In this document: positions 1 through 64,000 of the stretch, piece after piece | Layout of the letters: each line of letters starts with the position of its first letter | How positions within the stretch are numbered: position 1 is the first letter of the stretch | Notes under the pieces: generated by a model | Told to the model about the DNA's origin: nothing | Databases searched by the model: none | Seen by the model: the letters and a program-made list of their open reading frames with translations, nothing else | Program-made: the position numbers and the translations under genes | DNA from: Desmodesmus armatus | Taxonomy: Eukaryota; Chlorophyta; Chlorophyceae; Sphaeropleales; Scenedesmaceae | Assembly: GCA_007449985.2 (NCBI GenBank) | Contig: VIIQ02000627.1 | Coordinates: forward strand, 1 to 64,000 | DNA length: 64,000 bases | Direction of reading: 5' to 3'

Positions 1-871
1 CAGCAGCAGGGCAGTCCCTGTGAGTTCCCTCACTCACAGGGCCCCGCAGCAGCGCTGCAGGCAGCGTTGACAGTGCTGCTGCTGCTGTGCTGCCGCAACT
101 GGGGGAGCTCACACTTTGGAGCTGCGAGCTGACTGTGCAGTTGTTGTCACAGCTCCTGAGCGCAACAGCTTTGACAAGCCTGCACTGGATACAGACCAGG
201 GTGTCACATGAGCTATTTGCTCACAGCAGTGACACACAGACTCAACCACTGACGCAGGAGCACCTATGCAGCTCTGTGGAGCGGCTGCAGCTGCTGCCCC
301 AGCTTTCAGAGCTGAAGCTGCTTGTGGCAGCTGGGCAGCAGCAGACATTGCCCCCATCAGCAACCTGCAGCACCTGCAGCGCTTGAGCTTGTATCTTGCC
401 AAAGGCTGGATATCACGTGATGATTCAGGGCCCATCAAGCTGCTGAGCGCACTGCAGCACCTCACCCAGCTGCAGCACCTATTGTTGCACCGCATGGGGC
501 TGCACAGGGTCAGTGCTCAGCCCCAAGAGCAGGGGGGCAGCTACCACTGCTTTTCAGCCCTGACGGCATCCACTCAGCTCACAGCTCTTCACCTTGAGGA
601 TTGGGACAGCGAGCCTGTCCCCCGGGCAGCTTTCCAGCACATGTTCCCACCAGGTCGCGTCCTGCCACCCTCAAGGTGCTGCACCTTGAAGGCGACGCAG
701 GTCCGCCCTGTGTGGGCGCAGCACAGGTTGCCATGATAGCGGCCAGCTGCCCTGCACTGCAGCAGCTGACACTGTGGGAGTGACTCCTGAGGGCTTTGAC
801 ACCAGCTGCCTGGCGCAGCTACCCTCTGGTGTGACCTGGGTGAGGGCCTTGACTGGACCCGCCCTGCCTGA
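1..871 (+). pseudogene. F-box/LRR family copy 1, 3' part only, frameshifted
   Basis: The left edge of the window cuts this copy; only the LRR half is present. The family landmarks appear in order but in three reading frames: LTLWSCELTVQLLSQLLSAT near 110-170, ADIAPISNLQHLQRL near 340-390, FSALTASTQLTALHLED near 555-605, then VAMIAASCPALQQLTL near 730-778. The frame breaks near 320-345 and near 665-690, and a stop follows LTLWE at 781-783, where intact copies continue with DVTPEGFDTSCLAQLPSG. The family end (WTRPA then TGA at 869-871) is still recognisable. It is probably a decayed copy. Sequencing or assembly indels are the alternative, because the breaks are single-base changes. Confidence 0.75.
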
Positions 872-2245
872 TGAGCTGGTGGGCTTGCGGATGCAGGGAG
901 TCATTATGCAGCAAAGGTGAGTGCACCGTGGCCTGTGACTGTAGGTGCTGGGTGGCTCGAGCATGCAGTCTGCTTGCACAAGGTCACTCAGCTGGTGGTG
1001 GCCCTGCCAGCATTGCAGCTGCCCAGTCGGCTTGTGCATTCAGGCTCCATCATGACCACGCAGAAGCTAGCCTGCAGGCGGGTGTGCTGGTACTTATGTC
1101 ACTCTCAACACATGCCTATGTCACAGTGCTAAATCTGCGCACAATGCTACTCAGTAAACTGCTCCTGCTCAAGGACAACGGCAATGGTGGGGGGCAGCAT
1201 GCGCATGTAGCGATAGCATGGTGGCATAATGTTGCTCATGCTTGGGGGTCCCAGGTGTTACTGACTAACCTTCTTGAATGTTCCTACCCTGGTGTCCCTG
1301 CCCTGTGCCTTTGTTACATGCGCAGCGCTTGATGGTGCAAAGAGGGTGCACGTGCCACACTGGCAGCAGCTGCATGGGCGTGGCTGGTGGCGCAGGCAAT
1401 GGCTAACGGTCCACCTTGAGGAGGCAGCAGCAGTGGCCGTGTGCTGATGTTGTTTTTTGCCTTGTTGAGTGGCTGCACAGGTTGTGTTTGCAGTGACAGC
1501 CCCATGCTTCCTGCTTTGTTCCTGACATAAGATGTGCTCGGCAGCACTGGTGCCCTGGCAGGTGGAAAGGTGTTGTAGATACTTGTGTCCTTCAAGAATT
1601 GTCAGGATAGCTAGGTGCATGCAGATGCACACATCCTCAACACAAGGTTCCAGGTGTGTCGAGGGTGTTTGCACCTGCAGGTGCACACACCATTATGAGA
1701 TTGTAGGTGGACACAAGTCTTGGTGGGATAGCGCTGGGTCTTCCTGAGCAGTGTTATGTTTTTTGTGTGCGTTGTAGCGCATATGCCTTCAAGGCTTGTG
1801 GCGTTTGGCGTGGCGTGCACATATGTGTGTGGCTGCCAGGCTGTCTTTCAGGTGGACAGGCACTGCAGGGAGTGTCGACGGACGTCAGCTGACGTCAGCG
1901 GGTGTTCAACTACACTCAGTAGTGACTGTACTTTGTGTTTGAGCAGGACAGGGTGTGCTAATGTGTGTCCTCAAGGAAAGGCTGCAGTCAGTGATGTTGC
2001 GTCCGTCCCTGTATCACGCCCTGCATCACACGTGCCAGCAGCTGGCAAGCTGCTTGCCAGCTGCGCAGCTGTCATGACTGTCAGTCTCTTCAAAAGTGCT
2101 TGGCAGACTGTCTGTCAGCATACCCGATAAATGAATATGCTCAGACTCAACAGCAGCTTCAGCAGGCTGAAAATCAGCAGCGAGCGGCAGCACACATTTC
2201 CTAGGCAAGCACCATACTTGGCGATCAGCACAGTCCCGTTCTGCA
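872..2245. other. Intergenic block between F-box/LRR copies 1 and 2
   Basis: I see no supported gene. The block begins with a splice-donor-like AAAG/GTGAGTGC about 45 bases after the copy 1 stop, a feature shared with copies 2 and 5. It contains the motif CAGGTGGACAGGCACTG (near 1,850), which recurs near 6,971, 9,656, 16,237, 18,953 and, inverted, near 63,770. The block is therefore the repeated 3' part of the gene-array unit. Confidence 0.5.
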
Positions 2246-3645
2246 ATGACCGCAAGGTGAGCGAGGAGGCGCAAATTGCGTTCTGGTCAAGCTTGAGTTT
2301 GTCAGCGATGCCAGACGTCCGGTAGGGGGTCTTGTCGTGGTCCAGCACCAACCGAAACTGGACCTTTGGACTGGCTGCTGATGACTGTACTGTCCCTCCC
2401 TGCCTACATTACAGGGCACTCCCATCAGCAGCCGAAGCCGAACCAGCATCATCAGAAGTGTCGTCACAGCTCCCGGACCTGCCAGGGCCAGCAGTTGCCT
2501 GCATCCTGCAGCACGTGCCGCTGCGCCAGCGCCTCACCTGTTGCGCCCTGGTGTGCCGGTCATGGGCAGCAGCGGCAGCAGCAGCACCAGCTCATGTGGA
2601 CTGTTGGATGGACTGCCGTGAACGCTGTGAGCAGCTGGAGGATTGGTTAGCGCAGCATGGGGGGTGGTGGTGGGGCTCAGCGCACGTAGCGGTGGGACCT
2701 TGTACACGTGGCAAAGGTTGCAGCTGCCAGTCCCTAAGCTCACACAGCTGCGCAGGCTGCAGCTCAGCAGACTGAATGCCAGCACAACAGCAGCGCTGCA
2801 GGCGTCACTCTGCCGAGGCTGCAAGAGCTGAACCTCCTTGAGTGCCAGCTGACCGTGCAGTTGCTGTCACAACTCCTGAGCGCAACCACACTGTCAAGGT
2901 TGCACTGGGAGGCTGGGAGCCAAGACTCTACAGCAGCGACGCCTGGCCAGAGCAGCTGAAACAGGGGGAAGCGTATGCAGTGCTGTGGCAGCGGCTGCAG
3001 CTGCTGCCTGGGCTTGCAGAGCTGATGTTGGACGTGGGCAACTTGACCGCAGCTGACATCACCCCTCTCAGCAACCTGCAGCACCTGCAGCGCTTGGATG
3101 TACGCATCACTGGACACTGGTCAGCTGAGGGCATCGTCATGCCCTATGCTGATCGTATTGAATCAGGCCCCAGGCAGCTGCTGGCCGCACTGCAGCACCT
3201 CACCCAGCTGCAGCACCTGCAGCTGGAAGGCGCGGAGCTCAACTGTGGCCGCGCATGGCCTGAGCAGCAGTGGCGGGTGCTCAGCAGGAGCAGGCTTCAC
3301 TGATGGCAGCTACCGGTGTTTTCTTGGCACTGACAGCATCCACCCAGCTCACCTCCTTGGTGCTCCGCACCAAGTACGACATGCCAGTACCAAAGGCAGC
3401 TATTCATACATGTTCCCCCCAGGGCGTTTGATGCCGCAGCTGAAGGTGCTGCGCCTTTGTGCTGGGTGGATCAACGATCCCTGTGTGGAGGCAGCACAGG
3501 TCGCCATGATAGCGTCCAGCTGCACTGCATGCAGCAGCTGGAGCTGACGGGTGTGACTACTGTAGAGTTTGACACCAGCTGCCTGGCGCAGCTGCCCTCT
3601 GGTGTGAAGCGGGTGCAGGGCCTCAACTGGACCCGGCCTGCCTGA
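2246..3645 (+). pseudogene. F-box/LRR family copy 2, several frameshifts
   Basis: Exon 1 is 2246-2256 (ATG ACC GCA AG) with donor GTGAGC at 2257. Exon 2 starts at 2415 after a pyrimidine-rich tract ending ACAG, giving MTAR-ALPSAAEAE. The F-box (QLPDLPGPAVACILQHVP, then CALVCRSW) is intact. The frame shifts after LAQHGG (near 2,665), again near 2,820, near 3,290 and near 3,525. The LRR landmarks ADITPLSNLQHLQRLD, LLAALQHLTQLQHLQLEG and the terminal WTRPA-TGA (3643-3645) all persist. Four or more breaks in about 1.2 kb point to a real pseudogene. Its KYDMPVPKAA segment is a useful outgroup for reading the interrupted copy 10. Confidence 0.75.
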
Positions 3646-4806
3646 TGAGCTGGTGGGCTTGCGGACGGCATGGTGTCATCCCAAGGTGAGTGCACTGGAG
3701 GTGTTGGGGCCCCCCAATAGACTGTTAGCCCAACAGCAGTCTGCCTGCAGTTGACGCTTGCTGAACGTGCGCTATTGTGCACCAGCCCTACCACTGGTAT
3801 GGCATTGTTGCTGCCTGCATCCTGCATCCTGCACAGCAGCCTCGGCTCAGCCTGGGCTCACTGAGGCAGTGCATTCAGGCCCACTGAGTGAGGAGCCCAC
3901 AGGAAGCGTGCCTTGGTGTGCTGGTGATGATCTGTATGCCCTGCATACATGCCATGAAAGGACCCTTGCTCTGGCCACGTAAGAGTGGTGTGGCGTCATG
4001 CGCATGCAGCTGTCGAAAGCCAGCAGCAGGGCTAGTGAGCACAAACATCCTCAACATTCATATCAAGTATCCTGCCCTGCGGTCTCTGCCCTGCTGCGTG
4101 TTTTGCACTGTGCAGGGACTTGATGGCATACGGAGTGTACATGTGCCATGCGCGTGCTGGGCAGCAGCAACAGCATTCAGGGGCATGGCTGGTGGTGGCA
4201 GGCACTGACGGGCCGCCTTGAGCAGACAGTAGCAGTGCCCGTGTGTGCTGGTGTTGTAGCGGGTATAGAGACGTTGCTTGAGAGAGGTGTAGAGAAGCTG
4301 TTTCCAGTCAATGGTGTGTATGCTCGGCGGCACTCACTTTGTCGGGTTTTTGCAGTTGGATGTCCCATGTTGCCTGGCATCTCCTTTGCGAATTTTCAGG
4401 GCGGGGGCTGCGGTTTGTGGATTCTTCCAGGGGTAGTAATGGTCCCTACCACCCTGGATCCAGCCAGTCAGACCGAGGCACAGCAGTTCAACTGAGCTTT
4501 GATTTGGTCTGCACACACTGCGGTCATTGATCTGTGCAGAAAGGCATTGCATGTGTATAGTCTGGTGGAGGCAGCATGTAAGCATGGTGCAACTGCGCTG
4601 TGTCAGCCTTGAGTCTAGGCCCTTGACTGGTGTGTTGTTCCAGCTGTCAGTTCCTTGAATGTGCCAGCCTGTCACACAATCAATGCGCCCAAGAAAAGAA
4701 GATGAAGATGTCAATTTCAACTTGAGATCACATTATCACCTGAAGACGTTGCAACGTACACGAAAACATTCAGCCCAGATCACGTGCAAGATCATACGTC
4801 CCCGTC
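3646..4806. other. Intergenic array block (copy of the block at 11,382-12,200)
   Basis: I see no supported gene. Long stretches match the region after copy 5, for example the donor-like CAAG/GTGAGTGCACTGGAGG just after the stop, and CACGTAAGAG followed by ATGCGCATGCAGCTGTC near 3,978 and near 11,761. These are repeated 3' flanks of the array unit. Confidence 0.5.
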
Positions 4807-6232
4807 ATGGCCAAAGAGCAAGCAAGGTGGGTACATCGGCATGGCAACCAATAGTTGGGTCGTTACTGTGCGATTTTCTGGCGGGGTTGAGCTTGCAAGG
4901 CCCGATTTGGGTATTCCTGCAGATTGGCAGTTGCAACAGTTGTTGCTGCTCCATCGTCCTGCCTGCCTCGCAGGGCAAGTCCAAGGGCAGTAGCAGCAGC
5001 AGACCAAGCACAGCTCCCAGAGCTACCAGAGGCAGCTGTTGTCTGCATCTTGCAGCATGTGCCGCTGGAAGAGCGCCTCTCCTGCTGCGCCCTGGTGTGC
5101 CGCTCATGGGCAGCAGCTGCAGCAGCAGCCCCAGCTGATGTTGACGTATGGCTCAACAACAGTGAGCACTGCCAGCAGCTGCAGCATTGGCTTGTCAAGC
5201 ATGCAGCTGCTGTGGTGGGGCTCACAGCCTCTGGCGGACAGCCTGGCGATAGGTGGCGCCCGCTGCAGCTGCCTGTCCAACAACTCACGCAGCTGCGTAG
5301 CCTGTCACTCAGCGGGAGCTCAAAGTGCAGTTGCCAGGGGTCACCACACGCCGCAGTACCAGGAAGGTGAGGGGCTGCTCACTCACAGGGACCAGCAGCA
5401 GCAGCGCTGCAGGCAGCGTCGGCAGTGCTGCTGGTGCTGTGCTGCCGCAGCTGCAGGAGCTGACACTGTGGGAGTGCGAGCTGACTGTGCAGCTGTTGTC
5501 ACAGCTCATGAGCACAACAACTTTGACTAGCTTCCACTGGTCCCATTCCAGGGTGTATCATGAGCCTGTTATTCACAGCAGTGACACAAAGAGTCAGCAA
5601 CTGACGCGGCAGGAGACGTATGCAGCTCTGTGGGAGCGGCTGCAGCTGCTGCCCCTTCTCTCAGGGCTAAAACTGAGCGAGGGCAGCTGGACAGCAGCAG
5701 ACATCGCCCCCCTCAGCAACCTGCAGCGCCTGCAGCACTTGGACCTGCATCTGACCATTGGCTGGCGTGCTGGGGACGCTTCAGGGCCCATCCAGCTGCT
5801 GGCAGCGCTGCAGCACCTTACTCAGCTGCAGTTCCTGAGGTTACACCGTTTGAAGCTGCACAGGGTCAGGCCACAGCTTCAGCAGCAGGGGCCAGCTACC
5901 AGTTCTTCTCAGCCCTCACAGCATCCACCCAGCTCACAGCTCTTCAACTCGAGGATATGGTCAATGCGCCTGTCCCACAGGCAGCGTTTCAGCACATGTT
6001 CCCTCCAGGGCACGTCCTGCCACACCTTCGGGGGCTGCACCTGACTGGGCGCCGCGATCATCCCTGTGTGGGTGCAGCACAGGTCGCTATGATAGCAGCC
6101 AGCTGCCCTGCACTGCAGCAGCTGACTCTGTGGGATGTGACTCCTGAGGGCTTTGACACCAGCTGCCTGGCGCAGCTGCCCTCTGGTGTGACACGGGTCG
6201 GGACCCTGGGCTGGTCCCGCCCTGTGCCCTGA
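4807..6232 (+). pseudogene. F-box/LRR family copy 3, two frameshifts
   Basis: This copy has a longer first exon than the others: 4807-4826 (20 nt, MAKEQA plus two bases), donor GTGGGT, and exon 2 from 4974. The phase (two bases plus G) is the same as in the 11-nt exons, giving MAKEQAR-ASPRAV. The F-box reads QLPELPEAAVVCILQHVPLEERLSCCALVCRSW, with an unusual EE in place of RQ. The first frame break is near 5,310-5,335. The second is a one-base deletion near 5,890, at the GGGCCTAGCTACCAG position of the intact copies. The LRRs and the end TLGWSRPVP are otherwise well conserved. It could be a recent pseudogene, or intact if the two indels are sequencing errors. Confidence 0.7.
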
Positions 6233-7334
6233 CCTGCTGCTATGCAGGAACCCTGCGTGGGCAACAGGGCACGTACTCAGGTGGGTGTACTGCTCCTATC
6301 GTGTGACTGGCAATTTGGATAACCTATCAGCCAACTGCTTGTGCCCGCATGAATGTGGAGCGGGCCATCTTGAGGTAGTACCTCAATTAGTCAGCATCCA
6401 CGCCCTAGCAGGGCTGCTGTTTATTGCCAACAATGCTTGTGAGCATGAAGAAGCTGTGGTTTGATGGGTCATATGTGTGGCTAATGACAACAGTGCCAGC
6501 AGGCTTGCGATCCATGTCGTTCAACAATGCCCGTGCCAGAGCTGCCATCATGTGTACAAGAGGGTTAAGCACTTGGGTTTCAGCTGCTACTGATTGCTAT
6601 TGGTCACTGCCCCTGCCTTGCTGTCCTGCCTTGCTTCTTCTTCTTGCACAGGTGGTGCTGCAGGCATTGGATCATGGTTGGGCTATGAATGGCAGCTGCA
6701 ACGGGCATGGGTGGTGGTTGTGCTGGGTTGCAAGGATGGTTGGTGTGCTGCTGTGGACAGAGTTCAAATTCTCGGCTTGCGGGGACTCTCTGCTTATCGC
6801 TGCCTGCATGCTCAGCTGGTGTGCTGTAGACGGCATCTTGGGTAGGGGCGCTGTGCCTGTTGGCTTGCAGTGCCTACCCGTGCTCAGGTACTGGCGGTGG
6901 TGGGGGTGCCGGCAGGCTTGCTGCCAGGTGGTTTCTGTCGAAGTGTGGATGACTGGCTGTCGTACAAGTACAGGTGGACAGGCACTGAAGGGAGTGTCTG
7001 GTGTGACCTTGTGGCTTGCAATGCAATGCATGGGCAAGCCAGGTGTGGCGTTGTGTTGTGTGGTGAGGTTTGCCTGCAAGCATGGTGGCCTCATCTTTCG
7101 CTGAGTATGCCTCGAGTGCTTGGCTAGTCAGCAGTACTGTTGCAACTTCCAGCTGTCTGAGTCCCTTTGAAGATGCCAGCCTGGCAAGCAACACGCCACA
7201 ACAACGAAGAGGACAGTGCAGTGCACCCACCATTCATCATCGCCAAACATAATATACGGCAGTGCACATCAAGGCCACATCGTTTTAGGTCAGGTCTGTC
7301 TGTTGAGATCAAGATCCTCCACCTCCGCTCGGCA
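6233..7334. other. Intergenic array block, duplicated at 15,500-16,608
   Basis: I find no convincing gene. From about 6,740 onward this block is nearly identical to 16,003 onward. It contains another family-wide segment, a pyrimidine tract ending CACAG/GTGGTGCTGCAG (near 6,650), repeated near 9,320, 15,293, 18,603 and 22,229. That segment looks like a splice acceptor for a 3' non-coding or extra exon. Confidence 0.5.
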
Positions 7335-8770
7335 ATGGCTGCAAGGTCAGCGATGATGCTGTTAAAGGCCTGATAACAACACGGAACGTGTAGCTAGTTT
7401 CAGGCGTGCTGGGGATGTGCCACGTGCTGGTGGCCAGCGACAGAAATGACCCTTGCTGCTGCTCATCTTGTTGCCCCGCCCTGCCTGCGCCACAGGGCAC
7501 ATGCATCAGCCGCTTCAGTAGCAGCAGCACCTTCAAAAGTACCAGCACAACTCCCAGGGCTCCCAGAAGCAGCAGTGGCCTGCATCCTGCAGCATGTGCC
7601 ACTGCGCCAGCGCCTCACCTGTTGCGCGCTGGTGTCCCGTACATGGGCAGCAGCTGCAGCAGCGGCACCAGCTGATGTCGACATACAGCTCCAGAACAGC
7701 GGGCACTGCCAGCAGCTGCAGCATTGGCTGGCCAAGCATGGGGCTGTGGTGGTGGGGCTCAGGGCCCTGGCTTATCGTATTGCAGAGACTGGCCCACACT
7801 GCAGCTGCCAGTCCAGCAACTCACACGGCTGCGTACTCTGGAGCTGAACTGGTGCCTCGCATTCGAGCTGCCAGCTGGGGTCACCACACACAGCAGTACC
7901 AGCGGGGTGAGGGGTGCCTCACTCACAGGGACCAGCAGCAGCAGCAGCAACACTGCAGGCAACGTTGACCGCGCTGTGCTACCGCAGCTGGAGGAGCTCA
8001 CACTGTGGGGGTGCGAGCTGACTGTGCAGTTGCTGTCACAGCTCCTGAGCGCAACAGCGTTGAGAAGCCTGTACTGGATACAGGCCAGGGTGTCGCATGA
8101 GCTGCTTCCTGACAGCAATGACACGCAGACTCGACAACTGAAGCAGGAGCGAACGTATGCAGTCCTGTGGGAGCGGCTGCAGCTGCTGCCCCAGCTCTCA
8201 GAGCTGAGCCTGCATGTGGGCAGCTTGACGGCAGCAGACATCTCGCCCCTCAGCAACCTGCAGCACCTGCAGCTCTTACACCTGCAACTGAGTGAAGGCT
8301 GGTTATCACGTGATGATTCAGGGCCCAGCAAGCTGCTGTCAGCACTGCAGCACCTAACCCAGCTGCAGCACCTCAGCTTACACCGCATGAAGTTGCACAG
8401 GGTCAGCGAACAGCCTCAGCAGCAGGGGCCTAGCTACCAGTGTTTCTCAGCCCTGACAGCATCCACCCAGCTAACAGCTCTTCACCTTGATGGGGGGGTC
8501 TTTGCGCCTGTCCCCCAAGCAGCCTTCCAGCACATGTTCCCACCGGGGCGCATCCTACCACACCTCAAGGTGCTGCACCTTGTAGGAGACCGATACTCTT
8601 GCTGTGTGGGTGCAGCACAGGTCGCCATGATAGCGGCCAGCTGCCCTGCGCTGCAGGAGGTGACGCTTGCGCATGTCACTTCTGACGGCTTTGACGTCAG
8701 CTGCCTGGCGCAGCTGCCGTCTGCTGTGACCCGGGTGCAGGGCCTTTGCTGGACCCGGCCTGTGCCCTGA
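7335..8770 (+). pseudogene. F-box/LRR family copy 4, one-base deletion relative to copy 7
   Basis: Exon 1 is 7335-7345 (MAA plus AG), donor GTCAGC, exon 2 from 7496. The encoded start MAAR-AHASAASVAAAP and F-box QLPGLPEAAVACILQHVPLR match copy 7 almost residue for residue. At about 7,765-7,772 copy 7 has CCCTGGGCTTG and this copy has CCCTGGCTTA, one G fewer. That single deletion throws the frame from VVVGLRAL into a short tail. The remainder (7,780-8,770) is fully open in the +1 frame through the LRRs to CWTRPVP-TGA. It is either a very young pseudogene or a sequencing error in a working gene. Confidence 0.8.
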
Positions 8771-10018
8771 TATGTTGCTGTACCAGAACCCTAGGTGGGC
8801 AACAGGACGTGCACTTAGGTGGGTGTACTGCTGCCGGGCATCATCATTGTATGACTGTTAGTGTATCTGCACAGTGTTGTGAAACTAATAGTAGCCCTTC
8901 AGAGCAATAGCTTTCTTCTCCACTGCATGTACCAGCCAACTACATACGCAATTGTGCCGACATGAATGTGGAGCGCCACAATTGAGGTAGTAGCTCGGTT
9001 AGTTAGCATGCAAGCTTGCGTGGCCGCCCTAGCAGGGCTACTGTCTGTTGCCAAGAATGCTTGCGAGATGAAAAAGCTGCGGTTTGACTGAATCTTCTTG
9101 GGCTGAAGTGTGCGGTTTGACTGAACTTGTGTGTGGTTTTTTTGACAGCAGTGCCAAGAGGCTTGCCGCCCCTGTCATGCAACACTACACCTGCCAACAC
9201 CGCCCGCAAGACTCTGGCGGCCACCAGCAAGAGGTTTGATCACTTGGGTGCTAGATGATGCTGATTGTTTTGGTCACTGCCCCTGCCTGCTTTCCCTGCT
9301 TTGCTGCTTATCCCTGCGCAGGTGGTGCTGCAAGCATCGGGTCATGAGCTATAAGTGGCAGCTGCAGTGGGTTTTGGTGGTGGTTTTGTTTGGTTGCAAG
9401 GCCGCTTGGTGTGCTGCTTGGGACAGGTGTCGAATGTCTAGGTGTTGTGGCAGCGTGAATCGCTGTGTCTGGTGCATACTTTGGCACAAGTGGTGCAGTT
9501 GTCGTGTACATGTACTTGGCTGCGTGATTGCAGTTGTGGTGTCGGGTGTGAAATGCTTGAATTTGGGTTTGTTGTCTTGGGCACTGATTTGCGCGGGTTG
9601 AAGTGCATACACCGTTTGGTGAGTGAGGTGGTATGTGGCTGTCAGGTTGTCATTCAGGTGGACAGGCACTGCCGGGAGTGTCTGCTGGTGTTGGGTGCAA
9701 CTACCTCACTCCTGCAGAATGCAGGGCAAGTGTGGCAATGTTCTGGGTAAAGGATTTAAGGATTCGAGCATGTTGGAGTTACAACGTTGCACTGTGTCAG
9801 CCAGGCTGACTCAGCCTTGATAGGCAGAACGTGTCAGCTATCATACTCAAGCAAGAATTCTATGGTTGAACTGTGACGCGCCAGCCTCGCAGGTAGCAGG
9901 CCCGAAAATTGCTTGTAAGTTCCACGCCCACCATCATCGTCATCAGGCGTGAAAACACAGCAGCGCAAACCAACACAAGCACCGGATCACCAGCGATCAA
10001 CAGCACTCCCGTTCCGCA
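8771..10018. other. Intergenic array block, duplicated at 18,046-19,593
   Basis: No gene is supported. The first part carries a donor-like CTTAG/GTGGGTG about 50 bases after the stop, shared by copies 3, 4, 6, 7 and 8. Near 9,845-9,900 the sequence matches 19,140-19,210 almost base for base. Near 9,990-10,018 is the conserved promoter-proximal GATCACCAGCGATCAACAG element that precedes several first exons. Confidence 0.5.
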
Positions 10019-11381
10019 ATGGCCGCAAGGTGCGCGAGGGAGGCCTACAAGTAGTTTGGTACATTGTGACAATTCTAGGCATGCAGGAGGTGCGCCCCAT
10101 GTGGCACAATTGCGACAAAAAGTGACCCTTGGACTGGCCACTGCTGCTGCTCCTTCTCCTGCCTCCCCCCTGCCTACGCATTAGAGCCCTTCCGTCAGCA
10201 GGAGAACCATCCTCAGCATCACAAGATGTACACGAACTGCTCCCAGACCTCCCAGGACCAACTGTTGCCTGCATCCTGCAGCATGTGCCGCTGCGCCAGC
10301 GCCTCAACTGTTGCGCCTTGGTGTGCTGCTCATGGGCAGCAGCTGCAGCAGCGGCGCCAGCTGATGCAGACATATATCTGGACAGCCGTGAAAGCCGTGA
10401 GCAGCTGCAGGATTGGTTGGCCAAGCACGCGGGTGTGGTGGTGGGGCTTAGCGCTCGTGGTGCGGGAGCCTGGGACATGCGGCAGGTAGGGTTGCAGTTG
10501 CCTGTCCCCAAGCTGACACAGCTGCGCCGGCTGAAACTCTACAGAATCTTTGCCAGCAGCGGCAGCAGCAGCGCTAGCAATGGCAGCAGCAGCGCTGCTG
10601 TCACTCTGCCGCAGCTGCAGGAGCTGAAGCTTGTCGATTGCTGGCTCACGGTGCCGCAGCTGTCACAGCTCCTTAGCGGCACCACACTGACAAAGCTGCA
10701 CTGGGAGTACCGGCAGACAAAGCTTTACAGCGGCGACACCATCTCAGAGCAGCTTACAGACGGGCAGGCGTATGCATTCCTATGGCAGCGGCTGCAGCTG
10801 CTGCCCCAGCTTGCAGAGCTGAAGCTGACCAAGGCTGCCTGGCAGCAGCAGACATCGCCCCCCTCAGCAACATGCAGCACCTGCAGCGCTTGGACTTGAC
10901 AGTGACCGACAGCTGGCCAATTCGTGATGATTCAGGGCCCAGCAAGTTGCTGTCAGCACTGCAGCACCTCACCCAGCTGCAGCACCTGAGCTTACACCAC
11001 ATGAAGTTGCACAGGGTCAGCGCACAGTCTCAGCAGCAGGGGAGCAGCTACCACTGCTTTTCAGCCGTAACGGCGTCCACTCAGCTCACAGCTCTACACC
11101 TTGAGGAATGGGTCAGCATGCCTGTTCCCCAGGCAGCCTTCCAGCACATGTTCCCTCCAGGGCGCATCCTACCACACGTCAAGGTGCTGAGCCTTGATGG
11201 GTGTCCAGGTCAGCCCTGTGTTGAGGCAGCACAACTCGCCATGATAGCGGCCAGCTGCTCTGCACTGCAGGAGCTGACGCTGCGGGATGTAACTCCTGAG
11301 GGCTTCGACACCAGCTGCCTGGCGCAGCTGCCCTCTGGTGTGACGCGGGTGGAGGGCCTTGAGTGGACCCGCCCTGCCTGA
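10019..11381 (+). pseudogene. F-box/LRR family copy 5, single frameshift
   Basis: Exon 1 is 10019-10029 (ATGGCCGCAAG), donor GTGCGC, exon 2 from 10185 after TTAG, giving MAAR-ALPSAGEPS. The F-box (LLPDLPGPTVACILQHVP, CALVCCSW) and the first LRRs are open to about 10,835. The frame then slips near 10,838-10,850, in the run reading GGCAGCAGCAGACATC, and continues open as AAADIAPLSNMQHLQRLDL through to LEWTRPA-TGA at 11381. Its 3' flank is of the type seen after copies 1 and 2, whereas its 5' flank and N-terminus are close to copy 8. It may be a mosaic formed by gene conversion. One indel in a CAG-rich run could also be a sequencing error. Confidence 0.75.
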
Positions 11382-13260
11382 TGAGCTGGTAGGCTTGATG
11401 AATGACATGGTGTCATCGCAAGGTGAGTGCACTGGAGGTGTTGGGGGCCCCTCAATAGACTGTGAGCCCAACAGCAGTCTGCCTGCATTTGAGGCTTGCT
11501 GAATGTGCGCCAATGTGTACTGGCCTACCAGCATGGTTGCTGCTTGCATCCTGCACAGCAGCCTCGGCTCACTGAGGCGGTGCATTCAGGCCATACTGTG
11601 AAAGGAGCCCGAAAGAAGCTTGTCCCGATGTGCTGGTGGTCTTGTTTATGTACTATATACATGCTGTGCATGTGCTGCCCATGTGACACGTGTTGTCACA
11701 GTGCCAACTTGGCCACAGCAGTTGTGCCTGGTTGCTAAGTAAAAGGCCCCTTGCTCTGGACACGTAAGAGCGTTGCGACGACATGCGCATGCAGCTGTCC
11801 AATGCCAGCAGCATGACTTGGGAGCACATACCCACTTGAACCAACAATGCATGGCGTGTGTCTACAGGACAGCACGCTTTACAGGTTGTCATAGAACCCT
11901 ACTTACTACGTGCTATGAAGTCTGCTCACTTGCAGTTTGGTCCCAGGTGCTGCCGCTTGACCTACATAACTATCCTGCCCTGCCGTCTCTGCCATACTCC
12001 TTGTTTTGCACTGTGCAGGCAATTGTTGGCATTGAGGGGGTGCACATGCCACGTTGGCAGCAGCATCAGGGGCATGGCTGGTGGGAGCAGGCGATTGAGG
12101 GCCCGTATCGAGCAGGCAGTAGCAGTGTCCGTGTGCTGGTGCTGTGGGAGGTGCAGACAGCAGGTTGAAAGAGGTGTATCATGCACCATTGGAAGGTGTT
12201 GAAGTGGCTTGTGTGCTCAGCGGGGGTTGCTGGGATCGGTGGGATTGCATTGTGGGATCTTGAAGCAATTGGGTGTCCCCTGTTGCCTGGCCCAGGCCAT
12301 GATTGAAATGATGGCACTTGAAGGCATCTGAACATTTCAGTTGGAAAGGGGAGGCGAGGGAAGAGCAGGGGAGGGAGGCACCAGCGGTTTGATGAATCAG
12401 GCTGAGGCAGCGCAGTCTTGTCACAGCAAACGTTACGGAGTAGATTGCTCCAGCCATGTGGTCTGGTCAGTTTGGGTTGTGGCCGATATTGTGCTGCAAG
12501 TGGTGGCTGCAGCAACAGTGGCATGTGGGTCAGTGTGTCCCGGGTTTGGTTGATGCTGCGACAACGGTCTGCTTTGCAGAGAGTGCATGGGTGTCAGATT
12601 GTGCATTGTGCTGGTGTTGCGCCAGCGAATGCATTGGTGGTTGGTCATTTGGTCAGCAGCCGCATGCTTGATCATGGCAGTTGTGGGTTGAAGGCTACAT
12701 GCAGATGTCCAGGAGGCAATTAATTTGCCAATTGCCATGTGCGTCTGTGAACGCCCAGTCAGTCTTGGCGGGTGGCTGTCACAGTGATCATGATAGCAGC
12801 GACAGCCCCCATGCTTCCTGGTTTGTGCCTGAAGCAGGTTGTGCTCGGCAGCACTGGTGGGAGTTGCAGACCTTACCTTGTACATTTGTTGAGGACGTAT
12901 GCAGGGGCACATGCCATCCCTACCCGGTGAGACTTCTTGGACAACACAAGTCTGGGCAGTCTTGATGTTGGGGGAATTTGCGACGCTGGGTGTCCTGACC
13001 AGTATTCAGGCAGGAAGCATTTGCTGACATGTGTTGTCGGGAAAAGGTTGCAGGCAAGCATGCGCTCTGCATGACAGCTGACTCTCACAGTGCCGTCATG
13101 ACTCATAAGTTGATTGATGAACGTGCCAGCCTGGCAGACAGTATGCCCAGAATGGCTTTTGCAATACTGCAACAGTAGCGTTGTCAGCTTTAACAGTCAC
13201 AGCAAGCATCAGCACAAAGTCCCGAGACAAGCACCAGATCACCAGCAGTCCCGTTCTACG
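11382..13260. other. Intergenic array block between copies 5 and 6
   Basis: No gene is supported. The 5' half (to about 12,200) is homologous to 3,646-4,500. The remaining 1 kb is not obviously repeated elsewhere in the window. The last 50 bases carry the conserved GCACCAGATCACCAGCAG leader that precedes exon 1. Confidence 0.45.
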
Positions 13261-14737
13261 ATGGCCGCAAGGTGAGCGAGAAGGACGTGAAAGGCTTGAT
13301 GGTCACGCTTAAGATGTGAGCAATGTCCGGTAAAAGGTGCCACTTGTGGGACAACACCGACCCGAAAGTGGATCTGTGGCTGATGTTTGTGCTGCCCCTC
13401 CCTGCCTACGGCACAGGGCACTTCAAGCAGCAGCAGCAGAAGCTGAAATCTTATCTGAAGCATCATCACAGCTCCCGGACCTCCCAGGACCAGCTGTTGC
13501 CTGCATCCTGCAGCACGTGCCGCTGCGCCAGCGCCTCAACTGCTGTGCCTTGGTGTGCCGCTCGTGGGCAGCAGCTGCAGCAGCAGCACCAGCTGATGTC
13601 GACATATGGCTCCCGGACAGCGATCACTGCCAGCAGCTGCAGCATTGGCTGGCCAAGCATGGGGCTGTGGTGGTGAGGCTCATGGCCAGGTATCACCTTT
13701 GCACTGCAGGCCCACCGTACTGCGATGAGTGGCCCAGACTGCAGCTGCCACTCCAGCAATTTGCGCAGCTGCGTAGCCTTCTGCTAAACGGGGGGTGTAC
13801 AACTCCGCTGCCAGTTGGGGTCGCCACATGCAGCAGCACCAGGACAGTCCCTATGAGTGCGTCACTCACAGGGACCAGCAGCAGCAGCGCTGCAGGCAGC
13901 GTTGGCAGTGCTGCTGGTGCTGTGCTGCCGCAGCTGCAGGAGCTGACACTGTGGGAGTGCGAGCTGACTGTGCAGTTGATGTCACAGCTCCTGAGTGCAA
14001 CAGCTTTGACAAGCCTGCACTGGGACCGTACCCACGTGTCGCATGAGCTGTCTGCTCACAGCAGTGACACACAGACTCAGCGACTGACGCGGGAGCAGAT
14101 GTATGCAGCTCTGTGGGAGCGGCTGCAGCTGCTGCCCCATCTGTCAGAGCTGAAGCTGCATGAGCGCACGATGTCAGCGGCAGACATCCCCCCCCTCAGC
14201 AGCCTGCAGCGCCTGCAGCACTTAGACTTGAGTACAAGTGAGTACTTGGCGTATGCTGATTCAGGGTCCAAGGCACTGCTGGCAGCACTGCAGCACCTCA
14301 CCCAGCTGCAGTTCCTGAGGCTACACAACTTCCAGCTGGACAGGGTCAGCGCAGAGCCTCAGCAGCAGGGGGGCAGTTTCCAGTGCTTCGCAGCCCTTAC
14401 AGCATCCACGCAACTCACAGCTCTTCACCTCGAGGAGTACATCAACGGGCCTGTCCCCCAAGCAGCCCTCCAGCACATGTTCCCTCCAGGGCGTGTTCTG
14501 CCACACCTCAAGGTGCTGCGCCTTGATGGGAACCCAGGTTCGCCCTGTGTAGAGGCAGCACAGGTCGCCATGATAGCGTCCAGCTGCCCTGCACTGCAGG
14601 AGCTGGAGCTGCGGGATGTGACTCCTGACGGCTTTGACACCAGCTGCCTGGCGCAGTTGCCCTCTGGTGTGACATGGGTGGAGGGCCTCCGCTGGAACCG
14701 GCCTGTGCCCAGATCCGCTGCTGTAGCAGATCCCTAG
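13261..14737 (+). CDS. F-box/LRR protein, copy 6 (intact)
   Basis: Predicted substrate-recognition subunit of an SCF (Skp1-Cullin-F-box) ubiquitin ligase. This role is inferred from domain order. The model is exon 1 13261-13271 (ATGGCCGCAAG), donor GTGAGC, acceptor GGCACAG, exon 2 13417-14737, giving 443 residues starting MAARALQAAAAEAE. Residues ~22-62 are an F-box: LPDLPGPAVACILQHVP followed by CALVCRSW. From ~110 to 435 there are irregular leucine-rich repeats of the RNI type, with landmarks LQELTLWECELTVQLLSQLL, LSELKLHERTMSAADIPPL, LQHLTQLQFLRLHNF, LTALHLEE, LPHLKVLRLDG and CPALQELELRDVTPDGF. There is no transmembrane segment. The tiny first exon with the same phase is conserved in every copy with a visible 5' end, which supports the model over a GTG start inside the intron. 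The specific target is unknown. Confidence 0.8.
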
Positions 14738-16608
14738 GTGGGCAACAGGACATGCACTTAGGTGGGTAAACTGCTCCCTGACAATCATTGTATGACTGTT
14801 AGCACAGTGTTATGGGACTGGAAGCAAAGCTTTAGAGCAGGAGCTTTCTGCTCTCCACTGCATCTACCTGCCAACTACTAGTAGTACTTACGCATGGTGC
14901 GAGCATGAGTGCGGAGCGCCCAAATTGAGGTAGTACCTCAGCTAGTCAGCATGCAAGTTTGTGTGGCCGCCCTAGCAGGGCCCCTGTAGACTACTGTCTA
15001 TTGCTCCAACAATGTTTTTTGAGCATGAAGAAGCTGCAGAATGACTAATTGAATGTTGCTTGACTGAACTGTGCGGTTTGACTGAATTCTGCTGTTTGGC
15101 TTAGTTATGTGTGGTTTTTGACAACAGTGCCCAACAGGCTTGTCATCCCTGTCATGCAACACTATACCTGCCAATACTGCCCGTCCCAGAGCCACCAGCA
15201 AGATAATTGCTCACTTGGGTTCCAGCTGCTACTGAATGATATGAGTCACTGCCTCTGCCTTGCTTTCCCTGCCTTGCTGCTTATCTCTGCACAGGTGGTG
15301 CTGCATGCATTGGGTCACGGGCTGTGATTGGCAGCTGCAACGGGCATGGGTGGTGATTGTGCTGGGTTGCAAGGACCTGGGAGTTTGGGCGCTTCACCAG
15401 CAGTTGCCAAGGTAGGGACCCTTCCCTGCCAGTGCCTTAGGCTACAGGCAACAGCGCATTTCGATGCCGCGTTAGATCGGCATGCTAGTCATGCACATTT
15501 GTGCACTGGGTTGCGCTGTGTCTGTACCATGCGCTGACAATCCACCACTCTGGCCACAGGTGTCCCAAGAGCAAGCTTGTCACCGCCCCAGCTGGCTCCT
15601 TGGAGTATAGGTGCTCCACCAGCAGTTGCCAAGCGGCGGGCCAACAGCCAACAGTTACCACACAACGCAACACAGTTGCAGCTGGAAGCAACCTCAATAA
15701 GATGGGTTTGTATCACCTCTGCAGCTGCAGCACGCCACCCTATGGCAGCAGGGGCGGCACGAGGGCCAGCACAGCAGCACATGCGGTTTCTGGGGGCTGA
15801 TGTGTATTGTTTCACGCTGTTTTGGCGCAGACCAGTACCGGGGGGGAAATTGAGTGTGTAAAGAGTGTGTGTTGGGTCATTTGCAAGGTTATGTAATGCG
15901 GTCCTGCTGTGATGCTGGGCTGTGTGTGCTGTGCTGTCTTGGCGGAGTACTCGGCGTGCCCTAATGCTGTGTTGCTGTGTTCAGCACCAGTCACAGAACA
16001 GTGGTTGGCGTGCTGCTGTGGACAGAGTTCAAAATTTCGGCTTGCGGGGACTCTCTGCTTATCTCTGCCTGCATGATCAGCTGGTGTGCTGTAGACGGCA
16101 TCTTGGGTAGGGGCGCTGTGGCTGTTGGCTTGCAGTGCCTACCCGTGCTCAGGTACTGGCGGTGGTGGGGGTGCCGGCAGGCTTGCTGCCAGGTGGTTTC
16201 TGTCGAAGTGTGGATGACTGGCTGTCGTACAAGTACAGGTGGACAGGCGCTGAAGGGAGTGTCCGGTGTGACCTTGTGGCTTGCAATGCAATGCATGGGC
16301 AAGCCAGGTGTGGCGTTGTGTTGTGTGATGAGGTTTGCCTGCAAGCATGGTGGCCTTATCTTTCGCTGAGTATGCCTCGAGTGCTTGGCTAGTCAGCAGT
16401 ACTGCTGCAACTTCCAGCTGTCTGAGTCCCTGAGTCCTGAAAATGCCAGCCTGGCAAGCCACACGCCACAACAACGAAGAGGACACTGCAGTGCAGCGCA
16501 CCCACCATTCATCATCGCCGAACTCAATATACGGCAGTGCACATCAAGGCCACATCGTTTTAGGTCAGGTTGTATGTTGAGATCAAGATCCTCCACCTCC
16601 GCTCGGCA
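14738..16608. other. Intergenic array block between copies 6 and 7
   Basis: No gene is supported. The start (donor-like CACTTAG/GTGGGTAA, then AAGCAAAGCTTTAGAGCA) matches 18,080-18,200. The end, from about 16,003, matches 6,740-7,334. The middle (15,380-16,000) looks unique in the window and has no convincing coding frame. Confidence 0.45.
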
Positions 16609-18045
16609 ATGGCTGCAAGGTCAGCGATTATGCTGTTAAAGGCCTGATAACAACACGGAACGTGTAGCTAGTTTCAGGCGTGCTGGGGATGTGCCACGTG
16701 CTGGTGGCCAGCGACAGAAATGACCCTTGCTGCTGCTCATCTTGTTGCCCCGCCCTGCCTGCGCCACAGGGCACATACATCAGCCGCTTCAGTAGCAGCA
16801 GCACCTTCAAAAGTACCAGCACAACTCCCAGGGCTCCCAGAAGCAGCAGTGGCCTGCATCCTGCAGCATGTGCCACTGCGCCAGCGCTTCAGCTGCTGCG
16901 CGCTGGTGTCCCGTACATGGGCTGCAGCAGCAGCAGCGGTACCAGCTGATGTCGACATACAGCTTCACAACAGCGAGCACTGCCAGCAGCTGCAGCATTG
17001 GCTGGCCAAGCATGGGGCTGTGGTGGTGGGGCTCAGGGCCCTGGGCTTGTCGTATTGCAGAGACTGGCCCACACTGCAGCTGCCAGTCCAGCAACTCACA
17101 CGGCTGCGTACTCTGGAGCTGAACTGGTGCCTCGTATTCGAGCTGCCAGCTGGGGTCACCACACGCAGCAGTACCAGCGGGGTGAGGGGTGCCTCACTCA
17201 CAGGGACCAGCAGCAGTAGCAGCAACACTGCAGGCAACGTTGACCGCGCTGTGCTGCCGCAGCTGGAGGAGCTCACACTGTGGGGGTGCGAGCTGACTGT
17301 GCAGTTGTTGTCACAGCTCCTGAGCGCAACAGCTTTGAGAAGCCTGTACTGGGTACAGGCCAAGGTGTCGCATGAGCTATTACCTGACAGCAGTGACACA
17401 TGGACTCGACAACTGAAGCAGGAGCGAACGTATGCAGTCCTGTGGGAGCGGCTGCAGCTGCTGCCCCAGCTCTCTGAGCTGAGCCTGCATGTGGGCAGCT
17501 TGACGGCAGCAGACATCGCGCCCCTCAGCAACCTGCAGCACCTGCAGCTCTTACACCTGCATCTGAGTGAAGGCTGGTTGTCACGTGATGATTCAGGGCC
17601 CAGCAAGCTGCTAGCAGCGCTGCAGCACCTCACCCAGCTGCGGCACCTGAGCCTACACCGCATGGGGTTGCACAGGGTCAGCGAACAGCCTCAGCAGCCG
17701 GGGCCTAGCTACCAGTGTTTCTCAGCCCTCACAGCATCCACCCAGCTCACAGCTCTTCACCTTGATGGGGGGGTCTTTGCGCCTGTCCCCCAAGCAGCCT
17801 TCCAGCACATGTTCCCACCGGGGCGCATCCTACCAGACCTCAAGGTGCTGCACCTTGTAGGAGACCGATACTCTTGCTGTGTGGGTGCAGCACAGGTTGC
17901 CATGATAGCGGCCAGCTGTCCTGCACTGCAGGAGGTGACGCTTGCGCATGTCACTCCTGACGGCTTTGACGTCAGCTGCCTGGCGCAGCTGCCGTCTGCT
18001 GTGACCCGGGTGAAGGGCCTTTGCTGGACCCGGCCTGTGCCCTGA
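16609..18045 (+). CDS. F-box/LRR protein, copy 7 (intact)
   Basis: Exon 1 is 16609-16619 (ATG GCT GCA AG), donor GTCAGC, exon 2 16770-18045, giving 428 residues beginning MAARAHTSAASVAAAP. The F-box is QLPGLPEAAVACILQHVP with CALVSRTW, where RT replaces the RS of the other copies. The LRR region is uninterrupted and ends LCWTRPVP. It is the closest paralogue of copy 4 and lies about 9.27 kb from it at the matching position, as part of a larger segmental duplication. An upstream in-frame ATG at 16720 would retain the intron and add a Leu/Pro-rich leader; I consider the spliced form more likely because the 11-nt exon and its donor are conserved family-wide. Confidence 0.8.
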
Positions 18046-19593
18046 TATGTTGCTGTACCAGATCCCTTGGTGGGCAACAGGACACGTACTTAGGTGGGTG
18101 AACTGCTCCGGATAATCATTGTATGACTGTTAGTCTGTTTGCACAGTGTTTTGGGGTGCACAGTGTTTTGGGACTGGAAGCAAAGCTTTAGAGCAAGAGC
18201 TTTCTGCTCTCCACTGCATCTGTCAGCAACTACTAGTAGTACTTACGCATGGTGCGGGCATGAGTGTGGAGCACCCATTTTGAGGTAGTACCTCAGATAG
18301 TCATGCAAGCTTGCGTGGCCACCCTAGCAGGGCTACTGTCTATTGCCAATATGCTTGCGGGATGAAAATGCTGCGGTTTGACTGAATCTTCTTAGGCTGA
18401 AGTGTGCGGTTTGACTGAACTTGTGTGTGATTTATGACAGCAGTGCCAAGAGGCTTGCCGCCCCTGTCATGCAACACCATACCTGCCAACACCGCCCGCC
18501 AGAGCCACCAACAAGATGTTTGATCAGTTGGGTGACAGCTGATGCTGATTGTTTTGGTCACTGCCCCTGCCTTGCTTTCCCTGCTTTGCTGGTGATCCCT
18601 GCACAGGTGGTGTTGCAGTCATTGGCTGAGGGGCTATGAGTGGCAGGTGCAGCAGGTATGGGTGGTGTTTTGTCTGGTTGCAAGGCTGGTTGGTGTGCTG
18701 CACAGGACAGAGCTTGGACTTTAGGGTGTTATGACAGCGTGACTCTCTGTGCCCGGTGCATACTTTGGCACAAGTGGTACGATTGACGTGTACAGCTGTA
18801 CATGCAGGTAAGTGGCTGCGTGATTGCAGTTGTGTTGGTGGGTGTGACATGCTTGAATTGAGGTTTGTTGTCTTGAACACTGATTTGCGCGGGTTGAAGA
18901 GCATACACCGTTTGGTGACTGAGGTGGTATGTGGCTGTCAGGTTGTCATTCGGGTGGACAGGCACTGCCGGGAGTGTCTGCTGGTGTTGGGTGCTACCTC
19001 TAACAACCTCACTCCTGCAATAGGCAGGGCAAATGTGGCAATGTTCCCGGCAAAGGATCTGAGGATTCAGCAAGCATTTTGGAGTTACTACGTTGCACTG
19101 TGTCAGCCAGGCTGAGTCAGCCTTTGATAGGCAAGCTGTCATACTCAAGCAAGAATTCCTATGGTTGAACTGTGACGCGCCAGCCTCGCAGGTAGCAGGC
19201 CCGAAAATTGCTTATAAATGATGTCCGCCCACCCTTGATGCGGCTCGCAGTGGTGAAGGGGTTTCGGTGGTTTACCCTTCACGCGTAGATTTACCAAGCT
19301 TCGGCTTCGGCAGTTTACCAGGTCTGGAGAGTACCACTATGTGGTGAAAGTATCCAGTAATGAGGGAATGACAGCACAGTGGCAGCATATGCAGCGGCAG
19401 TTCCATCTCCCCTTCCTCCCCCTTAAATTCCACGCCCACCATCATCGTCATCAGGCGTGAAAACACAGCAGCGCAAACCAACACTTACTACTTATTTTCG
19501 TTGACAGACACGGCAGCTTCAGCCTCTGCGATCTTATTACAGCGCAAACCAACACACCGGATCACCAGCGATCAACAGCACTCCCGTTCCGCA
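18046..19593. other. Intergenic array block between copies 7 and 8, with two insertions
   Basis: No gene. The block is homologous to 8,771-10,018 but carries two extra segments. The first is about 200 bp at ~19,225-19,428, between sequences that abut directly near 9,920. The second is 71 bp at 19,485-19,555, bounded by a 16-bp direct repeat, CAGCGCAAACCAACAC (19,469-19,484 and 19,540-19,555). Confidence 0.6.
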
Positions 19594-21014
19594 ATGGCCG
19601 CAAGGTGCGCGAGGAAGGACTACAAGTAGTTTGGTACATTGTGACAATTCCATGCATGCAGGAGGTGCGCCACATGTGGCACAGTTGCGACAGAAAGTGG
19701 CCCTTGGACTGGCCACTGCTGCTTCTGCTGCCTCCCCCCTGCTTACGCTTTAGAGCCCTTCCGTCAGCAGGAGAACCATCCTCAGCATCACAAGATGTAC
19801 AAGAACTGCTCCCGGACCTTCCAGGGCCAGCTATTGCCTGCATCCTGCAGCATGTGCCGCTGCGCCAGCGCCTCAACTGCTGCGCCTTGGTGTGCCGTTC
19901 GTGGGCAGCAGCTGCAGCAGCGGCACCAGCTGATGTATATATTACTCTAGGCAGCCCTGAACGTTGCGAGCAGCTGCAGGACTGGTTAGACAAGCATGGG
20001 GGTGTGGTGGTGGGGCTCAGCGCTGGTGGTGTGCGAGCTGGGCCCATGCGGCAACAGTTGCAGCTGCCTGTCTCCAAGTTCACGCAGCTGCACAGGCTGA
20101 ATCTCAACAGGTTGAAAGTCAGCAGCAGCAGCAGCAGCATCACCAGCAGCAGCAGCAGCAGCACCAGCAGCAGCAGTGCTGCTGTCACTCTGCCGAGGCT
20201 GCAAGAGCTGACGCTGCTCGAGTGCAACATGACTGTGCAGTTGCTGTCACAGCTCCTGAGCGCAACCACACTGTCAAGGTTGCGCTGGCAGTATGAGGTA
20301 CTTGAGGAGCCAATGCTGTATAGCAGCTACAACTGGACAAAGCAGTTGACACAGAAGCAGGCATATTCAGCATTGTGGCAGCGGCTGCAGTTGCTGCCCA
20401 AGCTTGCAGATTTGATGTTGAATGTGAGAAACATGACGGCAGCAGACATCGCGCCCCTCAGCAACCTGCAGCATCTGCAATGCTTGGAATTACGCCTGAA
20501 CAGTTCCTGGTCAGCTGAAAACAATGATGGCAATTTTGATGCAGGCGGTCCCAGGCAGCTGCTGGCCGCACTGCAGCACCTCACCCAGCTGCAGCACCTG
20601 CAGTTGGAAGACTGTGAGCTGATTTGGGCCGGCTCGGAGCCTGAGCAGGAGCAGGACATCTCTGACGCCAGCTACCAGTGTTTCTCAGCCCTCACAGCAT
20701 CCACGCAGCTCACAGCTCTTCACCTTGACGAATTGGACATGCTGCCTGTCCCCCAAGCAGCGTTCCAGCACATGTTCCCCCCAGGTCGTGTGCTGCCAGT
20801 CCTCAAGGTGCTGCACCTTGTAGGAAAGCCACAATTCCCTGCACGCTGTGTGGAGGCAGCACAGGCCACCATGATGGCTGCCAGCTGTCCTGCACTGCAG
20901 CAGCTGGAGCTGGCGGGTGTAACCCCTTGGCGCTTTGATGACAGCTGCCTGGCGCAGCTGTCCCCTGCTGTGACATGCGTGGAGGGCCTTTGCTGGACCC
21001 GGCCTGTGCCCTGA
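19594..21014 (+). CDS. F-box/LRR protein, copy 8 (intact)
   Basis: Exon 1 is 19594-19604 (ATGGCCGCAAG), donor GTGCGC, exon 2 19754-21014 after TTTAG, giving 423 residues that start MAARALPSAGEPSSASQDV. The F-box is LLPDLPGPAIACILQHVPLR with CALVCRSW. After the first LRR there is a serine run (SSSSSSITSSSSSSTSSSS, near 20,118-20,180) encoded by AGC triplets, replacing the shorter linkers of other copies. The LRRs are open to LCWTRPVP-TGA. The N-terminal third is nearly identical to copy 5, while the rest is closer to the - strand copies, suggesting exchange between paralogues. Confidence 0.8.
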
Positions 21015-22729
21015 TCTGCTGCTGTACCAGACCCTCATGGGCAAGAGGACGCGCACGTAGGTGGGTGTACTGCTCCCGTATGACTGTTAGTCTGTCTGCA
21101 CAGTGTTATGATATGGGACTGGCAGCAGCCCTTCAGAGCAACAGCTTTCTTCTCTTCACTGCATCCACCAGCCAACTGATCACGCGGGTGTTCGACAGCT
21201 CTGACGACTTGGAGTGCTCTGCTGATTGGGAGGAGGCTGCCGGTCGGCTTGGCTCTGAGGCAGTGGGCTGACTGCCCCAGGCTGCGGTAGCGCTGTGTTG
21301 AGTTTGGGTTGCCGGCGTGCCGTGGTAGCAGTGACTTGGGCAATGCAGAAAGACCTGTGGGGCATGCGCTGGTGCTAAGTGCGTGGTGCTGTATGCAGTG
21401 GTTGTGATGGGCGGGGTCAGGGTGTTTGTGGGCGGTAGCCCTACAGCTGGTGGTGGCGACCACTGGGACGATAGGAGGGGTTTGCTGTGCTGGGGGGGGG
21501 GGGGGGGGGTGCGCCGTATGTTTTTGGGTTGCAGCTGGCTGTGACATGCCTTTGTATTTGGGATGCCTTGGTCTCTTGTCTGTTGTGTTGTGCGGGAGGG
21601 CTGGATGTTGGACACCTTTGCGGGTCTCTTTCTCGATTTGGTCTCTTTGTCGATTTGGTCTTATGCTTGCTTTGAAACCCCTTTATTGGGGCGGCTGGCT
21701 CCTGCCAGTCGGGTGTGTGCAGCCTCGTGCTGTAGCACGCCAAGGAGGTGTGTGGGTTCAAGTCCCATGCTTTTTTTTGGTCCAGGAGTTGGGCACCTCC
21801 TGGTATAGGGTGTGCGGCGTCCCTCATCGGTGAGGCTTTGCCTCCGGCCCCCGGCAGTCAAGTTTACTCGGCTGAGTTGTGTGTGGCCAGCCGGTGGGGG
21901 GTGCGCCCCCCCTGGAACCTTCAAAAAAAAAACTGATCACGCATTGTCCCGGCGTAAGTTTGCAGCGCCCAAATGGAGGTAGGCCTCAACTGTTTGACAT
22001 GCAAGCTTGGCGTGGCAGCCCTAGCAGGGCTACTGCCAAGAATGCTTGTGGGCATGAAGAAGCTGCGGTGGGTGTGGTGCGCCAACAGGCTTGCAACCCC
22101 TGTCATGAAACACTGGCAGCGCCAGAGCCACCAACATGTGTTCAAGAGGGTTGATCACTTGAGTTCCAGCTGCTATTGATTGATATTGGTCAGTGCCCCT
22201 GTCTTGTTTTTCCTGCCTTGCTGCTCTGCACAGGTGGTGCTGCATGCTTGGGGTCACGGGCTATGAATGGCTGCTGCAGCGGGGTATGAGTGGTGTTATT
22301 GTGGGTTGCAAGGCTCGTTGCTGTACTTCTTTGGGAAGTGTTCGAACTTTCGGTTGCTATCATAGCGCAACACTCTACCTGGTCCATTCTTTGGTGAGTA
22401 CAAGTACCGTGTACTGGTGCTTGGCTGGAGTATTGCAGTTGCAGTTGTTGCAGTTGTGTTGCTGGGTGTGACATGGATGGCATTGTGCCTTGGTTGGTCT
22501 GGCCTGCTGCCTGTTCCTTTGGGACTACGTCAATCACTTGCAACCCACCTACAGCACTATTGTAATTTTGCTTTGCCGTTCTCCGGCTGCCAGGCTGTTG
22601 CTTATAGTCAAACATGCCCGTTGACAAGCAAAATAGAGGCTTTGAGAGCCAAGCATGGGCGATGCTACGCTCCAGCTGTCTTAGTCTTCTGCGAGAAGTA
22701 ATTGAACGAGCACCAAGTGCGAACGGTGC
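21015..22729. other. 3' flank of the F-box/LRR array; low-complexity region
   Basis: No gene is supported. The region contains an 18-G homopolymer (21,492-21,509), T8 and A9 runs (near 21,772 and 21,924), and from ~22,000 to 22,300 another copy of the array's 3' block (CCCTAGCAGGGCTACTG, then CTGCACAGGTGGTGCTGCA). That block has no F-box/LRR copy after it, so the array ends here. A GGGTTCAAGTCCC near 21,755 resembles a tRNA T-arm but has no matching acceptor stem. Confidence 0.5.
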
Positions 22730-23863
22730 ATGATGCGGTCACATCTGATCAGCACTGTGCAGACTTTGGCTGTGCAATCGTCCCACCAGCTTCTGTCTTG
22801 TCTAGTAGCATTGAACAACTCACCGTGGCCCTCTCAGCTTCGGCAGCATCGCCTTCAGTGCAGCAGCTTCAGAGCTGCCCACACAGCTTCTGCTGCTGCA
22901 ACTGGCCAGCAGCAAAATAACTCAGAGGTGTCAGCAGAAGTTGACTCTAGAACAACACAAGGAACAGACGGAACGGAACAGACTGTGCCACAAACGCAAC
23001 ATGCAGGAGGGCGCAGCAGCACCCTCACAGAAGAGCAGCTTGCCACACTGTTTGACGATGACCTGCAGCAACGACTAAGTGTGGCAGCTCAACGGGCAAC
23101 ACAGCAGAGCAGCAGCAGCAGCACCGCAGCACCTGATGCTCAAGCTACCTCAACTTTCGAGAAATTGCAGCATCAGGAGCTTCCTGCAACTCCAGCCAGC
23201 ATACCTGCAGTTGCCCACAGCAGCACTACCAGCTGGGACCCGCAGCAAGCAGTCAGGAGTGCTTGGCAGCAGCCTGCTGCTGCTGCTGTGGCTGCTCTGC
23301 CTGGTGTCTGGAACCCACTGGTGTCTGCTGACCCTTGGGCACCACTGCCCTCACCGGCAGCTGCTAGGTGGGTGGCGCTCAGATGGCTGTGGGGCGGAGT
23401 TGAGTGGTTGTGGGCTGGGGGCACCAGTAGAATATGCACAGGGTTGGGGCATTGATCGAAGGGGCGAGGAGGCGGGAATAGGTTGTTGATGGTGATGAAG
23501 GTTGTGTGCAACTGCAGCTGCAGAACTTGCTTCCTTGGATTGCAGTTGCTTGCTGCTGTTGATGGAGGTGCTTCTGGTCGCTGTTCACAGCCGCATTGCA
23601 TTCATGCCATGCTTGTCTGTAGTCAGATGCAAACCGCTGTGACTTGTGTACTCTGATAGGTGTTGCTGCTGCACTGCTGTACTGTGTTGCAACTTTCAGG
23701 CGTCAGCTGCCCCAGCAGCTGCAGAAGCTGTTGATACAGGCTGGGGTGTCACAAGAGCTGGCAGCAGCAGCACTGCAGGCTGCAGGCAGCATGGACACCA
23801 CAGCCGCCACTGCTGCTGACACCACCACCCAAGCCAGCAGCAACAGCAGCAGCAGCACTGATG

Positions 23864-23910
<47 letters not shown>

Positions 23911-24293
23911 TGGGCCAATTCTCACAACAAGCGGCTCTTTGGCAGCCCTGGCAAGCAGCCTGCACAGGAGCAGCTGCTGCAGCAACAGCAAAGCAAGCAG
24001 CGGCAGGAGCAGCGCCAGGAGCAACCGCCACAGCAACACCAGGAGCAGCAGCAGCAGCAGCAGGGTTTTGTGTGGTCTGTGCTGAGCAGGGTTCAGACCA
24101 AGCACCTTGTTCAGCTGCTGGATGAGTGCCAGGCACCCAGCTATGGAGACAAGCAGGTGCTGCTCAGGCGCCTGGTCATGCTGCTGCAGCAGCAGCAACA
24201 GCAGCAGCAGCAGCATTTTGTGCCAGATCCTGTGCAGGAGCATCAACATGACATGGGCACAACACCGCAGCAGCAGGTCGCCAGTTTGACACC

Positions 24294-24335
<42 letters not shown>

Positions 24336-24955
24336 CGTGGCAGACGGCGTTAATCAGCAGGACCAGCAGGACCAGCAGCAGCAGCAGGTAGCGGAGTCAC
24401 CTTCAGGTGTGTCGAGCTGGCAGGTCCCTGAGGTTGCTGCTCAGCAGCGGCTGCTGGCTGCTGTGCTGGATGTGCAGCAGGTGGGAGGCTGGCTGCTGGA
24501 GGCACGCGCACAGGATGTATGTATTATCGATGTCAGGTGAGGATGGGTGAGTGAGGGTGGGTGGAGATAGGGGTCAAGTTGGGGTTGGACATCGGGGCGT
24601 GGGACAGTTGCTCATGAGCGTTGAGTTGGGGATAGTGGGCAGGGCCGGGCAGCAGACCCACCTGGTGGTGGCCACTAGGCTGGTATCAACTGTTGCAGTG
24701 TGCTACCGCTGCAACGCCAACACTAGTTTTTTTGCCAACACTTGCTGAACCCTGTTTGCATGTTTTCTCCTGTGCGTCCTGTGCGTCCTGCAGGGGCAGG
24801 GCCGGGCAGCAGACCCACTTAGTGGTTGCCACGGGCCTCAACCAGAGACATACACGGGCACTGGCAGAAGCAGTGGCTTGGCAGCTGCAGCAGGCAGCAG
24901 CGGCACACCTGGAACAGCACCACCAGCAGCAGGGCACACTGCTGCCGTCAATGTC

Positions 24956-24991
<36 letters not shown>

Positions 24992-25343
24992 AGAGACTGC
25001 CTCTGATCAGTTTGCACCCTTCCAGGCTGTGCTACCAGCAGCACAGCACCGGCAGCAACAGCAGCAGCAACCCTCCCACACCACCAGCAGCAGCAGCAGA
25101 CAGCAGCAAGACCCACGTCAGCTGCTGCCGCCGCTGAATGTGGTGGGTGGTGCCTCTTCGGACTGGTGCCTGCTGGACGTTGGTCCTCTGGCAGTTCATG
25201 TGCTCACGGAGCGTGCCAGGCGGTTCTATGCGCTCGAGGGTTTGTGGGGTGGGGTGAGGGGCCAGCACATCAGGTGGCTGCGGCCAGTGCAACCGCGGCT
25301 GGAAACGAAGGATACGATCGGCAGGCCTGCAGTTGGAGCCTGA
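22730..25343 (+). CDS. RsfS/Iojap-type ribosomal silencing factor with SAP-like motif and poly-Gln insertions (organellar)
   Basis: The model is exon 1 22730-23367, exon 2 23700-24536, exon 3 24794-25343, summing to 2,025 nt (674 aa). The RsfS domain is recognisable in two parts: ~461-535 (ARAQDVCIIDVR, then QQTHLVVATGLNQRHTRALA) and ~614-643 (DWCLLDVGPLAVHV, then RARRFYALEGLWG). Proteins of this family bind large-subunit protein L14 and block subunit joining. Between the two parts lies a ~75-residue Gln/Ser insertion where bacterial homologues have a short linker. The N-terminus (MMRSHLISTVQTLAVQSSHQ) is Ser/Arg-rich and nearly free of acids, as expected of an organelle transit peptide; mitochondrion or plastid cannot be told apart. 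Residues ~336-374 (VQTKHLVQLLDECQAPSYGD, then KQVLLRRLVMLL) resemble a SAP helix-loop-helix. Exon 2 is otherwise Gln-rich. The C-terminus after LWG may run past the real end. Confidence 0.8.
24637..24675 (+). repeat. Duplicate of RsfS exon 3 start inside intron 2
   Basis: GGGCAGGGCCGGGCAGCAGA and the next ~19 bases repeat the first 39 bases of exon 3 (24,794-24,832) with a few changes. The preceding AG (GGGATAG/T) would give a different frame, so this copy reads as a pseudo-exon. Confidence 0.8.
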
Positions 25344-27281
25344 TTGCTGGGATGTAGCCCTCAAGTTGGGAGGGAAGGCGGGATTCGCTGCTGCACTTAT
25401 GTGCGTGGGCGCTGTGTGTGTGTGGGGGGGGGGGGGGGCACCCTTCCTCCTTCCCCAATTGGTTTCGCGTGCTTACTTCAAAGGTTGAATTGTACCAAGC
25501 TGTTGGATTTATTCTGTTTGGTGCTGGACAATGGTGTGGTTGCCGTAATCATGCTGGTTACGTAATGTTGTGCTGAGGTGTCACATCATCCAAGGAAACG
25601 TGTCCGTGTCGTGACCAGGGTGGTGCATGTGCAACAGCATCATTCCATAGCTTTCAAGTTCCAGTTTTAAGAGTGATCATATCATCTCTTCACGTCAGAG
25701 AAAGGAGCACCTAGTGCGCCGGCGCCATTTGCTCCAAGCAACGTGCTCAGCAGCAAAGCAGCGTCCTTTCTGAATACGATAGCTCTTACGTAACGATAAC
25801 ATCTGTCTAATTTGTATCTCAGCAGCTTCGTGGTAGGATGCGTTGAACAGCAGCAACCACTACTACAGCCACAGCAGCATCTAAGCACAGAGGTCAGTGT
25901 GGGGGGCACCCTTCTGTCCGTTCTACTACAACACCAACATTGAATGCTTATGTGAGGGGGCACACACAGGCAAAGGCACTGGCCAGCTATGATCAGCACA
26001 ACAGCAGCACTCCTCCTGCGCTGTGCAGGAAACCCTGTAGAGGTCTGAGCTTGCAGCACTGCATGCATCGTACTTGCATACAGTCCATACATGCCATACA
26101 ATATTTGCAATACACCAAGAGGGCCACCACAGGTGCCTTGGCAGAGGAAAACAATACTATCATATCCGTGTGTCTGTGCCAACAGGAGGTATCTGCATTC
26201 GTCAGTACAGCGCCTGCTGCCGTGCAGCACAACCCAAAAAGTTCTCAGCAGCAGCCAAAACAGCACAAGCAGCAGCAGGAGGAAACTCACCCATGAAGGC
26301 CGCCAGCAGCACCAACACACGACTTGGTGCTGGCAGATCCACACCAACAGCACACAGCAGTCATCAGCCCCACCACCTGCAGCTGTTGCCATGCGCAGTG
26401 GCTGCCCCACACCCCTGGCGCCACACACGCCCTTCTGGCACCAGGCAGCAACGGCGGCAGCAGCGGCAGCAGCGGCAGCACTTGCTGGCCGGCAGCAGTC
26501 ATAATGCGACGACATCACAGCTGTCTGGCAGTAATTTGGCAGCGGTGCCAGCTGCGCTGCCACCAGCAGCACCTCAAGCAGCGGCAGCAGTAACCCCGGC
26601 AGCAGTGACCCCAGCAGCAGTGGCAGCAGTGGTGACCCACCAGCAGGGTCACTGCTGCTGACATCAGCCCAAGCAGATGCTGCTCTGCAAGTGATGCACA
26701 TTCAGCACATGTGCTCACATATGGAGCGTGCATACCAGCTGCAGCAACCAACTTCTCAGCAGCAGCAGCAGTTGTCACCACTGCTTCCAGGGCATGCGGG
26801 TGTCAGTCCCACTAGGCAGACAGTCGCGCAGCAGCAGGCACAGCAGCCAACGTGTAGCAGCTGCCTCACCAAGCAGCAACAGGTTTCAGGACCCCTCACA
26901 GCTCCTTGACCCAGCTGCCACGCTGGTAGTGCTGGACACCGCACTACCAGCACCAGCAGCAGCAGTAGTCGTCGCTGGGCCAGCTTTGGGCCAAGGCCCT
27001 GCAGCAGCAGCAGTGGTGGTTGCTGGGCCAGCGTTGGGCCACATCCCAACAGCAGCAGTGGTGGTTGCTGGGCCAGCTTTGGGTGACAGTCCTGCAGCAG
27101 CAGCAGCAGCAGCAGCAGCAGTGGTAGTTGCTGGGCCAGCTTTGGGCGAAGGCCCTACAACAGCAGCATTGATAGTTACTGCACCAGCTCTGGGTCAAGG
27201 GCCTGCAGCAGCAGCAGCAGTGGTGGTTGCTGGGCCAGTGTTGGGCCAGGGCCCTACAGCAGAGTAGCAGCAGCAGCAGCC
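25344..27281. other. Intergenic/undefined region with CAG-rich and minisatellite DNA
   Basis: No gene can be assigned. There is a 15-G run at 25,424-25,438. From ~26,200 onward the + strand is rich in CAG/AGC/GCA triplets like the 5' exons of the neighbouring genes, so part of it could be 5' exons of the downstream kinase. However, no frame is open throughout and no domain is visible. Confidence 0.4.
26955..27260 (+). repeat. Minisatellite coding for VVVAGPALG-type units
   Basis: Six imperfect units, each a GCAGCAG run followed by TGGTGGTTGCTGGGCCAGC, with unit lengths of roughly 42-66 bp. In one + frame (open 26,728-27,267) they encode AAVVVAGPALGxxP repeats, ending in TAG just before the kinase exon. 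In the kinase frame they read SSSGGCWASVGP and are open only from 27,087. It is not clear whether any of this is translated. Confidence 0.6.
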
Positions 27282-29211
27282 GGTCCGAGTCACCAGTGGG
27301 GCCAGGGTCTGTCTGTGGGCCAGTTTACTGCTGCGCTGCAGGCGCTGCCGATGCAGCAGCGGGTGAGGTGGAAGTCGGTGTACCCTGAAATAGGCTCAGG
27401 GGCGAGGGGCAAGGTCTACCAGGCGATCAACCTTGAGACAGGTGAGGGCAGAAGCCTGATGGATGTAGGGATTGACACATCTGGCTCAGAATGTTTGGCA
27501 AGCCTAGGGACTTTCACAGGCAGCAAAATGGCAAAGGCGGCAGTAACAGCTGTGGTGGCGCTGTTGCTTAGGCTCAAACTAGCTCCTTTGCGTGTGCAGG
27601 ATTGAACATATGAGCTCAGGTCATCAACCAATAGTGAGAGAGCCACTGACACTGCTGCTACCGTCACTGCTGCCGTGCTGCTGCTGCTGCTGTCAGGTGG
27701 CCAGCTTGCTGTGAAGGTCGTTCCGCTGCAGCACTTCATGGGTTCAGGCCATGATCTGGCCCTGAGGAGGGAGGCCCTGGTGCTGGAGCTGGCAGCAATG
27801 CAGGACTATGAACACCCACACCTGCTGACCATGCAGGTGAGCAACTGCTACAATAGCTGGATAGGTTCCATGCTGTGTAGTTGTTCTTTCAATCTGTGTA
27901 GTTGTTTGAAAGCTGCACCATCTATCAAGCCTCCTTCCCTGCACAACTGCTGTTGTGCTGAAACATGTTGCTGATAAATTTGTCATGGCTTGATTCTGAG
28001 TGGCTCCCAGCCAATCTTACCTGATGATGGCCACACAGTCCAGGTCATATGATGCTGTGGAACCATGCCTGACGTAACATGTCTGCCTTCTGTCCCTGCA
28101 GGGCTTCTATTACCGCTCCAGTGGCAGCAAGCCCCGCCTAGAGATATTCAGTGAGCTGGGTTGCTGCCTGGAGGACCTCATGCCTGACATGGAGGAGAAG
28201 GAGGCAGTGCTGGGGCTGGGGCTGGTGCAGAAGGTTATGGCATCGCTGCTGGGGGCTCTGGACTTCCTACATGGACGGGGGGTGGTGCACAGGTGAGAGG
28301 TGTGCACTGGCAGACGGCACTGGTCTGGACCCTCCCCTGGACCCTCCCCTGACGGGTAGTGCAAGGCATGCCTTGTGGCCAAGCAGAAGTACAGGCTGCA
28401 TATGTGCAAGTGTATTGCGCTAGAAGGGGGGAGGCAGTGCTGGGGCTGGCCCTGGTGCAGAAGGTGATGGCAGCACTGCTGGGGGCACTGGACTTCTTGC
28501 ATGGACGAGGAGGGGTGGTGCACAGGTGAGAGGGCTGGGGAGGGGGGCAGGAGGGTGAAGGGGGAGGTGGAGGGAGAGGGAGAGGTGGAGGGGAAGTGAA
28601 ATGGAGAGAAGAAGGTGTGGCGTGCTGGCCCTGGTGCAGAAGGTGACGGCAGCTCTGCTGGGGCTCTGGAGGGTTTTTTGATGGGTGAGGGTTGGTGCAC
28701 AGCTGCAGGCGAGGGTGTGTGTTGGTGGTTTGGGAGAGACTCTAGGTTTTGAGGCCTGCTTTGACATGCGGTGAGCGCCTCTCCACCCTCCTTGTGATCC
28801 TGCATGCTTGTGAGCCACAACAACATATCGGCTGCTAGCGCCTTGGGTTCTTTCAGTCCTTCCGTCTTCTCCTTTGCCCTGTAACACTCACAATTTCCCC
28901 CTGCCCTCACACTCGTTCCCTCCCCCTTCCAGGGATGTGAAGCCTGGCACGTTGTTGCTGTTGGCTCCCCGGCAATTTCAATCTTTCTCCTTTGCTCTGT
29001 TCCAACCCCTTTCCCCTGCCCTCTGTATCTTTCCTGTGCTTCAGGGATGTGAAGCCTGGCAACATTGTTGCGGTTGGCTCCACTGGCACCTTCAAGCTCA
29101 TTGACATGGACAGCATCTTCCACACACAAACATGGGACGAAGAAGACGACGAAGACGAGCAGCAGCAGCAGCAGCAGCAGCAGCCAGGCAGCCTTCCAGG
29201 TGTTGAGATGC

Positions 29212-29251
<40 letters not shown>

Positions 29252-30430
29252 CACGCCTGTCGGTGTTTTGGCAGCAGGTGGAGGCATGGGCACCCCCTGT
29301 CCCGCCTCCCTCTCAGCACACCTAGCAGCGGGAGCAGCATGGCAGCAGCAGCAGCAGTCGCAGCCGCCGCAGAAGCAACAGCAGCGCCCCGCTGCTGCTG
29401 CTGCTGCTGCTGCTGCTGCCGCTGCTGCTCCCCTCACTGCGCTGAGCTTTGCAGGCACTCCTGAGAACATGGCCCCAGAGGTTGCGCCCACGATGTTGCA
29501 GTTGCCGCTAGTGTTGTGGGACTTGTTTCCACTGAGGGCAGGTCAGCAGGTTGCCAGCAGCACTGCGGTGGCACCGGCACAGGACATATGGAGCTGCGGG
29601 ACCGTACTGTTCGAGCTGCTGACAGGGAGGTGAGCCTAGAAGTTTGGTGTTGTTCAGCAGTTGGTAGGCTGGATTGGGTGGCATGCCGCATGAAGTCCAC
29701 TTCAGGCCAGCACATGCATGTCTGTCTTGCCAACCCCCGTGTGGCAACTTGCATGATGCCCCTGCCCCTTGCCGTGACATTCCGCACGCCTTTTTCCTCT
29801 CCTCCGCCCTCTCCCTCACTTGCCACAGGTCCCTGTTCAGTGGCCTTGAGTCTCCTGAGGCACTGTACCAGCACCTGTGCAAGTTGAGGGGAGGGTCTGA
29901 GGAGATGCCTGCGATGCCCAAGGGCCTGGACAGCGAAGTGATGGAGGTGCTGGAGGCATGCCTGCAGGTCGGTGGGCTGCCGTTTGAGGAAATCGTCCCG
30001 GCGGGCGGGGGGGGGGGGGGGGGGGGGAGGGCTATGCTGAGCCAAGGGCCTGGTGGCATTGAGGTTTTGGAGGTGCTGGAGGCCTGCCTGCAGGTGGGGG
30101 TGGGGGGGAGGGGTGTTGGGTGGGCTGACCTAGGAGGGGGGGCTGTCAGGCAGTTGGCTGTGTGTGTGACACTTGGATGGATAGGGGTTACAAGGCCGCA
30201 GAGCGTCATACATGTGTTTGAGGGGCGGGGGTTGCTGTGCTGACATGGCGGCATGCCTGCAGGTTGGTGGGCTGACTTAGGAAGGGGTTGGGTTCTGTGC
30301 TGAAAGTAACCCGTGCTCATCCTGCTACCGTTGCTGCTGCTGCTGATGGTTGTTGCTGCAGGTTGACCCTGCCGCCCGTCCCACCGCCAAGCAGCTGCTG
30401 GCAATGGACTTCTTCAGCAAGAGCTACTGA
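27282..30430 (+). CDS. Protein kinase (Ser/Thr-type fold) with DMD in place of DFG; 5' end unresolved
   Basis: Exons: first (5' end uncertain, open from 27,087)-27441; 27697-27836; 28102-28292; 29045-29629; 29829-29966; 30362-30430. All junctions are phase-consistent. Motifs in order: glycine loop IGSGARGKVYQAI; VAIK equivalent GGQLAVKVV; alpha-C RREALVLELAAMQ; catalytic loop VVHRDVKPGN, split by the exon 3/4 junction; KLIDMDS, where DFG is replaced by DMD (metal-binding Asp kept, Phe and Gly lost); GTPENMAPEV (APE motif); DIWSCGTVLFELLTGR; VDPAARPTAKQLLAMDFF. Between DMD and APE there is a ~110-residue Gln/Ala/Pro-rich activation-segment insertion. The HRD Asp, the Lys and the metal Asp are present, so activity is possible. 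Substrate and family are unknown. Introns 3 and 5 contain duplicated exon ends. Confidence 0.8.
28431..28702 (+). repeat. Two extra copies of the 3' end of kinase exon 3 in intron 3
   Basis: 28,431-28,525 repeats 28,201-28,292 (GAGGCAGTGCTGGGGCTGG to GTGGTGCACAG, with GTGAGAG donor) with a 3-base insertion, encoding the same ALDFLHGRG...VHR. 28,624-28,702 is a third, degenerate copy that also ends GGTGCACAG. Confidence 0.85.
28933..28971 (+). repeat. Extra copy of the 5' end of kinase exon 4 with its acceptor
   Basis: TTCCAG/GGATGTGAAGCCTGGCA, followed by a near match to GTTGCTGTTGGCTCC, repeats the acceptor and first ~39 bases of exon 4 (29,045 onward). It lies 112 bases upstream of the true exon. 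Confidence 0.85.
30044..30262 (+). repeat. Extra copies of the 3' end of kinase exon 5 in intron 5
   Basis: 30,044-30,093 repeats 29,920-29,966 (AAGGGCCTGG to GCCTGCCTGCAG, then GT). 30,244-30,262 (GCATGCCTGCAG/GTTGGTGGG) is a shorter third copy that also preserves the donor and first intron bases. Confidence 0.8.
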
Positions 30431-32993
30431 CAGCACACGACACGGCGGGACAATGCTGCAGCACTGCAGCAGTCCTGGCCAGCTGAAACTGGGCATTGGG
30501 CTGCAGAGGCAACTGTGATTCGACATGTCATCTTGTCATCACGGCATGACATTGCATAGCGGATGGTATGCTGGAGTGGTGTAATATGTTATGGGGTGCT
30601 GCTGATTTGCAGCCACCCGACTGCAGGGGTGCTGGGATGAACGGGAGGGGGAGGGGGTGGTTGTGGTTTTGTGGTTGTGTGCACCATGTGAAACACCAGG
30701 AGACATCGCTTTCTGCAAGCATGTACACTGCTGCATATATAGCTGCATGCCACAGCTGCAGCACTGAATGCTGCAGCCGAGCATACCAGTGCTTGGGGCG
30801 CGTCACCTGCTGAATGCTTGCAATCAGTCATGTGAAGCACACAAGACTGGGGCTGTTCTTTGGCAGTCTTTTGTGGCAAGCAGCACAGCATTGCGTGCTG
30901 GCCATCTTGTCCTGTCTCGGCGCACATGCGCCCGCTTTGTGTGTCAAATAGTGAATGACACACTACGTGACTGAGGTGTTTTGCGCCTGGTGTGGTTTGG
31001 TACATGTGTTGTTTGTTCAACAAAGAGGATATATTATGCGTATGCCCAGGGTGCTGTTCAGTGTCTTGTGCAGTCAGCTTCATTCCAGCAGGATATCTTG
31101 TGTGCACATGCAAACTGTGCTACACAGTCTGATGTGACCTCAGCGCTGCGCAGGTCATGCTCTATACATTTCTTTTGGTCAAGAGGGAAGTGGCCCTCTT
31201 GCAGGGAGGGGGGGGGGGCGTTGCCTAAGCCTGTAATGTATGCGTGTAACGAGTGCAGTCGCAGCGTTGGCTGTTGTGTAAGTGCCATCTCTTGCCTGTG
31301 GCATGCGAAAGGGGGGGGACTGTCTCTTGCGTCGTGTGTCGTCACGTCGACTTGATTTTTTGCTTGAAGTTGACAGCCGAGGAGGCTGTGCACAACGTCA
31401 GTGTGGGCATGTGCTTGCATCGCACAGCCCACATGCAGGTTGCCTGGAGGGGTTGTGTCCCAGCACTCTGGTTTAATCCCTGTATGTTGTGGTGTGCTCT
31501 GGTTTGCTGTCCCATGTCTGTGATAACAGTGAGTGGCTGGCATGAGGTCTCGACCTTCATATCTACTTTGTAACATAGCTTGCCTTTCACAGTTGAGTTT
31601 TGACGGCAGCATTGAAGAACAACCATGTCTTGCAAGCATGTGATTACAGATTCCAGGCGGTAGCAAGGCGCGCTATTTCTGTTTCACATGGGGTGACGCT
31701 GGATGTCTATTTTTCGGCTGTGCTGGCATCTACGGCAAGGTGCTGTGCTGTCTGCTGGCGGTATGCCGTATGTTGTTTGTGCCACCAGCCGCCACTGTAC
31801 TCAACATTTGAATCGGCCTTGCCTGTGCTTTTTCCAGCTGGTGCACGTACAGCAGAAAGCCAGCTGCATGCGCAGTGATGATAGAAGGGAGTAATAATCC
31901 AAAGCTAGTTACACACGGCTCACATGCAACGACAGCAGTATCCCACCGGCACTCACTGAGTTGCCGGGGGATCTCACCATACATACGCCACGCAGCAGCA
32001 ACAGTTGGAAGCAAGTGTGATCATTACAGTGCAGCACAAGGGCTGACCCAGGCCCAGCTGTGCTAGTATCCCTTGTGCACACACACTGGCATTCCTTCAT
32101 AAGCAAAAGCGCCGCTGAGTGAGTCACCAAAGCACACAACACAGGGGTCACTCCGTCGGCAGCGAATGTATACACACAAAGGTGTGATTGCTGGCATCTG
32201 TTGTCAGGCACCTTGAGAAAAACCAGCGGCTGCAGTTGCATTGCTGGCAGTGCCCCACGCTCAATGTTACTACACCAAAAGCTGCTGCCCAACGCGTCAG
32301 CCTGAGTCTACGCCCCAAACGGCCAAGGGACAACAAAATCAATGCAATAAAATGTATCAGGTGGCCGGAGGCAAGCCACCCACAGGTTGTGGCTACATCA
32401 AGGCAATGCACCCCTCGTCCGTGGAGTTGGCAAGAGAGAGTGACGCAGCTTCAGTTCCCACCAACCCTGCTGCCAGGGCCCGTTCTCTCTCCACACACAC
32501 CCGCACACGCAGGCGGAGCAGCAGTGCTGCATGCAAAGCACAGGCATTGCATGCATTGAGAGCACCACCACGCCGCCCAAGGCACCCCGATCGCAGCCTG
32601 CACAACGCCTTGTCAGCGCCAACTGCTGAACAAGGGCACACACAACATCCACGGAATCAAACTCCCTTTTTTCACACACTGCTTACACACACTATGGGTC
32701 AGATGCACACAGACGCACGCGCCGCGTTGATGATGCACATGCATCACTGCCAGCGCCAGCACACACGATCAATGACGATGGCTATCACAACCCAAGTCTA
32801 GAAGGGCTCCCGCTCCCTGCAGGGGGCCAGTCCTACACGACCTGGACCCAAAGGAGCACCAGCATACTACCCCAAACATGAAGTGTGCACAATCTTCAAC
32901 GTACTATCCCCCTTACCCTGTGCAAGGGTCCAGGGTTTTGGATCAGGGCCAAGATTCAAACTCCAAACCCTAAACTCCAAATCACCTCCCCGC
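30431..32993. other. Intergenic region between the convergent kinase and expansin genes
   Basis: These two genes converge, so the region holds two 3' ends. A TGTAA, the usual chlorophyte polyadenylation signal, lies at 30,580-30,584, 150 bases after the kinase stop. More TGTAA copies follow near 31,231, 31,243, 31,273 and 31,567, so the choice is uncertain. A run of Gs is at ~31,207-31,218. I see no domain in any open frame. Confidence 0.5.
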
Positions 32994-35900
32994 TTATGAC
33001 CTGTGGTTGTCCTCCTTGACCAGCATCTTCAGCAGGTCACCCTTGGGCTGCCTGGGGCCAGCAGCAGTAGCAGCAGCAGCAGCCTTGGGAGCCTCAGCAG
33101 CCTTGTGGGCCTCGGCCTTGGGTGCCTCAGCCTTAGGAGCGTCATCCTGCACCCTCAACTCTGCTACCTTGGGGCCGTTCTTCACCAGGGGGGCATCAGC
33201 CTTCACAAGCTCAGCTGCCTTTGGTGCTTCAACCTTGGGTGCTTCAACCTTGGGTGCTTCAACCTTGGGGGCCTCAACCTTGGGGGCCTCAGCCTTAGGG
33301 GCCTCAGCCTTGGGTGCCTCCTTGAGCTTGGGGGCCTCAGCCTTGGGGGCATCAGCCTTCACAGGCTCAGCTGCCTTGGGTGCATCAGCCTTAGGAGCCT
33401 CCACCTTAGGCTCCTCAACCTTGGGTGCTTCCTTGAGCTTGGGAGAATCAGCCTTAGGTACATCAGCCTTAGGTGCCTCGGCCTTCACAGGCTCAGCTGC
33501 CTTAGGGGCCTCAGTCTTGGGTGCCTCAGGCTGCTTCACCTCGTCCTTCAGCTGGGGAGCCTCAACCTTGGGGGCCTCAGCAGCCTTGGGGGCCTCAGCA
33601 GCCTTGGGGGCCTCAGCAGCCTTGGGGGCCTCTACCTTAGGGGCCTCCATCTTAGGTGCCTCAGCCTTAGGAGTGTCATCCTGCACCCTCAACTCCGCAA
33701 CCTTGGGGCCGTTCTTCACCAGGGGTGCCTCAGCCTTCACAGGCTCAGCTGCCTTAGGTGCCTCAACCTTAGGGGCCTCAACCTTGGGTGCCTCCTTGAG
33801 CTTGGGGGCTTTAGCTGTAGGTGCATCAGCCTTGGGTGCCTCGGCCTTAGGTGCCTCAGCCTTCACAGGCTCAGCTGCCTTTGGTGCCTCAACCTTGGGT
33901 GCCAGGGCCTCATTCTTGAGCTCATCTCCCTCCTGGGGGACGTTGACCTTTGGGGCCTCAGGTGATTTTGGGGTTTCCGGGACCTTGGGTGCCTCAGGCT
34001 GCTTGGGTGTCTCTGGGACCTTGGGTGCCTCAGGCTGCTTGGGTGTCTCTGGGACCTTGGGTGCCTCAGGCTGCTTGGGTGTCTCTGGGACCTTGGGTGC
34101 CTCAGGCTGCTTGGGTGTCTCTGGGACCTTGGGTGTCTCAGGCTGCTTGGGTGTCTCTGGAGCCTTGGGGATTTCAGGTGTCTTGGGTGCCTCTGGCTGC
34201 TTAGGGGTCTCTGGCTGCTTGGGGGTCTCAGGGGCCTTGGGGGTTTCAGGTGTCTTGGGTGTCTCAGGCTGCTTAGGGGTGTCTGGCTGCTTGGGGGTCT
34301 CAGGTTGCTTGGGGGTCTCTGGCTGCTTGGGGGTCTCGGGGGCCTTGGGGGTTTCAGGCTGCTTGGGTGTTTCAGGGACCTTGGGTGTCTCGGGTTGCTT
34401 GGGTGTCTCTCCCACTGGCAGGAAGTTGTTGCTGGACAGCACATCACCGGTGTTGGCTGATGTCACGGCATTGCTGCAGAGGGTAAAGGAAAAGCACGCA
34501 GGGCAAGGCACCGTTGTGGTTTGGTTCGTATGCAAGGACCAAATTTCCTCTGCAAGTTGATGGAAGATGTGCACATGCTGCTGCTGCTGCTGCTCACCTT
34601 TGACCCTGCAATCTTGAGCAAACCAATGCAGTTGCAGCTGCCGCTCGCCTTAGCACGATGCCCTCCCCATCAATATTCAGGTAACTTTTCTTGCTGCTGC
34701 TATTGCTGCTGCTAATGCTCATCACCCTTGCCTCTGCCTCATGCAACACAACACAGCTGCAGCCGCCCCTCACCTGAGCACAATGCTGTCCCCGTCAATG
34801 TTAGTGAGCTTGATGTCCCAGGGCAGCTCAGGCAGCCTGCTGGCCTCCCACGCAGCACCAAAGTTGGTGCTCATGCCCCTCCACGCCTCAGCACCAGCCT
34901 GCAGAACAGTGAGTTGGTCAGTCAAACAGTAGGTGTCAAGCAAATCGTCAGCCACCTAGTTGGTGCTCAGGCCCCTCCACGCCTCAGCACTAGCCTGCAG
35001 GGGGAGTGATTTGCGCAGTCAAACAGGCATCAGGCAAGTCGTCAGCCAGTTAGCCAGCTAGTTGCCGCTCATGCCCTCCACGTCGCAGCGTTCAGACATG
35101 TCTGAAAGCTCACGCAATGCCTCCCCTGCAAGCTGGTGCTGTACAGTAGCGGTCAGTAATATTGTCACAGCAGCCAGCCAGCCAGGTAGTTGGTGAGTCA
35201 GTCAGCCATATGCTTGATAAGCCAGTTGATCAGCCAGCCCAGCCAGCAGGCTGCTATCAGCCAGCCCGTTGGTCAGCTGGTGAGCCTTTCCAAGGGAGCA
35301 AGAGATGAGGCAAAGTGGGTTGGTGATAAATGACCATGCAAATACCCGCCACTTGTGCGAGCATGCTGGGCGACATGTGTCATTCACACTGTTCAAGTTC
35401 ATGCCATGAAGGTACCTAGGATGTACCTCAAACACCAAAACTGCAGGTGTCACAAAATCAAATGACCGCGGGTTTACTTCAAAAACCTGGCCTTCAGGTC
35501 CGGTGCTTGAAGTAAGTCGTGCGCGCATTTGACCTTGTGATACCTGCAAATTCGGTATCTGAAAGTGACCCCGGGTACCTGAAGGGCATGCCACTTGGCA
35601 GCAATGCATGCTTAAGTCCAGCACCTGTGGATGAACACCGTTCCGTACATTTTAGTAATACTGGATTTTTTGCCAGACAATCTGCTTTGTAAGACAGACA
35701 GGAGTGGTTGCAGGAGCGCCAGACACTCAGTGTCAGGGGCAGGGCGTGTGTGACAGCACCACACTTGCCACACTTCCGCCATACACCACAAGGATTCCCC
35801 TTGCTATCAACTCTCATGTGCCACATGGCATCAGCACAGCCTACATGCAAGCCCAGTCCTGTGTGAGTAGTTCAGCTGCAGCACAGTGCACGCATCATCA

Positions 35901-37852
35901 TGATGCCCCTGCCACACAGCCCCTGCAGGTCGTTTAACCAAAACATTCTAATGGCCTGATGCACCTGATGCGTGTGATGTGCTGCACATGGAGACATCAG
36001 CATTTACTATGCTTGAATGAGCCAGAGGCGCTCGCTTTGAGCCAGCTGCTCTTGAGGGCTGCACTTCAGCCGTTGCAGCAAATTACCAATCACATGTTTG
36101 AGCTCCAGCTTGCTCAGGGCTGAGCCACTGACAGAAGCCCACCCCTGTTCTGAAAGCCTGCATGCAGTAAGGACTACATTTTGGGGCTGCTCCTGTGCTT
36201 TTGTCGCTTTCCTAGGGGCGCAGTAACTGCAACACAAGCATCTGCGTAACATTTGTAACATCACTCACATGTGTGAGCTCCACCTTGCTGAGAGGTGAGC
36301 CGTTGACATTCTTGAACAGCAGGCGCACCCAGCCACCCATGGTGGTGCGGAAGCGGTCCACATCAACCACCACACCGCCGTTGAACTTGCAGGGCACCTG
36401 GCAGCAGAAAACAGGTGACGGCAGCGGTCATATGACACATATATGTTCAGTTAATTAACTGAAAAACAGCCATGTTATGGTACGGTACAGCACAGTACCA
36501 TGCCCCAGGAGACAGCTGCCCTGCTGTGGACATGCAAGGCTGTATCCAGGCAACACAAGGACCAGTCTGGGGGTTCAAATGCGCCTGCCACCTTGCCCCT
36601 CCCTCCTGGCTAGTCAGACAGAAGTGTTACACGGCTGGCTAGTGCTGACCACGGGGCACTGTCCGTCCACTCTACACTGCGTTGTGCTGTACACTAGCGT
36701 GACACCCCCCTAATGTCTTATGTGCTGGACTCAGTCCAGGAGTGGAGGCTCCATTGCAGCTGGTCGCACCTCCCGGAACTGAATGCCGATGCGTCCAATG
36801 TCGAGTGGTGCCAGAGCCTTGAAGGGCAGGGCCTGCAGGTTGATCTGCTCAGGGCTGCACTTGTCGCAGTTGTCGTACAGCATCACGGTCAGAGTCTTCG
36901 GGGGGTCGTTGCACACCTGTGGGACAGCAGCGGAAGAGGCGGAATGGTGTGGTGGGGTGAGGTGTGATTGACAAAGGAGCGGTACGGTGTCGCATTGCAG
37001 TGATATGGTGTGATGAGGAAGGGCTGAAGGTAGCAAAGTCTGGCAGCGAAGCTTGGTAGCACAGTGGAGAAGGGCTGGAGCAACATGGTGTGATGGGGTT
37101 TGTTGAGAAGGCAGCGGAGTCTAGCAGCACAGCAGTCCATGAACTGCATTCACACCTGCTGCCTGGGTCACTGGCTCACAACCCCCTGGTACACCGTCTA
37201 CCAGTGCATGCCAAACAACTTGCGCCGCCCTCTTTATGCATGCTGCCGTCTTTCGAACTTCGCAAATTGGCTACCTCAGCAGAAAACAAGCCACCCCCAG
37301 CATTGCACATTTGGCGGCTGGAGCCAACAAATAGACTTACATCGTCCTGGCACTTGACCTCCACGCAGGTTCCACAGCCCTTCAGAGACTTCCCCTTGAA
37401 CACGCTGCTGTCCAGGGCAACACCTGCCAGCAAGTGACCTGGGTACATCTCGGAAGACAGATCACCATAGCCACAAGCTCCATTGGGCACTGTCTTGGCA
37501 TTCGTATCCTGCAGGCAACATGTCGACAACAGCAGAAAGACTGTTTTCAGTTCACCCCAACTGGATCAAACGTGCATAACGCGTACTACTGAGGTTAAAT
37601 ACTGATGAATGAATGTGCTGATGTGTTCCTTGGCTGCTTTAGCTGCTTGGTTGGGTGTGTTGCCCAAACAAGCTGCTGCAGCAGTCACCCTGCCAAAACC
37701 AAAAACAGCATTCAGCAAGCGCGCTGTACCTCGCTGCCTGTGAAGGTGGCAATACCAGTGGTCCATCCAAGCTTCTCAGCAGCATACGCAGCTTGGGCAC
37801 AGAACAAACACACGCCGAGCAGAAGGCAAACAGCTGCGTTACTGCGCACCAT
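32994..37852 (-). CDS. Secreted expansin-like protein with long Pro/Glu/Lys/Ala repeat tail
   Basis: Exons (5' to 3'): 37852-37730, 37508-37341, 36916-36770, 36397-36269, 34898-34774, 34473-32994; 2,172 nt, 723 aa. Residues 1-24 (MVRSNAAVCLLLGVCLFCAQ, then AAYA) are a signal peptide. Domain 1 (~25-146): ATFTGSE, VPNGACGYGDL, GCGTCVEVKC, LTVMLYDNCDKC, LDIGRIGIQFRE; this is the six-strand double-psi barrel of expansins. The position of the expansin HFD signature reads QIN, so the Asp is replaced by Asn. Domain 2 (~147-252): VPCKFNGGVVV, GWVRLLFKNVNG, LSKVELTHAGAEAWRGMS, NFGAAWEAS, DIKLTNIDGDS, DVLSSNNFLPVG; this is the beta-sandwich binding module. Residues ~253-723 are PETPK, PEAPK and AEAPK-type repeats, including a duplicated block with KNGPKVAELRVQDD. 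Expansins loosen wall polymers without hydrolysis; here the tail may anchor or space the module in the algal wall. The open frame on the opposite strand of the tail is an artefact of the repeat. Confidence 0.85.
34958..35000 (-). repeat. Extra copy of the 5' end of expansin exon 5 with acceptor
   Basis: This 43-bp segment repeats 34,862-34,904 with two changes, covering the acceptor CTGCAG and the codons of AGAEAWRG. A shorter, more diverged third copy lies near 35,056-35,085. Confidence 0.8.
36088..36132 (-). repeat. Extra copy of the 3' end of expansin exon 4 with donor region
   Basis: Read on the - strand, the segment repeats the coding of NGSPLSKVELTH and the CAT/GTGA donor of 36,259-36,309 with several substitutions. 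It lies ~170 bases downstream in intron 4. Confidence 0.7.
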
Positions 37853-38633
37853 GGTGCGGACGACTTTGTCCAACTTTGTTGAGGGATAAACCGTAGGACT
37901 TGCAAGACTCAAGTGCGTCTCCGTGATGCCTGAAAAGAAGCCAACGAAGGTGTCCTTCAATTTGCAGGAGTTTCTGTAGGGACCAACTATAGCAGTGGGC
38001 AGTATTTTGACGCTCAAGCATATGCCTCAACAGGCTATGTTAGCGTGCAACGGACCCGTGACCCAGCAGCTTCCGTCCCCTTCCCCTGCGGCAGTCAAAC
38101 TGTACACCTGCGGCAGTACATGCCCGAAGTGCATATCATGCTTCTGATGAAGTATTTTGTGGACACAGTTGAAGTTTTTGTTTAGTAGGCGTTGTGGTAA
38201 CGCCTGCTAACCGCTGTTGGGTTTTTCGGCACAAACTTGTGGTACTGATCAAGTCACCCATTCAGGTTCATCGAGCTAAACTATAGCGTCCAATGGCAAT
38301 GGTGCCTCTTCTGGCTGGTTGCTGTGCTGTTTGCCAGGCTGGTTGCTGACCCATGACAGCCTGGCACTGCCAGGCTGGCAGTCATGACACCCAGGCCTTT
38401 GTTGCTGTTGTTCGGGTATGCCTCACTGTGACTGTGACATATCAGGCTGTAACAACGTACTTGATACTGACAACCCAGATGGTTTCCCACCCCTACAGCT
38501 GCCGTGACTGTTGGGAGCAGTTTGACTGGCCTATGCACCTAGGCAGAGCCAGATCGCGCTCACACCAGCACATTGTAAGCGTGGTATCACCAGAAGCTGC
38601 ATTACTTTGTTTGGATGCTGCACAATAAGCAGG
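37853..38633. promoter_or_regulatory. Shared divergent promoter region (expansin - / IF-2 +)
   Basis: The two genes are divergent, with start codons 781 bp apart, so this interval must hold both promoters. It contains an imperfect inverted repeat near 38,353-38,393 (TGACAGCCTGGCA and TGCCAGGCTGGCAGTCA). I see no clear TATA box. Confidence 0.5.
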
Positions 38634-41600
38634 ATGCAGCCTGCTGTCAGCAGGACCGCTCGGGAGCTGCAGCGCTCAGTTTGCAGCGCATGCTCTCTGA
38701 TCAATGCATCTCTATCAGAAAACTGTGCATGCAGCAGCACCAACAACAGGCGAGGCTACAGAAGCACGGGTCAACTCGCAGATGGCAGCTCTGGGAGACA
38801 TGCTGCTGATGGTGAGCTTGAGACGCATCTTAGGCATGTAGAAACTTCTTTGATGCGTTGCATGTGGCATAGGCTGCGAGTACGGCGGGCTTCGGGGGTT
38901 CTGTTGTCGTCTACTATGTGCTGTGCAGATCGTTCTGCTTCACTGCTGTTGTCATGCTGTCAATTGATGGATCTGCTGCCGTGTGGTTGACGGAATGAAA
39001 CATCCGTAGATGCAAAGAGCATTGTGGGCATCTGTATGTCTTGCTGCAGGTGTTGTTGCGGCAGATGCTCCACCACACAGCACACCCGCAGCTGCTGCTC
39101 TGGGTCACCCGCCAACCCCAGCCCAGGGCTCCATGCGTGCTGCCAGCCCAGGTCGCATCACCCGCAGCCTAGCAGCAACTCATGCTGCTGCTGCTTCCAG
39201 CACATCCTCTGTTGCTGCTGCTGGAAGCAGCAGCAGCAGCAGCAGCAGCACAGCAGGCCTCTTCCCACAGCAGCAGCACAGCCGCAGCCTGCACGTCAGC
39301 CAACAACAGCAGCAGGCTGCGCATGCACAGCGGATGGTGTCACGGTCTGACGATGAGTCGGAGCCGCTGCCACACCAAACCCCAGCACAAGACACCTCAA
39401 GTGCATGGGGTACTGCCAGCACAGCCAGCAGGCATGCTGCTGCTGCTGCTGCTGCAAGACAGGGACCCTCCTCCTCTTGGAGATCCCTTGCACAGCAGCT
39501 GGCAAACAACACAAATTCAGTGGCACACATCACACGCAGGCCTGCTGCTGCAGCATTGCAGACATACCCCGGTGCCATTTCGGATGGGTCCCTTGCACAG
39601 CAGCTGGCCAATCACAACACCACCTCCAGCAGCAGCAGCAGCAGCAGCAGCGGGGGCGGCGGGGGTTTGCCAGCGCCACAACGCCCTGAGCAGCAGCAGA
39701 GACCACACAAAGATCTTGAACCAACCCTAACCCTGGCTCCTGACGGCAGTGTGGGCAAAGCTGCTGTGCAGCACCTACCCACTGGGGCCCAGGAAGGCAC
39801 AGCAGCAGGCACAGCAGGAGCAGCAGCAGCAGGGGGCAGGCAGTTGTCAGGACTGGACCTGCTCAAGCAACAGCTGCAAGAGGCCCAAAGCAACAGCAGC
39901 AGCAGCAGTAGCAGTGCTGGCGGTGCTGCTTCAGGGTTTGTGATGGGCAAACGGCCTCTGCAGTCGCCCGCGCCTGCTGCTGCTGTTACGGCTGCTCAAG
40001 GCGGCATAACAGAATCAGCACCTGCACAGGCAGCAGCAGCAGCAGCACCAGTCCCACCAGCCGCAGTTGATGCAGCTCCTGCTGTGCAGTCTGTCAAGGA
40101 CAAGATCCTGCAGCTGTCACAGCAGCAGCAGCAGCAGCAGCAGCAGCACACGGCGCAAGCTGTTGAGCAGCAGCAGCCGCATCAGCAGTTCGCAGGGTTT
40201 GTGAAGGTGCAGCGCAGCGGCAACTGGATGCCGCAGGAACTGGTGCAGCAGCACCAGCAGCAGATGCAGATGCAGGCTGCACATGTTTCCCAAGAGAGCC
40301 CTTCGTACCTCTTGCTGAAGTTACAGCGTGCGAAGGCAGCAGCAGCGGTTGCGGCAGTAGCAGCAAGGGTCAGGCAGCAGCAGCAGCAACAACACCCAAG
40401 TGACGCTGCAAGTGATGTGCCAGTCTTGTCTGAATTGTTGGCCCCAGCTGCTGCTGCTGCTGGCGGTCAAACAGCTCGGCCTGTTGTGCAGCAGCAGCAG
40501 CAGGACAAGTTGGCAGTAGCTCTGGAACAGCAGCAAAAGCAACGGCAACAGCAGCAGCAGCCACAGCAGGAGCAGAAGCCTGTGATCAACGTCCAGCAGC
40601 AGCTCCAGCAGCAGCAGCAGCAGCAGCAAGTCAGTCCTGCACAGCATGCCACTGCTGCTGATGTGGCTGCCACACTGGCCGCCATCAAGAGCATGATGAT
40701 AGGGCACACGCAAACAGCAGCAGCAGAAGCAGCAGCAGAAGCAGCAGCAGAAGCAGCAAGCTCTGCTGCTGAAGGGGCTGCCAGCACAGACGCCACTGCT
40801 GTTGCTGCTGCTGCAGCATCTGCACATGCCGAGCGCTCAGCAGGTGCCTTGCAGCAGCAGCAGCAGCAGTGGGTGCAGCAGGAGCAGCCTGCCCCGCAAA
40901 GGCCTGAGGTGTCACTTCACCTAGGGGCTTACATTCAGGAGCAGCAGCAGCAGCTGACAGCACAACAGCAGCAGCAACAGCAGCAGCAGCAGCGGCAGCA
41001 GCAGACTTACCAGGAAGCTGCACTGGAACAGCTGCTGGAGCAGCTTGGCCTTGTCAGCAGCAGCAGCAGCAGCAGCAAAAGCTGCAAGCAAATCCTGGCG
41101 GTCCTGCAGAAGCAGCAGCAGCAGCAGGCACCAGCCGTGTCCCTGCAAGACAACCTGCAAGCTACAACCTTGGAGACTCAGCAGCAGCGACAGCAGCGGC
41201 AGCGGCAGCGGGAGCAGCAGCGGCGGCACCAGCAGCAGCAGGCAGCAGCTATCTCCCTGCTGGACAGCCTGCATGCTGCAGCTTTAAACAGCCAGCAGCA
41301 GCAGCAGCAGCAGGGGTTGGGTGCTGCTGTAACTCATGACCAGGCCGTAGAGGTCTTGACAGCATATCTGCAGTCCCTTGCAGGCAGACAGCAGAAAGCA
41401 GCAGCAGCAGCAGCAGCGGAGACCACCCCTGCAGCTCACAGCAGCGGGGACGCTGCTGCTGTCGATGCTGCTGTACACACTGCTGCTGATATAGCTGTTC
41501 AGGACAGTGGTAGCGCTTTGCGGAGCACCGAGCTGCTGCAACAGCACGACGCTGAGCAGCAGCAGCAGCAGGCGTGGCAGCAGCAGCAGCAGCAGCAGGT

Positions 41601-41993
41601 GTCGCAGCAGCAGCAGCAGCTGGAGCGATTGCCGCAGCAGTGGCAGGCCCTGCAGCAGCAGATACACCTGGCCCAGCAGCAGCAGCAGCAGCAGTCACCT
41701 GGCCCAGCCAGCACTGCAGCAGCAGGAGCAGCAGCACTGCAGTCACTGCTGCCTGACTTGCTAGGAGCCCAGCAGGCGGCTGCAGCAGCAGCAGCAGCCC
41801 CCACCACTAGCAGCTTTGACAAGCCGGAGGTTGCTGCTGCTGCAGGGGTCAGCAGCAGCAGCAGCAGTGCAGCAGACATTGCAGCAACCAAGCAGGAGCA
41901 GGCCGCACAAACAGGAGGGGGAGCTGCACCCCCCCGCGGCAGCAGTAGTTTCAGTCTGAGCGAGCTTGCCAGCAAGCTGCGCACCCAGCGTGC

Positions 41994-42026
<33 letters not shown>

Positions 42027-43641
42027 TCGCGGCGGCACACAGCCCAGCACTGGTAAGGAGGCCACATCAGCTTTGCAGCAAGCAGCGGCAGCAGCAGGAG
42101 CAGCAGCAAGCGTGTCACTGCCAAGGCTGCAATTGGACATCCAACAGCAGCTGACAGGGCAGCGCGACGCCGTTTCTGGTCAACAGCAGCAGCAGCAGCA
42201 GTTTGACTATGTCAGTGTCTTACAGCTGCTGCAGCAGCAGGGCGTAGGCGACCTGCCACCCCTTGCTGCTGATGATGCTCCTGCTGCTTCTTCTCCTGCT
42301 GCTGAACAACGGTGGTCTCCTGCTGCTGCCGAGCAACTTTGGGCAACACAGCAGCAGCATCAGCAGCAGGCGCAGGCATGGCAGCAGCAGCGGCAGCAGC
42401 AGCAGAGTAAGCTGGTGCTGGAGCAACTCATGCAGAAGCTGCGACCGGCATCAGCATCGCAGCAGCAGCAGCAGCAGCAGCAGGGTTCAGGGGCTGCTAC
42501 AGACCTTGACCTAGGGTTGAAGGCTTTGCTGTCTGATACACCAGCTGTAGAGAGCGAACTGAATGACATCCTTGCACGCAGCACTGCAGTCTGGCAGCCC
42601 CAGCAGCAGCAGCCCCAGCAGCAGCAGCAGCAGCAGCAGGAGCAGTTTGGGAAGGTGGTCCACACAGGACCGAGCAGCAGGAATGTGGATCTATGGAATC
42701 CAGATCTGGCCCCCTCCTACCAGCCCCCCCGTCTGATTGACCCCTCAGAGGAACAGGAGCTTCTAGAAGCCAGGACACAGGCCGCTCGGGAGCGGCAGCA
42801 GCAGCAGCAGCAGCAGTGGAGTCCGCACTCCGAGGATTCCACCTCATCCCTGCAGCAGCAGCAGCAGCAGCAGCAGCAGTGGCAGGCAGAGAGCCGTCAG
42901 CAGCAAGCAGCCGCCGCTGCTGCTGCTGCTGAGGCTGACGAGGCTGCTAGGCTTGCTGCTGAGACTGAGGCTCGGATGCAGGCACTGCTGGCTGGGGAGA
43001 TGGAGTGGGACACACCAGCTGGTCAACCCAGCCGCAAGAAGGGCAAAGCAGAGGTGAGCAGGGATGTGTGTGTTTGTGTGTGTGTGTGGGGGGGGGGGGC
43101 GTCGTTGGTTAGTGCATGTTGCAGAAGGGACCGAATTGGGGGTCCTAGGGGGTGGTTTACTGCGTGGGACAGGGCCACACCTGCCAGCCAACCCAGCCGC
43201 AAGAAGGACGAACGGAGGTGAGTAGGGGATGACAACTGCCGAACATTTGCTGACCAAATGCTGGGGCGAGTGGGCGGGGCGGAGGGGCGGGTGTCAACCG
43301 CACCGAGAGTGACTCTCTTTCAGTCTTTTTGGATGGTTGCTGGATATATCCTCAGGGTCGGTGCATGAGTGGTGAGAGCCGACTGCAGGTGTTAGGGTGT
43401 AACCAGACTACTCTGGGGGCCCAGGGCTGGCCTGCTGTGCGTCAGACTTTGAGGCGCTGAGTCTAGCCCCCCCCCTCCCCTGTTGCCCTGTGTGATGTGT
43501 TGCCTGTGGACAACACCTCAACTGGTACCTTTGTTTCCAGCATGCTGGCGCCTTGTTCCCTTTCTCTTGACTTCTGAGTAGTTCTTCTCGACTTCTTGGC
43601 AAGACTCCGAAGCTCCAACTTGACGCCACTGACGCTGCGGC

Positions 43642-43673
<32 letters not shown>

Positions 43674-44697
43674 CCAGGCTGCTGGTCGCAAGTCTGACGA
43701 GGCTCGTGAGGCCCTCAAGCGCCGCAAGGAGAAGGAGAGGGAGAGGCTGGCAGCTGCTGAGGCAACTGCTGCACGCAAAGCTGAGAAAAAGGCCGCCAAG
43801 AAGACAGGTAAGCCTTGCCTTACTCGCACTCCCCTTGTCTGCACGCCCCCCCCCCCTCTCTCTCACTCTCTAGACCCCCCCCCCCCCCCACACACACACA
43901 CAAGTAGGACAGTCTTAGTGAGCTAGCCTAGTAGGACAGTCTTAATGAGCTTGCATGTATCCAAGTACTCCCTCTGTCCACATACCCACACCCACCCACT
44001 AGCTGCAGCACACACACTCAAGGCTGAACACGGCGCATGCAATGGACAAACGTGCGCCACTGCGGGTGGTTCCACAATCTGTCCAAACGGATGGACAGGT
44101 TGTGGAACCCTCCGTAGTAGCGCGCGCTTGTCTGCTGGGTGCGCCTAATACACCCGTCCGTCATCTGATCTTACCTGCCAGACATTGAAACCTGATAACC
44201 CAGGACCCTGAACCCTAGCAACACTTTTGCAGGTACGTGCAGATGACAGAGGGGTGTATTTCTTCAGGCTGTCTAGGTCTTGGAGCCACCAATACGCACA
44301 TCGCCCACTGCTAACTGCTGTTTTTTGGTAGTCTACCCGACAATGCATGCTGGTGCCCTTACATACAGTGTTGCGTGCATCTCCCTGTCACTGGGGTTTA
44401 GGGTTCAGGTCCAAACCCTAACCCTAAGTATTGTTCACACCTAAGTTGGCCAGCCCGCGCTCCACACCCACTGATATACTATGTGTTTACCCGGCCTCTG
44501 TCTGTATCGCTGCCCTGCCTATTGTACCCCTGCAGCTGCTGTTGCAGCAGGCAGTGCCGCCAGCAGCAGGTGGGCCAGCAAGCTGCAGCAGCTGCAGCAG
44601 CAGCAGACACCAGCAGAGGCAGCAGCAGCAGCAGCAGCTCTATCTGGCACTGACTCATCCTCCGAAGACGAGGAGCTGTCCCATGAGCTGGGCTTGG

Positions 44698-44732
<35 letters not shown>

Positions 44733-46912
44733 GGGGCGCCTCGGCAGTTGCGTGAGGTGCAGCTGCCGCCGTTGTGCTCGCTGGCGCGCCTGGCTGGCTT
44801 GTTGGGTGTGCCGGTGCAGCAGCTGGAGGAGGTGCTGAAAGATCAGCTGGGAGAGGAGGTCAAGTCAGGTGTGTGTGTGTGTGGGGGGGGGGTGTTCAGA
44901 TGGGGTGGGGTGAATTGGGGCGGTACCTCAACTCTGCGGTGGGGTGGCTCTTGTTTGGGTGTGCGGGTGCAGCAGCTGGAGGAGGTGCTGAGGGAACAGC
45001 TGGGAGAGGAAGTCAAGTCAGGTGCGGATTCTGGCACGGTTTGTTCTGCATTGCCAGCCCAGCTGGTATCAACTAGCTACTCGTGGAGAGCATCTGGTGT
45101 TTTTGCATCATGCAAACCAATCAGTGACTGTACCCGAGGGTCGGTGTGCTGCTGCTGCTGCGGCCACTCGAGAATGACGGGAGAATTGTTGCTGACAGAA
45201 CTGCTGTTTGTCACAACTGTCACAACTTTTAATTCGTGCAGAGGAGGACGTGGTGGCTTTCGAGTCTGCTGAGCTCGCCGCGCTCGAGTTTGGCGTGGTG
45301 CTGCTGCCGCAGCTCGAGTTGGCGTGGTGCTGCTGCCGCAGCAGCACCACCTGAGGACGTTGCAAAATATTGTTTTCTGACTGTACTGCCTGCCCGTTTT
45401 GTCACAACTGTCACAGCTGCTGCTGCGTGCAGAGGAGGACGTGGTGTCTCCCGAGTCTGCTGAACTCGCTGCGCTCGAGTTTGGCGTGGTGCTGCTGCGG
45501 CCACCTGAATTGGCGCAAGAACTGTTCCTGACTAAACTGCCTGTCTTGTCACAACTGTCACAACTTTCAATGTGTGCAGAGGAGGACGTGGTGTCCCCCG
45601 AGTCTGCCGAACTCGCTGCGCTCGAGTTTGGCGTGGTGCTGCTGCGGCCCCCTGAAGACGTCGCAACAGAGCCTCGGCCACCGATCGTGACGGTGATGGG
45701 CCACGTGGATCACGGGAAGACCAGCCTGCTGGACGCACTGCGATCGAGTAACGTCACAGCAGGAGGTGAGTCATTGAGTGGGGCTGCTATTGATACGAAT
45801 TATTCATCATAGATCGTTTTCATTTCAAAGTGTAAGGACTGCTGCTCGGGCGGGAAAGGGCGAGCGTGGGGGGGGGGACGCCACGGCAGGACCAGCCTGC
45901 TGGATGCACTGCGGTTGAGCAACGTCACGGCGGGAGGTGAGTCAACAAGCGTTTCTGCTTTCAGTTGATGTGGACTGCTGTTCTGAAGGGGGTTGATGGG
46001 CAACGTGGATTACGGGAAGACCAGCCTGCTGGATGCACTGCGGTTGAGTAACGTCACGGCGGGAGGTGAGTCATTGAGCAGGGCTGCTGCGTTGTCAACT
46101 GCATGCTGCCGAGGCCACTGGAGTGTGGTGCACTTGACCCTCAGCAGCAGCCTGACCAGTGGAGGTGGGGCCTGATTACGTCAGTGGAGGTGGGGCCTGA
46201 TTACGTCAGCGGAGGTGGGGCCTGATTACGTCAGTGGAGGTGGGGCCTGATTACGTCAGTGGAGGTGGGGCCTGATTACGTCAGCGGAGGTGGGCTCTGG
46301 GATGTACACATCAAAAGAGTTGAGGTGTGCTTCCCAGAGTCCTGCATCCTTATCGTGATCAGCCCCCAGCTCCACTGGTCAGGCTGTTGCTGTGGACCGT
46401 GGCTACACAGGATGCTTACTACAACTGGTTTCTTGCAGGGGGCCGGGGGTGTCTTACACCTAGCTGCTTTCAACAGCAGCCGATACTTAGGGCTGCTACT
46501 CTTGGGAGTCCCCGGAAAGGGAAGGGGGAGAAGCACACTTTGGGAATCCTGCCTGCCCTGCTACCTCCACAACATACGCCAGGCAGACAGACCAAGTCAT
46601 TACTACATATAGAACGTCTGACGCCCGGGTGGCGTCAGTACTGCATCGATTCCGTCCTACTGTTTTTGATGCACAGGGTGTACCCTGGATTGTGACTGGG
46701 CTGTCACAGGCGGCTACTATTAGTTATCTGGGTGACGCTTTGCTGATTGCAGGGCTGCTGCTGCTGGACTTGCTGCTGCTGATGGCCCTTTACGGCCTTC
46801 CAAGGCCCTGAAACGTAGCGCTTTCAAGATTGCAACTACATGTGACACGATCGAGCACCATTATGGCACTGAACTGGTCGCTCACACTCTGGGCTCAACT
46901 GCAAGCTTGCAG

Positions 46913-46943
<31 letters not shown>

Positions 46944-49900
46944 GAGTGAACAAAGCTGCTGCGCCCTTGCATTCCTATCCTGTGCCTGCGTCGCTGATGG
47001 GCAAAATCCAGCTAAAGTCCTTATGTCTTCGGCACGCGCATCCACAGCTGACGGACTGTTAGTCACCCATTACTCAACCCCGCACAAGTGCACAAGTTTG
47101 TCTCGCAGCCTCTACCCAAGGGCCCCATGAACATTTTTTTCATTCTTATCTTTAATCACCTTTTCCCTGCCCTGTTGTGTACGGTGCACTTTGCACGTGC
47201 AAGGAAATTGCGTCCATGAAATTAGTGACGCTATTCAACCAGACTATTGCGGCACACAGGCGTGCCCCAGCCGTCACCGACAAATACGTACGTACATCGT
47301 GGCATTATACCATTTGACGTTCTCGTAACCAGCAGCTGCAGCAATGTTGGCGTTTGCTACCGCAGCATCCATACCCAGCATACAAAGGACATTATTACTT
47401 CTTATAACCGCAACATTCCTGAACGACTAGCCAAGGCCTGCTGTGGCACCTCTTGGACCTTACTGCAGACCAATTTTGGCAGTCATGTGTGTGGGTGTGA
47501 GACCCGTGCGCTGTATTGGCATCTATTCCTAAAGGAATCGATGCAATACTAGCCCCCCACAGAGTTTGCCGCGCAGCTGATGCTTCTAAATGTACTTTTT
47601 GACAAGGCTACCAACTAGGGAGGTGGTAAAATGCCATGCAGACACACCAAATAGAGCAACGTCATTACAAGAGGTGAGCAGGGGGATAGCAACTTGGGTC
47701 GGGAGTTCCACCCCACGACGGGAGTTTAAACTTGCAAATTTGCAATCCAAACCTCGTCCAACTGTGCTGCCAGGGCCGCTGCAGTGTGGTGCCCTTGTGG
47801 GTTCAGCCCTGCTCACTACTGCTGCGAAGTGGCAGCCACTCAAACCATAATTTTTTTTAATTCAGGTTCCAGTTTTTTTGCTTGGCAGTGACAGCCAATT
47901 GAGCACGACAACGTGACCCTCAGCATCAGCTTGACCAGTCAAGGTGCGGGTTGATCACAATGAGGGTACAGGACTCTGGGATGTAGACTTCACTCAAGGT
48001 GTGCTTCCCAGAGTTCTGCATCCTGATCGTGGCCTGTCCCCACTTCCACTGGTCCGCTGTTGCTGAGGGATTGAACCCCTCCAAACTGATCGTCTCCCAG
48101 CCCCTCCTCACATCTTCCTGTGCAGGGCTGGCAGCGTCCAATCGTTGACGGTCTGTTCCACCCCTGCGTTGATACATGTGCCCCCCCCCCCCACCCCACA
48201 CCCCCCCCCCCCCCCACCCCCGGCAGAGGCTGGTGGGATCACCCAGCACATAGGTGCCTTCGAGGTCACCATGCCCGGCAGCGGCAGCACCCTCACCTTC
48301 CTAGACACACCAGGCCCCTCCGGCCAATGCTCAGTAGCCCCCTCCCCCAAATTCTCACAGAGGCTGGTGATGTCGTGCAGGCTTTCAATTACCTGCTGAT
48401 TGTTCTACCTCAAAAGTATACCGGCTTGCCTGCCCCCCCCCCCCGCCCCTTCACACACACAGAGGCTGGTGGCATCACGCAGCACATCGGTGCATTCGAG
48501 GTCACCATGCCCGGCAGCGGCAGCACCCTCACCTTCCTAGATACACCAGGACACGCAGCATTCGGTGCCATGCGCGCCCGCGGAGCAGCAGCAACCGACA
48601 TTGTGGTGCTGGCTGTCGCTGCTGATGACGGGGTCATGCCTCAGACAAGGGAGGCGTTGGCACATGCGCGAGCAGCGCAGGTGCCCATTGTGGTGGCGCT
48701 GACAAAGTGTGACCTCACACAGGTGAGAGTGAGAGATCCTGTGAGGTGTGAGCATTCCGGTGGGTGCTGGTGAGATCTGGATCTGGGCTTGATGTTTGCG
48801 TGGTAGGCAACGGGGCTGTATGGGTGCCAGCTTGACAGCTGCAATAGGTGTAGCTTGAGGTTTGGGGGTGATGCCTCAGACGAGGGAAGCTTTGGCACAT
48901 GCACGAGCAGCGCAGGTGCCCATTGTGGTGGTGCTGACAAAGTGTGACCACCCAAAGGTGAGAGTGAGAGATCCCTGGTGGTTGGGACATTCAGTTGGGC
49001 ACCGTGGTGAGAATGGTGCGGGGCATTGATGTCGCATGTGGTAGGTTGCAATGCTCTAATGTCCGCTTGCTAGCTGTAGCAGTGGGAGTGGAAGAGGGGT
49101 GATGCCTCAGACGAGAGAGGCGCTGGCACATGCAAGGGCAGCACAGGTGCTAAGCGTGGTGGCGCTGACAAAGTGTGACCTCCCACCTCCCTGTGCTGTG
49201 CCATGCTGTGCTGTGCCCAGGCCCGTCCTGACCAGGTGAAGCTGCAGCTGTTGAACGAGGGCATTGAGCTGGAGGAGTATGGTGGTGACGTGCAGTGTGT
49301 GCACACAGCGGCCAGGGCTGGACTGGGGCTCAAGGAGCTGGAGGAGGCTCTGCTGCTGCAGGTGGGTGTGGGGGTGTGGGAGCCTGTATGCTACATGTCA
49401 GCTGTAGCACGTCATGGGGTTGGAGGACCTGTGTAGGGGCGCAGGGGGAGGGATGCGCGGCGAGGAAGGGTGCGCGCCGGGGGGGGGGGGGGGGTCCCGG
49501 CCACGAGAGTGTAGGTGCGGCTGTGCGTGCTTGCCTTTTCCTTGTGCAGACCCCGTGTGACCAGGTCATTTGTACAGTTCTGGGGTTTCTTACGCCCAGT
49601 GTGTGCAGTCGATAGACATGTGCCGCCCCCCGCACTTGTACGGCTGATCCGTGGTTCTTCTCACTGCCTCCGCACCCACTCCACCCCCCAGGCTGAAGTA
49701 ATGGAGCTTCAAGCCCCCCGGGACGTCCCCGCTTCCGGTGTTGTCGTCGAAGCCCAGCTCTCCAAGGGCCTCGGCGCCGTGGCCACCGTCATCCTAAAAC
49801 GCGGCATCCTAAAACCCGGGGACCCCCTCGTCGTCGGCACAGAGCACGGCCGCGTCAGGGTCTTGCGCAACGGCTCCGGCAAAACCCTGGCGGCCGCCGG

Positions 49901-52900
49901 GCCGGGCCAGGCGGTGGTTGTGTCAGGGCTTAAGGGCTTACCGGCGGCTGGTGATGAGCTGATCGTGGTTGAGGATGAGGGCCGGGCGGCGAGGATGGCT
50001 GCTGCTAGGGCGGCTAGGGCTGAGGATTTCAAGCTGGGGCAGCTGTACAGGCTGCAGGCGGAGGCAAGGCGGCAGCAGCAGGCGGCACGCGCACAGGAGT
50101 ATGAGAGGTGGGTGTTGGGCGAGCCCCTGGTGGGGGAGCGGGGGGGGGGGTGAGAGGTGGGTGTTGGGCGAGCCCCTGGTGGGGGAGCGGGGGGGGGGGA
50201 CGTGGCACAGCAGCAGCAGAACTGCAGGTTCGGCGTCTATGGTAGAGTTATGGGGTGGGTGTGGTAAGCGTTGCTGAATTTCAAGTCATGGGAGGGGGGG
50301 GGCAGAGGACTTCAAGCTGGGGCAGCTGTATAGGCTGCAGGCGGAGGCAAGGCGGCAGCAGCAGGCGGCACGGGCACAGGAGTATGAGAGGTGGGTGTTG
50401 GGCGAGCCCCTGGCGGGGGAGGGGGGCGGGGGTGCAGCAGCAGCAGAACTGCAGGCTTGGCATCTATGGTAGAGTTATGGGGTGGGTGTGGTAAGCGTTG
50501 CTGTATTTCAAGTCATGGGAGGGGGGGGGGGGCGGAGGATTTCAAGCTGGGGCAGCTGTACAGGCTGCAGGCGGAGGCTAGGCGGCAGCAGCAGGCGGCA
50601 CGCGCGCAAGAGTATGAGAGGTGGGTGATTGCGGTTTTGTAAGGGGGGCTTGGGGAGGGGGGGGGATTTGAGGGGCAGCGCACAGCTGTACAGGCAGCAG
50701 GTGGTGGCAAGTAGACAGCGTCGCCCTGCAGGAAAAGTGCTTGTGTGTGTGTGGGGGGGGGAGTAGCAGGGCGGAGGACTTCAAGCTGAGGCAGCTGTAT
50801 AGGCTACAGGCAGAGGCGAGGCGGCAGCAGCAGGCGGCACGGGCACAGGAGTATGAGAGGTGGGTGAGCGTGGCTCTCCCTGCACAGGAGCCGCAATTTG
50901 CAGAAGCGTATCCAGCCTGTGAGCACGAGCTGCAAGGGAGTGGGGGAGAGGGCTGTGTGCAAGCGGGTTTTGGATCAAACTCAAACTCCTGATCTCCTGG
51001 AGTTTGAGTTTGATCCAAAACCCGCTTGCACATAGCCCTCTCCCCCACTCCCTTGCAGCTATTGGTCAACCCCTACCCCCCACCCATGACATTCTGTTTG
51101 GGTTGACGGCAGCTGCCAGCACAGTGCTAGTGCACTGCTGCCCCTTTTGTTCCTCAATTCGCCCTGCACAGGAGGCGCAAGCTGCAGCAGCACATCCTGA
51201 CGGTTTTGTTTGGACCACATCCCAGTCTCAACAACTGTCCGCCCCCCCCCCCCCCCCCAACCTGTCCTCACTGCCCCCCCACTGCTCGCCGTCTCTCCCG
51301 CTGCACAGGACCCGCAAGCTGAAGCAGCGCATCCGAGATGTCTTGACTCGCAACAAATCACACCCTCGCTCTGCCGTCACTCCCCCTCTGCCTGCACTCT
51401 CCCTCTCGTCTTACCCTTCCTCTGCCCTCATTGTCCCTGCACAGGAGCCGCAAGCTGAAGCAGCGCATTCAGGAGGTCGTGCAAGATACTTTCCTCTTCA
51501 ACACATATACTCACCCCCCCCTGTTGCCCTCTCCCTCCCACTGCACAGGAGCCGCAAGCTGAAGCAGCGCATCTAGGATGTCTTGACTCCAACACAAATC
51601 ACAGCCTCGCTCTGCCGTCACTCCCCCTCTGCCCTCACTCTCTCTCTCTGCTCTCACTCTTCCCCTTCCCTCACTCTCCCTCTTCCCTCACTCTCCCACT
51701 GCGCAGGAGCCGCAAGCTGAAGCAGCGCATCCAGGACTCCCTTCTTCACTCCCAAGGCAAACCACACCGCCGCTGTTGTCACTCCCCCGCTGCCCTCACT
51801 CTCTCTCTGCTCTCACTCTTCCTCTTCCCTCACTCTCCCTCTCCCCTCCCTCTCCCACTGCAGGAGTCGCAAGCTGAAGCAGCGCATCCAGGAGGCCGTG
51901 CAAGATACTTTCTTCTTCAACAGATATTCACCCCCCTCCCCTGTTGCCCTCACTCTCCCTCTGCCCTCACTCTTCCTCTTCCCTCACTCTCCCTCTCCCC
52001 TCCCTCTCCCACTGCAGGAGTCGCAAGCTGAAGCAGCGCATCCAGGAGGCCGTGCAAGATACTTTCCTCTTCAACACATATTCACCCCCCTCCCCTGTTG
52101 CCCTCACTCTCCCTCTGCCCTCACTCTTCCTCTTCCCTCACTCTCCCCCTTCCCTCCCTCTCCCACTGCAGGAGTCGCAAGCTGAAGCAGCGCATCCAGG
52201 AGATCAAGTCCAGCGGCATCAAGTCCCACAGCGCAGCAGACCTCAAGACCCTCCACCTACAGGCACACATGATGGACGAGGCTAAGCTACGAGCAGCAGC
52301 AGCAGCCAGCAGCAGCAGCAGTTTTGCAGGCGCCACAGACCCTGCCGATGGTGAAGCCACCACTGTCGACCCCTCCCCAGCAGCAGCAGCAGCAGCAGCC
52401 GCGGATGGTGCGGACGCAGACAGTGAGGGTGCTGCTGCTGTTCTGCCGCCGGACGCTCCCACCGTCACTTTTATCGTGAAGGCGGACGTGCAGGGCAGTG
52501 TGGAGGCAGTTACAGACGCCATAGCAGCAGCAGCAGCTGGCCGTGCAGCAGTGCGGTTTGTATTCACTGGCGTGGGTCCTATCAGCGCGTCTGATGTCCA
52601 CCTTGCTGCTACAACCGGCGCTCGCATCATCGCCTTTGGTGTTTCGGCGCCGTCTGGCGATGTGGAGGTTGCAGTGCGCAGCAGCAGGGTCGAGATCCTC
52701 CGCCATGACGTCATTTACCATCTGTTAGATGAAGTGACGTCAGTTATAACTGCTGCGGAGGCCGGGGGTGCGACTGGTCCGGCAGGGACGTCAGAGGAGG
52801 TGGTGGGGTCAGCACTAGTGTTGGCGGTCTTCCCTATGATCAAGAATAGGCAGGAGGTTGGGAAGGTAGCAGGGTGTAGGGTTCAGGAGGGCAGCTTGGG

Positions 52901-53111
52901 TTCTGGTGCTGGGGTGGTGTACAGGGTTTTGAGGGAGGGGCAGGTGGTGTTTGAGGGGCCGCTTGCGAGCCTGAAGCAGCAGCGCAACAGCGTGTCGGCG
53001 GTTGGGAAGGGGAATGAGTGTGGGGTGGCGTTGGATGACGGGACCTTTGGTGACTACCAGCCGGGGGATGTGGTGCAGTGTGTGCAGCGGCGTACCGCAC
53101 GCAGCAGTTGA
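38634..53111 (+). CDS. Organellar (probably mitochondrial) translation initiation factor IF-2 with giant Gln/Ala/Ser-rich N-terminal region
   Basis: Exons: 38634-38811, 39050-43053, 43678-43807, 44536-44868, 45580-45765, 48463-48722, 49221-49361, 49692-50107, 52172-53111; 6,588 nt, 2,195 aa, phases all consistent. The N-terminus ([20 protein letters not shown] ... RRGYRS) looks like a mitochondrial presequence. Exon 2 (residues ~60-1394) is almost wholly Gln, Ala and Ser, ending in a basic stretch. Residues ~1500-1548 hold an IF2-N-like helix-turn ([19 protein letters not shown]). GTPase: G1 GHVDHGKTS (~1589), G2 GGITQHIG, G3 [10 protein letters not shown]4 ALTKCDL (Thr where NKxD has Asn). 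Exon 8 is domain II ([20 protein letters not shown]); exon 9 holds domains III-IV ([42 protein letters not shown]). The factor would carry formyl-Met-tRNA to the small subunit. A plastid location is possible. Confidence 0.85.
43164..43217 (+). repeat. Extra copy of the 3' end of IF-2 exon 2 with donor
   Basis: GTGGGACAGGGCCACACCTG through CAGCCGCAAGAAGGACGAAC and GGAG/GTGAGTAGG repeats ~43,005-43,053 (GCCGCAAGAAGGGCAAAGCA, GAG/GTGAGCAGG). Both frames stay open through the join, so either donor could in principle be used. Confidence 0.85.
44068..44109. repeat. Hairpin in IF-2 intron 3
   Basis: Two 17-bp arms (GGTTCCACAATCTGTCC and GGACAGGTTGTGGAACC, one mismatch) flank an 8-base loop. It is isolated, with no coding role visible. 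It may be the remnant of a small inverted-repeat element. Confidence 0.7.
44951..45021 (+). repeat. Extra copy of the 3' end of IF-2 exon 4 with donor
   Basis: The segment repeats 44,799-44,868 (TTGGGTGTGCCGGTGCAGCA to GTCAAGTCAG/GT). The encoded [22 protein letters not shown] is conserved with a few substitutions. Confidence 0.9.
45242..45579 (+). repeat. Two extra acceptor-side copies of IF-2 exon 5
   Basis: Exon 5 (from 45,580) begins AGGAGGACGTGGTG after CACAACTTTCAATGTGTGCAG. The same acceptor plus ~70 exon bases also occurs at 45,242-45,310 and 45,433-45,505. All encode EEDVV(A/S)[16 protein letters not shown]. The upstream intron stretch (ACTGCCTG, then CACAACTGTCACA) is repeated too. 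Confidence 0.9.
45886..46065 (+). repeat. Two extra donor-side copies of IF-2 exon 5
   Basis: 45,886-45,936 and 45,994-46,065 repeat the end of exon 5 (GGGAAGACCAGCCTGCTGGA to GGAG/GTGAGTCA). The second includes a modified G1 motif, with GHVDHG changed to GNVDYG. Together with the acceptor-side copies, this exon has three versions of each edge. Confidence 0.9.
46157..46297. repeat. 25-bp minisatellite in IF-2 intron 5
   Basis: Five complete 25-bp units (CAGYGGAGGTGGGGCCTGAT plus TACGT) start at 46,157, 46,182, 46,207, 46,232 and 46,257, with a partial sixth at 46,282. Apart from one T/C position they are identical. Confidence 0.95.
47926..48249 (-). other. Possible - strand exon or element fragment within IF-2 intron 5
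   Basis: The - strand encodes [20 protein letters not shown], then [13 protein letters not shown] and [14 protein letters not shown]. This alternating hydrophobic pattern looks like real beta-rich protein. A second, related fragment on the same strand lies at ~46,300-46,400 ([20 protein letters not shown]), 1.65 kb away. I do not recognise the family. It could be a nested gene, an inserted element or a gene relic. Confidence 0.35.
48227..48325 (+). repeat. Extra acceptor-side copy of IF-2 exon 6
   Basis: The acceptor CGGCAG and ~99 exon bases coding [20 protein letters not shown], then [10 protein letters not shown], repeat 48,463 onward. The match ends right at the G3 motif (DTPG), where this copy diverges. 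Confidence 0.9.
48868..49184 (+). repeat. Two extra donor-side copies of IF-2 exon 6
   Basis: 48,868-48,957 and 49,098-49,184 repeat 48,627-48,722 (GTCATGCCTCAGACAAGGGA to GACAAAGTGTGACC), encoding [20 protein letters not shown] plus the G4 motif LTKCD. The first keeps a GTGAGAGTGAGAGATCC donor. The second runs into the acceptor of exon 7 without a good donor. Confidence 0.9.
50304..50859 (+). repeat. Three extra donor-side copies of IF-2 exon 8
   Basis: 50,304-50,390, 50,534-50,620 and 50,772-50,859 repeat the last ~88 bases of exon 8 ([20 protein letters not shown], then [10 protein letters not shown]), each ending GAGTATGAGAG/GTGGGTG. The second and third are preceded by long G runs. A shorter 50-bp duplication of the donor flank lies at 50,105-50,201. 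Confidence 0.9.
50888..52171 (+). repeat. Eight extra acceptor-side copies of IF-2 exon 9, the last three starts 154 bp apart
   Basis: Acceptor plus GAGYCGCAAGCTGAAGCAGC occurs with exon starts at 50,888 and 51,172 (both degenerate), 51,309, 51,445, 51,549, 51,707, 51,864, 52,018 and finally 52,172 (the exon used). The last three are exactly 154 bp apart and near-identical. Each copy has a C/T-rich tract ahead of the AG. Confidence 0.9.
50928..51060. repeat. 133-bp near-perfect palindrome in IF-2 intron 8
   Basis: Two 62-bp arms (50,928-50,989 and 50,999-51,060) are reverse complements with a single mismatch (GGCTGTGTG against GGCTATGTG), around a 9-base spacer TGATCTCCT. In RNA it would form a very stable hairpin between the donor-side copies of exon 8 and the acceptor-side copies of exon 9. 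Confidence 0.95.
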
Positions 53112-55270
53112 TTGAGCTTTGTGTAGCCGGCAGTGGTACCCTTGCTGCAGCGGGATGGTGTGGTGCAGTGTGTGCAGCGTCGTGCCACATGCAGCAGCTA
53201 GCTTCAGGTGTGCCATGTTTCTAGCGGCGTGCACCACACAGCAGCTCCCACCTTGTGTGGTGCAATGTGTGCAGCGGCGTACCACACGCAGCAGGTAACT
53301 GAGCTGGTGTAGCCACGTTGTGTGTCCGACAACAGCGCATGTGTGTGTAGGGTTTGCAGTGTGTGCGTGTACAGGGTGTTGTGTTGCAGACAGCCTTACC
53401 GGACGTGTGCTTGCAGACAGCTCAAGTGAACCCTTGTCAAAGGCCAGGACACATACAGGCTTCCTGCAGGATGCATGGTGACTTGTGCCGTTGCCTGGAG
53501 CATGTGTGCTGGCATTTCCAGCGCAGTGTGGGGTGGAGAGTTCATTCAAGGCGGCAGTGTTTGAGCACCATGAGTCTGCCTGCAAACTGTGGCAATTCCA
53601 TGCAGCTCACACCGCCTGCTGATGTTCTATTGGCTGCCTGTGTCGTGATACGGCTGCCTATTGTGTGTCCCATCGGCCCCACTTGTGTTGTGTGTTTGTG
53701 AGTGAGCGCTGACTCAGCGCTGTTTGTCAGTGACAACTGAGAGGGTCTGGCGGCTTTGGCGTGGGCTCAGCAGCAGCAATGTCAGCAGGTGACAATGTTA
53801 TGGTTGCACAGCTCAATGTTGCATCAGCCGCACTGGCTTGGCTGCACCTGGCGCTGTTGCCAACCCCTGTGTCGCCCCTCATTCTTTTGCTGTGCAGTAT
53901 GGTATGGCTAGCAGGGTGCATCTCTTGAGCTGTCTTTCCCAGTCTTGAGGACGTTGGTTGGAATGTGCGCACAAATGGCCAGATGCTTTTTCTTGGTTGG
54001 AGTTGTGTGGCATTGGAGCCGCGTGCGGGTGTTGATTGTGTGTATGATGTTTGCATAGTGTTGTTTGTCAGAAAGCAGCTGCCCGCTGTTTTGTATTGGT
54101 CAATTTATTGAAACCAGGGTTCATGCAATCACAACTACACAGGAAGTGTGTCGCAATAACACACTAGTGTCTCATCACACCAGCATTGTTTCATCATGAC
54201 GCATGGGTGATTGATATTTTTGCTCACGCACCTCACTCTCAAACTCAGCTGGCCTTGCAGGCCTCAAAAAGTGAGTGCAACATACACACTGAACTGTAGA
54301 CGTCACAACTTGCCTACACCTGCATCACTCCTTTACAGTGATGTTGGAGGCCACTCAGTGTTCAGCAGTCTTAGCAGACACGTCTGAAACGTTAACCAGC
54401 CATACAGCAAGCATATGCACGGTCAATTTCATCCACTGCGACCTAGGGGCTCTCAAACAAGGTAAACACTGGATGAACATCACGACATGGCCACTGCTCA
54501 AAATTCATCATCACATCACAGTGCAACCCTATGCAGCCCAAACTGGCCTTCCCACATCGGCCATCGCCTGCCACCACCAGCCACACCCTGTACGTCATGC
54601 CGGTGGGGCATGGCTGCCTCTCTGCGCCCTCAACTGCCTCACAACACAAACCAAACTGCACGGCAAGGACAGCAGGCAAGGACAGTCATGAAAGTCAACA
54701 GGCAGCAGCAGGGAGACCCACTTGGTGCGCCACAAGGTGAAATTGTTGGTGGCTCAGAGAAAATACACCAGGTAGGGTTGCATGCCAGGCACCTTGCAAA
54801 TCCTCTCCGTTCTGTCGACACATGCCTTTCTGATGTGTCATCACTCCTGAAAGGGTTTAGTGCCCTCAAGCCATGCCAGTGCTGTTGGAAGTTCCCGAGC
54901 TGCCTGTGCACACCAACCTCTTTTGCCATGAGCAAGGGGCGGTTTTACTAGGTCTCACCATGCACAACCGGCAAAGTTTGGTCAGCACTGTTACAACACA
55001 TGTGCACATGCGTACATGAAGGTGTGAGCACCGGCGCAACCAAGCCAAGCATCTCGTGTGGCCCTGTCAACTGTGTGATTGCAACACAACTAGCGCACTG
55101 ATGGCTGCAGATGGCAACGGTGCAACATGCATACAACAGACAACTATGGTACTGGCAGGGCCACTGCCGGCATGCCAGGGAAGCCTGCGAGCTTTGACCA
55201 ACACCTTGTGCAGCGCACTCACCTCCTGAACGACCACCTGCCGCGAATTGTGAAACCAGGCCACAGCGCA
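53112..55270. other. Region between IF-2 and - strand F-box/LRR copy 9
   Basis: The first 190 bases hold two extra copies of the very end of IF-2 (53,150-53,205 and 53,253-53,300; GTGGTGCAGTGTGTGCAGCG, then CGCAGCAG). The remainder has no supported gene. From ~54,240 it resembles the 3' flank of - strand copy 10 (ACCAAGCCAAGC(A/T)TCTCGTG, near 55,040 and near 58,020). Confidence 0.5.
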
Positions 55271-56748
55271 TCAAGCAGGCCGGGTCCAGTCAAGGCCGTT
55301 CACCCGCGTCACACCAGCTGGCAGCTGCGCCAGGCAGCCGGCGTCAAAAGTCCCTGGGAGTCACACATCACAAGTCCAGCTGCTGCAGTGCAGGGCAGCT
55401 GGCCGCTATCATGGCGACCTGTGCTGCACCCACACACGACCGATGTGGGTGCCCTTTGCCGTTGAAGCACAATACCCTAAGGTGTGGCAGGATGCGCCCT
55501 GCAGGGAACATGTGCTGGAAGGCTGCCTGGGGGACAGGCACGTTGGTCCAATCCTTGAGGTGAAGAGCTGTCAGCTGGTTGGAAGCTGTCAGGGCTGAGA
55601 AACGCTGGTAGCTGCCGTCAGAGATGTCCTGCTCCTGCTCAGGCTCCGCGCCGGCAAGGATCAGCGCACCGTCTTTCAACTGCAGGTCTTCCAACTGCAG
55701 GTGCTGCAGCTGGGTGAGGTGCTGCAATGCTGCTAGCAACTGACTGGGACCGCCTATATCAAAATTGCCATCATCGTCCTCAGCTGACCACTCTCCGTTG
55801 AGGTGTAAGTCCAAACGCTGCAGGTACTGCAGTTTGCTGAGGAGGGCAATGTCTTCTGCGGTCAAGTCGCCCACATCCAAAACCAACTCTGCAAGCTTGG
55901 GCACCAGCTGCAGCCGCTGCCACATCATTGAGTACACCTGCTGCTGCGTCAGGTGTTCTGTCCAGGTGTCACTGCTGTAAAGCTGTGGCTCTCCACCCTC
56001 CCAGCACAACCTTGACAGTGTGGTTGCGCTCAGGAGCTGTGACAGTAACTGCACAGTCAGGTTGCACCCAAGGAGCGTCAGCTCCTGCAGCCTCGGCAGG
56101 GTGACAGCAGCACTGCAGGTGCTGCCTGCAGCGCTGCTGGTGCTGCCTGCAGCGCTGCTGGTGCTGCCTGCAGCGCTGCTGGTGCTGCCTGCAGCGCTGC
56201 TGGTGCTGCTGACATCTATCGTGTTGAGCTCCAGCCTGCGCAGCTGTGTGAGCTTGGGGACAGGCAGTTGCAACCTTTGCTACGTGCGCCAGGGTCCCCA
56301 CCCACGAGCGGTGAGGCCCACCACCACACCCCCATGCTTGGCTAACCATGCCTGTAGCTGCTCACAGCGTTCATGACTGTCGATATATATGTCCACATCA
56401 GCTGGTGCCGCTGCTGTAGCTGCTGCCCATGATCGGCACACAAGGGCGCAGCAGTTGAGGCGCTGACGCAGCGACACATGCTGCATGATGCAGGCAACAG
56501 CTGGCCCTGGGAGCTCTGGCAGCTCTGCTGATACTTCTTCTGGTGCTGCTTCTGGTGCGGCTGCTGATGGCAGTGCCCTGCCATGCAGATGGAAAGAGGC
56601 AGCATAATCAGCAGCAGCAGCACTGGCCAGTCCAAGGGTGCAATCTCTATGGTCCCACACGGGAGCCCTTCAGCACGTCTGGCATCAATGAATGTTCTCA
56701 TATGCGACGTTTCGCCTTTCAAGCCCTGCTCGCTCACCTTGCGGCCAT
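55271..56748 (-). pseudogene. F-box/LRR family copy 9, nonsense codon and frameshifts
   Basis: Exon 1 is 56748-56738 (ATGGCCGCAAG), donor GTGAGC, exon 2 from 56577, giving MAAR-ALPSAAAPEAAPEEV. The F-box is ELPELPGPAVACIMQHVSLR with CALVCRSW. At about 56,280 the codon is TAG where the related copy 2 has TGG (TWQRLQLPVPKL), and the frame then reads on, fully open for 300 codons, through four SSAAGSTS-type repeats and the LRRs to CPALQQLDL. A stop and two small indels follow near 55,350-55,375. The family end LDWTRPA-TGA is at 55,271-55,295. The order suggests nonsense mutation plus later 3' decay. Confidence 0.8.
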
Positions 56749-58271
56749 TGCGAAACGGGACTGCCGTTGCTGCCGCTGGGGATCCGGTGCTTGTGTTGAT
56801 GTGCGCTGCTACCTTTTGCAGTTGAACAACGATTGTTCTTCTTTGCACTAAGCTTGTCACTTTCTGGCATGCTGTCTGCCAGAGTGGAGTTATGACGTCA
56901 TGGCCCGGTCAGAGGCCGTTACATCCGGCTGCAGCCTTCCGCTCACAATTCAGTCCGGCTGCACCAGCTGGGCACCAACAGCTGCCAATACTAAGCCTAC
57001 AGCTGCTGCACCAGCTGCACCATATTGGCTGCCAGACCGTATAGGCTGCCGCACTGTACTGGCTGCAGTTTCAACACAATGCACCATCTGACACCCTGGC
57101 CGATCACGATTTGCACTCCAAGGCATTCCCCGCAAGGCAAACAACTGCGGTAAAATTGACAAAACAACACCAGGGGCCAACACCAGGGGCCATCACCACA
57201 TGCTGCTGTTGCTGCACCTACTTTGTATTGTAAAATTTGCAGTGACGGAAGATACCAGTTCGTTGGGCACCAAACAGACTGCCAAACTCCATGAACGCCC
57301 AAGTCTAAACCCGTGTGGGAGATTCTGGCAGCACAACAACAACTACCCCAGCTTGACGTGCTTGGAGCACCAAATCGCTGGCGCAACACAGCCCCACTCT
57401 CACACTGTAAACGCCAAGAGTGCCCTGCTAGACAAAGGCAGTACAGGGGCATCTACTCACACCTGCACAAGTGAGCGCAACATACTCGCCACTAATGTGC
57501 ACCCCACCAAAACCTGACAACGAGAACAGTCATGCCATCAAGATGCCATGCAAAGTAGATCAAGCGGCAGGAAAAAACTGCAGCAAACCTCAACAAAGCT
57601 GCATAGACCTTCTCAAAAAGTGAGTGCAGCATGCTAACGACTGGACACACCATGACTTCTCTGCACGTCCCAACACATAGCACACGGCCACTGCTACTGC
57701 ACTGTCAGCCATTGCAAGCCACCAGCAGCCACCCCCCTGTAGCTGCAGCCTGCCAGTCTGGCATGATGCACCATCAGCATGCCATCAAATGCCTGCACAG
57801 GTCCAAACACACAGCAAGGGGAAGGATCAGGCCGGGTTGGCATTCGACAGCTGTGGTACACATGCTGCCTCACTATTGGCATGTGTCATAAACAAGGGGA
57901 AGCTACCAAGTAGCACCATATGGCGCACGCATCTACAATCTTGGCATAGTGACAGCACATGTTCATGTAGCGACCTGCACAGCTTTCGGCAGCACATGTG
58001 CTAGCCTGCTGACCAGCAAACCAAGCCAAGCTTCTCGTGTGCTCCTTGCAAAGCGGGGCCTGCATGCACAAGTGCCAATGGCCGCCACTGGCAGTGCTCA
58101 GCGGCTGTGCAGCATGCATGCCGCAGGTAGCTGCAGTGTTGACAGGGCCGCCACCAATGACTGAACCAGTACAGGAAGACTGCCCAACCCCAAACCCTTG
58201 AGCATTCAGCGCCTAACCCACACAGTGCACTCACCTTGCACCCTCTGCTGCCCACCAAGCCTACCAGCTCA
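56749..58271. other. Intergenic region between - strand copies 9 and 10
   Basis: No gene is supported. It should contain the promoter of copy 9 (next to 56,748) and the 3' flank of copy 10. The CAAG/GTGAGTGC donor-like site after the copy 10 stop is visible on the - strand near 58,225-58,240. Confidence 0.45.
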
Positions 58272-58552
58272 TCAGGCAGGTCGGGTCCAGCCAAGGCCGC
58301 CAACCCGTGTCACACCAGAAGGCAGCTGCGCCAGGCAACTGACGTCAAAGCCGTACGCAGTCACACGATGCAGCATCAGCTCCTGCAGTGCAGGGCAGCT
58401 GGACGCTATCATGGAGACCTGTCCTGCATCCACACAGGGCTCGGCTGGGCTCCCACATAGGCGCACCACTTTGACATGTGGCATGACGCGCCCAGGGGCA
58501 AAGACGTGCTGAGAGGCGGCCTTCGGTAAAGGCCTGCTGTGAACTCTGCATA

Positions 58553-59264
58553 CAGGGGGGTGGACAATGAATCTCGCAGGTGTTGCAGTCAGCTGTAGAG
58601 CAAGTCCTAAGGAACAAATTGATATGCTTAAAAAGTGCAGCCTTGCTCTGGTGTTTCCGCAATTTGAATAAACGTATGCCCCGCTGCGCCAATTGGCGGT
58701 AAGCGGAATTCTCGTTTTTTCGGCCCAGCTGGCCCCAGCACTGGCTCTCAGATGTTTTTCCTGTATCTCTGCAAGGCCGTGCTAGCTTGTGCCTTGTATC
58801 TGTGCGGTGTACATGCAGCAAGAGCGAAGTATTGCTGCAGTGAGATTGTGCTGTCTCGCCCTGTACTGTGTTGGAGCGGTGAAATTGGCATTCTGGGACC
58901 TGGGGTAACTGATGTGACCTTCAGCATACTGTACCACATAAAGGCCTCACCGCGGGCTCATCTGCGTAGCTGATTCCGCTTGATAGTGTTGTTGTGAGTC
59001 GAAATGTGCTGCCAGTCGCTGCTGTGTGGTTGCTCTTTTGTCCGTGGTTGGCTGACGTAACCGTTGACTGTGTTTCTGGCGCTGCTGAGCCTCTCAGGGA
59101 GTCTTTGGACCGAGCTACGCGAGAACAGCCTGGCAAGCCTCGTAACTTTGTGGAAGGAATGCGCACATTAAACGCAGTTGCTTTGCATAAGAACCGCTGC
59201 ACACGAGTGCGTCTGCTTGGGCTGAGCCGGCGAAACCCCCAGAGAATCATTGTCCACCCCCCTG
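58553..59264. repeat. Left 712-bp terminal repeat with 18-bp inverted ends
   Basis: It starts CAGGGGGGTGGACAATGA and ends TCATTGTCCACCCCCCTG, a perfect 18-bp inverted repeat. By eye it differs from the right copy at one base (T at 58,619 against G at 61,580). Confidence 0.95.
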
Positions 59265-59267
59265 TGT

Positions 59268-59723
59268 CTAACCCCTGACCTGCACCCTGACTGACGTCCG
59301 TGTTCTCTGCGGAAACACGGACGATTGCGGCCTTGTTTTCAGTGAAATCAATGCTTGTAATGCGTACGTTCTTGTCAGCTCTGCAGCCCGTGTGCAACTC
59401 GCCATCTTGATTTTAGCAGTCAGCAGGAGTGTCAGCATCTGCTGTGCTGGATTCTTGGTTTCTTCTAGCGGCTTCATCTTGCTCTGCAATTCAAACAGTT
59501 GAACTTGTATGTTGTCAATTAAAAGTTTCAGCTTAGCAGAGAGGCTGGAGCAGCAGCAGCAGCAGCTGAGGGCTGGTGTGATGTTCCAGATCAACCAACA
59601 GGTGTGTGGGCCACACTGCAGCACACCAGCAGGAGCATCGGCCCCATGGAGCATTCTCAACATTATGATTTCACTTGGTGAATGCATTGGAGGCCCCCTG
59701 CACATCCAGATCAGGCTCAGCAC
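59268..59723 (-). other. Unidentified open frame inside the composite element
   Basis: A 151-codon - strand frame has a coiled-coil-like stretch (LSAKLKLLIDNIQVQLFELQ, then SKMKPLEETKNPAQQ). An overlapping frame continues as NVRITSIDFTENKAAIVRVS, which looks like true protein. The two could be joined by a splice after GGGCTGCAG near 59,380. I do not recognise a family. This may be a captured host exon or a gag-like relic. Confidence 0.3.
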
Positions 59724-60516
59724 AGAACAGCCTTGGCAGCAGCAGTAGCAGTAATTGCAAGAACAGTGCCACTAAGCTGCATGAGACCCACAGCAGAGCT
59801 ACACAGCAGAAGCAGCCAGCCTGCATGGTGCTGGATCAGCAGTTGAAAACCGAAGCAACTGCTCCCTGCCCTTCCTGCAGGTACTTACAGCCAACATCCA
59901 ACACTAAGGAGGCACCAACGACGACACGAGTCGAGCCCCACACCATGACCACCAGATGCAAGGAGCAGATGAGACCCATAGGTGGGTGAGACTGGTGTGT
60001 CACGCAGCAGCAGCAGAGACAAATGCCAGCACCACAGGCAGCTGCCTTGGTGAGGCAGAGCAACCGTGCAGTTGAAGGGTGCCAAACCACAATCGCTGCT
60101 ACGACGCACAAGCGTTACAGCGCTCAGCTGAGCTCAAGGGCAGTGTAGTTGCCACCAACAGCAGTGAATGCCTCCCAAGTGTCTGGCAGTGTGGTGATGT
60201 CAGATGCAGTCCTGCTGGCTGGCATAGGGCATTCAAAAGTAGCATACTGCCCCTTGGACCTTTGTGGGGTAGCGTTCGTGTTGGGGTATAATTGCATACA
60301 CTGCAGCAGCCAGCTGTGCGTCTCCTCATCCATGTGACTATGCACGTGCTCAATGGACCTCTTGCATTTAGTTGAGTGGGGTGGATCAAGCAGCAGCTGC
60401 CATCCCTGAGGCAGGAGGCTGGCTGCTTCGCTGTGCACCATGGGGACCCCAGTCGCTGCAGATGATGAAGTGCTCTGTGTGCCTCAGCCAGCAGCAACAC
60501 ATTTGTCCTGCAGCCC

Positions 60517-61158
60517 ATGCACAGCTCCCTGAACATGTCATTGTTATGTGCTGTTGTAATGTATGTGGTTGGCTGGATGGATGTCCTGGACCCCCCTTTG
60601 TGTGCAGGTGCATTGCGGCGAAACAAAGGCGACATGCGCAAGGCGGGGCGAACATGCGGGCAGCACAGCAGCATAGCAGTGATGAGATGCCACAAGATAG
60701 TCAACCCCACACCATATGCAGGCCACACTGGTTGCTGCAAGCAGCAGCTTTACTACAACTGCAGCTGCCAGCCAGGCGCACAGCACGTGGCATGCTTGGG
60801 GGGCGGAACCGCCAACCCCAGCGAAACAGCCCTCAACGGCCACGCATGCAGCAGGAAGGGCAGCAGCTGGCAGGGGGTGCTGTATGGATTGTGTGATGCT
60901 GAGCAGTTGATTGAGCTATATGCTGTAGAAGCACATAGCCTTGACAAGCCTGAACATGCTGTTGTGTTTGGCGGGTTGACCGTGTGCCCTGCGTCAAACC
61001 GCGAAATTGTCATTGTTGCCGCGGCATGCAGCTTGGTAATCAAAGTGAACGGCCAAGGGCACAGTACTATAGTACTGACACGTGCCAACAGTTGTGACAG
61101 TAGCCTTGCTGAAATGAGGCTCAAGGACCAGTTGTATGCTCAAGAGGTCCTGGGGTAG
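60517..61158 (+). other. Unidentified open frame inside the composite element
   Basis: A 213-codon frame on the + strand, starting at an ATG, Cys-rich in the middle (GCCKQQLYYNCSC), with HAVVFGGLTV and IVIVAAACSLVIKVNGQG near the end. No known domain is visible. Length alone is weak evidence. Confidence 0.25.
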
Positions 61159-61513
61159 GGTTTGAGTGTGTTGCGGTTGTTGATGGTTGAGGACATCAGC
61201 AACACAACAGCCCTAGCTGCCATATGCAAAAGGTGCCAAGCAGCCAGGCGACAATAGTGACAGTGCCATATGCCAAGGCCAAGGCAAGGGTGGCACAGTA
61301 GGTGACGGCGCCCGGGAGGGTCATGTTGCCGGTGGTGGGGGGGTAGGGGGGTGGCGGCCCAGAAACTGTCATTGGCGACGGCTGCTAGCACAGGCCATGA
61401 AAACTGGTAAGGCTAGGGTAGGTGCACTATCGCTGCTGAGTGTGACGCAATGGCACACTGTGCCGGGGCCCTTGGAGCCCTGTTGGTGCCAAGTCAGTGC
61501 ACAGCCCCAGACA

Positions 61514-62225
61514 CAGGGGGGTGGACAATGAATCTCGCAGGTGTTGCAGTCAGCTGTAGAGCAAGTCCTAAGGAACAAAGTGATATGCTTAAAAAGTGCA
61601 GCCTTGCTCTGGTGTTTCCGCAATTTGAATAAACGTATGCCCCGCTGCGCCAATTGGCGGTAAGCGGAATTCTCGTTTTTTCGGCCCAGCTGGCCCCAGC
61701 ACTGGCTCTCAGATGTTTTTCCTGTATCTCTGCAAGGCCGTGCTAGCTTGTGCCTTGTATCTGTGCGGTGTACATGCAGCAAGAGCGAAGTATTGCTGCA
61801 GTGAGATTGTGCTGTCTCGCCCTGTACTGTGTTGGAGCGGTGAAATTGGCATTCTGGGACCTGGGGTAACTGATGTGACCTTCAGCATACTGTACCACAT
61901 AAAGGCCTCACCGCGGGCTCATCTGCGTAGCTGATTCCGCTTGATAGTGTTGTTGTGAGTCGAAATGTGCTGCCAGTCGCTGCTGTGTGGTTGCTCTTTT
62001 GTCCGTGGTTGGCTGACGTAACCGTTGACTGTGTTTCTGGCGCTGCTGAGCCTCTCAGGGAGTCTTTGGACCGAGCTACGCGAGAACAGCCTGGCAAGCC
62101 TCGTAACTTTGTGGAAGGAATGCGCACATTAAACGCAGTTGCTTTGCATAAGAACCGCTGCACACGAGTGCGTCTGCTTGGGCTGAGCCGGCGAAACCCC
62201 CAGAGAATCATTGTCCACCCCCCTG
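61514..62225. repeat. Right 712-bp terminal repeat with 18-bp inverted ends
   Basis: Same length, orientation and ends as the left copy (offset 2,961 bp), and same sequence apart from one base. The near identity indicates recent insertion. Confidence 0.95.
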
Positions 62226-63402
62226 ATAGTACCAAGGAGGTGAGTTGAGTGGATGCTGTCAGCGCTGAAAAGCACTGGTAGCTGCCGTCAGAGGCACCCT
62301 GCTCCTGCTCGGGCTCAGCAAAGGCCCAGTCCAGGGCCATGCCTTCCACCTGCAGGTGCTGCAGCTGGGTCAGGTGCTGCAGTGCGCCCAACAGCTTGCT
62401 GGGACCTTCTGAATCAAAAATGTTGTCATCGTTGTCAGCTGACAAGGATTCGTTGAGGCATACGTGCAAGCGCTGCAGGTGCTGCAGGTTCCTGAGGGGG
62501 GCGATGTCTGCAGCTGTAATGCTGCCCATATCCAACCTCAGTGCTGCAAGCTTGGGCAGCAGCTGCAGCGGTTGCCACATTTTCAAATACGCATGGGTCT
62601 GTGGCAGCTGCCCATTCCAGGTGTTACTGCTGTACACATTGGCATCCATGTCCTCCCAGTGCAACCTTGACAGTGTGGTTGCGCTCAGGAGCTGAGACAG
62701 CAATTGCGCGGTTATCTGGCACCCACGGAGGGCCAGATCTTGCAGTCCCGGCAGAGTGATAGCAGCACTGTTGCTGGTGCTGCCTGCTGCGCTGTTGTTG
62801 CTGCTGGCTTTTAGCCTGTGGAGTTCCAGCCTGCGCAGCTGTGTGAGCTTGGGGATAGGCAAAGGTAAGATGTGCCATGTGCCATGTGAAGCACCATGAG
62901 CGCTGAGCCCCACCACCACGCCTCCATGCTTGTCCAACCAGTCCTGCAGGTGCTCACAGCCTGAGCGTTTATGGCTGTCTACGTATGTGTATACATCAGC
63001 TGGTGCCTCTGCTGCCGCTGCTGCCCATGCACGGCACACCAAGGCGCAGCAGGTGAGGCGCTGGCGCAGCGGCACATGCTGCATGATGCAGGCAACTGCT
63101 GGCCCTGGCAGGTCCGGGTGCTGTTCTGGTACATCTGATAATGCTGAGCATGGTTTTTCTGTTAACGGAAGAGCCCTGTGATGCAGGCAGGGGGGAGGCA
63201 GCAGAAGGAGCAGCAGCAGTAGACAGTCCAAGGGTGACTTTCTGTCGCTGTTGTGAGACAGTGCCCGGAACCGGGGAGGTAGCAAGACTGTCGCTGTTGT
63301 GCAATACCGTATGTGGCACACATGCTGTACGTCTGACATCGATGATATTTTCACGTTCAATATTGACACTTCTTCGACCATCCTCGCTCACTTTGCGGCC
63401 AT

Positions 63403-64000
63403 TGCGCAACTGCTGTTGGTCGCTGGTGATCCGGTGCTTGTGTTGATCTGCGCTGATTTTATTGCACGCCTGATCATGATGTTGGTGGATGTGGCATTCA
63501 TGAGTAATTTATTCGGACATGATGTGCCAGGCTGGCGCGTTACTGTTCAACCATAGCTTTGTGGGTATGACAGTTGACACACTGCGCCTGTACAGACATG
63601 TCAAGGCAGAGTCAGCCTGGCTGACACAGTGCAACGTCGGAACTCCAACATGCTTGCTGAGAATCCTAAATCCTTGATTTGCTTACCCAAAACTTTGGCC
63701 CTGCATATCGCAGGAGTGGGGTAGCTGCATCCATTCAAATCCAACACCAGCAGACACTCCCTGCAGTGCCTGTCGACCTGAATGACCACCTGACCACCAC
63801 ACATACCACCTCACTCATCTCGCAGTGTATGCACTTTAACCGCGCGGGTGCGGGTCAGTGTTTAAGACAATAGACCCAAACTCAAACATGTCACACCCAG
63901 CAACACAACTGTGATCACCCAGCCGAATATCAATAGGCAACACTTGTACCACTTGTGCCAAAAGGAGCACCAGACACAGCAAGTCACGCTATCCTACGAC
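63403..64000. other. 5' flank of copy 10 and inverted array block
   Basis: Read on the - strand, this is the same block that precedes copies 5 and 8 on the + strand: CAGGTCGACAGGCACTGCAG (near 63,765), then GTTGCACTGTGTCAGCCAGG (near 63,620), then exon 1. The - strand array therefore probably continues beyond the window. Confidence 0.6.

Follow-up and report, generated by a model that had tools for sequence, protein, structure and literature searches.

Exon edges are repeatedly copied into adjacent introns of the green alga Desmodesmus armatus, a layout described as exon stuttering in chicken

Introns in which the edges of the flanking exons recur were recently described under the names exon stuttering or sequence stuttering on the dot chromosomes of chicken (Hron et al. 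2026, Genome Biol Evol evag038, PMC12954441) and, according to the available text of that study, are so far known only from chicken and a few rodent genes. As set out there, 190 of 236 introns lie on the GC-rich small dot chromosomes, which are the commonest place in birds and were not a screening criterion. The copied source lies within 1 base of the exon border in over 90% of cases, the exon part measures 20–187 nt (median 36) and is present in a median of 4 copies, neighbouring rather than distant introns are concerned, and intron-only stuttering also occurs, with large length variation between individuals. The same text gives the mechanism in birds as unknown.

Exon-like copies in introns are also a feature of tandem exon duplication with mutually exclusive splicing, where whole exons are spliced in, whereas the copies reported here are edges with one splice site. 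Introns can be gained by tandem duplication of an AGGT-containing exon, the duplication making a new intron of its own length. Judging by the accessible part of PMC2891723, this route shares with our case the local duplication of exonic sequence rescued by splicing, but in our case the copy lies inside an existing intron and the old junction is kept. Break-end fill-in by Pol alpha-primase and end joining likewise yields short, direct, local duplications from repair, with no exon-edge focus in the abstract of the source (PMC8355091). A literature search for exon stuttering in algae, in a collection without most subscription journals and bioRxiv preprints, found only the chicken paper, whose available text already makes out of date the remark in the first-pass annotation of our locus that no described system has this layout.

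Here, we analysed the window, a stretch of 64,000 nucleotides that is part of contig C597 (193 kb) in a Desmodesmus armatus assembly of 115.8 Mb and 831 contigs, together with loci sampled elsewhere in the genome. A green-algal source also fits the plant-like relatives of IF-2, the TTTAGGG telomeres, the CAG-rich coding sequence and the GC content of this genome. The algal case shows most of the testable features of exon stuttering and widens its known range to a different branch of life. New here are the alga, the edge bias, the strand polarity and the gradient: relative to the chicken study, as far as its accessible text goes, we measured an excess of edge over interior duplications in self-alignments (not in Tandem Repeats Finder arrays), strand-polar G-runs, neutral decay and a near-to-far gradient of similarity.

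Self-alignment, combined with direct reading of the window at 22.5–32.6, 34.4–39.1 and 44.4–53.6 kb, revealed that exon ends are repeated one to eight times in the adjacent intron of the IF-2, kinase, RsfS and expansin-like genes, on the intron side of the predicted true splice site. The places, the copy numbers and the arrangement, with donor copies downstream and acceptor copies upstream, are those that the first-pass annotation had indicated. The IF-2 gene has Pfam matches to PF00009, PF22042 and PF11987, whereas the matches of the kinase gene to Pkinase (one at 28105–28290) and of the expansin-like gene to Expansin_C (34774–34898) fall below the Pfam cut-off. The features of the window are as follows, with positions on the window.

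24693–25343: RsfS gene, match to PF02410
24637–24675, plus strand: RsfS, intronic copy of the exon start, 92% identical to the edge at 24794–24832, AG not preserved
24794–24832, plus strand: RsfS, source exon edge at the true acceptor, with a single copy in the intron
28200–28292, plus strand: kinase, source exon end with donor, junction 28292/28293, two copies
28430–28523, plus strand: kinase, donor-side copy 1, identity 0.91
28624–28705, plus strand: kinase, donor-side copy 2, identity 0.81
28931–28984, plus strand: kinase, acceptor-side copy upstream of the true acceptor at 29045
29045–29098, plus strand: kinase, source exon start, one acceptor-side copy
29912–29967, plus strand: kinase, second donor-side source, with a copy near 30042–30091 and a 17-nt remnant near 30246
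34853–34898, minus strand: expansin-like gene, source exon edge at the acceptor
34949–35053, minus strand: expansin-like gene, acceptor-side copy
36087–36133, minus strand: expansin-like gene, donor-side copy, source at 36262–36308
43167–43227, plus strand: unnamed CAG-rich gene, donor-side copy, source at 43002–43063
44955–45021, plus strand: IF-2, donor-side copy, source at 44802–44868
45207–45515, plus strand: IF-2, a pair of acceptor-side copies ahead of the segment at 45570, the three being matched by residues 1–22 of a relative's IF-2 protein (see below)
45694–45765, plus strand: IF-2, source exon end with donor, copies at 45882–45959 and 45994–46088, both reaching the junction
48196–48314, plus strand: IF-2, acceptor-side copy of the exon starting near 48463
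48630–48722, plus strand: IF-2, source exon end with donor, copies at 48865 and 49096, both reaching the junction
50021–50107, plus strand: IF-2, source exon end with donor, copies at 50305, 50535 and 50774, all reaching the junction
50888–52056, plus strand: IF-2, eight acceptor-side copies starting at 50888, 51172, 51308, 51445, 51549, 51707, 51864 and 52018
52172–53111, plus strand: IF-2, last exon with the true acceptor at 52172

As in the available description of the chicken, a lateral part of the exon together with its donor or acceptor recurs as direct, imperfect repeats through the adjacent intron, and the exon itself is intact. The IF-2 gene also provides evidence that is independent of gene models. 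Comparison of the window with a relative's spliced IF-2 (P0021, 447 aa) gave two to four matches for edge segments (E below 0.5): residues 1–22 were covered three times, 23–52 twice, 79–108 three times and 266–295 four times, whereas residues 112–155 and 296–446 were each covered once. In the eight-copy array, alignment indicates that likeness to the exon broadly rises toward the exon. The 12 residues that start the last exon after this array are also present in the relatives P0001 and P0002, so the copies are placed upstream of an old junction. This bears on the idea that the copies are relics of intron birth, through tandem duplication of AGGT exons or introner insertion, both of which put exon-derived or repeated sequence inside introns. 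The new junction that marks intron gain was not found at the one junction tested, this IF-2 last-exon start; moreover, the copies are multiple and sit inside the intron, and two tested spacers have no second genomic copy, all of which makes such an origin extremely unlikely.

To look beyond the window, 19 loci were taken by place, at bases 20001–30000 of their contigs, one of them being shortened by the contig end; L008, a 1643-base satellite, and L001, which lies within the window, were dropped. All splice junctions are predictions from genomic sequence by a small home-made gene finder with stricter splice penalties, trained on 18 loci and the window (19 sequences, 244 kb), over which it called 215 exons, 187 donors and 185 acceptors. 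Self-alignments, L001 and L008 included, summed to 310 direct local pairs versus 7 inverted ones, and filtering left 82 duplication families in the 19 sequences. Of the 19 modelled sequences (the window and 18 loci), 12 have edge copies, including the window, and the contigs concerned measure between 32 kb and 752 kb. When complete introns no longer than 2 kb are considered, 32 of 179 are affected. By length, edge copies are present in 3/82 introns below 300 nt, 9/47 of 300–500 nt and 20/50 of 500–2000 nt, the long introns being long partly because of the copies.

Loci were also selected by family. Among chaperonin loci identified via Pfam (the best 8 of 50 matches), the layout occurs in four, namely L044, L045, L046 and L047, and the Cpn60 gene of L045 carries both a donor array and an acceptor array. 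In intron terms, edge copies were counted in 3 of 38 complete introns, a number that omits introns running off the locus, including those of L045; in L044, the gene finder called the donor array as exons. At the latter locus, telomere-like sequence lies between the copies, the telomere repeat of this genome being TTTAGGG. Kinesin loci (the best 8 of 121 matches) displayed the layout in none of the eight and in none of 34 complete introns, and reading the sequence of a suspected kinesin duplicate at C55 revealed no copy. Exon-edge copying is real and reaches beyond the window, with a patchy distribution across the genome, and differs from the chicken case, as accessible, in occurring in a green alga and on contigs of many sizes, against one chromosome class in chicken.

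A screen of exons against introns, modelled on the chicken study although its counts are not strictly comparable with the chicken counts, was run on 50 gene models with dust filtering, on the plus strand only and at a 36-bit threshold, 16 of the 34 loci having been selected by family. It returned 78 matches to neighbouring introns scoring over 36 bits; they affect 35 introns out of 279, the window contributing 11 of these. A control with introns shuffled in two-base blocks yielded a single match, of 20.3 bits, and the copies thus exceed chance. The copied exon part has a median of 45.5 nt (range 21–122), and copies per junction reach 7 in the screen (median 1) and 8 by alignment. As in the accessible chicken data, the source sits at the exon border, measures tens of nucleotides and is present in several copies; the share at the border is lower here, with 47 of 78 sources no more than 1 nt from the border that faces the intron, rising to 62 at a tolerance of 10 nt, and copies called as exons by our home-made models may account for part of this difference. 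The preference for neighbouring introns is likewise shared with the published part of the chicken analysis, since we obtained 78 neighbour matches on 207,820 exon-intron bp versus 33 distant ones on 612,015; of the 20 distant matches listed, 15 are from L020, a locus whose array copies were modelled as exons.

An important question concerns whether edges are duplicated more often than other sequence. As a null, units of the observed size were placed uniformly, with the added segment required to fall inside an intron (survivable placement). A family was classed as edge if any of its pairs was an edge pair (any-pair rule) or according to its best pair alone (best-pair rule); the former favours the edge class, so families were recounted by the latter, and both are reported. 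Under the any-pair rule, the 82 families comprise 42 edge (22 donor side, 20 acceptor side), 11 interior, 3 mixed, 3 exon-exon and 23 intergenic families; under the best-pair rule, these numbers are 33, 16, 7, 3 and 23, respectively. The null predicts 11.5 edge families out of 53 for the any-pair count of 42, and 10.6 for the 32 observed among 47 placed families by best pair. This excess (42 or 33 against 11–12 expected) supports a duplication process focused on exon-intron borders, one of the possibilities raised at first pass.

Some long "introns" are probably intergenic, and the edge test was therefore redone at length limits of 400 to 2000 nt, across which the edge odds ratio was 5.6–7.4 by best pair and 7.6–15 by any pair. 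For introns of at most 800 nt, 29 of 35 families are edge by any pair (12.9 expected, odds ratio 8.3) and 25 of 33 by best pair (11.8 expected, odds ratio 5.6), with 0 of 20000 simulations as extreme under either rule. Detection power is equal, implanted duplications, which carried substitutions only and no indels, being recovered at 0.77 both at edges and in the interior (400 implants each).

Other views of the data are less one-sided. Pairs with at least 94% identity comprise 10 edge and 4 interior cases by any pair (2.6 of 14 expected at edges), and 7 edge and 8 interior by best pair. Tandem Repeats Finder, with units of at least 20 nt, detected 11 edge and 15 interior arrays, 8.6 of 26 being expected at edges, and hence no clear edge excess. 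The edge arrays have units of 115–291 nt, whereas in the interior class 11 arrays have units of 20–33 nt and the remaining four coincide in part with edge-family copies; given this split of unit lengths by class, the edge excess concerns long units. The interior families (11 or 16, depending on the rule) and the 15 interior arrays are our equivalents of the intron-only stuttering mentioned in the accessible chicken account. The first-pass proposal, which depended on edge copies being commoner than duplicates of other segments, is thus supported by the self-alignments of the 19 sequences but not by the Tandem Repeats Finder arrays, and interior cases are as common as edge ones in the youngest best-pair class.

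These mixed results bear on ordinary random tandem duplication combined with selection and ascertainment, in which exonic duplications would be purged, interior ones would decay unseen and edge ones would stay visible through their one constrained copy. Selection would then explain the one-sided layout and exon constraint would slow the loss of similarity, and the preponderance of direct over inverted pairs, the Tandem Repeats Finder arrays and the parity of the youngest best pairs all fit. We nevertheless find it rather unlikely, in view of the size of the edge odds ratio under both rules despite equal detection power, and of the outer ends of the donor copies: by ungapped extension, their match to the true junction ends within 16 nt past the splice site in 20 of 23 junctions, not at random points.

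By the same extension, the outer ends of acceptor copies are two-peaked, 10 of 17 lying within 15 nt and 7 at 24 nt or more; for comparison, the median obtained when nothing but the splice consensus agrees by chance is 3 nt. With gaps allowed, flanks are no more alike than shuffled ones for 26/29 donor-side and 13/29 acceptor-side copies, and the impression that copies always bring along some flanking intron does not hold for the many that carry little. Flanks are unrelated even at 97–98% exon identity (L003 9334/9559, L010 2740/2527), L046 2237/2494 is another young pair of this sort, and whole-unit tandems also exist (L020 437–1015, L044 and IF-2 52018). Since edge-only matches come with unrelated flanks, a simple backward slip is insufficient, and a second switch near the splice site, or filler, would be needed; it is here, where either two kinds of event or an additional template switch must be assumed, that the explanation favoured below is most incomplete.

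The inner ends of the copies point to G-runs. Read on the exon-to-intron strand, a G-run of at least 5 lies within 25 nt before the inner end of the copy at 15 of 51 junctions, against a background of 8.5% of intron windows (P 1.5e-5), and a C-run of at least 5 occupies the same position in 1 of 72 copies. The G-rich association suspected at first pass is thus real for many copies, and is strand-polar. The density of G-runs is raised in the first 80 nt of introns, that of C-runs in the last 40 nt; seen from the exon outward, the two ends of an intron are therefore similar. There is little microhomology at the exon breakpoint (G of at least 3 in 17/51, background 21.8%, P 0.04; G of at least 4 in 6/51, background 5.6%, P 0.07).

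Once made, the copies change like neutral sequence. In 41 families, exon and copy display 241 differences over 2254 exon nt, distributed 68/51/122 over codon positions, 110 being synonymous and 131 not. This pattern fits a freely changing copy and an exon allowed only silent changes, by a hand estimate with about 28% of random changes silent. Coding content, noted earlier as conserved in many copies, is so only as far as their age allows, and the IF-2 copy at 51549 carries an in-frame TAG stop in the alignment. Nor is the splice site always kept, as had been believed: GT or AG is retained in 46 of 62 copies (0.74), and the RsfS copy is among those without it. The other suggestion made at first pass, a set of decoy or alternative splice sites under selective maintenance, could invoke this retention, but the latter is close to the 0.80 expected from general copy divergence (a hand estimate from 10.7% divergence over two bases). 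Together with the neutral codon-position pattern, the stop codon and the lack of a consistent acceptor at the inner ends of the donor copies listed and read, this makes such a system very improbable. The layout itself is no evidence of a system, since any surviving edge duplication should be one-sided.

Similarity also depends on distance. In 15 arrays hand-picked from the self-alignments, alignment scores rank the nearer copy as the better match to the exon in 80 of 91 ordered pairs, and identities do so in 74 (17 reversed), with 0 of 20000 permutations as extreme by either measure. The gradient is reversed in 2 of the 15 arrays (IF-2 at 45694 and one L017 array) and mixed in others, for example in L010 and a second L017 array. 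As copies change neutrally and nearer ones are more exon-like, each copy seems to be a past state of the exon that moved further into the intron as new rounds followed. Among themselves, the intronic copies (11 arrays, 43 copies) have variable columns in the proportion 31/24/62 by codon position; we read the third-position excess as exon snapshots of different dates, although constraint on the copies would also give it. This silent-site pattern would equally suit gene conversion from the exon, a concerted evolution in which the copies are old and appear edge-biased since only exon-anchored repeats are refreshed, and so would the average identity of 0.918 in the exon parts of intronic copy pairs versus 0.72 in their outer flanks (76 pairs). 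Conversion leaves unexplained, however, the near-to-far gradient, the whole-unit tandems of L020 and L044, and a homology that stops at the splice site rather than spanning it, and we consider it improbable.

The arrays were seen in one assembly, and G- and C-run lengths are unreliable in any assembly; an assembly artefact has to be weighed. Its chances appear very slim, as the copies differ mutually in graded ways, the two tested spacers are unique in the genome, one tested exon has no second locus, the affected contigs span a wide range of sizes, and analogous repeats in chicken PHF8 were, according to the available text of PMC12954441, checked with raw nanopore data. A second haplotype was rejected for that exon (L015:4707–4908), which was found only at its own locus and as its own intronic copy, with no haplotig sign there. 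The two spacers were also rejected as a mobile element or introner, each occurring only at its own locus in a search that skips simple repeats. Telomerase-made filler was discarded as a general cause, TTAGGG occurring at 0.144 per kb in 5' intron halves versus 0.154 in intergenic sequence. Among F-box/LRR-like paralogues of the window, in pairs of at least 78% identity, the sole insert of at least 12 nt was one of 12 nt, which was uninformative for a before/after comparison.

The explanation that we favour, and hold to be probable, is recurrent G-run-associated template switching filtered by selection, that is, exon stuttering. Recurrent small local duplications would copy a stretch from inside the exon across the splice site into the adjacent intron, most likely when a growing DNA strand running from exon to intron meets a G-run; the strand may then slip back, or be re-primed during repair, within the exon, and the exon edge would be copied a second time. 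Selection would retain only events that leave the outermost, original splice site working, with all added DNA spliced out, and donor copies would lie downstream and acceptor copies upstream because a surviving edge duplication needs precisely this. The exon would serve as the master, every round putting a new copy beside it, while older copies would be pushed deeper, decaying as neutral intron.

A bolder reading, which we put forward only tentatively, is a process that senses splice sites: structures coupled to transcription or splicing (R-loops, or G-rich intron starts delimited by the bound splice site) would set the outer end of the copy, introns of this alga would grow by dated exon snapshots, and the process would be common to algae and birds.

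The presence of exon stuttering in algal housekeeping genes such as those of IF-2 and chaperonins means that it is not a peculiarity of birds, in which it had been tied to odd chromosomes, and points to a system in which it can be studied quickly via mutation accumulation, strains and RNA. Edge copying provides a way for introns to lengthen and to acquire alternative splice sites ready-made, and earlier forms of an exon may be recoverable from the graded copies beside it. If the splice-site-sensing reading were true, introns would constitute a readable stratigraphic record of exon evolution.

Within the IF-2 intron (50108-52171 of the window), an inverted repeat with arms of 70 nt, 94% complementary and spaced by 9 nt, extends from 50920 to 51068, a position that places it between the array of donor-side copies of the upstream exon end and most of the acceptor-copy array. 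At two other loci of the assembly, both chaperonin loci with exon-edge copies, the spacer separating the donor copies of L044 (2097-2420) is telomere-repeat-like and rich in GGGTTA, and reading of the Cpn60 gene of L045 revealed a short palindrome on the minus strand, at approximately 1917-1945, at one unit boundary of its acceptor-copy array.

Repetition was also observed elsewhere. On the minus strand of the window, a reading frame of 526 amino acids (32994-34574) consists mostly of repeats with units of 15-36 bases. L008, from another contig (C150:20001-29246), is a satellite whose near-identical units recur roughly every 1642 bases. Self-alignment further showed that window segments 46132-46395, which also contains a 25-base tandem repeat, and 47911-48068 are related to each other and match in both orientations; the pair possibly represents a small element with inverted ends.

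Weak Pfam matches suggest an array of F-box/LRR-like paralogues at 1-22500 and 54500-64000, of mixed orientation, several being direct and several inverted. In self-alignment of the window, the segments 6737-9932 and 16002-19233 of this array share 91% identity. A direct repeat of 713 bases (58552-59264 and 61513-62225) reaches 99.86% identity in the self-alignment and constitutes a very recent duplication.
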